From contig NZ_JABFRA010000034.1 of assembly GCF_013141425.1 (NCBI RefSeq), forward strand, positions 1-52,746: a stretch of 52,746 nucleotides of DNA, given 5' to 3'. This document shows, in pieces, positions 1 through 52,746 of the stretch (position 1 is the first letter of the stretch; each line of letters opens with the position of its first letter). The position numbers and the translations under genes were made by a program. Below the pieces are notes generated by a model. That model was not told the DNA's origin and did not search any database. It saw only the letters and a list, made by a program, of their open reading frames with translations. Source of the DNA: Methylotenera sp. (lineage in GTDB: Bacteria; Pseudomonadota; Gammaproteobacteria; Burkholderiales; Methylophilaceae).

Positions 1-483
1 GCTGGCGGCGCGATGGCTGCAGACAGACGCACTTCAGGCATTTATGTAGAAGATCAAAATATCGAGCTAAAAGCCTTTAAGAAAATGGAAACCAATTTAG
101 GTGAAGACGCTCATGTAAGCGTTACCAGCTATAACCGCAATGTGTTGCTAACTGGCGAAGTCCCAGTGCCAGAATCTAAAACAAAGGCAGAATCCCTGGT
201 TAAGGAAATCATCAATACACGCTCGATTACGAATGAAATTAGCGTTGGGCCTAAGTCATCCCTTAGCTCTCGCAGCAATGACAGCTACATCACTTCTAAA
301 ATTAAGACCAAGTTTGTTACTGAGAATAAATTCCCTGCCAACTATGTAAAAGTTGTAACTGAAAATGGCGTAGTGTATTTATTGGGCATCGTTACCAGTG
401 CCGAAGCAGAAGCTGCGGTGGAAATCGCACGCAATACGGAAGGCGTAAGCAAAGTCGTTAAAGTCTTTGAATACTTACCATAA
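1..483 (+). CDS. BON-domain lipoprotein (DolP/YraP-like), 5' end cut off by the window
   Basis: The reading frame is open from base 1, before the first ATG at 13, so the true start and the expected lipoprotein signal peptide lie outside the window. Two BON domains are visible. The first follows the DRRTSG..VEDQ..ELKA segment typical of YraP/OsmY relatives (about residues 20-85 of the visible part) and the second runs from SYITSKIKTKF to the end, with the VKVVTENGVVYLLG core. In the family, DolP is an outer-membrane lipoprotein that binds anionic phospholipid and supports envelope integrity; this role is inferred by homology. A strong hairpin terminator follows the stop. Confidence 0.85.
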   Translation, partial: AGGAMAADRRTSGIYVEDQNIELKAFKKMETNLGEDAHVSVTSYNRNVLLTGEVPVPESKTKAESLVKEIINTRSITNEISVGPKSSLSSRSNDSYITSKIKTKFVTENKFPANYVKVVTENGVVYLLGIVTSAEAEAAVEIARNTEGVSKVVKVFEYLP

Positions 484-530
484 GTTACTTGGGCATACCC
501 TACTGAGCTAAAGTGCTTAACGCTATAATT

Positions 531-555
531 AAAAGCGCGCTTCAGGCGCGCTTTT
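531..555 (+). terminator. Rho-independent terminator after the BON-domain gene
   Basis: A perfect 10-bp stem, AAAAGCGCGC with GCGCGCTTTT, closes a TTCAG loop and is followed by AATTTTG. It separates the BON-domain gene from the DUF3579 gene. Confidence 0.85.
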
Positions 556-574
556 AATTTTGACATGACATCTT

Positions 575-604
575 TTGAAAATTCAAGCTTTGAAATGTTA
601 TAAT
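575..604 (+). promoter_or_regulatory. Sigma-70 promoter for the DUF3579 gene
   Basis: TTGAAA (575-580), an 18-bp spacer and a perfect TATAAT (599-604). The transcript would begin near 611, downstream of the ATG at 607. This argues that translation starts at a later ATG (640 or 655). Confidence 0.65.
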
Positions 605-639
605 TCATGCAAATAAAATTGCTGCGTGCAGCGCAATAC

Positions 640-972
640 ATGGTAAACACTGAAATGACTATTGAACAAACTACAACACAAACCCAAAACGAAATCATCA
701 TTGAAGGCAACACGCGTGCTGGCAAGCCATTTAGACCGAGCGACTGGGTCGATCGCATGTGCAGTACCTATGCCACCTTTGGCGAAGATCGCAAACTGAA
801 GTATTCGCCTTACTTAAAACCTAGGGTGGTCAATGGTGTGCGTTGCTTAGCGGTAGACTTAAAATTAAAAGTAGTAAATCCAGAAGGTTATGCGCAATTG
901 ATGCATTTTGCCGATGAAAACCAACTTAATGTGCTTGATGCTTCGGGCAATAGCATTGCAGTACCTCACTAA
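640..972 (+). CDS. DUF3579-family small protein
   Basis: Small acidic soluble protein of about 110 residues. The GKPFRPSDWVDRMCSTYATFG segment and the VNGVRCLAVD..L core resemble the DUF3579 family, which is common in betaproteobacteria and has no assigned function. I recognised it from memory and have not searched. The frame is open from an ATG at 607, but the promoter just upstream would place the RNA start after that codon. ATG 640 or ATG 655 (MTIEQTT) is therefore more likely, and neither has a clear Shine-Dalgarno sequence. No signal peptide or membrane segment is visible. Confidence 0.7.
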   Translation: MVNTEMTIEQTTTQTQNEIIIEGNTRAGKPFRPSDWVDRMCSTYATFGEDRKLKYSPYLKPRVVNGVRCLAVDLKLKVVNPEGYAQLMHFADENQLNVLDASGNSIAVPH

Positions 973-992
973 GCACAAATCAATATCTGACA

Positions 993-1478
993 TTAATTGT
1001 TGCTGACACCAATAATTTTTTCTATATATTGTTTTGAAATTAACCCACGTTTAATTTTTACCAACTCACCTTTAGGATTGTAAATAAAGGTGGTTGGCAT
1101 AACTTCCGCAGTGCCTATTTGAGCAGTAACCGCATCATCACCCAATACAATCGGGTATGACATCAGCATATCATCGACGTAATCGCTTACTTCCTTTTGA
1201 TTTTTAAAATCAAAAATAACACCAATCACCATCAAATCTTTTTTTCTGCGTCTATCATACAAATTCACCAAATCAGGCACTTCTTCTAGACAGGGCGGGC
1301 ACCAAGTTGCCCAGTAATTCACCAACACCCATTTCCCCTTGTAGTCAGATAATTGATGCTGAATACCGGCCGTATCCTTTAGCGTAAAACTTGCTGCAAC
1401 ATTAGCTTCTGCAGGCACTTTCAAGCTGTAGAAGGTGAGTGAGAGAGCGAATAGGAGATTAAATACAAATTTAGGCAT
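993..1478 (-). CDS. TlpA/ResA-like periplasmic thioredoxin
   Basis: 161 residues with an N-terminal signal peptide or anchor (hydrophobic residues about 4-18) followed by a thioredoxin fold of the AhpC/TSA-TlpA type. The redox motif is WCPPC (Cys60 and Cys63) in the context NYWATWCPPCLEEVPDL, and the cis-proline loop reads VMPTTFIYN. Family members reduce disulfides outside the cytoplasmic membrane, often for cytochrome c maturation or cuproprotein assembly. The specific client cannot be told here. It is transcribed convergently with the DUF3579 gene and divergently from the gene at 1616. Confidence 0.85.
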   Translation of the reverse strand: MPKFVFNLLFALSLTFYSLKVPAEANVAASFTLKDTAGIQHQLSDYKGKWVLVNYWATWCPPCLEEVPDLVNLYDRRRKKDLMVIGVIFDFKNQKEVSDYVDDMLMSYPIVLGDDAVTAQIGTAEVMPTTFIYNPKGELVKIKRGLISKQYIEKIIGVSNN

Positions 1479-1615
1479 GGTTGATTTTCAAAACAGTTTG
1501 ATGCAAGTCTAAATGAAATTAAGCTTTATCAAAATGATGCAAAATATAAACTAGTGTAAATATAAACATTATCATACAATCATAAAACTACTTTAACAGC
1601 TGATAAAAATTAAAC

Positions 1616-3199
1616 ATGGCGTTAAACCTTTACATTCCGACTCTAAAAGATAATCCCATTATCATTGCGGAAACACGCCCACAGAAAATCAGCCAGTCGC
1701 TGATTGCACAGCACGGCAAAAACCTCTTAGATATTGCTTCTTTCTTGAACAGCGAACTCGAAATCCTGAATCGTCAGAAAATCTCTCCAAGTACACGCGT
1801 GCAGGCCTTAGATGCTTATCGCCCTATATTAATTAGCACGGCACAAGCACTTTCTGAAGACTACAGCATTGCGGCTCTGCCTCTGCATGATAAGGCTAAA
1901 CTTGCCGCCGCGGCAGTTGAATCTTTATGGCTAGAACTGGGTTATGGTTACAAGCTAGTATTGGTTGATCTGCAAAACCAATTAATTAAACTAGGCACCG
2001 ATAAAAGCTCTGCGAATGCGATTCAGCGGGCTATGCATGCAGTTGCTGAACATGCACTGGTGTATTACCAAACCTATTTCACCCCACCAGAACACATTTG
2101 GAGCGACTTACATCAACTCTATTTCTGTGCGATAAAGCTTGGCATTCAAAACGTAAAAGTCGATGAGGACAAGTCGGTAGTAGGCTCAACTTCAACACAT
2201 GCAAATACGATAGAGAATACTTACAAGCATGCGCTGCTAATGTCACTTGCCGACCCGCAGCATCTCACACAAAAAAACATGCGCCTGGCGGCCGAATATT
2301 TAGCTTTCCACGTAGAAAACGCCAAGATCTCTGTGGTCGCCCCCCTTGAAATTACCACCAGTTGTTTTGTTGTCGATTTATCTTCGAACAAACCACCTGT
2401 GCCCTATAGCAAACAAAAAACTGCACCAAACCCAGATAGTGACATCTTGTTGCAAACCCTAGATTTAGTCATTGCCATTCATCAGGATTTAAGTTCATTA
2501 CAAAATGAACAATTGCCGAAAGATGGCGGCATTCCTGTCAATGCTAACCGCGATGAATATATTGATTTACTGACCTATCTAATTAAACATTGGGGCGTCA
2601 CTCAAAAACGAATCTTTAATCGCACCAAATCGCAAGGCGAGGTAGACATCGTCACAGGCATTCCAGCCATTCATTATTTTTCCAGCAGCTTAAATGAAGC
2701 CGCGAGGGCAAATAAAAGCCCGATTGGCAAAGCGCAAACCAATGATTTAGACACACCACATGCTTCAAGATGGCACATCATTAACATTAGTGCTATTGGC
2801 ATGTCTGTTAGACGCCACCCAACTGCCGAGAAAAATATTCGCATTGGCAGCCTACTGGGCTTTAAAACAAAAGATGAGCAAAACTGGTCGGTTGGCTTAG
2901 TGCGCTGGGCAAGTTGCGGCAATCGAGATAGGCTGGACATTGGAGTGCAACTGATTGCGCCACGCGCACAAAGTGCGATAGCGCGCATCAATAAAACTGG
3001 CCGCGAGGAACTGGTCTTATTGTTACCTGAAATCATTGCGGTTAAACAACTAGCCACTATTGTGGCACGTGTTGGCACTTACGAACCCGCACGCCAGTTG
3101 TCCATTACCTACAATAACAATACCCATGTCATCATGCTAACCAAAGTAATCGAGCGCTCACATCATTTTGAGCGCATACAATATAGCGTTATCAGTTAA
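1616..3199 (+). CDS. Hypothetical protein with PilZ-like C-terminus
   Basis: 527-residue soluble protein without signal peptide or membrane helices. The first 250 or so residues look helical and match nothing I can name. The C-terminal part (about 385-475) contains SRWHIINISAIGMSVRR..(N)IRIGSLLGF..W.VGLVRWAS....R.DIGVQLI, a beta-rich layout reminiscent of PilZ-type domains (N.S..G and the G-[VL]-V-[RK]-W strand). The canonical c-di-GMP motif RxxxR is not clean, so ligand binding is uncertain. The gene stands alone between the TlpA-like gene and trxA. Confidence 0.6.
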   Translation: MALNLYIPTLKDNPIIIAETRPQKISQSLIAQHGKNLLDIASFLNSELEILNRQKISPSTRVQALDAYRPILISTAQALSEDYSIAALPLHDKAKLAAAAVESLWLELGYGYKLVLVDLQNQLIKLGTDKSSANAIQRAMHAVAEHALVYYQTYFTPPEHIWSDLHQLYFCAIKLGIQNVKVDEDKSVVGSTSTHANTIENTYKHALLMSLADPQHLTQKNMRLAAEYLAFHVENAKISVVAPLEITTSCFVVDLSSNKPPVPYSKQKTAPNPDSDILLQTLDLVIAIHQDLSSLQNEQLPKDGGIPVNANRDEYIDLLTYLIKHWGVTQKRIFNRTKSQGEVDIVTGIPAIHYFSSSLNEAARANKSPIGKAQTNDLDTPHASRWHIINISAIGMSVRRHPTAEKNIRIGSLLGFKTKDEQNWSVGLVRWASCGNRDRLDIGVQLIAPRAQSAIARINKTGREELVLLLPEIIAVKQLATIVARVGTYEPARQLSITYNNNTHVIMLTKVIERSHHFERIQYSVIS

Positions 3200-3343
3200 A
3201 ATAATTGGCAAGATTATATTTAGTTAAGTATTTACAGTCATAAAAATAAAGTTTATCTTGCAGAGTTGCCACTTCACTAAAACAGTTTTTTTCGTTACGA
3301 TACAAGTTATTTCTTAAAGCATTAATCAATTAGAGGTTTTACC

Positions 3344-3670
3344 ATGAGCGAACACATTACACATCTTAACGACGCAAGTTTTGAACAGGATGTTTTACAA
3401 TCACAACTCCCTGTTTTAGTTGACTATTGGGCCGAATGGTGTGGACCATGTAAAATGATTGCACCCATTCTAGATGAAATCTCTAAAGAATATGCAGGCC
3501 GCCTAAAAGTTGGCAAACTGAACATTGACGATAACCAACAAACACCACCTAAATATGGTATTCGTGGCATTCCAACGCTCATGCTGTTTAAAAATGGCAA
3601 TGTAGAAGCCACCAAGGTGGGTGCATTATCTAAGTCCCAATTAACAGCTTTTATTGACAGCAACATCTAA
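3344..3670 (+). CDS. trxA: Thioredoxin
   Basis: Cytoplasmic dithiol reductant of 108 residues, the usual length for thioredoxin 1. The active site is WCGPC (Cys33 and Cys36) in [13 protein letters not shown], and the cis-proline loop is [15 protein letters not shown] good ribosome site (AGAGG) lies 7 bases before the ATG. It sits directly upstream of rho, an arrangement conserved in many proteobacteria. Confidence 0.97.
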
Positions 3671-3813
3671 ACCCATTACGCTGTGCAAATAGTCATAAAT
3701 GCTTGGTTTTATACAATAAAAAATTAAGCATTTATTCTAATCAATTAATAAATTTATCCTGTAGCATTCTGCCCTTATCCTTCCCCAAACGATTCTTGTT
3801 CTAGTGAGCCTCC

Positions 3814-5073
3814 ATGCACTTATCCGACCTTAAACACCTGCCCGTTACTGAATTAGTTGAAATGGCAATTACCGATGAAATCGACAATGCTAGCCGCATG
3901 CGCAAGCAGGATCTGATTTTTGCCATCTTAAAAAACAAAGCTAAAAAAGGTGAAAGTATTTTTGGTGACGGTACGCTGGAAGTATTACAAGATGGTTTTG
4001 GCTTTCTGCGCTCGCCTGACACTTCATATTTGGCCGGGCCTGATGATATTTACGTTTCGCCCTCTCAGATTCGCCGTTTTAACCTGCACACTGGGGACAG
4101 CATTCAGGGTGAGATTCGTATTCCTAAAGACGGCGAACGTTATTTTGCTTTAGTTAAAGTTGACTCTGTGAATGGTGAAGCACCCGAAAATACCAAACAC
4201 AAAATCTTATTCGAAAACTTAACACCACTTTTTCCTACAATTCCGCTCACGTTAGAGCGAGATATTAAAGGGGTAGAAAACATTACCAGCCGCGTAATCG
4301 ATATGATTGCACCGATTGGCCGTGGTCAGCGAGGCTTGTTAGTCGCCAGCCCAAAAAGCGGTAAAACCGTGATGATGCAAAACATTGCACATGCGATTAC
4401 TGCCAACCACCCTGACGTCATTTTAATTGTACTTCTCATTGATGAACGTCCTGAAGAAGTAACAGAAATGACCCGTTCAGTTAAAGGTGAAGTAGTTGCT
4501 TCAACTTTTGATGAACCTGCAACACGCCACGTACAAGTCGCAGAAATGGTGCTCGAAAAAGCGAAGCGCTTAGTTGAACATAAAAAAGACGTCGTAATTC
4601 TACTTGACTCAATCACACGTTTAGCGCGTGCATACAATACCGTTATACCGTCCTCGGGCAAAGTATTAACTGGTGGTGTGGATGCAAATGCACTGCAACG
4701 TCCAAAACGCTTCTTTGGTGCGGCACGGAATGTGGAAGAAGGCGGTTCACTCACCATCATTGCCACCGCTCTTGTTGACACTGGTTCGCGCATGGATGAT
4801 GTCATCTACGAAGAGTTTAAAGGTACAGGTAATATGGAAATCCATCTTGATCGCAAGATGGCTGAAAAACGTCAGTACCCTGCAATCAATGTTAATAAAT
4901 CTGGTACGCGACGCGAAGAACTACTTATTGAAAAAGATGTTCTACAAAAAATCTGGGTACTTCGTAAACTACTTTACCCCATGGACGACCTCGAGGCGAT
5001 GGAGTTCTTGCTAGACAAGATTAAAGCCACTAAGAACAATGCAGACTTTTTTGACAGCATGCGTAGAGGTTAA
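3814..5073 (+). CDS. rho: Transcription termination factor Rho
   Basis: Hexameric RNA-dependent ATPase/helicase that ends transcription at Rho-dependent sites. At 419 residues it is full length. The N-terminal helical domain ([18 protein letters not shown]) is followed by the cold-shock-like RNA-binding domain ([19 protein letters not shown], about 61-82), Walker A SPKSGKT (about 179-185), Walker [17 protein letters not shown], and the Q-loop and R-loop region in [22 protein letters not shown]. No insertions are seen. The trxA-rho-rpmE order is kept. Confidence 0.98.
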
Positions 5074-5097
5074 TGCCACATATTATTTTAGTTAACC

Positions 5098-5126
5098 TTG
5101 CTTGATTTCTTAAAAATCAATATAAT
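5098..5126 (+). promoter_or_regulatory. Sigma-70 promoter for rpmE2
   Basis: TTGCTT (5098-5103), a 17-bp spacer and a perfect TATAAT (5121-5126). The start site would be near 5133, giving a leader of about 50 bases before the rpmE2 ATG. Confidence 0.7.
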
Positions 5127-5183
5127 ACGCGGCTAATTTTATTAAACGTGCCGTATCGTTCGGCAAACATAGAGGCTCAAATT

Positions 5184-5426
5184 ATGAAAGATGGAATTCA
5201 CCCAGAATACCGCGATGTTGTATTTCAAGACATCGGCGCAGATTTTAGTTTTATCACACGCTCTACCATTAATGCTAGAGACACCATTAAATGGACAGAT
5301 GGTAAAGAATATCCATTAGTAAAAATTGAAGTATCTTCAAAATCGCACCCGTTTTACACAGGCAAACAAATGATTTTAGATACCGCTGGCCGTGTAGATA
5401 AATTCCGTAAAAAATACGGTATGTAA
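5184..5426 (+). CDS. rpmE2: 50S ribosomal protein L31 type B
   Basis: 80-residue ribosomal large-subunit protein ([16 protein letters not shown]..., [26 protein letters not shown]). The CxxC zinc ligands of type A L31 are absent, so this is the zinc-independent (C-minus) paralogue. The frame is open from GTG 5148, but an AGAGG ribosome site at 5171-5175 and the family N-terminus fix the start at ATG 5184. A canonical terminator follows. Confidence 0.95.
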
Positions 5427-5515
5427 GTTTTTTGTAAATTTAATTGCACTTGATTTAATTGCTCTAGGTTAATGGTACTTGAATTTACTTAACATACAGT
5501 CTTTTTAGTCAGACG

Positions 5516-5540
5516 AAGGCAGCTTAGGCTGCCTTTTTTT
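5516..5540 (+). terminator. Rho-independent terminator after rpmE2
   Basis: AAGGCAGC (5516-5523), loop TTAG, GCTGCCTT (5528-5535), then a run of T. Confidence 0.93.
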
Positions 5541-5630
5541 ATTTTGCCATTACCTAAATTAAGGTTGGCTCAAATGCTTGTAAACGCCAGCAATCGGTTA
5601 AAATATAGCTAACAAACAACAGCGAACAAT

Positions 5631-7289
5631 ATGCGCTTTCAACTTGATCACGATTGGCAAGGCAATATGTCAACCCCACGCGCACGCGTCGGTGATGGCG
5701 TTAAAACGCAGTTATTACTTGTGCTGTGCGCTATATGGATTATTCTTGGTTTGGTTGGTCATGCTCCTTGGAAACCACTCGAATCAACCAGTATTAGCAT
5801 CGTCAAAAATATCCTAGACGGTGGTAGCCTAATTGCGCCAAATGTTATTGGCACGTCATCCATTGAAACGCCACCATTATATTATCTAACTGCGGCCGCC
5901 AGCGCAAAATTACTCTCCCCAAATCTTGCCATGCATGATGGTGCAAGATTATTTAATGCAATATGGTTATCCATTCTGTTACTGATGGTCGGAATGTCGG
6001 GTCGTGAATTATGGTCACGTGGCATCGGTCGTCACGCGACATTTATCATGATAGGCACCATTGGATTAGTCTTTAGCGCCCATAGTTTAAGTGCAGAAAT
6101 CGCCAACTTAGCATGCTTAGCGATGGGGTTCTATGCTTTAGCACTTTCTAAACGGCGCCCATGGCGCGCAAGCGGACTGTTAGGTATTGCTCTTGGAATT
6201 GGTTTTTTGAGTTATGGAATACTGCCGGTTTTAATATTGCTTAGTGTAGCGCTTAGTTTGCCAGTTCTTTTCAAAGTATGGAGAACTACAAGTTTTGCAA
6301 AGTTTTTGCTGAGTGCCTTTTTAATCGCCAGCCCAATTATTGGTGCATGGTTGCTTTTGTTGCATCAATACTACCCAACTGTTTTTTTAAGTTGGTGGCA
6401 ATACAATCTCAGTATCTTTAATGAGCTTAACCACCTCTATTTTCTGCGCATTCTTGCTTGGTATGCGTGGCCGGCATTACCATTTGCCCTGCTTGGCTTA
6501 TGGCGCTTTCGATTACAATTACTTAATAAACCTAAATTTCAGTTAATAATTGTCTTTTTCGTTTGCTCATTAATCATTTTAGGCTTCACTGAAACCACAA
6601 AAGATATAAACGCACTTCCACTATTATTACCGCTAGTAGCGCTTGGCGCAGGCAGTGTAGATCACCTCAAGCGTGGCTCTGCTGCTGCACTTAACTGGTT
6701 TGGCATTACATTATTTGGCTTAATTGGTGCTTTAATTTGGTTAGGGTGGCTCGCCATGCTAACTGGCTACCCAGTCAAAATAAAGCAGCGCATGCAGTTT
6801 TTATCTGGCAGTAACGATATTCATTTTAGTTGGATCACATTAGCCATTGCACTTGCAATTACGGTAATTTGGATAATCGTCTGCATTCGCGCCAAACAAA
6901 CCAATAAATCCACCATCACAAACTGGGCGGTTGGCATGACCTTTGGTTGGACATTATTAATGTCACTGTGGCTTCCTTTACTAGACTCAGCTAAAAGCTA
7001 TCAGTCAGTATTCACCTCATTGAATAACGCATTGCCTAATGAATATAATTGTGTAAATAGCCTTGGAGTAGGTCAACAGCAGCAATTATTACTCCATTAT
7101 TACACTGACATTAAATTACAACCTTTCGAAAGCACGCAGAAACTGGACTGCAATTTCTATTTGCTTCAAGATGTACGTGGAGTCGGGAAAATGCAACCTG
7201 GCCAGGAATGGAGTTTAATCTGGAGTGGTAAACGAACTGCAGACAGAAAAGAATCGTTTAGATTATTTAAGCGCATCAATGGTGTTTAA
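5631..7289 (+). CDS. ArnT/PMT-like integral membrane glycosyltransferase (GT-C fold)
   Basis: 552 residues with about 11-12 hydrophobic segments. The first periplasmic loop (GHAPWKPLESTSISIVKNILDGGSLIAP....ETPPLYY) has the acidic and aromatic pattern of the dolichyl/undecaprenyl-phosphate-sugar transferases (GT39/GT83, ArnT-like), including the PPLYY motif. Members move a sugar from a polyprenyl phosphate to lipid A or a glycoprotein at the periplasmic face; the acceptor is unknown here. ATG 5667 (MSTPRARVGD), with AAGG four bases upstream, is an alternative start. No partner genes are adjacent. Confidence 0.75.
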   Translation: MRFQLDHDWQGNMSTPRARVGDGVKTQLLLVLCAIWIILGLVGHAPWKPLESTSISIVKNILDGGSLIAPNVIGTSSIETPPLYYLTAAASAKLLSPNLAMHDGARLFNAIWLSILLLMVGMSGRELWSRGIGRHATFIMIGTIGLVFSAHSLSAEIANLACLAMGFYALALSKRRPWRASGLLGIALGIGFLSYGILPVLILLSVALSLPVLFKVWRTTSFAKFLLSAFLIASPIIGAWLLLLHQYYPTVFLSWWQYNLSIFNELNHLYFLRILAWYAWPALPFALLGLWRFRLQLLNKPKFQLIIVFFVCSLIILGFTETTKDINALPLLLPLVALGAGSVDHLKRGSAAALNWFGITLFGLIGALIWLGWLAMLTGYPVKIKQRMQFLSGSNDIHFSWITLAIALAITVIWIIVCIRAKQTNKSTITNWAVGMTFGWTLLMSLWLPLLDSAKSYQSVFTSLNNALPNEYNCVNSLGVGQQQQLLLHYYTDIKLQPFESTQKLDCNFYLLQDVRGVGKMQPGQEWSLIWSGKRTADRKESFRLFKRINGV

Positions 7290-7462
7290 AAATGGTGATT
7301 AAAAGAAAGCCTTAAAAAACCTCAAGTTTAAACGACCCCAAATAAAACTAGGCCATTTAGTTTCACCTAAGAATTAAGAGCTTTATTTCAATTAACAAAC
7401 AGTACTCATTGCTGTGCAGATATACACCAAGTAATTTAGATGCTTTGTAAACCGCATCTGTT

Positions 7463-7678
7463 CTAAAGATGCAAATGTGCCTTTACTGCACTTGCTACTT
7501 GCGCATGCAGGCCTGCACCGCCTTGTTGCACATATTCCGCAATTTGCTTACGCATCGGCAATGCCCAGAATTTGTTCAAATGGCCTGCGATATCTTGCTG
7601 TGCATGGCTTTGATTTGGATAGGATTCGTAAAAATCTCCTATTTGATTAGCCATTGAAATTAAGCGTTGTATATCCAT
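7463..7678 (-). CDS. fdsD: NAD-dependent formate dehydrogenase delta subunit
   Basis: 71-residue protein, last gene of the fds operon, 12 bases after fdhD. It begins MDIQRLISMANQIGDFYESYP and contains HLNKFWALPMRKQIAEY, characteristic of FdsD. In Cupriavidus-type enzymes this small subunit stabilises the FdsABG complex or helps cofactor insertion. Confidence 0.9.
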   Translation of the reverse strand: MDIQRLISMANQIGDFYESYPNQSHAQQDIAGHLNKFWALPMRKQIAEYVQQGGAGLHAQVASAVKAHLHL

Positions 7679-7690
7679 AGTATTTTTCTT

Positions 7691-8527
7691 TTACTCATTC
7701 AAAATATGTTCTGCGTGGCTATAGACCACTAATCGGTTTTCTCTTGCAAAGCCAACCAAAACTAACCCACATTGCTCAGCCACACGGACTGCCAAACCTG
7801 TTGGGGCAGAAACTGCCACCAGCATACCCACCCCTGCGCTGGCTGTTTTCTGTACCATTTCAAAGCTAGCGCGACTGGTTGTCACAATAAAGCCTTTTTT
7901 GTCTATGGTGGATTTAGCCAATGCGCCTATCAACTTATCTAACGCATTATGACGGCCAACATCTTCGCGCAGCAATGCAACTTCACCATTTGGACTCACG
8001 TAGGCACTGGCATGGGTTGCGCCAGTCTTTTGCTGTAAGGCCTGATGCATTTGCAGGCCCCGCAAGCTGCGTGTGATGCTACCTAACTCATACTTGCCCT
8101 GCACTTTTAAAATCGGCGGATAACGCATGGCTTGTGTCAAACTCTCTGCACCACACAAGCCACAACCCGTTTTACCTGCCAAGGTACGGCGACGTTCTTT
8201 AAGTTGCGAAAAGCACTTACTAGCAATTTCACAATGCAACTCAATGCCATTGGTTTGCGTTTTCAACTCTACACTATACAACTCACTTACACTGTTTATA
8301 ATACCTTCGGATAACGAAAATCCTAAGGCAAAATCTTCCAAATCTTGTGCTGTTGCAAGCATAACTGCATGTGAAACACCATTGTAAATCAAGGCTACAG
8401 GCGTTTCTTCGGCCAGGCAATCTTGGGCATTTGTTATTTCACCAGTTTGCCATTGCGCTACATTAAAAATACTTAGCGGCACGTCTAGCACCGCAATATG
8501 CGCTGCATTCTCGTTAATTAAGCTCAA
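7691..8527 (-). CDS. fdhD: Formate dehydrogenase sulfurtransferase FdhD (FdsC)
   Basis: 278 residues. The family passes sulfur from a cysteine desulfurase to the Mo-bisMGD cofactor, which is essential for formate dehydrogenase activity. The redox loop is GKTGCGLCGAESL (CxxC), and the C-terminal SRASFEMVQK and VGFARENRL blocks are conserved. The start is a TTG at 8527 inside the end of fdsA (14-bp overlap), so translation is probably coupled. The order fdsG-B-A-C-D is canonical, and 'fdsC' is the local name in that operon. Confidence 0.93.
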   Translation of the reverse strand: MSLINENAAHIAVLDVPLSIFNVAQWQTGEITNAQDCLAEETPVALIYNGVSHAVMLATAQDLEDFALGFSLSEGIINSVSELYSVELKTQTNGIELHCEIASKCFSQLKERRRTLAGKTGCGLCGAESLTQAMRYPPILKVQGKYELGSITRSLRGLQMHQALQQKTGATHASAYVSPNGEVALLREDVGRHNALDKLIGALAKSTIDKKGFIVTTSRASFEMVQKTASAGVGMLVAVSAPTGLAVRVAEQCGLVLVGFARENRLVVYSHAEHILNE

Positions 8528-11456
8528 TTTTAGCGGCTTCTAAATCTCTACCCGCATAGGCCAACTGCGCTTCACTAAAGGTTTTATAGTGTTTTTGCCA
8601 ATCTGAAAGCTGATTCACCCGAGTCACTTGCACGGCCGTCACCTTAAACTCAGGACAATTGGTCGCCCAATCTGAATTTTCAGTGGTAATCACATTTGCG
8701 CCAGATTCAGGGTGGTGAAAAGTTGTATAAATCACACCCACTTGCACACGCTCGCTGATTTTTGCCCGCAACACTGTTTCACCCGCACGGCTTTTAATGC
8801 CAATCCAGTCACCATCTCGAATCCCACGGTCATCTGCGTCTTGCGGATGAATTTCAACGATATCCTCCGCATGCCATGCCACATTTTTTGTACGGCGCGT
8901 TTGTGCACCTACGTTGTATTGCGACAAAATACGCCCTGTAGTCAGTATCAACGGATATTTCGCATTTACTTTTTCTGTAGTTGGCACATATTGCGTAATA
9001 AAGAATTTACCTTTCCCGCGCACGAATTCATCAATATGCATCGTCGGCGTACCCAGTGGAGCTTCATCATTGCATGGCCATTGTATGCTACCGAGTTCAT
9101 CTAACTTCTTAAAACTCACGCCTTTAAAAGTAGGTGTTAAGGCGGCGATTTCATCCATAATCTCGCTGGCATGATGATAATTCATGTCGTAGCCTAAAGC
9201 TTTTGAAAGTTTGGCCGTAATTTCCCAATCTTCATAACCTGCTTCCTGCTTGCCATTGATAGTGCCACCATTTTTTGGATTCATCACACGGCGCACAGGG
9301 GAGATTCTTCTCTCTGCATTGGTAAACGTTCCACTCTTTTCAAGAAAAGAAGCACCTGGGAAGAATACATGCGCAAACATCGCGGTTTCGTTAAGAAACA
9401 AATCTTGCACAATTACACACTCCATTTGCTCGAGTGCGTGCGTCACGTGTTGCGTATTCGGATCGGACTGCACAATATCTTCGCCCACGCAGTACAAGGC
9501 TTTAAAGCTACCCTCCGCTGCAAAATCTAACATATTGGGGATGCGCATTCCTGGCTCTTTACTGAGAGGCCTTCCCCAAGCAGTCTCGAACAGGGCGCGA
9601 GTTGCATCATCAGAAACGTGGCGATACCCTGGAAATTCATGTGGCATAGAACCCATGTCGCATGAACCTTGCACGTTATTTTGACCGCGCAATGGATTTA
9701 CACCCACACCTTCCCGGCCCACATTGCCTGTTGCCATGGCTAAATTGGCAATGCCCATTACAGTAGTTGAGCCTTGCGCATGTTCAGTCACACCTAAACC
9801 ATAATAAATGGCCGCGTTACCGCCCGTTGCATAAAGCCTTGCTGCAGCTCGAATATCCTCGGCCTTAATGCCCAATTCACTAGCTAAACTTTCTGGTGAA
9901 TTTGCGTCTAGCGCCACAAAATCTCGCCATTCTACAAAAGAATCCCACTCACAACGCGCTTTGACATACTCTTCTTGCACTAATCCTTCGGTCACAATCA
10001 CGTGTGATAACGCAGAAATTAACGCTACGTTTGAGCCAGGGCGCAATTTCAAGTGATAGTCTGCGCGAATATGCGGTGAATTCGCCACTAAATCAATCTC
10101 ACGCGGATCTGCCACAATCAGCTTTGCACCCTCACGCAAGCGCCGTTTCATTTGGCTGGCAAATACTGGGTGGCCATCGGTCGGGTTTGCACCAATCACA
10201 AAAATTACGTCGGATTGCATCACCGAATCAAACGTCTGCGTACCTGCAGATTCACCCAAGGTTTGTTTTAAGCCATAGCCAGTTGGGCTATGGCAAACGC
10301 GAGCACAAGTGTCAACATTATTCACGCCAAATACTGCGCGAATGAGTTTTTGCATCACATACACTTCTTCATTCGTACAGCGGCTAGAGGTAATACCGCC
10401 AATCGCATCTTTACCGTATTGTTGGTTAATTCGAGCGAGTTCGCTCGCCGCGTAGTCAATCGCCTCATCCCAGCTCACGTTTTGCCAAGGGTCTTTAATA
10501 CTTTTACGAATCATTGGCGTAGTGATGCGGTCTTGATGGGTTGCATAACCCCAAGCAAAACGTCCTTTAACACAGGAATGTCCATGATTCGCACCTCCAT
10601 TCTTGTTCGGCGTCATGCGTACTACTTCCTCACCCTTCATTTCAGCATCAAATGAACAGCCCACACCGCAATAAGCGCAGGTAGTCGTTACTCTGTGCTC
10701 TGGCACACCATGATCAATCACGGTTTTTTCAATTAAGGTTGCTGTTGGGCAGGCTTGTACACAAGCACCACAAGACACACATTCGGAATCCATAAAATCG
10801 GCGATTCCTGCTGCCACCTTAGATTCAAAGCCACGTCCGGAAATAGTGAGCGCAAACGTACCCTGTGTTTCTTCGCATGCACGCACGCAACGTGAACAGA
10901 CAATACATTTCGCGGGGTCAAAACTAAAATAAGGATTACTCTCATCTTTGACAGACTTAAGATGATTTTCACCTGCATAGCCATAGCGCACTTCACGCAA
11001 GCCCACTGCGCCAGCCATATCTTGCAATTCACAATCACCATTGGTTGCACAGGTGAGGCAGTCCAATGGATGATCGGAAATATAAAGCTCCATGGTGCCA
11101 CGACGGATATCAGCCAGCTTGGGAGTTTGCGTATGCACTTTCAAGCCTTCTGCCACTGGCGTGGTACAAGAAGCAGGATAACCGCGACGACCTTCAATTT
11201 CCACCACACATAAGCGACATGAGCCAAATGGTTCAAGAGAATCCGTCGCACACAATTTAGGTACGTTAATTCCAGCTAGAATAGACGCGCGCATAATAGA
11301 AGTGCCTTCAGGCACGGTAATTTCTCTATCATCAATCAATAAAGTGACTTGCACATCAGAATCACTTGCAGGCGTGCCGTAATCTAACTGGTCATCATAA
11401 TTAGTTCGGCTATGTTCATGTTGGTGATGCGTGTTGCTATATTTAATGTCATCCAT
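8514..11456 (-). CDS. fdsA: NAD-dependent formate dehydrogenase catalytic (alpha) subunit
   Basis: 980-residue molybdenum bis-MGD subunit that oxidises formate to CO2, the last energy-yielding step of C1 dissimilation. In order: a 2Fe-2S ferredoxin domain (about 35-115, with CRLCVVEIEG), an NADH-dehydrogenase-type His-Cys cluster region (HPLDCLTCATNGDCELQ), two 4Fe-4S motifs (CIVCSRCVRAC and CVSCGACVQACP), another Fe4S4 site (CAYCGVGC), and the molybdopterin domains. The Mo-ligand cysteine lies in DTCARVCHSPTG. It is a Cys enzyme; no in-frame TGA or selenocysteine is involved. An AGGAG site lies 7 bases before the ATG. Confidence 0.96.
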   Translation of the reverse strand: MDDIKYSNTHHQHEHSRTNYDDQLDYGTPASDSDVQVTLLIDDREITVPEGTSIMRASILAGINVPKLCATDSLEPFGSCRLCVVEIEGRRGYPASCTTPVAEGLKVHTQTPKLADIRRGTMELYISDHPLDCLTCATNGDCELQDMAGAVGLREVRYGYAGENHLKSVKDESNPYFSFDPAKCIVCSRCVRACEETQGTFALTISGRGFESKVAAGIADFMDSECVSCGACVQACPTATLIEKTVIDHGVPEHRVTTTCAYCGVGCSFDAEMKGEEVVRMTPNKNGGANHGHSCVKGRFAWGYATHQDRITTPMIRKSIKDPWQNVSWDEAIDYAASELARINQQYGKDAIGGITSSRCTNEEVYVMQKLIRAVFGVNNVDTCARVCHSPTGYGLKQTLGESAGTQTFDSVMQSDVIFVIGANPTDGHPVFASQMKRRLREGAKLIVADPREIDLVANSPHIRADYHLKLRPGSNVALISALSHVIVTEGLVQEEYVKARCEWDSFVEWRDFVALDANSPESLASELGIKAEDIRAAARLYATGGNAAIYYGLGVTEHAQGSTTVMGIANLAMATGNVGREGVGVNPLRGQNNVQGSCDMGSMPHEFPGYRHVSDDATRALFETAWGRPLSKEPGMRIPNMLDFAAEGSFKALYCVGEDIVQSDPNTQHVTHALEQMECVIVQDLFLNETAMFAHVFFPGASFLEKSGTFTNAERRISPVRRVMNPKNGGTINGKQEAGYEDWEITAKLSKALGYDMNYHHASEIMDEIAALTPTFKGVSFKKLDELGSIQWPCNDEAPLGTPTMHIDEFVRGKGKFFITQYVPTTEKVNAKYPLILTTGRILSQYNVGAQTRRTKNVAWHAEDIVEIHPQDADDRGIRDGDWIGIKSRAGETVLRAKISERVQVGVIYTTFHHPESGANVITTENSDWATNCPEFKVTAVQVTRVNQLSDWQKHYKTFSEAQLAYAGRDLEAAKIELN

Positions 11457-11489
11457 TTTGCTTCTCCTACTCGCGGCTTAACAAATCAC

Positions 11490-13043
11490 TCAAACTGCGG
11501 CTTTCGCCTTTTTAATTTCAAAATCTTCCGGGAAATGATTCATTGCGCTTAACACGGGATATGGCGTCATGCCACCCAATGCACACAAAGAACCGTTCAA
11601 CATCGTGTCACTTAAATCGCGTACCAACTTAATATTTTTAACAGTATCCGTTCCAGCGATAATTTTATCGATTACTTCCACACCGCGCGTTGAGCCAATG
11701 CGGCACGGCGTACATTTTCCACACGATTCAATCGCACAAAATTCAAAGGCGTATCTTGCCATCTTCGCCATATCAACCGTATCATCAAACGCCACAATGC
11801 CACCATGGCCGAGCACCGCCCAAATACTGGCAAAGGCCTCGTAATCTAACGGAGTATCAAATTGCGATTCGGGCAGGAATGAACCTAGTGGCCCGCCAAC
11901 CTGCACCGCTCGTATTGGCCTACCAGTGGCTGAACCGCCACCATAATCATAAAGCAATTCGCGCAAGGTAATGCCAAATGCTAGCTCCACTAACCCACCG
12001 TGCTTAAGATTTCCTGCCAACTGAATCGGCAAAGTGCCACGTGAACGCCCCATGCCGTAATCAGCATAAAATTGTGCTCCTTTGTCTAAAATAATAGGCA
12101 CCGTTGCCAACGAGATAACATTATTCACCACAGTTGGCTTGCCAAACAAGCCTTCAATGGCTGGCAAGGGCGGTTTAAAACGCACCATGCCACGCTTGCC
12201 TTCTAGGCTCTCTAATAATGATGTTTCTTCGCCACATACATAGGCGCCTGCAGCACGACGAACTTCTAAATGAAAGGTATGCGTCGAACCAAGAATTTTT
12301 TCACCGAGATAGCCCGCCATTTCGGCTTTTGCAATTGCCTCATTCAACACTCTAAGCGAATGCGGGTATTCAGAACGTAAGTAAATATAGCCCTGTGTAG
12401 CGCCTACCGCAATGCCTGCGATGGTCATCCCTTCTATCAACACAAACGGATCATTTTCCATAATCATGCGATCTGAGAATGTCCCTGAATCACCTTCATC
12501 GGCATTACACACAATGTATTTTTGGTCAGCTTTACAGCCTAACACGGTATTCCATTTAATCCCTGTTGGGAAAGCAGCACCACCACGGCCACGCAAACCT
12601 GAGTCTGTAACTGCTTTTACAATTTCCACACCCGACTGAACCAGTGCATTTTTAAGGCCTTTATAACCATCGTGCGCAATATAGTCTTCAAGCGAAACTG
12701 GATCCGTCACGCCAACCCGCGCAAATGTTAAGCGCTGCTGCTTTTTCAGCCATTCAATTTCTTCAGTAAGCCCTAAGCTTAAAGCATGTGGCTTGGCGTT
12801 TAAAAAATCAGCTTCAAAAAGTGATGCAACGTCTTTCACTTTTACTGGCCCATAGGCAAATCGGCCATTTTCAGTAGCCACCTCCACTAGCGTTTCTAAC
12901 CAATAAAGGCCGCGCGAACCGTTACGCACAATCTCTGCGTCTAAATTACGGCGCTTGGCTTCTTGCGCTATGGCAATCGCCACCTTTTCAGCGCCGACAG
13001 AAAGTGCACTGGAATCACGAGGGATATATATTTTAGTTGCCAT
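11490..13043 (-). CDS. fdsB: NAD-dependent formate dehydrogenase beta subunit (FMN, NAD site)
   Basis: 517 residues, NuoF-like. The N-terminal thioredoxin-like region is followed by the FMN/NAD-binding domain (GLRGRGGAAFPTGIKW..CNADEGDSGTFSDR), the SLBB segment, and the C-terminal 4Fe-4S motif ESCGKCTPCRIGSTRG. It transfers electrons from the iron-sulfur chain to NAD+. Only one base separates it from the fdsG stop codon. Confidence 0.96.
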   Translation of the reverse strand: MATKIYIPRDSSALSVGAEKVAIAIAQEAKRRNLDAEIVRNGSRGLYWLETLVEVATENGRFAYGPVKVKDVASLFEADFLNAKPHALSLGLTEEIEWLKKQQRLTFARVGVTDPVSLEDYIAHDGYKGLKNALVQSGVEIVKAVTDSGLRGRGGAAFPTGIKWNTVLGCKADQKYIVCNADEGDSGTFSDRMIMENDPFVLIEGMTIAGIAVGATQGYIYLRSEYPHSLRVLNEAIAKAEMAGYLGEKILGSTHTFHLEVRRAAGAYVCGEETSLLESLEGKRGMVRFKPPLPAIEGLFGKPTVVNNVISLATVPIILDKGAQFYADYGMGRSRGTLPIQLAGNLKHGGLVELAFGITLRELLYDYGGGSATGRPIRAVQVGGPLGSFLPESQFDTPLDYEAFASIWAVLGHGGIVAFDDTVDMAKMARYAFEFCAIESCGKCTPCRIGSTRGVEVIDKIIAGTDTVKNIKLVRDLSDTMLNGSLCALGGMTPYPVLSAMNHFPEDFEIKKAKAAV

Positions 13044-13044
13044 A

Positions 13045-13554
13045 TTAAACCCTTACCCTAGGTGATCTTGCCTCAAAAATTAGCGCATCTAGATCGGCTG
13101 CAGACACCCGCCCAAATACTTCTTCATCCAACGTCACGGCTGGCGAAAGCGCACAATTACCCAAACAGTATACGGGCTCTAAGGTAATCGCCTCATCAGT
13201 AGTAGTTTGGTGATAGTCGACATTCAAACATTTTTTTGCGTGTGCTTCTAGTGCGGCAGCGCCCATCGACTGGCAGGATTCAGCACGGCAGATTTGCAAA
13301 ACATGGCGACCTGGTTTGTGAGTGCGAAAATGGTGATAAAAAGTCACGACTCCATGCACTTCAGCAATCGATAGTTTTAAAGCTTTAGCAATCGGCGCAT
13401 AAGTAGATTCAGGCACATAGCCTATACTATCTTGAATGGAATGCAACAAAGGCATTAAAGCACCTGGTATATCCTGATGCTGTGCAATCAAGGTATCAAT
13501 CTTTAAAGTATCTACCTCGCTGATTAAATCTTGTTTTGTTTGTAAAACTTGCAA
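13045..13554 (-). CDS. fdsG: NAD-dependent formate dehydrogenase gamma subunit
   Basis: NuoE-like 2Fe-2S subunit of about 169 residues, first gene of the operon. The cluster ligands are in [12 protein letters not shown] (Cys..Cys) and [12 protein letters not shown]. The frame extends to a TTG at 13569, but that codon overlaps the GGAG ribosome site (13564-13567). The in-frame TTG at 13554, nine bases after GGAG, is the better start. Either way the operon opens with a non-ATG codon. Confidence 0.92.
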
Positions 13555-13601
13555 CTTAATTATCTCCAAAATTACTAACAGTAAATTGAACTACATATTA
13601 G

Positions 13602-13607
13602 TATAAT
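13602..13607 (+). promoter_or_regulatory. Probable -10 box for moaA
   Basis: A perfect TATAAT lies 37 bases upstream of the moaA ATG, in the 89-bp gap shared with the divergent fds operon. I see no convincing -35 at the right distance, so an activator may be involved. Confidence 0.4.
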
Positions 13608-13643
13608 ACACCACTTACAAGCTACCAATTTCGACAAGCTAAG

Positions 13644-14666
13644 ATGAAAAAAGTGCCTAATTCCCAACAAAATCTGCAACCTAGGCTAATCGACCAATTT
13701 GGTCGAAGTGTCGATTATATTCGTCTTTCCATTACAGACCGCTGTGATTTTAGATGTGTGTACTGCATGTCAGAAGACATGACTTTTTTGCCACGCGAAG
13801 AAGTGCTAAGTCTTGAGGAATGTGCACGCTTAGTAAAACTGTTTGTACGTTTAGGGGTTAGCAAAGTTCGCATTACAGGCGGCGAACCATTAGTGCGCAA
13901 AAATGCGTTGTGGTTATTTCAAGAAATCGGTAAGCTAAAAAATCTAAAGGAGTTAGTGCTTACTACTAACGGAAGCCAATTAATACTGCATGCAGCAGCA
14001 CTTAAAGCGGCGGGAGTAAAACGTATCAATCTCAGTATTGATAGTCTAAATGCAGAACGATTTAAGAAAATCACCCGTACTGGCGATTTAGGTAAAGTAT
14101 TAGCTGGCCTGCAAGCCAGTATTGACGCAGGGTTTGAAGGCATTAAATTAAACACTGTTTTAATGCATGGTAACAACGAGGGTGAAGCCTGTGATTTGGT
14201 GCAGTTCGCCATTGACAAAAAAATTGACATCAGCTTTATTGAAGAGATGCCATTGGGCGAAGTTGACCATACGCGAGCCAGCACCTATGTGAGCAACACC
14301 GATACGCTGAAATTGCTTAAAAGTAAGTATTCACTACTTGCAAGTACCAAGACCACAGGAGGTCCGGCGAGATATTGGCAAGTGGCAAATTCAAACACTA
14401 AGATTGGCTTTATTTCGCCACACAGTCACAATTTTTGCGAAAACTGCAATCGAGTACGCATCACCTGCAAAGGCGAGTTATATTTATGCCTTGGCCAGGA
14501 AGATAAAATTGAGTTGCTGCCACTATTGCGCACCTATCCAAACGATGACCAACCACTAATTGATGCTATTGTCGGCAGCATGAAAATCAAGCCTAAAGGG
14601 CATGATTTTGATTTACGCCGTGCAAAGCCAGCAGTTGTGCGGTTTATGTCACACACTGGTGGCTAA
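13644..14666 (+). CDS. moaA: GTP 3',8-cyclase MoaA
   Basis: 340-residue radical SAM enzyme that, with MoaC, converts GTP to cyclic pyranopterin monophosphate, the first step of molybdenum cofactor synthesis. The SAM cluster is CDFRCVYC (Cys34, Cys38, Cys41) and the C-terminal cluster is FCENCNRVRITC. The protein ends in the conserved Gly-Gly tail (HTGG). It is the first gene of moaA-mobA-moeA, divergent from the formate dehydrogenase that needs this cofactor. Confidence 0.96.
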   Translation: MKKVPNSQQNLQPRLIDQFGRSVDYIRLSITDRCDFRCVYCMSEDMTFLPREEVLSLEECARLVKLFVRLGVSKVRITGGEPLVRKNALWLFQEIGKLKNLKELVLTTNGSQLILHAAALKAAGVKRINLSIDSLNAERFKKITRTGDLGKVLAGLQASIDAGFEGIKLNTVLMHGNNEGEACDLVQFAIDKKIDISFIEEMPLGEVDHTRASTYVSNTDTLKLLKSKYSLLASTKTTGGPARYWQVANSNTKIGFISPHSHNFCENCNRVRITCKGELYLCLGQEDKIELLPLLRTYPNDDQPLIDAIVGSMKIKPKGHDFDLRRAKPAVVRFMSHTGG

Positions 14667-14667
14667 T

Positions 14668-15252
14668 TTGGTAATCTCAGCCATCATTCTCTCAGGTGGA
14701 CGAGCCACTCGTATGAACGGCGTAGATAAAGGTTGGGTGCGCTTGCAGCAAAAGCCTTTGATTCAACATGTAATTGAACGTTTGACGCCGCAGGTGGATG
14801 AAATTCTAATTAACGCCAATCGTGAAATCTCCAACTACCAATCCTTTGGATACAAAGTACTGCAAGATGAGATTGAAGATTTCTTGGGGCCATTAGCTGG
14901 CTTTAGCCTTGGCTTAAAGCATGCAAAACACGATTACCTGCTCACCGTACCTTGCGATTCTCCACTCTTACCCCATGATTTAGCGCAGCGCTTAATAACG
15001 GCACTGTTTAATAATGAGGCCAACATTGCCGTGGCAAGTAGCGACGGCAATCCACACCCAGTATTTTGTTTGTGTAAAAGGAATGTGTTGCCATCACTGT
15101 CCACTTATTTAGAACAAGGTGAGCGACGCGTGAGCGCTTGGCAAAAAAGCCAAAAATATATCGAAGTTGACTTTAGTGATTGCAGTGAGGCCTATGCAAA
15201 CTTGAATACGTTTGAAGATTTGGCTGCGTTAGAGTTAAAGTTATCGCTATAA
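14668..15252 (+). CDS. mobA: Molybdenum cofactor guanylyltransferase MobA
   Basis: Transfers GMP to molybdopterin to make the MGD form used by formate dehydrogenase. It shows the nucleotidyltransferase signature ISAIILSGGRATRMNGVDKGW and the metal-binding PCDSPLLP. The frame is open further upstream (from 14602, inside moaA), but the family begins at ISA. I therefore place the start at TTG 14668, one base after the moaA stop, with GGTGG five bases before it (194 residues). GTG 14659, overlapping the moaA stop, is the alternative. Confidence 0.9.
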   Translation: MVISAIILSGGRATRMNGVDKGWVRLQQKPLIQHVIERLTPQVDEILINANREISNYQSFGYKVLQDEIEDFLGPLAGFSLGLKHAKHDYLLTVPCDSPLLPHDLAQRLITALFNNEANIAVASSDGNPHPVFCLCKRNVLPSLSTYLEQGERRVSAWQKSQKYIEVDFSDCSEAYANLNTFEDLAALELKLSL

Positions 15253-15283
15253 TCACTCCACATTAACTTAATCAATAGGCATC

Positions 15284-16561
15284 ATGACTACGTCACTTAC
15301 TGACTTCATTTCAAACCCCAGTTGCATGGATGACTATGACCCAAATTCTATGCCTGTGAATAAAGCACGAGAATTGATTAAACAATTTTTAAGCCCAGTC
15401 TTTGAAACTGAATCTGTGTCGATTCGAGAAAGCTTAGAGCGAATATTAGCTCACGAAATATCATCGCCATCCAATGTCCCTAATTACGACAATTCTGCTA
15501 TGGATGGCTTCGCGTTCAAAGCAGAGGACATGAAGCTTGAAAATCACACAGTATTAAAAGTTATCGGAACAACCTTCGCAGGTAAAGCTTTTGCGGGAGA
15601 AATTAAATCGGGTGAGTGTATTCGCATAATGACGGGAGGAATCATGCCCAAAGGCGCAGATACCGTTATCATGCAGGAAAAGGTAAAAATGGAGAATGAT
15701 GTCATTACCTTTGCGGAAGCCCCCCAACCTAAAGCCAATGTGCGCTATGCCGGTGAAGATCTAAAAATTGGGCAAATGGTGTTAACTAAAGGCCACAAAA
15801 TGCGTCCAGCCGACTTAGGCCTGCTAGCTTCTCTAGGCATTACTGAGGTATGCGTTTATCGCAGACTTAAAGTCGCTATCTTCTCCACCGGAGATGAGTT
15901 AGTGAGCATTCACAAATCATTAAAAACGGGGCAAGTTTATGACAGCAATCGATACTCACTTTACGGAATGTTAACTAAGCTAGATGCAGAAATAATCGAT
16001 TTAGGAACAATTGCGGATATGCCTGAACTATTAGAAAGCACCCTGCTAAAGGCAAGCCAGCAGGCAGACGTAGTGATTACCAGCGGTGGCGTGTCGGTCG
16101 GCGAGGCTGATTACATGAAGTTACTGTTATCAAAACATGGCCAGATCGTATTTTGGAAAATTGCCATGAAACCTGGCAGGCCCTTAGCCTACGGCAAAAT
16201 AGGGGGGGCTCATTTCTTTGGACTACCTGGCAATCCTGTTGCAGTGATGGTAACTTTTTACCAATTTGTGCGGGAAGCATTACTGATACTAATGGGGCAA
16301 CCCAATCCCGTAGCACTACCAATTTTTAACGTTACCTGCACGGAAAGCATTAAAAAACAGGCTGGCAGAACAGAATTTCAACGCGGTATATTATTTGCAG
16401 ATACCGATGGTAGTTGGAAAGTAAGACCAACCGGTGCTCAGGGTTCAGCTATATTAAGCTCTATGTCACTCGCCAATTGCTTTATAGTACTCAACGAGTC
16501 AATTGGTAACTTAGAAGCTGGCACTAAAGTACAAGTTCAAGTTTTAGATGGTCTTGTATAA
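15284..16561 (+). CDS. moeA: Molybdopterin molybdenumtransferase MoeA
   Basis: 425 residues. It inserts molybdate into adenylylated molybdopterin. Conserved blocks include NYDNSAMDGFAF, IMTGGIMPKGADTVIMQE, FSTGDELV, YDSNRYSL, TSGGVSVGEADYMK and KPGRPLAYG. It lies 31 bases after mobA and is probably co-transcribed. Confidence 0.95.
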   Translation: MTTSLTDFISNPSCMDDYDPNSMPVNKARELIKQFLSPVFETESVSIRESLERILAHEISSPSNVPNYDNSAMDGFAFKAEDMKLENHTVLKVIGTTFAGKAFAGEIKSGECIRIMTGGIMPKGADTVIMQEKVKMENDVITFAEAPQPKANVRYAGEDLKIGQMVLTKGHKMRPADLGLLASLGITEVCVYRRLKVAIFSTGDELVSIHKSLKTGQVYDSNRYSLYGMLTKLDAEIIDLGTIADMPELLESTLLKASQQADVVITSGGVSVGEADYMKLLLSKHGQIVFWKIAMKPGRPLAYGKIGGAHFFGLPGNPVAVMVTFYQFVREALLILMGQPNPVALPIFNVTCTESIKKQAGRTEFQRGILFADTDGSWKVRPTGAQGSAILSSMSLANCFIVLNESIGNLEAGTKVQVQVLDGLV

Positions 16562-16579
16562 AAATAAAATATAAAAACC

Positions 16580-18043
16580 TTGAATATAAAACCAAAATCG
16601 CTAAAAGACCTACTGCTCATTCATGAGCTGATTTTCATTTTTCTTATAGTATTAGCGGCCACTGCAGGCTCAATCGGCATCCATTTATGGGAAAAGTCTA
16701 GCCAAGAATCTTCAAGAATAAGTCTATTAATCAATGAAGTACAGCAAACCCGCGGCGATTTATATCGACAAATGAAAGAGTTGTTTGATGCATATTTTTT
16801 AGATGATTTAGAAGCCCAGTCTGAGTACGACAATTTCACCATTACCGTAGAATCGCATTTCGTTAAATTAAAAAAGCTTGCTGTGGATGAAACAGAAAAA
16901 GCCGTCATCAATGACCTCCACGGAAACTACAAAAAATTTGTCATTGAAACCCCCGCACTCTTTGATCAGTTTAAAAATTCCAATACCGATGAATCAAAAC
17001 GTGCAATTAACACTGATATTGAAACAGGACTATTCAAGCGCTACGAAGATATTCTTGCACGTACAGAAGTGATACTGAATCAAAAACAGATTGAACTCGA
17101 TAGTCGCCTTGCTGAGTCGAAACGTATGACCATTATATTATTAGTGATTCCATTGCTACTTTCAATATTGCTACTCATTTTCTCCAGGATATTTTTAAAG
17201 CGCGCTATCGTAAAACCACTCAACGATGTTTTGAAGGCCACCGCGCAAATTAGTGCTGGGAACCTCTCATATAAAGCGCCAGATGAAGGCATTGAAGAAC
17301 TGGTAGCGGTTTCAAGTGCAATCAATCAAATGGCTGATAGATTATTGGTCAGTCAAGAGTCTTTAGTGCGAACAGAAAAGCAAGCGGCACAAGGTCTTTT
17401 AGTACCTATGCTAGCGCACAATATTCGCAACCCGCTAGCAAGTATTCGTGCGACTGCACAAGTGATTGATGACCCTGGACTAGACAGCGATACACAAGAT
17501 TCACTAAGAGGGATTATTGATACCGTTGACAGACTGGAACGCTGGACGGGCGCTCTTTTAGCCTATTTATTACCCTTAAAACCACAACCCAATAACACCA
17601 GCATCAAGGTCATCGTAGAAGGCGCATTGGCCCCACTTCAACAAAAAATAAAAGAAAAATCAATAAAACTTAAACTGCCTAACTGGCAGGAAAATAATCG
17701 CATTTACACTGACCAACACCTATTAGAACAAGTGATTTACAACTTAGTATTAAATGCGATTGATGCCTCAACAAAAGACGCAGAAATTGAAATTATTCTT
17801 AAAACAAAACCAAACACATTCATCTTGCTATTACTGGATAATGGATGCGGCATGCCATTTACACCCGACCCCAGCGCCATGAGCGCTCCTACCACCAAAC
17901 GTTTTGGCACTGGCTTAGGCATTCCATTTGCTTTTAAAGTATGTGATGCCCTAGGAGGTGAATTAAAATTTAATGCTCGGCCTGAGGGGGGAACCGCAAT
18001 CACCATCTTGCTGCCTAAAACACTAAACTTAACTATTAATTAA
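16580..18043 (+). CDS. Orphan sensor histidine kinase (HAMP-HisKA-HATPase)
   Basis: 487 residues. TM1 is about 11-34, then a helical periplasmic domain (about 35-180, four-helix-bundle-like), TM2 about 183-206, HAMP (about 207-260), the phosphoacceptor His280 in MLAHNIRNPLASIRATAQV, the N box LVLNAIDAS and the G boxes DNGCGMPF and FGTGLGIPFAFK. The start is TTG; no in-frame ATG precedes TM1. It begins 18 bases after moeA with no terminator between them, yet no response regulator gene is next to it. The AHNIRNPLASI form of the H box recalls NtrB/AtoS-type kinases that act on sigma-54 activators; this is an inference only. Confidence 0.85.
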   Translation: MNIKPKSLKDLLLIHELIFIFLIVLAATAGSIGIHLWEKSSQESSRISLLINEVQQTRGDLYRQMKELFDAYFLDDLEAQSEYDNFTITVESHFVKLKKLAVDETEKAVINDLHGNYKKFVIETPALFDQFKNSNTDESKRAINTDIETGLFKRYEDILARTEVILNQKQIELDSRLAESKRMTIILLVIPLLLSILLLIFSRIFLKRAIVKPLNDVLKATAQISAGNLSYKAPDEGIEELVAVSSAINQMADRLLVSQESLVRTEKQAAQGLLVPMLAHNIRNPLASIRATAQVIDDPGLDSDTQDSLRGIIDTVDRLERWTGALLAYLLPLKPQPNNTSIKVIVEGALAPLQQKIKEKSIKLKLPNWQENNRIYTDQHLLEQVIYNLVLNAIDASTKDAEIEIILKTKPNTFILLLLDNGCGMPFTPDPSAMSAPTTKRFGTGLGIPFAFKVCDALGGELKFNARPEGGTAITILLPKTLNLTIN

Positions 18044-18178
18044 TCAAACTTTTTAACTTAATTCTATTGAACTAGGCTTTTCAAAAACTACTCATTACCA
18101 AATATTTTTATTTATATGACCTAGGCTATTGCCTTAAACTGGCTTTTTATCAACAATGTAGGGAGTCAATAATTCATC

Positions 18179-18646
18179 ATGGAAACCTCAATGCTAAATC
18201 ACGTAGTACCTGATTTTCAACTTCCCGCAACCAGTGGCAAAACATTCCAGTTAGCAAACCAACTTGGTCAACATCTCATTCTTTATTTTTATCCTAAAGA
18301 TTCGACGCCGGGATGTACCACGCAGGGCATTCAATTTAGAGATACGTATGATGATTTTAAAAATCTGAACGCTGAGATTTTTGGCATATCACGTGACAGT
18401 TTAAAATCGCACGAAAATTTCAAAGCCAAATTTACTTTTCCGTTTGAATTGCTAGCCGATACCGAAGAGTTAGCCTGTACACTTTTTGGTGTAATTAAAA
18501 TGAAGAATATGTATGGAAAACAAGTACGTGGCATAGAACGAAGTTCCTTTATTATCGATAAAAATGGTGTATTAGTGAAAGAATGGCGTGGCGTTAAAGT
18601 CGATGGACACGCGGCTGAAGTGCTGGCTTTTATTAAGACCTTATAA
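18179..18646 (+). CDS. bcp: Thioredoxin-dependent peroxiredoxin, Bcp/PrxQ type
   Basis: 155-residue peroxidase for H2O2 and organic peroxides. The peroxidatic cysteine is Cys46 in YPKDSTPGCTTQGIQFRD. The resolving cysteine found five residues later in E. coli Bcp is absent (Ile51). The only other Cys is near residue 100 (EELACTLFG), so this is a 1-Cys-like or distant-resolving PrxQ. A GGGAG ribosome site lies 13 bases before ATG 18179; ATG 18191 is possible. Confidence 0.9.
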   Translation: METSMLNHVVPDFQLPATSGKTFQLANQLGQHLILYFYPKDSTPGCTTQGIQFRDTYDDFKNLNAEIFGISRDSLKSHENFKAKFTFPFELLADTEELACTLFGVIKMKNMYGKQVRGIERSSFIIDKNGVLVKEWRGVKVDGHAAEVLAFIKTL

Positions 18647-18684
18647 TTTTCAACAATCAATAAACCATCTAATGAAAGATTTTC

Positions 18685-20082
18685 ATGGCTAAAAAACAAT
18701 TGAACGCCACCAAACTGTTTGTGCTGGACACCAATGTACTTATTCATGATCCTTCCAGCCTATTCCGATTTGAAGAACATGACATTTTTTTGCCAATGGT
18801 CACGTTGGAAGAGCTGGATAACAACAAAAAAGGATTAACAGAAGTTGCAAGAAATGCGCGCCAAGCGAGCCGCAATTTAGAAGAAATTGTAGGTACCGAT
18901 TTAACCAACCTAGAACTTGGCTGCCCGCTCAACATCAACGGTAATCGTCACCTATCGGGTCGACTGTTTTTACAAACCATGCAAGTTACCACTGAACTGC
19001 CTGGGTTGGCTGGCCTAAAGGCGGACAATCAAATACTGGCAGTAGTGCTGGATCTACAAAAAACGAATCCAGATCGCCATGTAATTCTAGTCAGTAAAGA
19101 TATTAATATCCGCATCAAAGCCCGTGCAATGGGCATGCCAGCAGAAGATTATTTCAACGACAAGGTACTAGAAGATACTGACCTCTTATATAGTGGTATT
19201 AAAGAATTGCCGGCTGATTTCTGGGAAAAGCACAGTAAAGCCATGGAATCATGGCAAGAAGCTGGGCGCATGTTTTACCGCATCAATGGCCCGCTATGTA
19301 AATCGTTTCTAATTAATGAATTTGTCTACTATGAATTTGAAAAACCATTTCATGCCATAGTTCGGAGTGTCGATGGCAACAGCGCCGTGCTTGAAGTGGT
19401 AAAAGACCACATCAACCCGAAACACAGCATTTGGGGCATCAATGCACGTAACCGCGAACAAAATTTTGCACTTAATTTATTAATGGATCCAGAAATTGAT
19501 TTTGTCAGTCTGTTAGGGCAAGCGGGGACGGGTAAAACCTTGCTCACTTTAGCGGCCGCACTGACGCAAGTGCTAGATAAAAAAATCTATTCTGAAATTA
19601 TCATGACACGGGTTACGGTTTCAGTCGGTGAGGATATTGGCTTTTTACCAGGCACCGAAGAAGAAAAAATGGGGCCTTGGATGGGCGCACTAGACGATAA
19701 CCTTGATGTGCTGAATAAGAGCGATGAAGATGCAGGTGAATGGGGACGGGCGGCTACACAAGACTTGATTCGCAGCCGCATTAAAATCAAATCGCTCAAC
19801 TTTATGCGTGGCCGCACATTCTTAAATAAATTTTTAATCATCGATGAAGCGCAAAACCTGACACCCAAGCAAATGAAAACATTGATTACCCGCGCAGGCC
19901 CTGGCACTAAGGTGGTATGCTTAGGCAACATTGCCCAAATTGATACCCCTTACCTAACAGAAGGTAGCTCAGGGCTTACTTATGTTGTAGATAGATTCAA
20001 AGGTTGGGGTCACAATGGACATATCACGCTACTTCGTGGTGAGCGTTCTCGATTAGCAGATTTTGCTGCAGAAATTTTATAG
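18685..20082 (+). CDS. PhoH-family ATPase with N-terminal PIN domain
   Basis: 465 residues. An N-terminal PIN nuclease-like domain (KLFVLDTNVLIHDPSSL, with later acidic residues in ADNQILAV and LVSKDINIRIKA) is joined to a PhoH P-loop domain (Walker A GQAGTGKT; Walker B LNKFLIIDEAQNL). This is the PIN-PhoH (PhoH2/YlaK) architecture, thought to act as an RNA helicase and RNase. It follows bcp by 38 bases. Confidence 0.93.
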   Translation: MAKKQLNATKLFVLDTNVLIHDPSSLFRFEEHDIFLPMVTLEELDNNKKGLTEVARNARQASRNLEEIVGTDLTNLELGCPLNINGNRHLSGRLFLQTMQVTTELPGLAGLKADNQILAVVLDLQKTNPDRHVILVSKDINIRIKARAMGMPAEDYFNDKVLEDTDLLYSGIKELPADFWEKHSKAMESWQEAGRMFYRINGPLCKSFLINEFVYYEFEKPFHAIVRSVDGNSAVLEVVKDHINPKHSIWGINARNREQNFALNLLMDPEIDFVSLLGQAGTGKTLLTLAAALTQVLDKKIYSEIIMTRVTVSVGEDIGFLPGTEEEKMGPWMGALDDNLDVLNKSDEDAGEWGRAATQDLIRSRIKIKSLNFMRGRTFLNKFLIIDEAQNLTPKQMKTLITRAGPGTKVVCLGNIAQIDTPYLTEGSSGLTYVVDRFKGWGHNGHITLLRGERSRLADFAAEIL

Positions 20083-20165
20083 CTAATTTATCAGGCCAAA
20101 ATCTCAATGCATTCTTTAAAATCAAACCATGCGTTTCATGACTACCGGACTAAAGGCGTAATGAA

Positions 20166-21332
20166 ATGAACATGTGTAAAGGTTTTTACACATTGCTCAT
20201 GGCCCAGTTTTTATCGGCATTAGCAGACAATGCCTTATTATTTGCAGCGATTGCCTTGCTTGCCCAGTTAAGTGCACCTGACTGGCACACCCCACTGCTA
20301 CAACAGTTTTTCGTCATTTCTTACATTATACTCGCACCTTTTGTCGGCTCATTTGCCGATGCTTTACCTAAAGGTCGTGTGATGTTCATTGCCAACGCCA
20401 TTAAATTTATTGGCAGCCTATCCATGGTATTTGGCATGCCCCCGCTATATGCCTATGGCATTGTAGGAATCGGGGCAGCAGCCTATTCGCCTGCGAAATA
20501 TGGCATCTTAACCGAGCTTTTACCACCTGAAAAACTTGTAAGTGCTAATGGCTGGATGGAAGGCTCAACAGTCATGGCAATTATTTTAGGTGCGATTATA
20601 GGCGGCATCATGGCAAGTAAAGACCCCTACTTTGCCATGATTATAATTACCTTACTCTACTTACTGGCGGCAATATTCAATACCTACATACCAAAGTTAC
20701 CTATCGACCATAAACTTCCGAAGAAAAATCCAGTGTTTATGCTGATTGACTTCTGGTTTTCATTCAAGGCACTTTGGAAAGACACGCGCGGTCAAGTATC
20801 CCTAGCAGTAACCACCTTATTTTGGGGTGCAGGCGCCACCTTGCGCTTAGTGGTAATTGCATGGGCGGCAAGTGCTTTAAATTTTGGCTTAGAACAAGCA
20901 ACCCAACTGATGGCATTACTCGCCGTTGGTATTGCGGTAGGCTCTGTAATTGCTGCGCGCTATATAACATTAGAGCATTCAACTAAAGTATTGCCCGCTG
21001 GCATCTTGATGGGCATACTCGTCGTCATTATGGCGTTGGTTCAGCACTGGCAATTAGCAGCTTTACTGCTTTTTATTATCGGCGCGCTGGCTGGGTTTTT
21101 TGTGGTGCCCCTTAATGCGCTTTTGCAGCACCGTGGTCATGAGTTAATCGGTGCGGGGCATTCCATTGCGGTGCAAAATTTTAACGAACACATTGGCATC
21201 TTACTGTTACTGGGCGCCTATTTGCTCATGGTAAAAGCCAACATTCCCATCAACGCGATTGTGATTGCCTTTGGCATCTTTGTCAGTCTATGCATGACAA
21301 TTATTCATCGCCGCTACCGCCACTTAAACTAA
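20166..21332 (+). CDS. lplT: Lysophospholipid transporter LplT (MFS)
   Basis: 388 residues with about 12 membrane segments. The N-terminus (FYTLLMAQFLSALADNALLFAAIALL) and the PKGRVMFIANAIKF and YSPAKYGILTELLPPEKLV..NGWMEG blocks are diagnostic of LplT, which flips lysophospholipids inward for re-acylation. The usual partner acyltransferase (aas) is not in the window. Confidence 0.9.
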   Translation: MNMCKGFYTLLMAQFLSALADNALLFAAIALLAQLSAPDWHTPLLQQFFVISYIILAPFVGSFADALPKGRVMFIANAIKFIGSLSMVFGMPPLYAYGIVGIGAAAYSPAKYGILTELLPPEKLVSANGWMEGSTVMAIILGAIIGGIMASKDPYFAMIIITLLYLLAAIFNTYIPKLPIDHKLPKKNPVFMLIDFWFSFKALWKDTRGQVSLAVTTLFWGAGATLRLVVIAWAASALNFGLEQATQLMALLAVGIAVGSVIAARYITLEHSTKVLPAGILMGILVVIMALVQHWQLAALLLFIIGALAGFFVVPLNALLQHRGHELIGAGHSIAVQNFNEHIGILLLLGAYLLMVKANIPINAIVIAFGIFVSLCMTIIHRRYRHLN

Positions 21333-21377
21333 GCGCAAATATTCAGCAATTCTTGAGAAAAACACTTAAGGCTTAGT

Positions 21378-22712
21378 TTAATGAAGCTTTACCTGAGATT
21401 CTGTGCGTCTTGTAATTGTGCGTGCCAATGTTTGTAAGGCCATACTCCAAAAGCCATGCAGCGCCATCAAGTGCATTTTATACAAGGATTGATACATAAT
21501 TCTTGCAAACAAACCTTCTATAAACAAGCTGCCTCCAGAAAGAGCACCCATCAAGTTACCAACTGTCGTGTAACTACCCAAATTTACTAGAGAACCATAG
21601 TCACGGTAGGTAAACTGCGGCAATTCCTTTTTACCTGAAATACGATATTTAATGGTTTTAATTAACATTGTCGCTTGCTGGTGCGCCGCCTGCGCGCGCG
21701 GTGGCACAGTATCTCCAGCATGCCCAACCCATGGGCAAGCCGCACAATCTCCAAAAGCAAATATATTTTCATCTAAAGTTGTTTGCAGCGTTCGGTTAAC
21801 AATCAACTGATTGATACGATTTGTTTCCAAGCCATCAATTTCATGCAAGAAATCAGGCGCTTTAATCCCTGCAGCCCAAACTACTAATGCAGAAGGTATA
21901 AATCTACCACTGTGTGTTTGTACGCCTTTATCTGTTACCTCAGTAACACGCTCACCCGTATAAAGATGCACACGAAGCTTACTTAACTCTAATTCAACAG
22001 AGTTTGATAGTTTGGGAGGCAAGGCAGGTAGCACCCGACTATTTGCCTCAATTAAAGATATTTGAATGTCTCGATCTGGATTGATTTTATCTAAACCGTA
22101 TGCGGCTAGTTCACGCGTTGTATTGTGCAACTCAGCCGCCAGTTCCACACCTGTCGCACCTGCCCCTACAATAACCACTTCAAGCTGCCCAGCCTGTACT
22201 GGCGCCACTTGGGTTTGCGCACGCACCAAAGCGTTATGTAAGCGCCGATGAAACTTCTCCGCTTGTTCTTGGGTGTCTAATGCAATTGAATATTCACCTG
22301 CACCTTTTACACCAAAATCATTCGTCGTACTGCCAACCGCAATAATCAGCGTATCGTACGACAAAGTCCGCTGCGGGATAACTTCCACTCCATCTTCATC
22401 AAAATGTGGCGAAATCGTAATTTCACGTTTCGCTCGATTGAGACTGGCCATACTGCCCAAGCGAAATTTAAAATGATGCCAGTGCGCCTGCGCAAGATAG
22501 TTCAGTTCATGCTTATCTGGATCCATACTTCCTGCAGCTATTTCATGTAACAAAGGCTTCCAAACATGGGTCTTAGTCTTATCAATCAAGGTAATAAGCG
22601 CCTTGCCCTTACGCCCAAGCGAATCGCCGAGTTTCGTCGCCAACTCCAAGCCACCTGCGCCACCACCGACAATGACGACATGATGCAGAGAATTATTATC
22701 TAGTTTTTTCAA
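21378..22712 (-). CDS. ndh: Type II NADH:quinone dehydrogenase
   Basis: 444 residues, single-subunit and non-proton-pumping. N-terminal FAD site VVIVGGGAGGLELATKLG, second dinucleotide site VVIVGAGATGVELAAEL, and the FAD-contacting FAFGDCAACPW. The C-terminal amphipathic region (LYKMHLMALHGFWSMALQTL) fits membrane attachment. It is convergent with lplT. NADH from the Fds formate dehydrogenase is one plausible substrate source. Confidence 0.92.
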   Translation of the reverse strand: MKKLDNNSLHHVVIVGGGAGGLELATKLGDSLGRKGKALITLIDKTKTHVWKPLLHEIAAGSMDPDKHELNYLAQAHWHHFKFRLGSMASLNRAKREITISPHFDEDGVEVIPQRTLSYDTLIIAVGSTTNDFGVKGAGEYSIALDTQEQAEKFHRRLHNALVRAQTQVAPVQAGQLEVVIVGAGATGVELAAELHNTTRELAAYGLDKINPDRDIQISLIEANSRVLPALPPKLSNSVELELSKLRVHLYTGERVTEVTDKGVQTHSGRFIPSALVVWAAGIKAPDFLHEIDGLETNRINQLIVNRTLQTTLDENIFAFGDCAACPWVGHAGDTVPPRAQAAHQQATMLIKTIKYRISGKKELPQFTYRDYGSLVNLGSYTTVGNLMGALSGGSLFIEGLFARIMYQSLYKMHLMALHGFWSMALQTLARTITRRTESQVKLH

Positions 22713-22757
22713 AATAGCCTTTATTGGTCATAGAATTATGCTTACAAAGTAAAATGA

Positions 22758-22789
22758 AAACGGCTACTGCAATTATACAGTAGCCGTTT
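22758..22789 (-). terminator. Terminator after the lipoprotein cytochrome gene
   Basis: A perfect 12-bp stem (22758-22769 with 22778-22789; arms AAACGGCTACTG and its complement) with an 8-base loop. On the minus strand it is followed by a T-rich stretch. Confidence 0.85.
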
Positions 22790-22838
22790 AAGTCATTACA
22801 GCAACAAGCAATATGACTGGATGCTTGTTAAAGTAAAA

Positions 22839-23423
22839 TTATTTCAACCAAGTTTTTTCGCCATCGCCTTTATATACAGTACGAATATAAGCAACAGCTT
22901 TTAAAATATCATCGGTTGGCAAGCCTTCGCCTGTTTTACCTGGCAATTGGTTATGCCAAACAAACATAGTGCCTCCAGAAGTACCTGGCGTACCACCCGC
23001 GATTGTTTCAAACATACCTTTATCCGTTGCATTTTTCTCGTAAACCCATTTTGTATCAAAAGCGCCTGTACCACCATTTTTAACAAGCGAAGGTGCCATG
23101 AGTCCGCCTAAATTACCACCATGACATCCTGTACAACCGTTGTAGGTCATCACTTTTCTACCTGCTTTAGCCGCTTCGGCATCTGCGGCATATTTTTTTG
23201 TATAGGGGTTCACACACGTTGCTAAAAACTCCTTCGCTTCAGGTGTATCTGTTGCCACCACTTTAATTGCTAACGGGCTGTTATCTTTAGTTGACACCAA
23301 ATTACATACACCTGCAGCTGCTTCTTTTGTAGAACCGCCAGAAGCATCTGAACCTGATTTCCCACATGCTGCCAAAGCACAGACAAGCACTAACACCAAC
23401 GCACTATTACTATATTTACTCAT
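22839..23423 (-). CDS. XoxG-like cytochrome c, predicted lipoprotein
   Basis: 194 residues. The signal sequence ends in a lipobox (LAAC, about residue 20) followed by a Ser/Gly-rich linker, so the protein should be membrane-anchored. There is one haem-c site, CTGCHGG. It is clearly a paralogue of the next cytochrome: both share the VSTKD..PL.IK, TDTPEAKEF, TCVNPYTKK and DKGMFETIAGG blocks. In the family, XoxG (cytochrome cL) accepts electrons from XoxF methanol dehydrogenase. The candidate axial Met is in GGTMFVWHNQ. Confidence 0.85.
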   Translation of the reverse strand: MSKYSNSALVLVLVCALAACGKSGSDASGGSTKEAAAGVCNLVSTKDNSPLAIKVVATDTPEAKEFLATCVNPYTKKYAADAEAAKAGRKVMTYNGCTGCHGGNLGGLMAPSLVKNGGTGAFDTKWVYEKNATDKGMFETIAGGTPGTSGGTMFVWHNQLPGKTGEGLPTDDILKAVAYIRTVYKGDGEKTWLK

Positions 23424-23477
23424 GTAAGCCTCCCTTTAAAACATATAATTTTACACGAACTTCAGATTTTGATAAAA

Positions 23478-23504
23478 AAAACGACCATCTAATATGGTCG
23501 TTTT
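23478..23504 (-). terminator. Terminator between the two cytochrome genes
   Basis: An 11-bp perfect stem (AAAACGACCAT with ATGGTCGTTTT, loop CTAAT), followed on the minus strand by a T run from the A-rich 23471-23477. Confidence 0.88.
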
Positions 23505-23522
23505 AATAGTAGAAATTGAGAT

Positions 23523-24053
23523 CTATTGAGGCTTCTCGTTTTCCCAAGGTTTATCACCACCACCTGAGTAAGAGGCACGCAACCAACCAATAATTTTAAT
23601 AATATCGTCTGTAGTCACTAGCTCAGGATTTCCAGAAGTTTGTTGATGCCAAGTTGGCATACCTGCATTCGTTCCACCGGCGATTGTTTCAAACATACCT
23701 TTGTCTGATACATGTTTAGCATATTGCCAGTTATTATCTAAAATACTTGGACCTGTTTGGCCGCCACCATTGCCGCCGTGGCATTGTGAACATGACCAAA
23801 AACCAAATCTTTTCTTACCAATCTTTGCTGCTTCTGGGTCTGATGCAAATTTCTTTGTGTATGGATTAACACAGGTTTTGATAAATTCTTTTGCCTCTGG
23901 CGTATCCGTTTCTACTGCCTTAATATTCAAAGGACTTCCGTCTTTTGTCGATACAAAGTTACAGTCAGCTTTTGCCTGAATGGACAACGTAAGACCTGCA
24001 AGTGCCAACAAACCCGCGAACAATGTTGACTTTAATGTTTTATTGCCTAACAT
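23523..24053 (-). CDS. xoxG: Periplasmic XoxG-like cytochrome c
   Basis: 176 residues with a cleavable signal peptide (LLALAGLTLSIQAKA) and one haem-c site CSQCHGG (about residues 83-89). The probable axial Met is in AGMPTWHQQ. The family is the cytochrome cL electron acceptor of lanthanide methanol dehydrogenase. It lies downstream of xoxF and xoxJ on the same strand. It is the soluble counterpart of the lipoprotein paralogue at 22839-23423. Confidence 0.88.
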   Translation of the reverse strand: MLGNKTLKSTLFAGLLALAGLTLSIQAKADCNFVSTKDGSPLNIKAVETDTPEAKEFIKTCVNPYTKKFASDPEAAKIGKKRFGFWSCSQCHGGNGGGQTGPSILDNNWQYAKHVSDKGMFETIAGGTNAGMPTWHQQTSGNPELVTTDDIIKIIGWLRASYSGGGDKPWENEKPQ

Positions 24054-24287
24054 GCTTTCTCCTAATCTATATCACAAAAATAAGCTACGTATCTTTCATG
24101 CAACTGCATTACTGAACGTGTAATCATCAAACGCATTTATTATTCAATTGGTTGACGCACTAACCAAATAACATGTTTTACTGATCTCGTTGTCAAATTA
24201 GCTGTGCATAGCTTATATGCACCGACACTTAACTAACCCGAGATTATACAATAGGCTTTGAATATATTACAGATTCAAAGCACAAAA

Positions 24288-24312
24288 AATGCCGCAAATA
24301 ATTTACGGCATT
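24288..24312 (-). terminator. Terminator after xoxJ
   Basis: AATGCCG and CGGCATT arms around an 11-base loop, followed by TTTTTTG on the minus strand. The rest of the 277-base gap up to 24330 holds the probable promoter region of xoxG; I could not fix its boxes. Confidence 0.8.
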
Positions 24313-24330
24313 ATTTTATTACTTTTTTAA

Positions 24331-25254
24331 TTACTTTCCATCGGAAGCTTTATTGTTTGCGCCGTACTTTTGATAAGCTTTGGCCAAAGTATCGCCTTCT
24401 ACAACTGGCACATGGGGAATACCAAAATCATCTAGAATTTTCATGATTTTATCTTGGTTTCTATCCAAAGCACCTTGAATTAATGCCATACGATCTTTCT
24501 CTTTCTTGCGCACAGCTACTGAGATATTCCAATACTCTTTGCCTTTTGCGTTAGAAGTTTCGTATTCAGGAATTAATGAAACTACCATGGGTACTTTTGA
24601 TTGCTTTGCAAAATAACCCCCTATTGGGCCCCAAGCGATGGCAATATCAATGTCACCTTTTGCGAGGTCATCAATCATAAAACTTGGTGGTAAGTTCAAA
24701 TCACGTTGAATACGATAAGGGCGTGCATTAGCAATTAAGCCATTGGCATCCATTGGTATGGTGGCTGGGCTATGATCGACTACGCCAATGAAACCTTTAC
24801 GAAGGTCTGGGGATGTCCAATCTGTAATATTGAAGTTACTGTCTTTACGCCATACAAATACATGGCCAGAACGATAATAAGGTTTGCTTGTTCTTAAGGA
24901 GTCGTTATCTGAAGTTGTACTGATAATCACATCACAGCGCATGGCATTGATTGTGTTTCTTAAGAACCCTTGACGATTATAAGCGTAGGTGTAAGTCAGT
25001 TTTTTACCTAAATCTTTTGCCAACACTTCAGCGATTCTATCTTCAAAGCCCTCTTGCTTTGAATTCGAAAATGGCATGTTATCTGGATCTGCACATACTT
25101 TAAACTCAGATTCATCTACTACGCGTCGCACCTCGCCAATACGACCTTCATCGGGGTTGAGGCTTGGAATATCAGGCGCCTCTGCATAGCTGAAATTTGC
25201 TGTTATTGCTAACAGTGTAATTAAACCTAACTGCTTTTTAACATGTTTAAACAT
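24331..25254 (-). CDS. xoxJ: XoxJ periplasmic substrate-binding-like protein
   Basis: 307 residues with a signal peptide (LGLITLLAITANFSYA) and the type-2 periplasmic binding fold. FKVCADPDNMPFSN..GFEDRIAEVLAKDLGKKLTYTY is the MoxJ/XoxJ signature. The protein is thought to help activate or mature the XoxF apoenzyme rather than serve an ABC transporter, and no permease genes are nearby. It lies between xoxF and xoxG. Confidence 0.92.
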   Translation of the reverse strand: MFKHVKKQLGLITLLAITANFSYAEAPDIPSLNPDEGRIGEVRRVVDESEFKVCADPDNMPFSNSKQEGFEDRIAEVLAKDLGKKLTYTYAYNRQGFLRNTINAMRCDVIISTTSDNDSLRTSKPYYRSGHVFVWRKDSNFNITDWTSPDLRKGFIGVVDHSPATIPMDANGLIANARPYRIQRDLNLPPSFMIDDLAKGDIDIAIAWGPIGGYFAKQSKVPMVVSLIPEYETSNAKGKEYWNISVAVRKKEKDRMALIQGALDRNQDKIMKILDDFGIPHVPVVEGDTLAKAYQKYGANNKASDGK

Positions 25255-25474
25255 TATTTATATTCCTTATCGTCAAATTTCGGCTTTTAAAATTACCGCT
25301 TGCCTTATAGAGTACCGATCAACTTAAAAGTTCTATCCTTTATTGTTGCTTACTGATTACATTTTGCCTGATTTACATCAGCCTGTAATTGTAACTAATT
25401 CCTGATGTTATATGGATTATTTCTGTGGTTTGTCTAGGTAAAAATGCACATATATTCATTAGTCTTGACAATAA

Positions 25475-25500
25475 AAAAGCCCCGACGAATCGGGGCTTTT
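25475..25500 (-). terminator. Strong terminator after xoxF
   Basis: AAAAGCCCCGA and TCGGGGCTTTT (11-bp perfect stem, CGAA loop) with T runs on both strands. It ends the xoxF message 47 bases after the stop codon. Confidence 0.95.
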
Positions 25501-25546
25501 CATTTGAACTAACTTGTACTAGCTACAGTTTAATCTTGCGATTAAA

Positions 25547-27424
25547 TTATAGGCTGAATACGTTCAATACACCGCCGCCAGGAGCCGCATTGTATTTAGT
25601 TAATTCTGCATAACCACCCGCAGCGCCTAACGCGTCTGTTGGGTTAGTCATACCAAGGTTCATCGCCACGCCAGCCCAGCCACCGATACCTGATAGCACA
25701 CCAACGTATTGTTTACCTTTGTTACCGTAAGTGAACGCATTACCAATCACGCCAGAACCTACTTGGAATTTCCAAAGTTCTTTACCTGATTGAGCATCAA
25801 CCGCTTTGAACCAACGATCCAAAGTACCGAAGAATACCAAGTTTGAAGCAGTTGTTAAAGCACCACCCCAAGCAGAGAATTTCTCTTTGTTGTACCAAAC
25901 TTTTTTGTTGGTCATTGGATCATAAGCAGCGAAGCCACCCATTACACCATCTGGACCTGGGAACATGGTCAATGTAGCACCAACCCATGGTTGACCAGCA
26001 ACGTATTTAGACTCAACTGGCTCGTATGTCATACACACGTGGTTCAATGGAGAATAAATCAAACCAGTTTTTGGTGAGTATGCCGCTGGTTGTTGGTCTT
26101 TAGTACCCAATGCAGCTGGGCAAACGCCTTTAGCATTGTAATCTTGGTGAGTTGAAGCTGAAGCCAATTTTTTCGGCACGCCAGTTTTTAAATCAACGCC
26201 AGTTGCCCAGTTGACGAATGGGTGCACTTTTTCAGCCGCAATTAATTTACCGTTGTGTGCATTCCATGTGTAAGCAAAACCGTTACGGTCATGGTGCCAA
26301 GCGTATGTTTTGCCACCTTTGTCGAACAATATTACTTCGTTAATACCATCGTAATCCCACTCATCGTGTGGTGTCATTTGCATACCCCATTTAGCCACAC
26401 CAGTGTCTAAATCACGCGCAAATACTGTCATAGACCATTTGTTGTCGCCTGGACGTACATCTGGGTTCCAAACTGAAGGGTTGCCTGTTCCGTAATACAC
26501 TAAGTTTGTACGTGCATCATACGGCCACCAGCCCCATACAGAGCCACCACCATGTTGCCAACCATCTTTAACTGCTTGTGGTTTTAACCATGTGCGAGTA
26601 CCCAATTCTTTTTCACCAATTTTCAATTGGTCATTTGGTAATGCTGTGAAAGAACCGCCTTGTTTGTTACCACCGTTTACGTCTTGGTAAACTGATAGTG
26701 CGCTGTACTCAGGTGTATCTTTGTTGAAATCCGCGCCGATTAACACTTCAGCATCTGGACCTGTTGAGTATGCTTTCCATGCTAAAGAACCATCTTTTAA
26801 GTTGTAAGCTGCGATAAAGCAACGTACACCGAACTCAGCACCTGAACAACCAGTTAACACTTTGTCTTTGATCACGTGTGGTGCGTTTGTATTTGTAGCA
26901 CCAACTTTTGGATCATTTACTAAGGTTGACCATACTTTAGCACCTGTTTTAGCGTCTAAAGCAACTAAGTTACCATCGTTTTGTTGTAGGTAGATTTTGC
27001 CGTCGCCGTAGCCTAAACCACGTGAAACGTTATCGCAACACAAAACAGCTTGTACTGATGGATCTTGTTTTGGGAAATATGACCAAACGATTTTTTGATT
27101 GTCGCTTAAATCAAGTGCATATACGTTGTTTGGGAATGCTGTATGTACATACATCATGTTACCAACAACAACAGGTGAACCTTCGTGACCGCGGTTTACA
27201 CCAGTTGCGAATGTCCATGCTGCTTTAAGGTTTTTAACGTTACCTTTGTTAACTTGTGCAAGTGCGCTGTAACCTTGGTTATTGTGCTGACCACGTGGGT
27301 GAGCCCAGTTATTTGGGTTTGCGATTGCTGCCTCTTGGTCTGCTGCTGCTGATGCTACCATTGGCATTGCCACTGATAAACCTGCAACTAAACCTAATGC
27401 TAATTTGATCTTGTTGATTTGCAT
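25547..27424 (-). CDS. xoxF: Lanthanide-dependent PQQ methanol dehydrogenase XoxF
   Basis: Periplasmic quinoprotein that oxidises methanol to formaldehyde or further; the key energy enzyme of this organism. 625 residues with a signal peptide ending ASAAA. An eight-bladed propeller is indicated by repeated W motifs. The vicinal disulfide Cys129-Cys130 (VLCCDNVSRG) is present. The catalytic Asp357 is followed two residues later by Asp359 in TPHDEWDYDGINEV. That second Asp co-ordinates the lanthanide; calcium-type MxaF has Ala there. A TTG at 27436 extends the frame, but GGAG at 27431-27434 lies six bases before ATG 27424, which is the start used here. Confidence 0.97.
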   Translation of the reverse strand: MQINKIKLALGLVAGLSVAMPMVASAAADQEAAIANPNNWAHPRGQHNNQGYSALAQVNKGNVKNLKAAWTFATGVNRGHEGSPVVVGNMMYVHTAFPNNVYALDLSDNQKIVWSYFPKQDPSVQAVLCCDNVSRGLGYGDGKIYLQQNDGNLVALDAKTGAKVWSTLVNDPKVGATNTNAPHVIKDKVLTGCSGAEFGVRCFIAAYNLKDGSLAWKAYSTGPDAEVLIGADFNKDTPEYSALSVYQDVNGGNKQGGSFTALPNDQLKIGEKELGTRTWLKPQAVKDGWQHGGGSVWGWWPYDARTNLVYYGTGNPSVWNPDVRPGDNKWSMTVFARDLDTGVAKWGMQMTPHDEWDYDGINEVILFDKGGKTYAWHHDRNGFAYTWNAHNGKLIAAEKVHPFVNWATGVDLKTGVPKKLASASTHQDYNAKGVCPAALGTKDQQPAAYSPKTGLIYSPLNHVCMTYEPVESKYVAGQPWVGATLTMFPGPDGVMGGFAAYDPMTNKKVWYNKEKFSAWGGALTTASNLVFFGTLDRWFKAVDAQSGKELWKFQVGSGVIGNAFTYGNKGKQYVGVLSGIGGWAGVAMNLGMTNPTDALGAAGGYAELTKYNAAPGGGVLNVFSL

Positions 27425-27555
27425 ATTAATCTCCAAAGTTGAACTACTAAGGGTTTATAAAATAATTTCGCATATTTGCTAAAGTTTTGATGTATCCTCA
27501 AATTTTTAGCAACTAATTGATAATATTTCGTATCACATTTTCATGTGCGTACAGC

Positions 27556-27584
27556 ACTATATTCCAGACTCACACGAATTGCAA
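27556..27584 (-). promoter_or_regulatory. Sigma-70 promoter of xoxF
   Basis: Minus strand: TTGCAA (27579-27584), 17-bp spacer, TATAGT (27556-27561). The expected start is near 27549, leaving a leader of about 125 bases before the xoxF ATG. The remaining part of the 274-bp gap (27585-27710) is AT-rich, with nothing else recognised. Confidence 0.65.
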
Positions 27585-27710
27585 TACATTAGTTACAATT
27601 TACTTACATTTAGTTCATTTTTTATTTATATAGTCAATTTTACACATGGTGGCCTTTGTCAAAATTATTAATAAATCCTTTAAAATCAAATAGAAAGTAA
27701 AAATTTTAGC

Positions 27711-28670
27711 ATGCAAGATAAAACTTACAACTTGTATCCTGAATTGGAAATTTTTACAAAAAAATATCTTATTTCAGGAAATTCACACGAAATCTATTAT
27801 GAAATTTGCGGAAACCCTATAGGAAAACCAGTGGTTTTTTTACATGGGGGTCCAGGCAGCGGTTGCAACCCAAATCAGCGACGCTTTTTTGACCCCGCCC
27901 ATTATCAAATCATACTTATTGACCAGCGCGGTTGTGGTCGTAGCCTACCGCAAGGTTCTATCGAGCAGAATACAACGGATGATTTAGTGCAAGATATAGA
28001 AGCCATTAGAATCGAATTGAATATTGAACGATGGTTAGTATTTGGCGGCTCTTGGGGCAGCACATTAGCGCTATGTTACGCGTTGACTTATCCTCAGCGC
28101 GTTGCAGGGCTAATACTGCGAGGAATATTTTTAAGTCGGCCATCCGAATTAAATTGGTTTTTAGGTGAGGTTCAGGCATTTTTTCCCGAATCCTGGGCCA
28201 AGCTATGCGATTATCTACCCGCGGCAAAAAGACAGCATCCTTTAGAAGCCTACGCAGCGCTTATTTTTTCAAAGGATACTAAGGTTAGTATTCCTGCCGC
28301 CATCCGTTGGAACGCATTTGAGGGTAGCATTATGAGCTTGTTACCAAGACAGCCAGCCGACGCGAGTGAAATTAACGGCGCAGTGGAACTTGCCCGTGCC
28401 AGAGTGCAAATTCATTACATTCAAAACCAATGCTTTATCGGCCACCGCGATTTATTGGCTGAAGCGAAAGCCAATTTGACTCAGATACCCACACAGATTA
28501 TTCAAGGGCGTTATGACATGGTCTGCCCACCCTTTACCGCATGGGAACTTAGTCGTGCATTGCCACAGGCTAACTTTCAACTCATTCAAGACGCAGGCCA
28601 TTCCGCTATGGAAGCTGGCATTACGTCTGCACTCGTAGCGGCTACAGAAAAATTCAAGAGCTTAAATTGA
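27711..28670 (+). CDS. pip: Proline iminopeptidase (alpha/beta hydrolase)
   Basis: 319 residues, S33 family. Oxyanion/HGGPG motif VFLHGGPGSGCNP, then LIDQRGCGRSLPQG, the nucleophile elbow GGSWGSTLALCYA, and the catalytic His in DAGHSAMEAG. It removes N-terminal proline from peptides. Single gene divergent from xoxF. Confidence 0.93.
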   Translation: MQDKTYNLYPELEIFTKKYLISGNSHEIYYEICGNPIGKPVVFLHGGPGSGCNPNQRRFFDPAHYQIILIDQRGCGRSLPQGSIEQNTTDDLVQDIEAIRIELNIERWLVFGGSWGSTLALCYALTYPQRVAGLILRGIFLSRPSELNWFLGEVQAFFPESWAKLCDYLPAAKRQHPLEAYAALIFSKDTKVSIPAAIRWNAFEGSIMSLLPRQPADASEINGAVELARARVQIHYIQNQCFIGHRDLLAEAKANLTQIPTQIIQGRYDMVCPPFTAWELSRALPQANFQLIQDAGHSAMEAGITSALVAATEKFKSLN

Positions 28671-28749
28671 GCAGACTAGCAATCATGTTTGAATTAATAA
28701 AAGTTAATTTACTCGCCAATTTCTGTTGTTGCGCTAAACTCTAACTGTG

Positions 28750-30090
28750 ATGAAAAAAGACCCGCTTACCGATATTACAGAGACTGAATTGCAGCCAAGT
28801 AAACATAGGTTTACCTCCAGCCTGCAAATCGCTATAAACAAGCCTTTAGATGCGTATGCAAAACAGCGCTACAACACGCCATTATTCGTGCTACACGAAA
28901 TGTTTGGCGCGTTTCGCCGACACAACACCTTTGGCTTATCTGCATCTTTGTCTTTTTACGCCATGCTTGCGCTTATACCCATGGTCTTGCTGATGTTTTT
29001 TGCTCTTAGCCAACTCGTTTTTAGTTCCGACTACGCAGTGGTAAAACTAGCCATTATTATGGGTAATTTAGTGCCTAAATTTAGCAGCGCAATTATGGTG
29101 GAAGTATATAACGCCGCTCAACATAAAGCCGTTTGGGGCGCAGCTGGTTTGTTTGTTTTGCTGTGGGCGGTTACACCACTGGCAAGTGCAATGCGCTCAA
29201 CTTTTTACACTATTGCCACCCTGGTAGAAGCACCTTCGTTTTTCCAGCGAAAAATTAAAGACATGATTGCAGTGGTAGGCATGTTGCTGCTTTTCTTTTT
29301 ATTCACTTTTGTTGGGCTCATGCTGGAAAAAATCATCGCGTTTCTTGCGGCTAACAATCAGTTATTTAAATACGAGATAGTGACAACATTCGCCTCGCTC
29401 GGCCTCACCACACTATTGATTGCAGCGTTCTATTTTGCTTTCTTTCCGGTACGTTTATACCTCAAACACATTTTCATTGGCGCACTTTTTACCTCCGTAC
29501 TTTGGTTATTCATGAGGCCTGCGTTTACTTTGTTTTTAAGCATCAATGAATCTTATGGCTCTGTCTTTGGCAGCATGAAAAATCTTTTTATCTCCATTAC
29601 TTGGCTGTATTTCAATTTTATCGTCTTCTTGCTAGGTACTGAGCTAATCGCCACTTTACGAAAAAAAGATGTACTGATATTAAAAGGCTTATTTGAAGAT
29701 CAGACGAGCAATGCCTTCGCGCCAAAATCTAAACTGCAATCTGGCTACCTTGATAAATTAATGCAGCGCTATGGCAGAAACTACCAACAAAATGAAGCTA
29801 TATTCAAGCAGGGCGAGTTAACGCGTAACTTACATTATTTAGTAAAAGGTCAAATACAACTTGTACGTAACGGCAATGTCATACGCACCATAGAAACCGG
29901 CGAGTATTTTGGCGAAATGGCCTTGTTGTCGAACCTGCCTGCCATTGCCGATGCCATTGTGAGTTCGGAACAAGCAGACGTGATATTGATTTATCCAGAT
30001 AATATTGAAACGTTATTACTAGAAGAGCCAAAAGTTGCCATGATGTTTTTACGTCAAATGGCCACCCGATTACAAATGCGCGATGAATAG
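28750..30090 (+). CDS. YihY/BrkB-family membrane protein fused to a cyclic-nucleotide-binding domain
   Basis: 446 residues. Residues about 35-310 form the YihY/BrkB (old 'RNase BN') membrane unit with six or so hydrophobic segments (FGLSASLSFYAMLALIPMVLLMF; VWGAAGLFVLLWAVTPLASAMRSTFYTI; ITWLYFNFIVFLLGTELIA). Residues about 340-446 form a Crp/cNMP-type domain (IFKQGELTRNLHYLVKGQIQLVR....GEYFGEMALLSNLP), including the phosphate-binding GEMALL cassette. No DNA-binding helix-turn-helix follows. ATG 28750 is preferred over the GTG three bases upstream. The ligand and function are unknown. Confidence 0.88.
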   Translation: MKKDPLTDITETELQPSKHRFTSSLQIAINKPLDAYAKQRYNTPLFVLHEMFGAFRRHNTFGLSASLSFYAMLALIPMVLLMFFALSQLVFSSDYAVVKLAIIMGNLVPKFSSAIMVEVYNAAQHKAVWGAAGLFVLLWAVTPLASAMRSTFYTIATLVEAPSFFQRKIKDMIAVVGMLLLFFLFTFVGLMLEKIIAFLAANNQLFKYEIVTTFASLGLTTLLIAAFYFAFFPVRLYLKHIFIGALFTSVLWLFMRPAFTLFLSINESYGSVFGSMKNLFISITWLYFNFIVFLLGTELIATLRKKDVLILKGLFEDQTSNAFAPKSKLQSGYLDKLMQRYGRNYQQNEAIFKQGELTRNLHYLVKGQIQLVRNGNVIRTIETGEYFGEMALLSNLPAIADAIVSSEQADVILIYPDNIETLLLEEPKVAMMFLRQMATRLQMRDE

Positions 30091-30136
30091 TTTTATTCTA
30101 AAATAACCATATTACAAATTAGTGGTGATACCCATC

Positions 30137-31684
30137 ATGGCAAAACAACCTTCTCCATTTATGCAACAGGCTTACTCCCCACAACCTAGTCAGCTCGAAA
30201 TGCAACCAGTTTTGCAATTATTTAATGCAGGAAAACTTGTCGAGGCAGAGTCTGCCGCAAAAAAATTGGTAGCGCGTTACCCGAACACCTTTATTCTTTA
30301 TCAAATATTAGGCATTTGTCAGGATGGTCTATCTAAATTTTCCGAGGCCGCAGAAAATTATGCAAAAGCATTGACCCTGCAACCCAAAACGCCTGACCTG
30401 CATTTCAATTTAGGCATAACACTCACAAATTTAGGCAAATTTGCAGAGGCTGAAATCAGTTACCGCAAAGCCATTACCTTACAGCCACGTTTTTTTGAAG
30501 CCCACGGCAATTTAGGTACAGTCTTACAAAAACAAGGACGTTTAGAAGAAGCCGTTGCGAGCTACCATCATGCACTCAGCATTCACGAAGACCCGAGAGG
30601 CCACTTTAATCTTGGCACAGCCCTGCGCGATGAAGGCAAACTCGACGAAGCCATTACCCACTTCAATCAGGCTATAGCGATGTTCCCCAACTATGCCGAT
30701 GCGCATAATTACTTGGGCGAATGTTACCGCGATCAAGGCAATATGGAAGATGCTATTAAGAAATACTTTGATACCCTCGCGCTCAACCCTAACCATGCAG
30801 GGGCCAATTACAACATGGGCGAGTTTTTATATCTTGCTGGGCGTTTTGATGAAGCAGTTGACTACCTGGAACGCTCTAAATTAGATGATTGGCAAGAACG
30901 CGCTTTATATTGCACTTACAAAGCCGAACATTTTGAGGCATTTAAAAATAAGCTAGATCACATCGTTCATGCCCACGAAAAACACAATGCGCCATTTTTA
31001 CAAACTTTATCCACACATCATGCTGTTAATTTTGGCGTAGAAGACCAGTACAATTTCTGTAAAAACGGTTTTGATTTTGTTTACCAAAAAAGCATTCCAG
31101 AACTCGCTGAACCGAATAGTCAATTTCTGAAGGATTTACTGAACGACATTGAAAATACCGCAATAGAAGTGCGTGCGCAGGCGATGGTGATTAACGGTAA
31201 ACAATCTGCTGGCAATTTATTTAAACGTCCAGAGGCTTCTTTTAGAAAACTGGGCGAAATCGTCAAACAGGAATTTATTAACTATAAGAATCGTTTTGCA
31301 GGCGCAGATTGTGAACTGATTAAGTCTTTTCCGAAAGAATTGGAATTTACAAGCTCTTGGTACGTTAGGTTACGCAAGGGCGGCTATGTTGACCGACACA
31401 TTCATGAAGTGGGCTGGATTAGTGGCGCCGTCTACCTTGTGCTACCAACCGACAAAAAAGACCCCACGGAAGGCTGTTTTGAATACGGCTTGCATGGCGA
31501 TAATTATCCCCTAAAACATGACAACTTCCCGGTTGGCATTGCCACTCCCAGTGTGGGCGATATTGTATTATTCCCTTCGTCGCTGTTTCACCGCACCATT
31601 CCCTTCACCTCCAATGAAGAGCGCATCTGCATCGCGTTTGACTTGAAGCCAGAAGGGGATATTTTTATTCGCTCCAGTTATTAA
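30137..31684 (+). CDS. TPR protein with 2OG-Fe(II) oxygenase-like C-terminal domain
   Basis: 515 residues. Six or so TPR units span about 25-260 (for example FNLGITLTNLGKFAEAEISYRK). A C-terminal double-stranded beta-helix-like region (about 405-510) contains SSWYVRLRKGG..DRHIHEVGWISGAVYLVLP and, downstream, GDIVLFPSSLFHRTIPF..ERICIAFDL, which supply the expected His/acid and distal His plus Arg of 2-oxoglutarate oxygenases. I infer hydroxylation of a protein or peptide substrate brought by the TPR; the substrate is unknown. ATG 30137 has GTGGTGA eight bases upstream and is preferred over GTG 30122. Confidence 0.75.
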   Translation: MAKQPSPFMQQAYSPQPSQLEMQPVLQLFNAGKLVEAESAAKKLVARYPNTFILYQILGICQDGLSKFSEAAENYAKALTLQPKTPDLHFNLGITLTNLGKFAEAEISYRKAITLQPRFFEAHGNLGTVLQKQGRLEEAVASYHHALSIHEDPRGHFNLGTALRDEGKLDEAITHFNQAIAMFPNYADAHNYLGECYRDQGNMEDAIKKYFDTLALNPNHAGANYNMGEFLYLAGRFDEAVDYLERSKLDDWQERALYCTYKAEHFEAFKNKLDHIVHAHEKHNAPFLQTLSTHHAVNFGVEDQYNFCKNGFDFVYQKSIPELAEPNSQFLKDLLNDIENTAIEVRAQAMVINGKQSAGNLFKRPEASFRKLGEIVKQEFINYKNRFAGADCELIKSFPKELEFTSSWYVRLRKGGYVDRHIHEVGWISGAVYLVLPTDKKDPTEGCFEYGLHGDNYPLKHDNFPVGIATPSVGDIVLFPSSLFHRTIPFTSNEERICIAFDLKPEGDIFIRSSY

Positions 31685-31998
31685 TTCCACACAAAATGTG
31701 TCAGAATTAGAATACCAAAAAGTGTCAATATTCTGTCCTTATTTGTCAAAACTTAGACAAGTAAAGTCAGAATAAAAATAACGTCAATAAAGAAAATATG
31801 TAAATTTTTAGATATATCAAGAGTAAAATTAGTTTTTATTTCCATTAGCTATTGATTTAATTAATTATTTTTATTTTTATTTTATATAAATTTACCATTT
31901 GTTAATTTACATTAAAATCAGGCCTGAATATTGCTTAAATCTATCGAACTTAATATCGAAGTTAATGCAACACAAGGCATGCTACAGGATACCTATCA
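31685..31998. promoter_or_regulatory. 314-bp AT-rich intergenic region ahead of the rpf operon
   Basis: No gene seen. The first 110 bases carry five GTCA-containing elements on the plus strand, starting at 31700, 31724, 31745, 31766 and 31783, four of them followed by an A/T-rich AATA-like stretch. The steps are 24, 21, 21 and 17 bp. The centre is almost pure A/T, and the last 90 bases lead to the GTG start of rpfG. I could not assign a convincing sigma-70 promoter. Confidence 0.4.
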
Positions 31999-33075
31999 GT
32001 GATAAACATAGATTCATTTGATGACTGCTCAGTACTCATTGTTGATGACCAATCAACCAGCAGAGCCATACTTGCGCAAGTAGTAAAAAGCATCAATCCC
32101 AATATCACCGTTGAGGAAAAAAGCAGTCCAGACCAAGCCTTAGATTGGGCGGCTGAACATACGGCTGATTTAGTATTTGTTGATTACTTGATGCCAGAGA
32201 TGAATGGCATTGAATTTGTACGCTTGTTAAAAATGCTACCTCAATACACCTCAGTTCCCGTCATGATGATTACCATCAAGAAAGATTCAGAAACGCGCTA
32301 TGCCGCTTTAGATGCTGGGGTAACTGACTTTATTAACAAACCAGTTGATATGCACGAATGTGTAGCACGCAGTAAAAACTTACTCACCATGCACATACAA
32401 CATATCACGCTACAAAACAGAAGCATTCTGCTTGAAAGCTTGGTAGATGAAGCCACGGCAGATATCAAAGCGCGTGAAAAAGAAACACTGATGCGCCTCG
32501 CCCGCGCGGGTGAACACAAAGATTACGACACAGCCATGCACCTGCAACGCATGTCGCTTTATAGCCGTGCGCTGGCAGATGCCATTGGTTTAAGTGAAGA
32601 AGAAGCAGAAATTATTGAACTGGCCGCACCGTTACATGACATCGGTAAAATTGGTACGCCAGACGTCATTCTGCTAAAAAATGGCTCGTTGGATAATGAA
32701 GAACTCAAAGTAATGCGCAGACACCCGCATGTCGGTTTTAAAATTTTGGAAGATAGCCCTTCAAAATACCTACAAAAGGGTGGTGAAATTGCACTTTCAC
32801 ACCACGAACATTTTGATGGTTCTGGATACCCAAGTGGGCTAATCGGCAACGAAATACCCCTGGCCGCCCGCATAGTGGCGATTGCCGATGTGTTTGACGC
32901 CTTAACAAGCATTCGCCCATACAAAAATGCATGGAGCTTTGATCAAGCGTTTAAATATATATGCGAGGAAAGTGGCAAACACTTTGACCCAGAGTTAGTG
33001 GATGCCATGATAAAAATTCGCGCTGTTTTTGAGAAGATTCACTCAGAAAACTCCACTACGCCACAAGATTTATAG
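31999..33075 (+). CDS. rpfG: RpfG-like response regulator, c-di-GMP phosphodiesterase (REC + HD-GYP)
   Basis: 358 residues. Receiver domain 10-130 with phosphoacceptor Asp62 (LVFVDYLMPEMNG), then an HD-GYP domain about 165-345 with the HD pair His213-Asp214 (PLHDIGKIG), HHEHFDGSGYP (GYP at 276-278) and the later ADVFDALTS. This set of residues fits an active enzyme that hydrolyses c-di-GMP. The domain order, the VDDQST start of the receiver and the neighbours (RpfC- and RpfF-like) match RpfG of Xanthomonas. The start codon is GTG. First gene of a three-gene operon. Confidence 0.93.
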   Translation: MINIDSFDDCSVLIVDDQSTSRAILAQVVKSINPNITVEEKSSPDQALDWAAEHTADLVFVDYLMPEMNGIEFVRLLKMLPQYTSVPVMMITIKKDSETRYAALDAGVTDFINKPVDMHECVARSKNLLTMHIQHITLQNRSILLESLVDEATADIKAREKETLMRLARAGEHKDYDTAMHLQRMSLYSRALADAIGLSEEEAEIIELAAPLHDIGKIGTPDVILLKNGSLDNEELKVMRRHPHVGFKILEDSPSKYLQKGGEIALSHHEHFDGSGYPSGLIGNEIPLAARIVAIADVFDALTSIRPYKNAWSFDQAFKYICEESGKHFDPELVDAMIKIRAVFEKIHSENSTTPQDL

Positions 33076-33090
33076 AGAGTTGCAATTTCA

Positions 33091-33531
33091 ATGAGTGTTA
33101 GCAGCATACGAAGTGCGCCTAAATTTAGGCAAACCGCTTTATTGATTGATGACCAATCAACAGTATTAGATATTCATGCGGCAATTTTGAAGTCACTAAA
33201 AATGAATCTCAAAATTGTCAAAATGACTGACCCAGTTGAAGCGCTAGAATGGATGAAAAATAAACAAGTGGACTTGATTATTACTGATTTTCGGATGTTG
33301 CAAATGAATGGAATGCAATTTGTGCAAGCCATTAAAAGTGCTGGGCATGATTTATTGCGTTCAATTATTGTCGTCACTGCAATTAAAGATAAAAGCGTTC
33401 ATCAAGAATTACTTGCTGCCGGAGCATCGGCCTGCTTAACGAAACCAGCTCAAACACAAGAATTGGCAAACATAGCTAAAACATTGCTAGAAAAAAGCAA
33501 ATACCAATACGGTCTGGCACAAGTGAATTAG
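33091..33531 (+). CDS. Stand-alone receiver-domain protein between rpfG and rpfC
   Basis: 146 residues, a single REC domain with Asp66 (DLIITDFRMLQMNG), Lys in ACLTKPAQ and no output domain. It resembles the RpfG receiver (both open with an [IV]DDQST motif followed by a similar helix), suggesting a tandem duplication. It begins 15 bases after rpfG and ends 8 bases before rpfC, so it is surely co-transcribed. In Xanthomonas the middle position of rpfGHC holds the membrane protein RpfH, so this is a different component. It could act as a phosphate sink or an adaptor. Confidence 0.92.
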   Translation: MSVSSIRSAPKFRQTALLIDDQSTVLDIHAAILKSLKMNLKIVKMTDPVEALEWMKNKQVDLIITDFRMLQMNGMQFVQAIKSAGHDLLRSIIVVTAIKDKSVHQELLAAGASACLTKPAQTQELANIAKTLLEKSKYQYGLAQVN

Positions 33532-33539
33532 GGTAAATC

Positions 33540-35741
33540 ATGCTGAAATCAATTAAAAACTGGTACAAAAATGCTGCCTTCAAATGTGACCCATTAGAAC
33601 TTGAGCAGGCAAATATAAGAATCCCTGCTGCGATTGTAATTTTCGGCTTAGTTACATATAGTCATTTTACTCACGCACTGGGCCAACCAGAAAGAATTGC
33701 ATTTGTCATTCTCTTTGTTTATGCACTCTTTTCACTTCTGCTTATTTCTACCATACTTAATAATAAATTCAACCCTGTTTCCCGTAGATTAGCAGGGGCT
33801 TGGCTTGACATGGTGGCAGTGTCCGTATTTATGTCACTAACAGCGGATATTGGCGTGATGCTAGTAGCGGTGTATTTATGGGTGATTTTTGGTAATGGCT
33901 TTAGATACGGGAAAAAATATCTCTATCATGCACAAGCGCTCAGTCTTGTTGGCTTTATTGTTGCAACTAACTTAAGTCCATACTGGGAAACACACCAAAC
34001 CATCGGTTACAGTCTGATTGCAATGCTTATTGTACTGCCACTTTACGTTGCAAAGCTTATTTCACGTTTACATGATACGACACACAAAGTTGAAATTGAG
34101 CGGCAAAAAGCAGCAGATGCCAGTATCGCCAAAACACAATTTGTTGCCAATATGAGTCATGAAATCCGCACACCTCTCAATGGCATTATTGGCATTAGTA
34201 CACTATTTAAAACAACACCTCTGAATGCAGACCAAAGAGATTTGCTAAAAACACTAGAGAGTTCCTCTAAACTCCTGCTTTCTCTACTTAATAACGTACT
34301 CGATTTTACAAAAATTGAAGAACGTAAATTCACTATTGAAAATGTTGCTTTCTCACCCAAAGAAGCTGTTTATGAAACATTAGAAATATTTCAGGCACAA
34401 GCCAATAGTAAAGGCGTTCAATTAGGCGCCAGTGTTACTGAATCACTAGGCACACTCAACGGTGATGCTTTTGTACTACGTCAGGTGCTGGCTAACTTAT
34501 TAGGCAACGCCATTAAATTTACCCTAGAGGGGAGCGTGACCATTTCGGCCACGGTGTTGCAAGAGGATGCCAAAAACGCAACCGTTCGTTTCGAAGTCGC
34601 CGATACTGGCGTAGGTATAGCAACGGATAAGCAAGATAAAATATTTGAAAGTTTCACTCAAGCCGATTCCTCCACAACACGTAAATTTGGTGGTAGCGGC
34701 TTGGGGCTTACCATTGCTAAACACATGGTAGAAGAGATGGGCAGTACACTAAGCTTTCAAAGTACCGAAGGCGTGGGTAGTCATTTTTGGTTTGTATTAT
34801 CTTTAGAAAAAACGCAGGTAGATGAAGTGCCACTTAAATCAGTCGATCAGAGTGATTCATCCTCAGAAAAACTTACGATTGCATCGATTGAGCCGATTAA
34901 CAAAACGCAATTAAATACGTTTAGTAAATCACTTAAAATTTTGGTTTGTGAAGATGAAAGTACCAACCAAAAAATTATTACCCGCCTGCTTTCTTTGCCA
35001 GGACACCAAGTCGAAATTGTGGTTGATGCCGATGAAATGCTTGATGCGTTAGAGCAACGGAAATTTGACCTAGTAATCACAGATTTGAATATGTCGGGGA
35101 TGAATGGTGCCGACGCGTTAAAACTTTATAGATTTACTAAACCAGATGACCACGACACACGCTTTATTCTATTTACTGCAGATGCTACGTTATCAGCTAG
35201 AGAAATGGCGAGTGATGCTGGTTTTGACGCCTTTTTAACAAAACCAATTGACGCTGCCACATTATTTAGCACGATTGAGCGTATTCTTGACTTAGCGCCT
35301 AATACCGCCACTCAGTGGATGAATAATGCTCTAAATTCACCCGTGAACATCCGATACGCAGCTTTGGATGAGCATCCTGCGCTTGATATGCAAACATTAA
35401 AAGAACTTGAGAAAATTGGCGCTGGGGATGATCTATTTATGCACAGGCTGCTTAGAAATTATTTAAATGATTCTGCAAAACAAATCACTAAAATAAATGA
35501 AGCACTTAAACAAAAACATTTCGGTGCATTGCAAGATTACTGCCATGCTTTAAAAGGCAACAGCTTGAGTGTTGGTGCTACTCAACTCGCAAATACCATA
35601 GAGGTCTTTGGCAAAATAAACTCTTCGACCAATGCTACCCAAACACTTGAAATGTTAGAACATCTCAATAATGATTTCTCTCAACTTACCGCCAGCGTAG
35701 AAGGCTACCTCAGACTTCCAGAGGCAGCCCTAAACAAGTAA
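33540..35741 (+). CDS. rpfC: RpfC-like hybrid histidine kinase, DSF sensor
   Basis: 733 residues, close to the Xanthomonas RpfC length. An N-terminal membrane sensor (five or so helices, about 28-172) includes LWVIFGNGFRYG and LSPYWE, matching the RpfC sensor rather than generic kinases. Then HisKA with His207 (MSHEIRTPLNGIIG), HATPase (N box LLGNAIKF, G boxes ADTGVGI and GGSGLGLTI), a receiver with Asp515 (LVITDLNMSGMNG) and a C-terminal HPt domain with His669 (YCHALKGNSLSVGA). It should pass phosphate from DSF sensing to RpfG. Confidence 0.92.
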   Translation: MLKSIKNWYKNAAFKCDPLELEQANIRIPAAIVIFGLVTYSHFTHALGQPERIAFVILFVYALFSLLLISTILNNKFNPVSRRLAGAWLDMVAVSVFMSLTADIGVMLVAVYLWVIFGNGFRYGKKYLYHAQALSLVGFIVATNLSPYWETHQTIGYSLIAMLIVLPLYVAKLISRLHDTTHKVEIERQKAADASIAKTQFVANMSHEIRTPLNGIIGISTLFKTTPLNADQRDLLKTLESSSKLLLSLLNNVLDFTKIEERKFTIENVAFSPKEAVYETLEIFQAQANSKGVQLGASVTESLGTLNGDAFVLRQVLANLLGNAIKFTLEGSVTISATVLQEDAKNATVRFEVADTGVGIATDKQDKIFESFTQADSSTTRKFGGSGLGLTIAKHMVEEMGSTLSFQSTEGVGSHFWFVLSLEKTQVDEVPLKSVDQSDSSSEKLTIASIEPINKTQLNTFSKSLKILVCEDESTNQKIITRLLSLPGHQVEIVVDADEMLDALEQRKFDLVITDLNMSGMNGADALKLYRFTKPDDHDTRFILFTADATLSAREMASDAGFDAFLTKPIDAATLFSTIERILDLAPNTATQWMNNALNSPVNIRYAALDEHPALDMQTLKELEKIGAGDDLFMHRLLRNYLNDSAKQITKINEALKQKHFGALQDYCHALKGNSLSVGATQLANTIEVFGKINSSTNATQTLEMLEHLNNDFSQLTASVEGYLRLPEAALNK

Positions 35742-35747
35742 CTCATC

Positions 35748-36647
35748 TTAAGCGGATTGCTTTTCATGCACGTGTGCCACATCTGCATTCACTTTAGAGT
35801 TTTGCGCACGCACCAAACGTTCCATTACTTTTAAGTTGCGTTCGTCTAAACGCAATGCAGCATCCACCCAAATTTCAGTGATATCAAAAAGCTCTTCTGC
35901 TGTTAATGGATTAACGCGTTGTTTAGCTCGGTTAATTGCTTGGAAGGAATTCAATGATTTATGATTCTTTTTAATCCAATTATTGAGTGCATACTCGCCC
36001 TGACCATCTTCTGCCAGTACATCGACCACGCCCATTTGATACAACTCTTCACCTGTATAGATTTTACCTGATCGCACCATTTTTTCAGCAACGTTCATAC
36101 CAACTTTACGTGATAAGAAACTCAACGCCCCCATACCTGGGAATAAATTAAATAACACTTCAGGTAAACCCATTACTGCACTTTTTTCAGCTATCAGCAC
36201 ATGAGCGGATAAGGCAGATTCAAAACCACCACCCATCGCTTGACCTTGTACTAAAGCAACAGTAGTTATAGGAGCTTCCATGCTATAAAAAGTCCATAAA
36301 TTTTCGACGCAAAGCTTTGCATATTCAAATAAATGATCTCTATCTTGCGCTTGAATTAACTGTCTAAATACGGACAAATCACCACCCAAATTAAACACTC
36401 CTTCAATATTTGATGCTAAAACCAAATAATTAACTTGTTGTGGCACACCTTGAGAAATTATTCTCCCTTTTGAATTTTGCAAATAGGTGTGATGTTGCAA
36501 TAAATCGTTTAAGCAAATTTTATTAAAACAAGGACGTGGTTCGGGGTTCATGATAGACCACATCACACCGAATTCACTATCAAAACGTGTGTTGATTTGT
36601 TGAAAATTTGAGATGCTAAATTTATTAAAATCTACAATAGTGTTCAT
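35748..36647 (-). CDS. rpfF: RpfF-like DSF synthase (crotonase family)
   Basis: 299 residues. Crotonase fold with the RpfF hallmarks: MNPEPRPCFN near the N-terminus, and the two catalytic glutamates Glu143 (GGGFESAL) and Glu163 (GLPEVLFNLFPGMGA), separated by 20 residues as in Xanthomonas (Glu141 and Glu161). RpfF dehydrates and hydrolyses 3-hydroxyacyl-ACP to give a cis-2-unsaturated fatty-acid signal. It is convergent with rpfC, with six bases between the stops and no terminator. A GGGG ribosome site lies six bases before the ATG. Confidence 0.93.
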   Translation of the reverse strand: MNTIVDFNKFSISNFQQINTRFDSEFGVMWSIMNPEPRPCFNKICLNDLLQHHTYLQNSKGRIISQGVPQQVNYLVLASNIEGVFNLGGDLSVFRQLIQAQDRDHLFEYAKLCVENLWTFYSMEAPITTVALVQGQAMGGGFESALSAHVLIAEKSAVMGLPEVLFNLFPGMGALSFLSRKVGMNVAEKMVRSGKIYTGEELYQMGVVDVLAEDGQGEYALNNWIKKNHKSLNSFQAINRAKQRVNPLTAEELFDITEIWVDAALRLDERNLKVMERLVRAQNSKVNADVAHVHEKQSA

Positions 36648-36700
36648 ACTAAACCCCTTAAATGATTAAAGTTATTGAATAAAAAGAACTAACAATTGCA

Positions 36701-36729
36701 ACTATAGGCTTAAAAAATACACCTCTCAA
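36701..36729 (-). promoter_or_regulatory. Sigma-70 promoter of rpfF
   Basis: Minus strand: TTGAGA (36724-36729), 17-bp spacer, TATAGT (36701-36706), with a start near 36694 and about 47 bases of leader. The remaining 160 bases up to fadL contain a second ATTGCAAC copy (the first overlaps this promoter) and AT-rich DNA in which I could not place a fadL promoter. Confidence 0.6.
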
Positions 36730-36889
36730 GCAAATGATTTTATTTAACTACAAATTTTCCTCAGCATATGTTGGAAAATTGCAACACCTTATGATTTCAT
36801 CAAATTGTTACAAACATGTATCAAAAAGTATCTTGATGTGTTATTTTTTTGTTTTCTGTACCTTTTAACTAAAGAAAATCGAATCCATT

Positions 36890-38185
36890 ATGAAAAAATT
36901 ATTGTTATCATTTGCGATGTTGTCTAGCCCAATCGCCAGTCAGGCAGCGGGTTTTGCGTTAATTGAGCAAAGCGCCAGTGGCATGGGAAATGCTTTTGCA
37001 GGAGGTGCTGCCGCCGCTGAAGATGCCAGCACGATATTCTTTAACCCCGCTGGCATGACGTATATTCAAGGCACACAGATTGTGGGTGCGATTCATTTGA
37101 TTAAACCGAATGCGGAATTTAATGATCAGGGCTCTATACCTGCAAACATTAATTTTGCGCAAACAGCTTTTAGACCTATAGGTAGCGAGGGTCCCAACGC
37201 AGGCGACCTAGCTTTTGTGCCTAATTTTTATTACAAACGCGACTTAACCGACACCATAAAATTCGGCTTAGGCTTAAATGCACCCTTTGGCCTTAAAACG
37301 GAATATGACGATAAGTGGATTGGTCGCTTTCAAGCGGATAAATCTGAGGTCAAAACCATCAACATCAACCCTTCAATTGCTTTCAAACTCAATGACCAGC
37401 TTTCGCTAGGTTTGGGCGTTTCTGTCATGCGCGCAGAGGCTACACTTACACGCGCTGTTAACTTTGGTCCGTTTGGAGAAGGTTCGGTAAAAGTAAAAGG
37501 TGACGACTGGGGATTTGGTGTGAACTTGGGCGCGATTTACCAAGTAACGGCAGACACCAGAATTGGCGTGGCTTATCGCTCTAAGGTTGAACAGCATTTA
37601 GATGGCAATGTTAAGTTTAGCCGTCCTATTGGGTTGCCTGGCCCACTTGTGGCAGCGACACCAAATGGTGGAGTCAAGGCTGATTTAACGTTACCTGAAA
37701 ATTTTTCTGTCAGCGCTTTTAGCCACGTAAATGACAAATGGGACTTGATGGGCGATGTGACCTGGACACGCTGGAGCCAGTTTAAAGAATTAGCCGTTTA
37801 TCGTGACGGTGGAAAATTGCTAACGAATACCATTGAAAATTGGGAGAACACGCTACGTTACTCTATTGGTGCAAGTTATCAGTATAACGACACACTTAAA
37901 TTACGCGCGGGTTTGGCGTTTGACGAAGAAGCGATTAATGATAAATTTCGCACTGCGCGTATTCCGGGTAATGATAGAAAATGGCTCTCATTAGGTGTCA
38001 GTTATCAATTAACGCCTGCGTCTAAATTTGATCTAGGTTATTCGCATCTATTTATCAACGATGCAAAAGTTGACGACAATCAAACCGCTGTTAGTCCTAC
38101 TGCACCATTTAACAGCGGAAGATTACGCGGCAGTTTTGATGGTAGCGTCGACATTTTAAGCGCTCAATACACGCATAATTTCTAA
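36890..38185 (+). CDS. FadL/TodX-family outer membrane long-chain fatty acid channel
   Basis: 431 residues with a signal peptide (MKKLLLSFAMLSSPIASQAAG). The N-terminal hatch contains GFALIEQSASGMGNAFAGG and the conserved STIFFNPAGMT (NPA box), followed by alternating beta strands to a terminal aromatic (THNF), as in a 14-strand barrel. FadL proteins let hydrophobic molecules, classically long-chain fatty acids, pass into the outer membrane. It is divergent from rpfF, which makes a fatty-acid signal. No beta-oxidation genes are in the window. Confidence 0.9.
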   Translation: MKKLLLSFAMLSSPIASQAAGFALIEQSASGMGNAFAGGAAAAEDASTIFFNPAGMTYIQGTQIVGAIHLIKPNAEFNDQGSIPANINFAQTAFRPIGSEGPNAGDLAFVPNFYYKRDLTDTIKFGLGLNAPFGLKTEYDDKWIGRFQADKSEVKTININPSIAFKLNDQLSLGLGVSVMRAEATLTRAVNFGPFGEGSVKVKGDDWGFGVNLGAIYQVTADTRIGVAYRSKVEQHLDGNVKFSRPIGLPGPLVAATPNGGVKADLTLPENFSVSAFSHVNDKWDLMGDVTWTRWSQFKELAVYRDGGKLLTNTIENWENTLRYSIGASYQYNDTLKLRAGLAFDEEAINDKFRTARIPGNDRKWLSLGVSYQLTPASKFDLGYSHLFINDAKVDDNQTAVSPTAPFNSGRLRGSFDGSVDILSAQYTHNF

Positions 38186-38202
38186 TAACAATTAGTAGTT
38201 AC

Positions 38203-38230
38203 AACAAAGCCCACTTTGGTGGGCTTTGTT
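38203..38230 (+). terminator. Terminator after the fadL-like gene
   Basis: A perfect 12-bp stem AACAAAGCCCAC with GTGGGCTTTGTT around a TTTG loop. Confidence 0.9.
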
Positions 38231-38346
38231 ATTTACAGCGGCCTAACTCGCAAAGAAACTTACTTCTAAATACAGTTGTAATTCTTTTTGCATTTAATTG
38301 TTATACTGATTACTGCAAGCACATCCGACTTTTTGGAGGACGCAAA

Positions 38347-38574
38347 ATGAAAAAACTATTTTATATCGACTACCCTCAAGAGCACATTGAAGGCCAAACA
38401 CACAAGTATCGCTGTACTTACTGCAAAGAAGAAACAACCATTATCAACGGCAGACTAGAAGGACATCTGCCTACGTGTGAATATCGAATTAAGCTAGAGA
38501 GCGCTGGATACGAGCCTGATCAGGCGAAATCTGTAAAAGATCCGGTTTCGCACGATGCGGATGATATTGACTAA
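38347..38574 (+). CDS. Small hypothetical protein with a C-C-H-C zinc-finger-like pattern
   Basis: 75 residues, not recognised. The core YRCTYCKEETTI is followed by GHLPTCEYR, giving CxxC and HxxxxC ligands spaced like a small zinc finger. The N-terminus is basic and the C-terminus acidic (DADDID). It has an excellent TTGGAGGA ribosome site eight bases before the ATG and stands alone. No signal peptide. Confidence 0.8.
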   Translation: MKKLFYIDYPQEHIEGQTHKYRCTYCKEETTIINGRLEGHLPTCEYRIKLESAGYEPDQAKSVKDPVSHDADDID

Positions 38575-38610
38575 ATTTATCCACATCCGAATTACCCGTT
38601 GTTAATTAAT

Positions 38611-39624
38611 TCAATGATTTTTTAGATCACTAATTTTTTCTGCTATAACTTCTGCTTGTAGCTGGCTTATCGGTAAAATTTGCGCTTTCAATTGCTCAAG
38701 GGCGCTTAAATCACTTTGTGTATAAGCAATTTTGGATAATGCAATCATTGCATCTAAGTGACGGGTATTAAGTTGTTGAGCTTTAGTGAAATTTTCTTTG
38801 GCTTGCGTAATTCTACTCTCACCTTCTTCTGCTAGCCCTAAAAAATACCATGCATCCGCCGACCTTGGCTCTTGTCCTGTCCAGGCTTGAGCAATTTCTT
38901 TTAAGGAAGCCCATTCGTGATTCTGGTAGGGAATCACTATTTGCATAAAATAAGGCCTTTGTTCTAAGGGTAAGGCCCAAAATGGTATATCATTTGTGTT
39001 CAGTGAAATTATATCAGGGGCATCAAATAAGCGTTTTATCCACTCTACAGGCAAACTATAAAAATAGCCTTGGGAACCCGGGCTTTTAAAACTGGTAATT
39101 CCAATTAAATTAAATTGCTGGTCAAATAATGCTCCACCACTTGAGCCTAGCCCAAAAGCAGCATTTGTACGAATAATTACACTGTCATCTAAAGGGTATG
39201 AACCTTTAACATAACCAAATGAAGGTTGTGGAACATTGTTGCCGACTGGGTAACCTAGACTAAATACCTCTTCTTCGTATTGCAAATTTAAACTATCACG
39301 CATGGCAACTGGCTTAAATGGCAAACCATCAAATTTCAGCAGACATAAATCATGTTTCCAATCCGCCTTCAGCGCAATAGGTCTATGGCTATCACGATAC
39401 TTTGAAATGCTGGCACCTTTCGCATTTGCCAGCACATGACAATTGGTCGCCACGTATTCTTTGCTTACGACCACGCCAGAACCGCTGCCAGTGTTGCCAT
39501 TTGGCAGTTCCACCGATACTTGTACTAGTGAATCATTTAGGGCCAATATTTCGACAATGCCTGGTTGTGCATTTGCATTTGAAACATAGAGAGTAGCGAT
39601 GGCAAGCAGAAAATAATTTTTCAT
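38611..39624 (-). CDS. Secreted trypsin-like serine protease with C-terminal TPR
   Basis: 337 residues with a signal peptide (LLAIATLYVSNANA). The chymotrypsin-fold protease domain (about 25-210) has a complete triad: His63 (ATNCHVLANA), Asp92 (KHDLCLLKF) and Ser162 (GLGSSGGALFD). It resembles HtrA-like S1C proteases but lacks a PDZ domain; residues about 235-320 form TPR helices instead (WYFLGLAEEGESRITQAKENFTKA). It is expected in the periplasm. It lies just downstream of the c-di-GMP-riboswitch gene, but a strong terminator separates them. Confidence 0.85.
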   Translation of the reverse strand: MKNYFLLAIATLYVSNANAQPGIVEILALNDSLVQVSVELPNGNTGSGSGVVVSKEYVATNCHVLANAKGASISKYRDSHRPIALKADWKHDLCLLKFDGLPFKPVAMRDSLNLQYEEEVFSLGYPVGNNVPQPSFGYVKGSYPLDDSVIIRTNAAFGLGSSGGALFDQQFNLIGITSFKSPGSQGYFYSLPVEWIKRLFDAPDIISLNTNDIPFWALPLEQRPYFMQIVIPYQNHEWASLKEIAQAWTGQEPRSADAWYFLGLAEEGESRITQAKENFTKAQQLNTRHLDAMIALSKIAYTQSDLSALEQLKAQILPISQLQAEVIAEKISDLKNH

Positions 39625-39763
39625 CTTTCAATTCCAATTTGAATTTAAGTAAACTGACTGCACTAATTGCATCGTCAGAATACGGCATTCAAATTGGCTA
39701 AAGGTTCAGCATTCTTGTAATATTTAACCATCAGACTATGGATAAACTTTTTCTTACAAATAG

Positions 39764-39799
39764 AAAAAGCCTCTAAAGAATGTTCTTTAGAGGCTTTTT
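39764..39799 (-). terminator. Long perfect hairpin terminator after the DUF4189-like gene
   Basis: 17-bp perfect stem (39764-39780 with 39783-39799) and T-rich ends on both strands. It would stop the riboswitch-controlled message before the protease gene. Confidence 0.88.
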
Positions 39800-39863
39800 C
39801 ATTAATACTGATTTATTTACATCGTCCGTGCAGGTCCAGAGCTTAATTGAAAACTCGCCTATT

Positions 39864-40340
39864 TTAGAGCCTTGTTTCTTGCGTATTGTTTTGAATATTG
39901 ATTGGAGAATCCACTTTCTTGAAGCCCTTAAAGCCTTTGAAATCTTCCCAATTTTTAATATCAGTTTCGTTGCAGTTTTGATAGCTTTCACTGCATGCAA
40001 AATACGCGGCTTGTTTAGCTTCATTGGCATCAAAGTAACCTAATGCCCAAGCACAATGATCACCACAGGCAACTGCACCATAGCCAGGCACGTTAGATTC
40101 CTCAACTACAACACAATTTTTTGCTAAGTTTTCTAGCCCACTCTTTTTCGCTTGTTCACGGCAACCTGCTATTGCGTTTTTATTCGCTTCCTTTTGTGTC
40201 TCAAAATTGTATGAGCTATAAAATGTTGCTTGCGAGTGCCCTTTTACAATGGCAACGGATGAAAAAGCTAAACTTTCAAACGAAAGTAGTGCAAAGATAA
40301 AACCGAGAATGCTGTTAAATAAAAATTTATATTGAGTCAT
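39864..40340 (-). CDS. Secreted DUF4189-like protein under a c-di-GMP riboswitch
   Basis: 158 residues with a signal peptide (FNSILGFIFALLSFESLAFS). The mature part has repeated Ala/Cys blocks (AIAGCREQ, NCVVVEES, YGAVACGDHCAWALGY, AAYFACSESYQNC) with six or so cysteines, the layout of DUF4189 proteins, small secreted domains of unknown role. A good AGGGGA ribosome site precedes the ATG. The long leader (from about 40610) contains a c-di-GMP-I riboswitch, so production should follow c-di-GMP levels. Family assignment is from memory and tentative; the ORF and its secretion are solid. Confidence 0.8.
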   Translation of the reverse strand: MTQYKFLFNSILGFIFALLSFESLAFSSVAIVKGHSQATFYSSYNFETQKEANKNAIAGCREQAKKSGLENLAKNCVVVEESNVPGYGAVACGDHCAWALGYFDANEAKQAAYFACSESYQNCNETDIKNWEDFKGFKGFKKVDSPINIQNNTQETRL

Positions 40341-40459
40341 TTTTAATCCCCTATCTAATTAATTTCTAATTAGTAGATTTTCAACCTAAAACGTCCATTC
40401 AACTCTGAGCAATAAACTACAAACTCACAACGGAACATAAGTTATAAATATCAAATCCA

Positions 40460-40478
40460 CCCTTGTTAATAACAAGGG
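40460..40478 (-). repeat. 9-bp inverted repeat in the riboswitch leader
   Basis: CCCTTGTTA and TAACAAGGG around one base. On the minus strand it follows a UUUUU stretch and is not followed by a U run, so it is not a classical terminator. It sits between the aptamer and the start codon and may belong to the expression platform. Confidence 0.4.
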
Positions 40479-40524
40479 AAAAACCAAAAACATTGGGAGG
40501 CGAGCCGAGTACATTTACTTTTGC

Positions 40525-40612
40525 GGTAAACGGCGGTTCCGCTATCATAGGCACTTGGCCCTTAGATCGGAAACTTTGCGTCCCTGCTTTTCAACAGGTT
40601 TGCCCTTAAACT
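40525..40612 (-). ncRNA. Cyclic di-GMP-I (GEMM) riboswitch
   Basis: Read on the minus strand, the RNA carries the conserved GEMM core in order: AGGGCAAACC, a hairpin CCUGUU-GAAA-AGCAGG with the GAAA tetraloop, GGACGCAAAG, a second arm with the tetraloop-receptor-like UCUAAGGG and CCUAUGA, and the closing AUAGCGGAACCGCC. The orientation and position (185 bases before the ATG) put it in the 5' leader of the DUF4189-like gene. Ends are approximate. TTGTCA at 40667-40672 (minus) is a possible -35 element. A related dinucleotide such as cGAMP is a less likely ligand. Confidence 0.88.
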
Positions 40613-40794
40613 ACGACTACACTTTACTGGTAAATTTCCCTGAAATCAAGTAATCGTGCGACTAGCTGACAAACGGCACAATTTTCTAAATAAGCGGTCA
40701 TTCTGCTCATTTTAAGTTAACGTTTTTAACCCGACCAGCCATTCCAAAGTCAATTGCTTTCATCTTGTCACGTTATCAAACCTACCAAATTGTT

Positions 40795-40971
40795 TTATGC
40801 GCTTCTACTTGCTCTAAATCCTTTAGTTTCTTGATTTACCATCGCTTCAACATCTTGATAAGGAAATGGAAACCATACGGCCATATCATCTAGCAACAAG
40901 CTTAATGCTCTATTATTTTTTTGGCCGTTAACAACTTTACTATTCTTAGCGATTACTTTTTTACTAATCAT
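40795..40971 (-). CDS. Small ORF of 58 residues between the riboswitch and pgaD
   Basis: Short frame: it begins MISKKVIAKNSKVVNGQ, has a hydrophobic/aromatic centre (LLLDDMAVWFPFPYQDVEAM) and a basic end (GFRASRSA). Support: AAAGGA lies eight bases before the ATG, and the frame uses the codons of its neighbours. No domain recognised and no signal peptide. It could be a small regulator, an immunity-like peptide, or chance. Confidence 0.5.
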   Translation of the reverse strand: MISKKVIAKNSKVVNGQKNNRALSLLLDDMAVWFPFPYQDVEAMVNQETKGFRASRSA

Positions 40972-41211
40972 TTTTATGATCCTTTACGACTTTTAAACAG
41001 TTAGATTAATAATTACAATAATTATTAATATGCAAAGTCTGTGCCAACACCAATAAGCTGCAAGCTTAAATATAACTCATTGATTTAATGTGATTTAAAT
41101 ATAGTTTATTTAAAAGATTCGTTGAAAAATGATAACTAACGTTGAGTTGTCGTCATTATTTATGGGGTGATAAATACATTTAGGCTGCCGTTTAATAAAG
41201 CGATTGCCGAA

Positions 41212-41249
41212 AAAATAAAGGACATAGAAATATCTATGCCCCTTATTTT
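41212..41249 (-). terminator. Terminator of the pga operon
   Basis: 17-base arms (41212-41228 and 41233-41249). The two mismatches become G-U pairs only in minus-strand RNA, and a U-rich tail (UUUAUUUUUU) follows on that strand. This identifies it as the end of pgaABCD. The rest of the 309-bp gap 40972-41280 is AT-rich, with nothing else recognised. Confidence 0.85.
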
Positions 41250-41280
41250 AGGTGACGCCTTAAATTACCGAAGGATTAAT

Positions 41281-41736
41281 TTACATGGTCAATTTAGAGT
41301 CTGCCACGCTAGCCAACTTGCCATTATCAAAAAAATGTACGATTACTGATTTTTGTTTTCTAAGCTCGGTCAACTGTGATTCTTGTAGCTCAAATACTTT
41401 TGCGACTTCTCCAACTGGCACAGTGGTGTAGCCATTTCTGCGAATTGAATCTTTAAAACGATAACGCTCTATTTTAGCCCAGCCTATAAGCACGATGCTG
41501 ATGATGACTACGATGGCTGAATATAAACCTAATTTTTCAACTATACCCGCATATCCATTTAGCTCCACCATTTGCAGGTGAAACAATTCCACCCCTACCC
41601 ACCATGCAACGAGAGTAATAAAAGGTAACCATAAATAGATATATAACAACCAAAACAAAAAAGTAATCGAACTCCATCCATATCGATGCGCTTGTGATTG
41701 CAATTCGGGTTTTTCAATGATTAATGTTCTAGTCAT
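41281..41736 (-). CDS. pgaD: PgaD, c-di-GMP-responsive subunit of PNAG synthase
   Basis: 151 residues with two membrane helices (about 26-52 and 68-92), as in PgaD, and a cytoplasmic tail. In E. coli, PgaD and PgaC together bind c-di-GMP to switch on poly-beta-1,6-N-acetylglucosamine synthesis. It overlaps the end of pgaC by eight bases, so expression is coupled. Confidence 0.88.
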   Translation of the reverse strand: MTRTLIIEKPELQSQAHRYGWSSITFLFWLLYIYLWLPFITLVAWWVGVELFHLQMVELNGYAGIVEKLGLYSAIVVIISIVLIGWAKIERYRFKDSIRRNGYTTVPVGEVAKVFELQESQLTELRKQKSVIVHFFDNGKLASVADSKLTM

Positions 41737-43006
41737 GTTGTTGTCCTAATTTTTGATGAATCCCGCGATCCGGGCTCGTCCAAGTTGCACGTTTATTTCG
41801 ATCTTTAAATATTGCAGCTGGCAAACCAACTACAGTAGTAGCGGCAGTGAGCATCCAGAACAACATGGGATACCAAATCATCCAATAATAGTATCGGCGG
41901 ATTTTTAGCTCATAGCGACTATCAATAAATAAACTTAAGGCAAATTGCAAAAGGCAAGTCATGGCAAGTAACACACCATTCCATTCTGGGACAATGGTAT
42001 TAATATGAAGGTAGGCGGGTAAGGTTATAAACAATCCTAGACCCCACAGCACGAAAATAGCACACATTACATAAGCCCAAATAATACTAATTACCAACTC
42101 TATATAAACGGGCCACATGCGGCGTTTTTTTATGTTTGTGAAAATATCCTTAAATTTCAGCAGCACTTCTGCACCGCCCTGTGCCCAACGTACGCGCTGT
42201 TTCCAAAGTCCTTTTAACGTTTCTGGCATGAGTATCCAACAAAGGGCATTGGGCTCGTATCGCACATCATAATAGTGTGTTTGCATTTTCCAACTGATGT
42301 CGATATCCTCCGTCACCATATTGGTACTCCAGTACCCAACTTCGTGTAATGCAGATTTACGGAATGCGGCGACTACGCCAGAAACTGTAAACACCCGACC
42401 ATAAACACGTTGGGCACGCTTAATAAGCCCAATAACGGATGAAAACTCGCCTACTTGCAATTTGCCAAGCATCGTTGAACGATTACGAATTCTTGGATTA
42501 CCAGTCACCGCGCCCACTCTTGAACTTGAGATAAAATGCCGCATCATCCAGGTAATGCAATTGGCATCAAGCACAGCGTCGCCATCAATACACACAAGAT
42601 ACTCACTGGTAGACAACATAGCGCCCATTGTTAGGGCCATTGCCTTGCCCTGATTACTCGCCAATTGAACTACTTTGACCTTAGAATGCTTAGAGGCAAT
42701 ATCTTGGATAATGTCGGCCGTGTTATCACTGCTTCCATCGTTAATAGCAATAATGTCGTAGTTTGGGTAGTTCAAATCAAGCAATGCACCTATGGTTTCA
42801 TAGGCATTTTCACCTTCATTAAAACATGGCACCAAAACACTGACCTGCGGATACTCTGGCAATATTGGTGGAGAATCATAGAGTGGCTCACCCCGTTCTT
42901 TGCTGAAATAAAAATAGAGTGCACCCGCCATCCACAAATAAGCCATAAAAAGTGGGTAGTAAAATGCGAAGCCAAGTAGCCAATCAGTTATATTTTGGTA
43001 CCACAT
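41729..43006 (-). CDS. pgaC: PgaC, poly-N-acetylglucosamine synthase catalytic subunit
   Basis: 425 residues, processive GT2 glycosyltransferase. N-terminal membrane helices, then the catalytic domain with VLVPCFNEGENAYETI, AINDGSSDNT, Asp141/Asp143 (CIDGDAVLD), Glu233-Asp234 (VTEDIDISWK) and the QxxRW motif at 270-274 (QRVRW). C-terminal helices follow. Polymerises UDP-GlcNAc and exports the chain through the inner membrane. Confidence 0.95.
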   Translation of the reverse strand: MWYQNITDWLLGFAFYYPLFMAYLWMAGALYFYFSKERGEPLYDSPPILPEYPQVSVLVPCFNEGENAYETIGALLDLNYPNYDIIAINDGSSDNTADIIQDIASKHSKVKVVQLASNQGKAMALTMGAMLSTSEYLVCIDGDAVLDANCITWMMRHFISSSRVGAVTGNPRIRNRSTMLGKLQVGEFSSVIGLIKRAQRVYGRVFTVSGVVAAFRKSALHEVGYWSTNMVTEDIDISWKMQTHYYDVRYEPNALCWILMPETLKGLWKQRVRWAQGGAEVLLKFKDIFTNIKKRRMWPVYIELVISIIWAYVMCAIFVLWGLGLFITLPAYLHINTIVPEWNGVLLAMTCLLQFALSLFIDSRYELKIRRYYYWMIWYPMLFWMLTAATTVVGLPAAIFKDRNKRATWTSPDRGIHQKLGQQHD

Positions 43007-43045
43007 CTTAAATTATGTCCTTATTTTTCATATCAGCGCCAACCC

Positions 43046-45013
43046 TTATTTATTTTCTTTAGGTAAATAGGGGAAATTTCGTGACGAAATATATGGGCGA
43101 ATGACCTCTATTTCGGGTTGATTAATTAAAAAGTTATCTGGATAGTAAGCCATGTGTTTAGCGCCAGCCTCCGCAAGCACTTGCAATTCACGCTTTAATG
43201 TTTCTGTATTGATAGCACGCTTTAATTTCCAATCCCTTGCCTGTAGCTCAAAAACTGTTTTTTGTAACCCGCTATTCGTCAGCTTTACTTGTTTTACTAA
43301 AGACTTTAACCATGCCTCTGGATTTACAACATTTTCCATAAATGGCATAGCCATTACGACGGTGTAATCATAAGCCGAGATAAAATTTGGGTAATTTTGA
43401 TTTAACCAACGTTCACTATCTACATTTAGCAATGCCGATGCGTATAAATTACGCGCTGTTTTTAATTCCGGCTGATATTGTCTGAGTTCTTTGGCTAAAT
43501 CCAATGTAAAGTCAGTAAGGTGCTGGCTTTTTAATGTTGTTAACTTTTTAGCTTCATCAGAGTTTTGATTGATTTCTGCAATTGTGAGGCCAAGCAGTTT
43601 AAAATCTTTCAAATAGACAGCTCTTGCATATTCGCTATCATCTTCATCTTCTGAAAACACCGCATCATCATGAAAAAGAACTCCATTGAACTTAGTATAA
43701 GCACCTAAATCACTGTATATCTCTTTGACAATTTGTCTCGCTTCTGACGAAAAGGGTGTTAAGCGCTTGTAGGCAGCTTTATCAACCAAGGATTGTGCTG
43801 AAACCACTTGTAGCAAGTTCTGTTTTTGCTTGTCTTTTAACTCAAAAGCAAGTACTGGCATCCAGGCATAGACCTTAACGTTCGCACGTGTCATCAGTTG
43901 CCACGCCACACGACCAAACAGATCTGCACGCACGGCAACATGACGATTGGGAAAATAAACCGCTTCGGCTACACCGTCGCCATTTTTATCTGAAAACGCC
44001 TGTAAATAAATCGTTGTTGGCGCTAATGATTTCACACGATCTAAAAGTAAATCTAGATTTTTAGCCGTTTGTTCAGCACTGTCATCATATACATAATCTA
44101 AATCGATATGCATGATGCGCTGTTTATCCAGAACTGGCTCATGATTTTCAATCTCAGCCAGTCGCATTTCTGTAGGATTGCCAACGATTAAGAACCGTCC
44201 AACATGCATTAGGTTATTTGCATGTGCCTGCTCACTTTCACTTAAGTTTAGCATAATTGGCATGCCTGCTTGACTTGCAGCTTCTGATGCAATGTCATTG
44301 TGCCAGCCATAAGGCCACACCATCACCCGGGGAGATTTTCCCGTAATACTCTGAATGACAGCATTATTTTTATTTAAATCTTGTTTAATGCGATTACGAT
44401 AGTTTTCATGCAATTCATAGGTCTGGCTAGCTGTGTCATATTGCAAAGTAACGGCCGCCGCTGTCTGATTGCCTTGTGGATTCGCCTGAACCCCTCGATG
44501 CAAATCAAAACTGTGTGATGCAAATTCGATCAAACCAGAATCTGACATTTCTTTTATTTGTGCACTTGATAAAAAATGTTCACGTGGCACAAGTTCATCA
44601 CCATAGTGTACATTTCCACCTGCTTTAACTTCCAACCAACTGCCGACTAAAGCTGAAACTGCTGGATAGTTATATAACTTAAGCAAAGGAAATACACGTG
44701 AATACAAACTTTCGTAACCATCATCAAATGTCAGCAAAACTGGCTTGCTAGGTAATTGTTTTTTACCAGATGACGCATCCAGTATGTCGTTAATACTTAT
44801 GGGATGGTAGCCATGCGCTTGCATCCAAGCAAAATGGCGTGCAAGGTTTTTCGTTGAGATGGTGGTGGTTTCTTGCTCTAAATCACCATCGACATTGTCT
44901 CTAACGTCATGATAACTAAACACCTCAAACGTATTATTTGCATCAATAGTTGATGCTGCGCAAGCGCAGGCATTTAACATTAGCAAAATTATAAAAATTA
45001 TTTTTTTGATCAT
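43046..45013 (-). CDS. pgaB: PgaB, PNAG N-deacetylase with C-terminal glycoside-hydrolase-like domain
   Basis: 655 residues. A signal sequence with a lipobox-like LNAC (Cys16) is followed by a CE4 deacetylase domain (metal motif LTFDDGY at 94-100, later FASHSFDLHRG) and a C-terminal domain of about 300 residues of the PgaB/BcsG-associated GHL13 type (HIDLDYVYDDS..QTAKNLDLLLDRV). Partial deacetylation is needed for export. It begins one base after the pgaA stop codon. Confidence 0.94.
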   Translation of the reverse strand: MIKKIIFIILLMLNACACAASTIDANNTFEVFSYHDVRDNVDGDLEQETTTISTKNLARHFAWMQAHGYHPISINDILDASSGKKQLPSKPVLLTFDDGYESLYSRVFPLLKLYNYPAVSALVGSWLEVKAGGNVHYGDELVPREHFLSSAQIKEMSDSGLIEFASHSFDLHRGVQANPQGNQTAAAVTLQYDTASQTYELHENYRNRIKQDLNKNNAVIQSITGKSPRVMVWPYGWHNDIASEAASQAGMPIMLNLSESEQAHANNLMHVGRFLIVGNPTEMRLAEIENHEPVLDKQRIMHIDLDYVYDDSAEQTAKNLDLLLDRVKSLAPTTIYLQAFSDKNGDGVAEAVYFPNRHVAVRADLFGRVAWQLMTRANVKVYAWMPVLAFELKDKQKQNLLQVVSAQSLVDKAAYKRLTPFSSEARQIVKEIYSDLGAYTKFNGVLFHDDAVFSEDEDDSEYARAVYLKDFKLLGLTIAEINQNSDEAKKLTTLKSQHLTDFTLDLAKELRQYQPELKTARNLYASALLNVDSERWLNQNYPNFISAYDYTVVMAMPFMENVVNPEAWLKSLVKQVKLTNSGLQKTVFELQARDWKLKRAINTETLKRELQVLAEAGAKHMAYYPDNFLINQPEIEVIRPYISSRNFPYLPKENK

Positions 45014-45014
45014 T

Positions 45015-47471
45015 TTAAAAAAGTAGGTTTAACCTAGTAAAAAATTGGGTTGAATACTCATTTGTTCCGTCGTATGGGTGGCGACTTCGAGTTATGCCAT
45101 AGTTAACTTCAAAACTGTCGTCCAGTTTGAAACCTTGCTCATAACTTACCATCCAAGTGGAATCCGAACCAAAATTCTTCTGCCAATAATTTCCAGCGCC
45201 AACTTGCAGGCGGTGATTAAAGGAACGGTCATAGCGACGCCATAATATCCATTCATTATCAAGCACTATGCTAGTGTCTAAATCACGCTCTGGATTAAAG
45301 TAGATAGCATCATTTTTACTGTTACTAGAGGCGTCCACACGTAAATGTGTCGTCAATTTATAGTGTGGCTGTGTGATCAACCGCCTATCAAATTGTAAAT
45401 TTAGTGATTTTCGGTGGTTACCATCACTTACATTCAAATACCCGACACCTGCAGATGCACGGGTTAAATCACTCCATCGATATTGAGTATTCGCACTTAA
45501 TAAGTCACCACTTACACCTGTTTTTAAACCCCGAAGCGGCATTTGTGTAGAATTAGCCTCTAATGAGGTAGCGAAAGACCAATGATCATTTAATCGATAG
45601 TCTGCTGTAACTGCCGCAGTAACTCCGATTTTTGATAAACTCGCCTGACTTATTTCGCCCGTTAAACGCCAATCTCGTTTAGTGTATTCCACACCGACAC
45701 CTGGATAACTGACATTACCCGAACCTTCAACAAAGGTGGCATGGTTATATTTTGCGCTTGCAAAAGCCCGATAGTTATAATTAATTGGGCTAGAATACAA
45801 AACAGCATTCAAGCCTTGAGTGCGGCTACCAAACGTAGATCCGGAAGATTGACTGCTAAATCCATCTAGACTAAATTGACGTTTATTATGCAGTAGCCAA
45901 CGTCGCTCAAGTGCCTGTACAGAAGCATTCTCTGGATACTCTTTTACTATTGGCAAAATTAGATTTTCTGCAACTTGCCAATCTTGCAAATCCAAAAGTG
46001 TTTCAGCCAAATTAATTTTAGCTTTCAATAGATCTGGGTAATCCTGACCAATCTCAGAAAATCGCTTTTCCGCTAGCTCAGCCCAACCACGCCAGCGCCA
46101 AATTTCACCTAATGCCATTCTGACATCATTACTCATCGGGCCAATATTATTTAACGCCTGAAACTGCCTTTCAGCACTTGCTAAATCGTCACCATAAGCA
46201 CTTAAATAGAAGGATTTACTATCAATAATCAACTTGTTCTCATCTGCACGAATGACAGGGTTTTTAGGCCGTTGCCTATAGGCGGCAGTATTTATGGATA
46301 AATTCTCAATAAGTGTTCTGGCATCCTCAAACCGCTCCAATTCAACCAAGGCATAAAACTTGGAAAATTTAGTTTCATTATTGTCAGGCACTTTGGCGAG
46401 TGAAGCGTCATAAATTTTGATGGCTTGTTCAGGCATCCGTTTATATAAATAGGCATCGCCAGCTGCATTTAAAACATAAGCAGGCATATCTACGTTTGAA
46501 TGAAGTAAATACTGATAATGCGTGATAACCTCTTGCATACGATACCTGTCGCGCAAGGCTAGCATCCGGTCAAATATTAAATTCTGGTTAATACCTGACT
46601 TTAAGTCCAGCTTATTCCAGTCGCATTTACAAGCTTCGTCTAACTTAACTAATGCTTTATCTGTATCAGCAAATCTTTCACTAGGATTTTTCGGGCTGTA
46701 ATGACCCCATGAAATATAATTCGCAGCACTGTCGTTGTTGATTTTATCGATTTCATCTTGATTAATCACATTTGGGTACTGCTCTGCTAATTTTAATGCC
46801 TGTTGAATAGCCCCGGCTTCTCGTGTTGCCTTAACCAATGCACGAACCGCATCAAGATCCTGATGATTTAACACTAATAAACGAGTGTTTGCATCAATCA
46901 CCATTACGGGCTGCTTAGATTGCTGACCCAAATATGATACGGCACGTAAAACATCAACATTATTTGGGTGCTGATGACGTAATTTCATCAAAAGTGACTC
47001 GGCATCGACAAATTTCTCAGTATCGATGAGCACAAGAACTTTCCCTAGTACCGAATCGAGATTACTCGGCTCAAGTAAAATTAGCTGCTCATAATATGCA
47101 ATTGCGGTGCTGTACTGACTAGTATTTCTTGCTGCCTTTGCTAACGCGTTCAAGCAATAGTTAGGTATTGCTTTTGCATCCATACCGCTTGCTTCGGCTA
47201 GGGCTTCTCGGTCTTTTTTTGCCCAAGTAAGAATCACAATGTAATCAGCTTTAATGCCGACATCCTTTGGCGCATCCTTTACCAGAGTCATAAGCGCTGG
47301 TATCGCCACATCAAACTTACCATCACGCGCATATTGCAATGCCGCTTGACGTCGCTCACCCAAACTTAATTTTTCACTAATAGTTTCTGCCGCCATGGCT
47401 GGCACAGCTAAAGCTAAGACTAGCAACAATAGCGTGGTTATTTTAATAATTGCATACTTAATAAATTGCAA
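45015..47471 (-). CDS. pgaA: PgaA, outer membrane PNAG export porin with TPR
   Basis: 818 residues. Signal peptide (LLLLVLALAVPAMAAE), TPR superhelix about 35-500, then a C-terminal beta-barrel from about 530, ending in an aromatic-flanked strand (FFTRLNLLF). First gene of pgaABCD. The start codon is a TTG at 47471 with GAAGG nine bases upstream; no in-frame ATG is near. Confidence 0.92.
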   Translation of the reverse strand: MQFIKYAIIKITTLLLLVLALAVPAMAAETISEKLSLGERRQAALQYARDGKFDVAIPALMTLVKDAPKDVGIKADYIVILTWAKKDREALAEASGMDAKAIPNYCLNALAKAARNTSQYSTAIAYYEQLILLEPSNLDSVLGKVLVLIDTEKFVDAESLLMKLRHQHPNNVDVLRAVSYLGQQSKQPVMVIDANTRLLVLNHQDLDAVRALVKATREAGAIQQALKLAEQYPNVINQDEIDKINNDSAANYISWGHYSPKNPSERFADTDKALVKLDEACKCDWNKLDLKSGINQNLIFDRMLALRDRYRMQEVITHYQYLLHSNVDMPAYVLNAAGDAYLYKRMPEQAIKIYDASLAKVPDNNETKFSKFYALVELERFEDARTLIENLSINTAAYRQRPKNPVIRADENKLIIDSKSFYLSAYGDDLASAERQFQALNNIGPMSNDVRMALGEIWRWRGWAELAEKRFSEIGQDYPDLLKAKINLAETLLDLQDWQVAENLILPIVKEYPENASVQALERRWLLHNKRQFSLDGFSSQSSGSTFGSRTQGLNAVLYSSPINYNYRAFASAKYNHATFVEGSGNVSYPGVGVEYTKRDWRLTGEISQASLSKIGVTAAVTADYRLNDHWSFATSLEANSTQMPLRGLKTGVSGDLLSANTQYRWSDLTRASAGVGYLNVSDGNHRKSLNLQFDRRLITQPHYKLTTHLRVDASSNSKNDAIYFNPERDLDTSIVLDNEWILWRRYDRSFNHRLQVGAGNYWQKNFGSDSTWMVSYEQGFKLDDSFEVNYGITRSRHPYDGTNEYSTQFFTRLNLLF

Positions 47472-47549
47472 ATCTGTACACCTTCAAACGAATAAATAAC
47501 AATATTCAAATTTCAACTTCACCATAATTTTGGTTTTAGTTTAAAATAA

Positions 47550-47565
47550 AGCATATTTCGTGCCA
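47550..47565 (-). promoter_or_regulatory. Candidate sigma-54 promoter upstream of pgaABCD
   Basis: Minus strand TGGCACGAAATATGCT matches the -24/-12 consensus (TGGCACG-N4-TTGCW) at all fixed positions except one T. The GG and GC doublets are twelve bases apart, as required. The start would be near 47539, about 68 bases before the pgaA TTG. No clear enhancer site was found. Confidence 0.5.
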
Positions 47566-47630
47566 ATAATTAATGAGTCATGCAGAAAGCAACGATGGCT
47601 TGAGATAATTACTACTAATCAAAAATAAAA

Positions 47631-47658
47631 ACGACCTAGAGAATTCTCTCTAGGTCGT
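47631..47658 (-). terminator. Original terminator of the tRNA gene, now stranded beside the element
   Basis: A perfect 12-bp stem (ACGACCTAGAGA and its complement, loop ATTC), followed on the minus strand by TTTTTATTTTTG. It lies four bases beyond the left 50-bp repeat, where a tRNA terminator would have been before insertion. Confidence 0.75.
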
Positions 47659-47661
47659 ACT

Positions 47662-47711
47662 AATTGGTGGCCCCTCTGTGAGTCGAACACAGCACCAACG
47701 GATTATGAGTC
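47662..47711. repeat. Left attachment-site repeat (tRNA 3' relic)
   Basis: 50 bp identical to 52674-52723. On the minus strand it holds the tRNA from the anticodon stem to CCA (47665-47711), but the 5' half is missing and the sequence diverges right after the repeat. It is therefore a displaced tRNA end, not a gene. Confidence 0.93.
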
Positions 47712-47817
47712 GGGCAAATAAATAAATCACCATAACTCCACAATAAACTAAAGCAACTGAATCAATGAGTTGGTTATTGTCGATTGTTCCCACCTTCTTT
47801 AGATTTTTTGACTCAAG

Positions 47818-47835
47818 TGTGCCAGAAGTGTGCCA
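47818..47835 (+). repeat. Pair of TGTGCCA heptamers, left arm
   Basis: TGTGCCA at 47818-47824 and 47829-47835, 11 bp start to start. The same pair with the same spacing occurs twice in the right arm. Probable integrase arm-binding sites. Confidence 0.6.
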
Positions 47836-47870
47836 ACTTCAAGACTAGAATTAATCGCCCGCCGACACAT

Positions 47871-47940
47871 GCTGACTTTTGCTGACTTTTGATTGCTTTT
47901 GATTGCTCATACCCGTGACTAATGATGACAAATGATGACA
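47871..47940 (+). repeat. Three stacked pairs of decamer direct repeats
   Basis: GCTGACTTTT twice (47871-47890), GATTGCTTTT then GATTGCTCAT (47891-47910), a ten-base gap, and AATGATGACA twice (47921-47940), all on one 10-bp register. A palindrome GGACATGTCC follows at 47946-47955. No gene lies in 47712-48071. This may be a protein-binding array for recombination directionality or an origin. Confidence 0.55.
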
Positions 47941-48071
47941 TTTATGGACATGTCCACTGATACACATGCCTCTCCGCCTGAGCGCTTCATGTGACTTAAC
48001 TAACTATGAATACCACCGATGAATTAACGCGTCTGTAGCGCTTGCCGTAGCTTCAGATGAAGCCTCTCATG

Positions 48072-48221
48072 CTATGGCTGTGGCGGATTACTTTCAAACT
48101 GACTACGCAGGTCATCCATATCTTTGATGGCCTCAAGCTGTTGTTGTGGAGACAGGCCTCTAAAGATTTTAATAATTTCTGTTAGGAACTCTATCTCACC
48201 CGCTGTTTGTTCTACGTTCAT
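48072..48221 (-). CDS. Small hypothetical protein of the element (49 residues)
   Basis: Not recognised. Acidic and helical (MNVEQTAGEIEFLTEIIKIF..SPQQQLEAIKDMDDLRSQF). The frame extends upstream to 48278, but AAGGG seven bases before ATG 48221 fixes the shorter start. Last gene at the left end of the element. Confidence 0.65.
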   Translation of the reverse strand: MNVEQTAGEIEFLTEIIKIFRGLSPQQQLEAIKDMDDLRSQFESNPPQP

Positions 48222-48321
48222 AATTGACCCTTTGCTTTGTTGTTTGTATGTACCGCAAAGCAATGTTAGCGCTTTCAATAATTAGATGTGCGCCAAAATA
48301 AGTAGCATTTGAAATGAAAAA

Positions 48322-48337
48322 ACCCGCCGAGGCGGGT
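48322..48337 (-). terminator. Terminator after the zinc-ribbon gene
   Basis: ACCCGCC and GGCGGGT arms with a tight loop, followed by TTTTTTCATTT on the minus strand. Confidence 0.85.
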
Positions 48338-48356
48338 CATGGTATTGCGGGGGTTA

Positions 48357-48824
48357 TTACTTTTGCTCTTTGATGCTAACAAGCTCCCACTTGTCGCCCT
48401 TTTTCTCTAGCTCACACACTGCCACACTCTTAACAGTTGCGTTGAAACTGTTTTTTGCTCTAACAGGCTGTGTTGATATTGCGGTTGTCTTTTCTGCGTT
48501 AGTGAACTGAAATTGACGCTCCGCTCTAATCCAGTCAACTGAGTCAGGATTTTTGGCATTCTTCTCGAAAGCCATTTTACAAACCACTTCGGCCATACCA
48601 ATGTTTTCATGATTGGCCTTTGCTTCCACATCTTCAGGCGACTGGCTCTGTAAGTAAGTGTTAATAAAAATAAATCCGACCACTCCTAAAAGTGAGTACT
48701 TAATAATAGGACTCATTGGTTTCTTTGGCTCTTTAGGTTTAACTACCTTGGCTCCACATGAAGGGCAAACTTTTGCCTCCGTGCTTACATCTTTACCGCA
48801 TTCATGACACTTCACTAACGCCAT
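48357..48824 (-). CDS. Zinc-ribbon membrane protein of the element
   Basis: 155 residues. An N-terminal zinc ribbon (KCHECGKDV....VCPSCGAKV, two CxxC pairs), a proline/lysine linker, one membrane helix (about 43-62, IIKYSLLGVVGFIFINTYL) and an extracytoplasmic domain of about 90 residues with two cysteines. The frame is open to 48977, but AGGAGG six bases before ATG 48824 is decisive. Function unknown; the architecture is common in phage and element cargo genes. Confidence 0.75.
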   Translation of the reverse strand: MALVKCHECGKDVSTEAKVCPSCGAKVVKPKEPKKPMSPIIKYSLLGVVGFIFINTYLQSQSPEDVEAKANHENIGMAEVVCKMAFEKNAKNPDSVDWIRAERQFQFTNAEKTTAISTQPVRAKNSFNATVKSVAVCELEKKGDKWELVSIKEQK

Positions 48825-49029
48825 CTCTAACCTCCTAGTTATTGTTGTTTGTAACTGCCGTCTAATAGTACAACAAAATTTATGTGACCCTAAACTTAGC
48901 AATAACTTTTCAATACGGGTGACATTGGCGGGAGGCGTTTGAAGGTATCCACTAGCAGTGATTAGAATTGGAAGCATATACAGAGCATATGCTTAGAGAC
49001 CATTTCAGGCATCAAAACATATATATGCT

Positions 49030-49779
49030 TCAACGGATAAAGCTACCACGACCTTTGGAGCGCTTAATATCAATAAATGATTTATCCTTCTTTACTGCTA
49101 GTGGTAACTCAATGGAGAGAGCCTGCGCGCAAGGCAAAGGGTCTTTATGAATGGCGTCACGAAAAAATGGCCATGCGTTAGAGAGCATCACAGGGTCATC
49201 TTTTAAGCGAGCAATAATCAACTTCTCAAGAGCCAATTTCTCCTCCTTAGACAGTCGAGCTTTGCTTCTGCTCATTCCATAATTGCGAGCAACATCAGCA
49301 TGAAACTTGTTAATAAATCTCATCAAGTTAGCAGTGCCTCCTACCATGGCACTCCCTCGCATCTTGCCTTCAATCAAAGGTAAAATTATTGCGTGTGCGT
49401 GTGGTGCCGCTTCATCCAAATGTACTTCAAATGATAGCAATTCACCTCCAAATGTTTTAATTGTCCAGTCATAACAGTCCAAGAAAAACTGCTTAGTGTT
49501 TTGATTGTGTCGTTCATTTGGCAAGCTATATATCACCTCAACTGCTTTTACTTGGTCCTTACGAGGCTTTTCTATGCCTGCCTTGAGCATTTGGACTTTA
49601 GCATGTAGGGCAAGCGCTTCCGGTGTTTCAGCACTAGCAAGCGAGTAATTTAGGTGAGTACGATTAGAATCAATATGAGCCTTGTCCTTTGGCAAGGCTC
49701 TCTTATTGTGCTTCAGTGCTACTAACACACCATTTTCACCTCTAATCTTGCCTAGCCTAATGATGTGGCTAGAAGCCAT
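49030..49779 (-). CDS. MobV/Pre-type relaxase, short form
   Basis: 249 residues. The histidine triad metal site appears in FEVHLDEAAPHAHAIILPL (HxDExxPHxH), the signature of Mob_Pre (MobV) relaxases that nick oriT and covalently lead the DNA strand into a recipient. The N-terminal HLNYSLA and the VEVIYSLP block also fit. Typical members are about 400-500 residues, and here the protein ends soon after the catalytic domain. It begins two bases after the 48-residue ORF. AAGG lies seven bases before the ATG. Confidence 0.85.
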   Translation of the reverse strand: MASSHIIRLGKIRGENGVLVALKHNKRALPKDKAHIDSNRTHLNYSLASAETPEALALHAKVQMLKAGIEKPRKDQVKAVEVIYSLPNERHNQNTKQFFLDCYDWTIKTFGGELLSFEVHLDEAAPHAHAIILPLIEGKMRGSAMVGGTANLMRFINKFHADVARNYGMSRSKARLSKEEKLALEKLIIARLKDDPVMLSNAWPFFRDAIHKDPLPCAQALSIELPLAVKKDKSFIDIKRSKGRGSFIR

Positions 49780-49781
49780 GA

Positions 49782-49928
49782 TTAACCTTCAGCCATACGT
49801 GACAAGTACAAATATAGCGCCCACAGCTCTATCAAACTAAGTGTAGCTATATCAGCACTAATGCCAAGGTAAGAAAAGCGCTCTATCAGCAAAGTGAGGT
49901 GTGTGAGCCATGCTTCTGTATTAGTCAT
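49782..49928 (-). CDS. Small hypothetical protein (48 residues), translationally coupled
   Basis: Starts MTNTEAWLTHLTLLIERF and continues with hydrophobic and helical residues (SLIELWALYLYLSRMAEG), perhaps one amphipathic or membrane helix. Its ATG overlaps the stop of the upstream gene (ATGACTAA), and its own stop is two bases before the relaxase ATG. That tight packing is the main evidence. Function unknown; a relaxase accessory protein is possible. Confidence 0.6.
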   Translation of the reverse strand: MTNTEAWLTHLTLLIERFSYLGISADIATLSLIELWALYLYLSRMAEG

Positions 49929-50298
49929 TGCGTGACTCCTCAGCTTCTAACGCCTCAATTGCTATGGCCATATTCACATCATCAAGCCAATATCTCATGA
50001 CGCTGGTTTTAGTACCTTTGAAGTTTGGCACTCGTTCCATTTCTCTCGAAAAGTACACGCCATACTTTTTCTGAAGGTCCGATATTGTTGTATTTAAGAC
50101 TGAGTCATGATGATGCCTATTAGCCTCAAAACGGTTAAGCCCACGCCTACCAGCTTGAATGAACTCCGACAACATTGTCTGATTTTTTGTGATACCATTT
50201 TGGTTCTTAGTAGTAATTTCATTAGCCGTCGCGGGTGCGTCCAACACCCCTTCGGCTTTTGTTTTTCCTAGTCTTGCTAGTGGTGGAGTATGTTCCAT
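49921..50298 (-). CDS. Hypothetical protein of the element (125 residues)
   Basis: Begins MEHTPPLARLGKTKAEG and ends MRYWLDDVNMAIAIEALEAEESRND. The C-terminal half (TISDLQKKYGVYFSREMERVPN, then KTSVMRYWL) may be a DNA-binding or helical domain, but I recognise no family. The frame is open to 50358 inside the upstream gene; GGGAG before ATG 50298 sets the start, two bases after the previous stop. Overlaps the next gene by eight bases. Confidence 0.7.
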   Translation of the reverse strand: MEHTPPLARLGKTKAEGVLDAPATANEITTKNQNGITKNQTMLSEFIQAGRRGLNRFEANRHHHDSVLNTTISDLQKKYGVYFSREMERVPNFKGTKTSVMRYWLDDVNMAIAIEALEAEESRND

Positions 50299-50300
50299 GA

Positions 50301-50621
50301 TTACACTCCCATCACTATGCGAGATTGAGCATCCTGAGCGCCGCGCTCTTTCGCCCAATGTAAGAACTTCTCAGCATCAATTAGCACCTTACGACCTACG
50401 CGGACGATTGCTCCACACTCTAGCAATCCATTACCATGAATTACGCCTTGGGTTGATTTACGTGCCTCAGAGCCATGTATCAAATTGCGCAGTGCTGATT
50501 GTGTAAAGGCAGGCTGAATTTCAGCGAACTGTTCAACAGTGAATAACGTTTGGATTAATGATTGCTGAATTAATGGGCGGGATATTAGTTTTGTTTCTGC
50601 TACTTTAGTCTGATTTTCCAT
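50301..50621 (-). CDS. Excisionase/AlpA-like helix-turn-helix regulator
   Basis: About 106 residues from ATG 50621 (AAAGG ten bases upstream); the frame is open to 50714. LFTVEQFAEIQPAFTQSALRNLI is a MerR/AlpA-type winged-helix start, and AIVRVGRKVLIDAEKFLHWA is the typical end of element excisionases, where the wing reads [GRK]-V-L-[ID]. Such proteins steer integrase toward excision or control element genes. Confidence 0.75.
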   Translation of the reverse strand: MENQTKVAETKLISRPLIQQSLIQTLFTVEQFAEIQPAFTQSALRNLIHGSEARKSTQGVIHGNGLLECGAIVRVGRKVLIDAEKFLHWAKERGAQDAQSRIVMGV

Positions 50622-50700
50622 CACTTTATTACCTTTCGGCTTATGGCCGTTGTTTAAGATAAGTGAATGGTATTTGTAGTTCTTTGCTGTGTATTTAGAA

Positions 50701-50746
50701 GCGCGCTGTGGCAAGTACTAGCGCGCATTAGCGAGACTTGGCGCGC
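50701..50746. repeat. Three GCGCGC hexamers on a 20-bp pitch
   Basis: GCGCGC at 50701-50706, 50721-50726 and 50741-50746, upstream of the excisionase-like gene and running into the end of the 202-residue gene. The even spacing on one helix face, in AT-leaning DNA, suggests an operator. No function is proven. Confidence 0.5.
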
Positions 50747-51336
50747 CTCAATCTGTCTGAAAAGTTCTTTTTTGATAGAATTTTAATGCCGTCATCTGTT
50801 TCATATTTAACTCCCTCGCCCTCAATAAATTCCAGCAGGGGTGGGTACGTATTTCCCTCAGCCATTTTTTTAAATTCAATCCATGCGCTATTAGTATCGT
50901 CTGGTTCTGTTGCCATTGATACGGCCAAATCAATTACAGCCGTCAAAGCGTCAGTTCTTGTTGATTTTGTCTTATTTGATTCGCATTGCTCCTTGATTAA
51001 TTTTTCACGTAACAACGCACTCCAAATATCCCAGATACCAATTTTCAGTTTCTCCGCTATTCCAATTAAATCACTTGGCCGATATACAGCTTCACCATTT
51101 TCATCACATCCTAGAGGTGAGATTTCTTTCGCCATGATTGACCTATTGATTAGGTCAACGTCATCTCCATTGTTAGCTTTTGGAGGAAATATTGTAGAAC
51201 GGGTACTTACCGGCTCTAGGCCGTATAACAAAAGGTGAGCCTCCCCAAGCGACCAACAAGGCTTATTCAGCCACTTAATAGCATTGGGTTGTATCAAAAC
51301 GTCTACTTTAATTTGATTTATTTTATTTTTAATCAT
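50728..51336 (-). CDS. Hypothetical protein of the element (202 residues)
   Basis: Soluble, no family recognised. The N-terminus reads WLNKPCWSLGEAHLLLYGLEP, a motif I associate with uncharacterised proteins next to integrases. The middle is helical, and a basic C-terminus follows (RLRRAKSR). It begins two bases after the integrase stop with GGAG eight bases upstream, so it is co-expressed with the integrase. Confidence 0.75.
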   Translation of the reverse strand: MIKNKINQIKVDVLIQPNAIKWLNKPCWSLGEAHLLLYGLEPVSTRSTIFPPKANNGDDVDLINRSIMAKEISPLGCDENGEAVYRPSDLIGIAEKLKIGIWDIWSALLREKLIKEQCESNKTKSTRTDALTAVIDLAVSMATEPDDTNSAWIEFKKMAEGNTYPPLLEFIEGEGVKYETDDGIKILSKKNFSDRLRRAKSR

Positions 51337-51338
51337 AC

Positions 51339-52400
51339 TTAAACTCCGAGCCTTGCGGCCAACTTCTCACCAGTTGCGACAATATGTTCATCGCTGAGGT
51401 GCGCATATCTGGCTACCATAGCAAGCGTTCTGTGCCCCAATACCTTTGCTATCTCAACCAAAGATACTCCGCTCATGGCTAGATAACTTGCGGCTGTATG
51501 TCGTAGGTCATGCCAGTGAAAATCTTTGATGCCAGCCGCCTTCAGGGCGACCTCCCAAGGTAGGCGCAGGTCTAGGCACTCTGCTTTTTTTGCTTTAGCT
51601 GTTGGTGGGAACACTCTATCATCAGTAAGGCTTCTGACTTTTGAACGTGCCTGTAACAGTTCAAATGCCTCACCCACTAGCGCTAGTGCGCGCTTGTCGC
51701 CATTCTTAGTTTTGTTTAAGGTTATGACCTTGCGGTTAAAATCAATCTGTCCATAGCGTAGGGTCATAATCTCACCTTGGCGCGCACCGGTGGTGAGGCT
51801 TAGTACCACAGCCAAATATAGGTCGCCATGTCCACGGCAGGCATCAAGTAAGCGGGGGCGCTCATCGTCACTCAAAAATCTTACTCGCCCATCACCTTCT
51901 TTTGGTTTAGTAACACGCTCACATGGATTACGTTCTATCCACTGAAGTGGTTTCACTCCATAAGAAAAGCATGATGACAATGCCGCAATGTATCTGTTTA
52001 CAGTTGCGCCGGTGCGTTTCGCTCGTGTTCTTTTAGCATCATTCTCTGCGTTACCGGTTGGGAGGGTTGAGTAGCGGGTGGTGTCCTCCGACTCTAATGT
52101 TTTTATCTGCCTGTTTATACGCTCAGGAGTAATGTCAGCTAAACGATAACTGCCAAATATTGATTGCCAGTACTCAAGGCGCTTAACATCTTTGGCATGA
52201 GGCCTGTACTCCTCAACAAGGTCATCAAAAGTACGACGCTTACTTTGGCCGAAATACTTACCTGCTCGAATTTCTGTTTCAGCCTTAGCCGCCCACTCTT
52301 TTGCGTCAGATAACCTTTCAAAACTCGCTGTTGCTGGCTCTTGACCTTTGAGCCTAACTTGGACATGGTACTTATCTCCGCGCTTCCTAAAAGTTGCCAT
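51339..52400 (-). CDS. Tyrosine recombinase (integrase) of the element
   Basis: 353 residues. N-terminal arm-binding region (MATFRKRGDKYHVQVR..), SAM-like core-binding domain (about 55-150), catalytic domain with Arg in TTGARQGEI, HDLRH, and the terminal His/Arg and Tyr in LGHRTLAMVARYAHL. The P4/phage-type length and position beside the tRNA fit insertion into that gene. ATG 52400 (MATFRKR, GAGGG upstream) is preferred over GTG 52415. Confidence 0.95.
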   Translation of the reverse strand: MATFRKRGDKYHVQVRLKGQEPATASFERLSDAKEWAAKAETEIRAGKYFGQSKRRTFDDLVEEYRPHAKDVKRLEYWQSIFGSYRLADITPERINRQIKTLESEDTTRYSTLPTGNAENDAKRTRAKRTGATVNRYIAALSSCFSYGVKPLQWIERNPCERVTKPKEGDGRVRFLSDDERPRLLDACRGHGDLYLAVVLSLTTGARQGEIMTLRYGQIDFNRKVITLNKTKNGDKRALALVGEAFELLQARSKVRSLTDDRVFPPTAKAKKAECLDLRLPWEVALKAAGIKDFHWHDLRHTAASYLAMSGVSLVEIAKVLGHRTLAMVARYAHLSDEHIVATGEKLAARLGV

Positions 52401-52535
52401 CACTTTCACCCTCACTCAAACAATGGCAAAAGCATACAACACTGAGCAATAAATAACAACAACGGATTAGCAATCCAAGCGTTAATTTACATAACTACCT
52501 GTATTAATAGTTATTTATTTTATTAAAATATTATC

Positions 52536-52553
52536 AGGCACAAAATTGGCACA
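52536..52553 (-). repeat. Heptamer pair, right arm, inverted
   Basis: On the minus strand TGTGCCA (52547-52553) and TGTGCCT (52536-52542), 11 bp start to start. Same unit and spacing as the other two pairs. Confidence 0.55.
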
Positions 52554-52610
52554 GTTACGACGATTTCAACTATCGGGCAACGGTCTAAATGAGATGTTAC
52601 TTTGGTCTGG

Positions 52611-52628
52611 TGTGCCAAAAGTGTGCCA
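52611..52628 (+). repeat. Heptamer pair, right arm, direct
   Basis: TGTGCCA at 52611-52617 and 52622-52628, 11 bp apart, matching the left-arm pair at 47818-47835. Confidence 0.6.
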
Positions 52629-52644
52629 AATGTTAAAAAAGAAA

Positions 52645-52668
52645 AAGGCCTACATCGCTGTAAGCCTT
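52645..52668 (-). terminator. Element-borne replacement terminator for the tRNA
   Basis: Arms AAGGCCTACA and TGTAAGCCTT, loop TCGC. The single mismatch is a G-U pair only on the minus strand, where TTTTTCTTTTTT follows. It lies nine bases after the tRNA CCA end. Confidence 0.75.
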
Positions 52669-52673
52669 GTTTC

Positions 52674-52746
<73 letters not shown>

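Follow-up and report, generated by a model that had tools for sequence, protein, structure and literature searches.

The window analysed here, the whole stretch of 52,746 nt from Methylotenera sp. (assembly GCF_013141425.1, contig NZ_JABFRA010000034.1), harbors rpfG, a lone receiver gene and rpfC as one operon that converges on rpfF, followed by fadL, a riboswitch with its small gene, and pgaABCD. All of the parts from rpf to pga are contained in a variable slot (31685-47661) between a TPR gene and a tRNA-Met. The parts named in an earlier note on this DNA are all found where that note placed them and appear intact, based on Pfam, NCBIfam and Rfam matches. Three features absent from the earlier note are also present, viz., the lone receiver (33091-33531), a trypsin-like protein (38611-39624) and a tRNA-Met element (47662-52723). 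A small ORF at about 40815-40970 (reverse strand), between pgaD and the riboswitch, has no Pfam match.

The rpf genes and their conservation

The product of rpfG (31999-33075, forward strand) matches Pfam Response_reg and HD_5 and is a predicted HD-GYP c-di-GMP phosphodiesterase; with both a receiver and an intact HD-GYP motif, it is a credible candidate for the c-di-GMP hydrolase it had been taken to be. The HDxGK and HHExxDGxGYP motifs are intact in the window RpfG, whose nearest solved HD-GYP is PDB identifier 4mcw, and in all 23 RpfG proteins read, which argues that the phosphodiesterase function has probably been retained. The lone receiver (forward strand; REC-only, Pfam Response_reg) is followed by rpfC (33540-35741, forward strand), which encodes a hybrid histidine kinase. 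The full sensor kinase architecture is present (Pfam: membrane input domain, HisKA, HATPase, REC and Hpt), its REC matches the solved RpfC REC (PDB identifier 3m6m_D), and the phospho-sites H207, D515 and H669 are conserved in all 44 sequences aligned. In a crude hydropathy scan of the input domain, roughly three distinct segments stand out within residues 1-180, against the five transmembrane helices expected of RpfC.

The predicted DSF synthase gene rpfF (35748-36647, reverse strand) encodes a crotonase-family protein (Pfam crotonase), which passes the broader model PRK08788 (391.6 against a cut-off of 177) and scores below the cut-off of the equivalog NF053515 (236.4 against 550). Its identity as RpfF is borne out by its best solved relative, the RpfF of PDB identifier 3m6m (E 4.5e-59), and by both catalytic glutamates: E143 and E163 align with the Glu pair of that structure, which we take to be Glu141/Glu161, and are invariant in 44 of 44 sequences. 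The 44-sequence alignments leave out fragments shorter than 250 aa (G029 and G142). Next to rpfF lies the gene for a FadL-type outer-membrane fatty-acid channel (36890-38185, forward strand), as proposed earlier, with a Pfam Toluene_X match at E 2.6e-112.

We compared the locus with 150 genomes of the family Methylophilaceae and 399 genomes of the order. The rpf core recurs by itself in relatives. In the family genomes, rpfC adjoins and converges on rpfF in 43 of the 46 rpfF places, and the lone receiver stands beside rpfG in 17 of the 23 rpfG places read, being missing in six. Of the 25 class-A clusters, 23 have fadL adjoining rpfF and the remaining two end near there; fadL was found beside none of the 21 class-B clusters, which are rpfC–rpfF pairs without rpfG alongside (looked for beside the cluster only). 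The core of rpfG and rpfC convergent with rpfF, with fadL adjoining, is complete and conserved.

The Xanthomonas rpf cluster has the same domain architecture and the same RpfF catalytic Glu pair, and, going by the relevant passage of a review, the same gene order and convergence (PMC4504480). It differs in having rpfH at the place of the lone receiver between rpfG and rpfC, in the rpfB that the window rpfF lacks as a neighbour, and in lacking the adjoining fadL. The same review passage lists rpfF-rpfG-rpfC clusters in Methylobacillus, Methylophaga, Thiobacillus and Leptospirillum, and so includes methylotrophs, but makes no mention of pga, the riboswitch or the slot (PMC4504480). The rpf cluster had thus already been noted in methylotrophs, and no study of the arrangement as a whole appears among the matches listed. 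A literature search returned no paper pairing Methylophilaceae with 'diffusible signal factor', nor rpfF with Methylophilus, and among the matches listed for DSF with methylotroph, Methylotenera with quorum sensing (10 of 27), and c-di-GMP riboswitch with Methylotenera, the arrangement is absent from the titles and abstract beginnings. One of the methylotroph genera in the review's list presumably belongs to the same family as the window organism.

The juxtamembrane sensor segment of the window RpfC (33585-33611, forward strand) reads CDPLELEQA (residues 16-24), and C[DN]xxELEQ is a lineage motif present in 23 of 23 readable class-A RpfC N-termini. The DSF-sensing residues of Xanthomonas RpfC are given as Arg15, Asp17, Ser18, Glu19 and Gln22 in the portion of PMC5391125 that bears on them. 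Asp17 is kept in the window RpfC, Arg15 is replaced by Lys and a Pro stands at position 18, while the Glu and Gln can be matched only with a one-residue shift. The window segment C-D-P-L-E-L-E-Q thus lacks Arg15 and Ser18, both of which are described in that portion as essential in Xanthomonas. Judging from the sequence of this segment, the ligand of the window RpfC may differ from the Xanthomonas DSF, and a sensor motif that is kept but different predicts a distinct DSF-family signal.

The PNAG operon and the c-di-GMP riboswitch

The genes pgaD (41281-41736; Pfam PgaD), pgaC for the PNAG synthase (41729-43006), pgaB for the PNAG deacetylase (43046-45013) and pgaA for the PNAG export porin (45015-47471) are contiguous on the reverse strand and form one operon. 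The presence of PgaABCD is firmly upheld, as all four NCBIfam equivalog cut-offs are passed (TIGR03940, 117.1 against 31.45; TIGR03937, 620.9 against 422.3; TIGR03938, 808.3 against 321.9; TIGR03939, 639 against 366.65, for PgaD, PgaC, PgaB and PgaA, respectively); the likeness to E. coli pgaABCD is one by profile only. A PDB sequence search with PgaD gave no match. Activation of PgaCD by c-di-GMP is described in the consulted part of PMC8461298, which calls the details of binding unsolved. The GC content of pga (40.5%), rpf (40.2%) and window positions 1-31684 (42.4%) gives no signal for or against a foreign origin of pga. A 5-kb integrative element at the tRNA-Met (47662-52723) is bounded by 50-bp repeats (47662-47711 and 52674-52723); these bound it beyond pgaA, and pga as cargo of this mobile element was rejected.

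The c-di-GMP-I riboswitch aptamer (40529-40614, reverse strand) is a strong full-length match to RF01051 (75.6 bits; gathering score 35) and the only c-di-GMP-I match found in its genome. As had been claimed, it lies ahead of a small gene, which encodes a putative secreted protein of 158 aa (39864-40340, reverse strand) with a hydrophobic N-terminal stretch as seen by eye. The aptamer is full-length as in the c-di-GMP-I (GEMM-I) family; here it heads a gene seen in one of the 150 family genomes, this one only (P0005). The protein has no Pfam family at 1e-3, DUF4189 being sub-threshold (E 0.0054, 17.7 against 25 bits), and its single-sequence AlphaFold model has a mean pLDDT of 47.8. One strand of the aptamer is able to base-pair with the Shine-Dalgarno region at -11.9 kcal/mol, a suggestive complementarity; pairing this strong also arises in 27 of 1000 shuffles of the tail and in 89 of 1000 of the aptamer. 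When a translational ON-switch was checked, folding of the aptamer barely freed the Shine-Dalgarno region (mean unpaired 0.29 to 0.33), and no terminator-like site was found between aptamer and gene. By analogy with their families, it is supported that PgaCD and the riboswitch would act as c-di-GMP-dependent devices.

Co-occurrence in relatives and the chromosomal slot

PgaD is found in nine of the 150 family genomes, seven of which also have rpfF (naive p 0.003, phylogeny ignored). In one genus (g1), all three PgaD genomes carry rpfF, with 8 of 24 genomes being rpfF-positive; over the order, a count by eye gives rpfF in 7 of 27 PgaD genomes, where about 4.9 would be expected. Of the seven family genomes having both, a single one, that of the window, has PgaD no more than 5 kb away from rpfF, and the same holds for the seven genomes with both in the order. 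In the other genomes with both, rpfF and PgaD lie on different contigs in 4/6 (family) and 5/6 (order), and as the assemblies are fragmented and pga or the riboswitch is in several cases on another contig, a gap could conceal linkage. The 7/9 overlap in the family is a hint that the two are functionally tied without being linked. Riboswitches occur in 32 of the 150 family genomes and are not associated with rpfF, which is present in 9 of the 32 versus 9.6 expected; a riboswitch is near rpfF in one of the nine genomes having both, again the window only. The proposal of one conserved circuit is not borne out: by the earlier note's own yardstick of co-occurrence in relatives, the block of rpf, pga and riboswitch does not recur among the 150 family genomes, in which pga and riboswitches were found away from rpf, and among the 399 order genomes rpf and pga were seen together in the window only.

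The slot is flanked by a conserved xoxF–TPR block and the tRNA-Met, with rpoD presumably lying beyond the tRNA-Met, past the contig end, and the same frame carries other filling in relatives. The location of rpf, pga and the riboswitch in one variable slot between these flanks is new here. Membership of the TPR gene in a circuit was rejected; 137 of the 150 genomes carry it, whether they have rpf or not. What follows fadL is not the same in the relatives read (G131, G090, G102, G149, G068 and G022), save for the trypsin-like gene (reverse strand; Pfam Trypsin_2), of which G131 (locus L108) has an 83% identical copy adjoining fadL at the same place. In rpf-less relatives the slot often holds GGDEF or HD-GYP genes. 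At least one GGDEF, EAL or HD-GYP gene is present in 8 of 12 slot intervals, with 13 such genes in 115.5 kb versus about 1.4 expected; the 13 genes make up five families, those of the rpf-less relatives among them. Counted by family, 5 of 68 in the slot versus 10 of 634 in control stretches are c-di-GMP families (p 0.010; p 0.037 without rpfG), in a test designed after some matches were known. This modest excess suggests that the neighborhood may not be pure chance.

Possible origins and workings of the arrangement

We consider it probable (roughly 0.7) that a complete Xanthomonas-type DSF cluster occupies a variable slot at which pgaABCD and the riboswitch gene, as ordinary c-di-GMP outputs, arrived independently. 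RpfF would produce a cis-2-unsaturated fatty acid, RpfC would sense it and pass phosphate via its own REC and Hpt to RpfG, perhaps also to the lone receiver, and RpfG would then degrade c-di-GMP. The pgaABCD and riboswitch genes would have reached the slot independently of rpf. We infer that an effect of RpfG on PNAG and the riboswitch is possible because all use c-di-GMP. With 18 GGDEF, 14 EAL and 7 HD-GYP (HD_5) matches in the genome, RpfG is one c-di-GMP enzyme among many, and any such effect is diluted by the rest.

The earlier note had proposed that DSF lowers c-di-GMP via RpfG, shuts off PgaCD and alters the riboswitch gene; on this reading the parts would be neighbors because they are functionally joined. 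The parts are genuine and intact, c-di-GMP activation of PgaCD and RpfCG control of c-di-GMP are described in the relevant parts of PMC8461298 and PMC4504480, respectively, and pga and rpfF do co-occur in most PgaD genomes of the family. However, the block is found in a single genome, the riboswitch is not associated with rpf, the overlap of pga and rpfF is near expectation in the order, many other c-di-GMP domains are present in the genome and a diffusible second messenger requires no linkage; the single-circuit reading is therefore weak, and we regard it as unlikely. It is more doubtful still that RpfG works chiefly via protein contacts and not via the c-di-GMP pool, as reported for Lysobacter, with PNAG and the riboswitch not downstream. 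Control of antibiotic production by RpfG, apparently independent of its phosphodiesterase activity (reported in the part of PMC8463545 that concerns it), is consistent with such contacts, and the receiver in the operon and the class-B pairs without an adjoining rpfG suggest other outputs, but the HD-GYP residues are intact in every RpfG read.

A less likely possibility is that selection has made c-di-GMP genes collect in the slot from TPR to tRNA-Met, with rpf, riboswitch and pga being one outcome of a recurrent process. The number of such genes, their spread over five families and their presence in most intervals point to it, but orthologous copies are not independent, the family-level excess is modest, the test was set after matches were known, and four intervals (G006, G084, G122 and G029) have no such genes. 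It seems improbable, though conceivable, that the Methylotenera xoxF–TPR/tRNA-Met–rpoD slot gathers c-di-GMP modules, in alternation either a DSF cluster that has a sensor motif of its own and an additional receiver or GGDEF/HD-GYP genes, and that the addition of PNAG and riboswitch outputs here makes a locally assembled signal-to-biofilm unit.

Under independent arrival, the attractive circuit was over-read: the second messenger diffuses, gene linkage is unneeded, and the linkage was observed in one genome only. What retains value is a clean DSF cluster that has a distinct conserved sensor motif and is widespread in Methylotenera and genera related to it, and a defined slot at which close relatives with and without quorum sensing can be set against each other. 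In this methanol-using bacterium, the fatty-acid quorum-sensing cluster is ordinary, and its adjacency to PNAG and riboswitch genes is unique among the genomes compared.

Parts of the rpf-riboswitch-pga block

The window, contig G000:C52, belongs to a 2.48-Mb genome assembled into 142 contigs. The rpf block of the window contains rpfG (starting at 31999) and rpfC (starting at 33540), convergent with rpfF (36647), with a stand-alone receiver gene (33091-33531) within the rpfG-rpfC operon. Directly beyond rpfF lies fadL (36890), followed by a trypsin-like gene, the gene of the putative secreted protein P0005 (39864-40340, minus strand) behind a c-di-GMP-I riboswitch (40529-40614, minus strand; 75.6 bits), the sole one detected in the genome, and pgaDCBA on the minus strand. 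Gene order, Pfam and NCBIfam matches and the riboswitch score thus confirm the presence of the parts from which an earlier note had assembled a single circuit leading from DSF through c-di-GMP to biofilm. A small open frame (40815-40970, minus strand) is present between pgaD and the riboswitch, and a Pfam search with it found no family match. The window also encodes a PQQ dehydrogenase (Pfam PQQ), which we take to be XoxF.

Glu143 and Glu163 of RpfF are kept in all 44 aligned sequences (short fragments of G029 and G142 excluded), as are the three phospho-sites in 44/44 aligned RpfC proteins (short G116 fragment excluded), and the HD-GYP motifs are whole in 23/23 RpfG proteins read. RpfF of the window scores below the NCBI RpfF equivalog cut-off (236.4 versus 550), yet over that of a broader model, and its top solved-structure relatives are RpfF-type enzymes. 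Close RpfF proteins occur at nine named loci, viz., seven of Methylotenera, one of a Methylophilaceae bacterium and one of a Proteobacteria bacterium. PgaA, PgaB, PgaC and PgaD all exceed their equivalog cut-offs.

Co-occurrence and linkage in relatives

Among 150 Methylophilaceae genomes, rpfF is present in 45, the RpfC input domain in 44, the c-di-GMP-I riboswitch in 32, PgaD in nine and P0005 only in that of the window. At 43 of 46 rpfF places rpfC is on the same contig, always on the opposite strand and with its input domain at most 1.9 kb away; the exceptions are G116 (rpfC lost to a contig end), G029 (an rpfF fragment only) and G142 (the pair split across contigs). PgaD and rpfF are 4.7 kb apart in the window, 709 kb in G048 and, in G090, which has two PgaD, at least 758 kb along the contig as given (or some 408 kb in the opposite sense, should that contig be circular), while in the remaining four of the seven family genomes with both they lie on different contigs. 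These seven are among the nine PgaD genomes (naive p 0.003, relatedness ignored). Across 399 Burkholderiales genomes, PgaD occurs in 27 (25 over cut-off) and rpfF in 72, with an overlap, counted by eye, of seven (G000, G172, G336, G380, G395, G424, G495) versus about 4.9 expected; the spacing is about 480 kb in G395, and the other five besides the window's genome have them on different contigs. Riboswitch and rpfF occur together in nine family genomes versus 9.6 expected, 3.9 kb apart in the window and 172 kb in the next nearest case on one contig. The genes downstream of the riboswitches form a mixed set (30 of 58 places read, including the window's own), in which inspection by eye found no further Pga or P0005-like gene. 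Several relatives' riboswitches (L016-L019, L021, L022, L028) precede a similar protein of about 470-500 amino acids, which by eye looks like a globin-coupled cyclase.

Among these genomes, close linkage of rpf, riboswitch and pga is seen in the window only, and the linkage in relatives expected of the proposed circuit is not borne out. c-di-GMP activates PgaCD according to PMC8461298, and a single circuit is a possible arrangement that the comparative evidence does not support. Since the genome holds 18 GGDEF (17 over cut-off), 14 EAL and seven HD_5 matches, some sharing one protein, it is unlikely that RpfG alone sets the whole c-di-GMP pool; RpfG may have local effects.

Two classes of rpf cluster

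The clusters fall into two classes. In class A, rpfG and rpfC are convergent with rpfF and fadL adjoins rpfF; 23 places have rpfG, and in two further clusters (G143, G116) the contig stops short of it. Class B (L113, L114, L117, L127, L160-L175, L177; 21 clusters) has rpfC and rpfF only, with no rpfG in the stretches read, and 18 of its clusters come from genus g19; identity is 40-44% for RpfF (the G142 fragment aside) and 30-35% for RpfC. Three of the 21 class B neighbourhoods were examined with Pfam: both G048 and G075 have genes for aconitase B and DUF2914, G048 has a ketosynthase as well, and G096, the one genome with both classes, has a type IV secretion-like gene. The lone receiver is present in 17 of the 23 class A places with rpfG and absent from six, and is 71-87% identical in 16 relatives. 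It holds the position that rpfH occupies between rpfG and rpfC in Xanthomonas, and might serve RpfC as a second output or as a sink for phosphate.

Ahead of the first membrane segment, all 23 readable class A RpfC N-termini carry C-[DN]-x-x-E-L-E-Q, 19 of them as exact CDPLELEQ. In X. campestris RpfC, Arg15, Asp17, Ser18, Glu19 and Gln22 of this segment are described as essential for DSF sensing in PMC5391125, the abstract of which gives six such residues. In the window's RpfC, Asp17 is kept, positions 15 and 18 are occupied by Lys and Pro, and Glu and Gln align only if shifted by one residue. Judged from sequence, the class A sensor segment is conserved, yet it is not that of Xanthomonas, and therefore the ligand or its contacts may differ.

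The variable slot and its neighbour element

The block occupies a variable slot (31685-47661) between a TPR gene and tRNA-Met. BrkB, peptidase and xoxF still adjoin the TPR gene in 14 rpf-less relatives, of which 13 belong to the window's own genus (g1) and one, G029, to genus g9; rpoD is on the far side of the slot in nine of these, together with tRNA-Met in eight. As the contig ends within tRNA-Met, rpoD is presumed to lie beyond it in the window's genome. The G029 slot retains an rpfF fragment (query residues 1-112; L195, 12054-12386), a sign of loss, and neither rpfC nor rpfG turned up in it.

The slots that could be bounded (12 intervals, 115.5 kb) hold 13 c-di-GMP turnover genes in eight intervals. 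Three intervals carry rpfG, five a GGDEF protein of roughly 510 amino acids and three an HD-GYP protein, which in one case is a fragment; G090 adds one GGDEF and one GGDEF-EAL protein. Forty evenly spaced 20-kb pieces from five relatives gave 10 such genes in their 800 kb, that is, about 1.4 expected versus 13, and eight positive pieces were reached in none of 5000 random draws of matched lengths (longest trimmed to 20 kb). Counting by families, which lessens the effect of descent, gives 5/68 in the slot versus 10/634 in controls (p 0.010; 0.037 without rpfG). This excess is modest and partly post hoc. Slots of rpf-less relatives with GGDEF and/or HD-GYP genes are L186-L189, L196 and L197.

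A 5-kb integrative element sits in tRNA-Met (47662-52723), bounded by perfect 50-bp direct repeats (47662-47711, 52674-52723). It encodes a tyrosine integrase at 51342-52415 and a Mob_Pre protein at 49033-49779, along with a zinc-ribbon protein; no plasmid record matches more than 2% of it.

The rpf core is of a known kind, previously noted in methylotrophs: according to PMC4504480, Methylophaga, Leptospirillum, Thiobacillus and Methylobacillus have an rpfF-rpfG-rpfC cluster and Xanthomonas has rpfF convergent with rpfGHC, and PMC9040794 counts Methylobacillus as one of the bacteria that turn over DSF. What is worth following in this organism is the RpfC sensor motif, together with the lone receiver and the slot with its variable filling.
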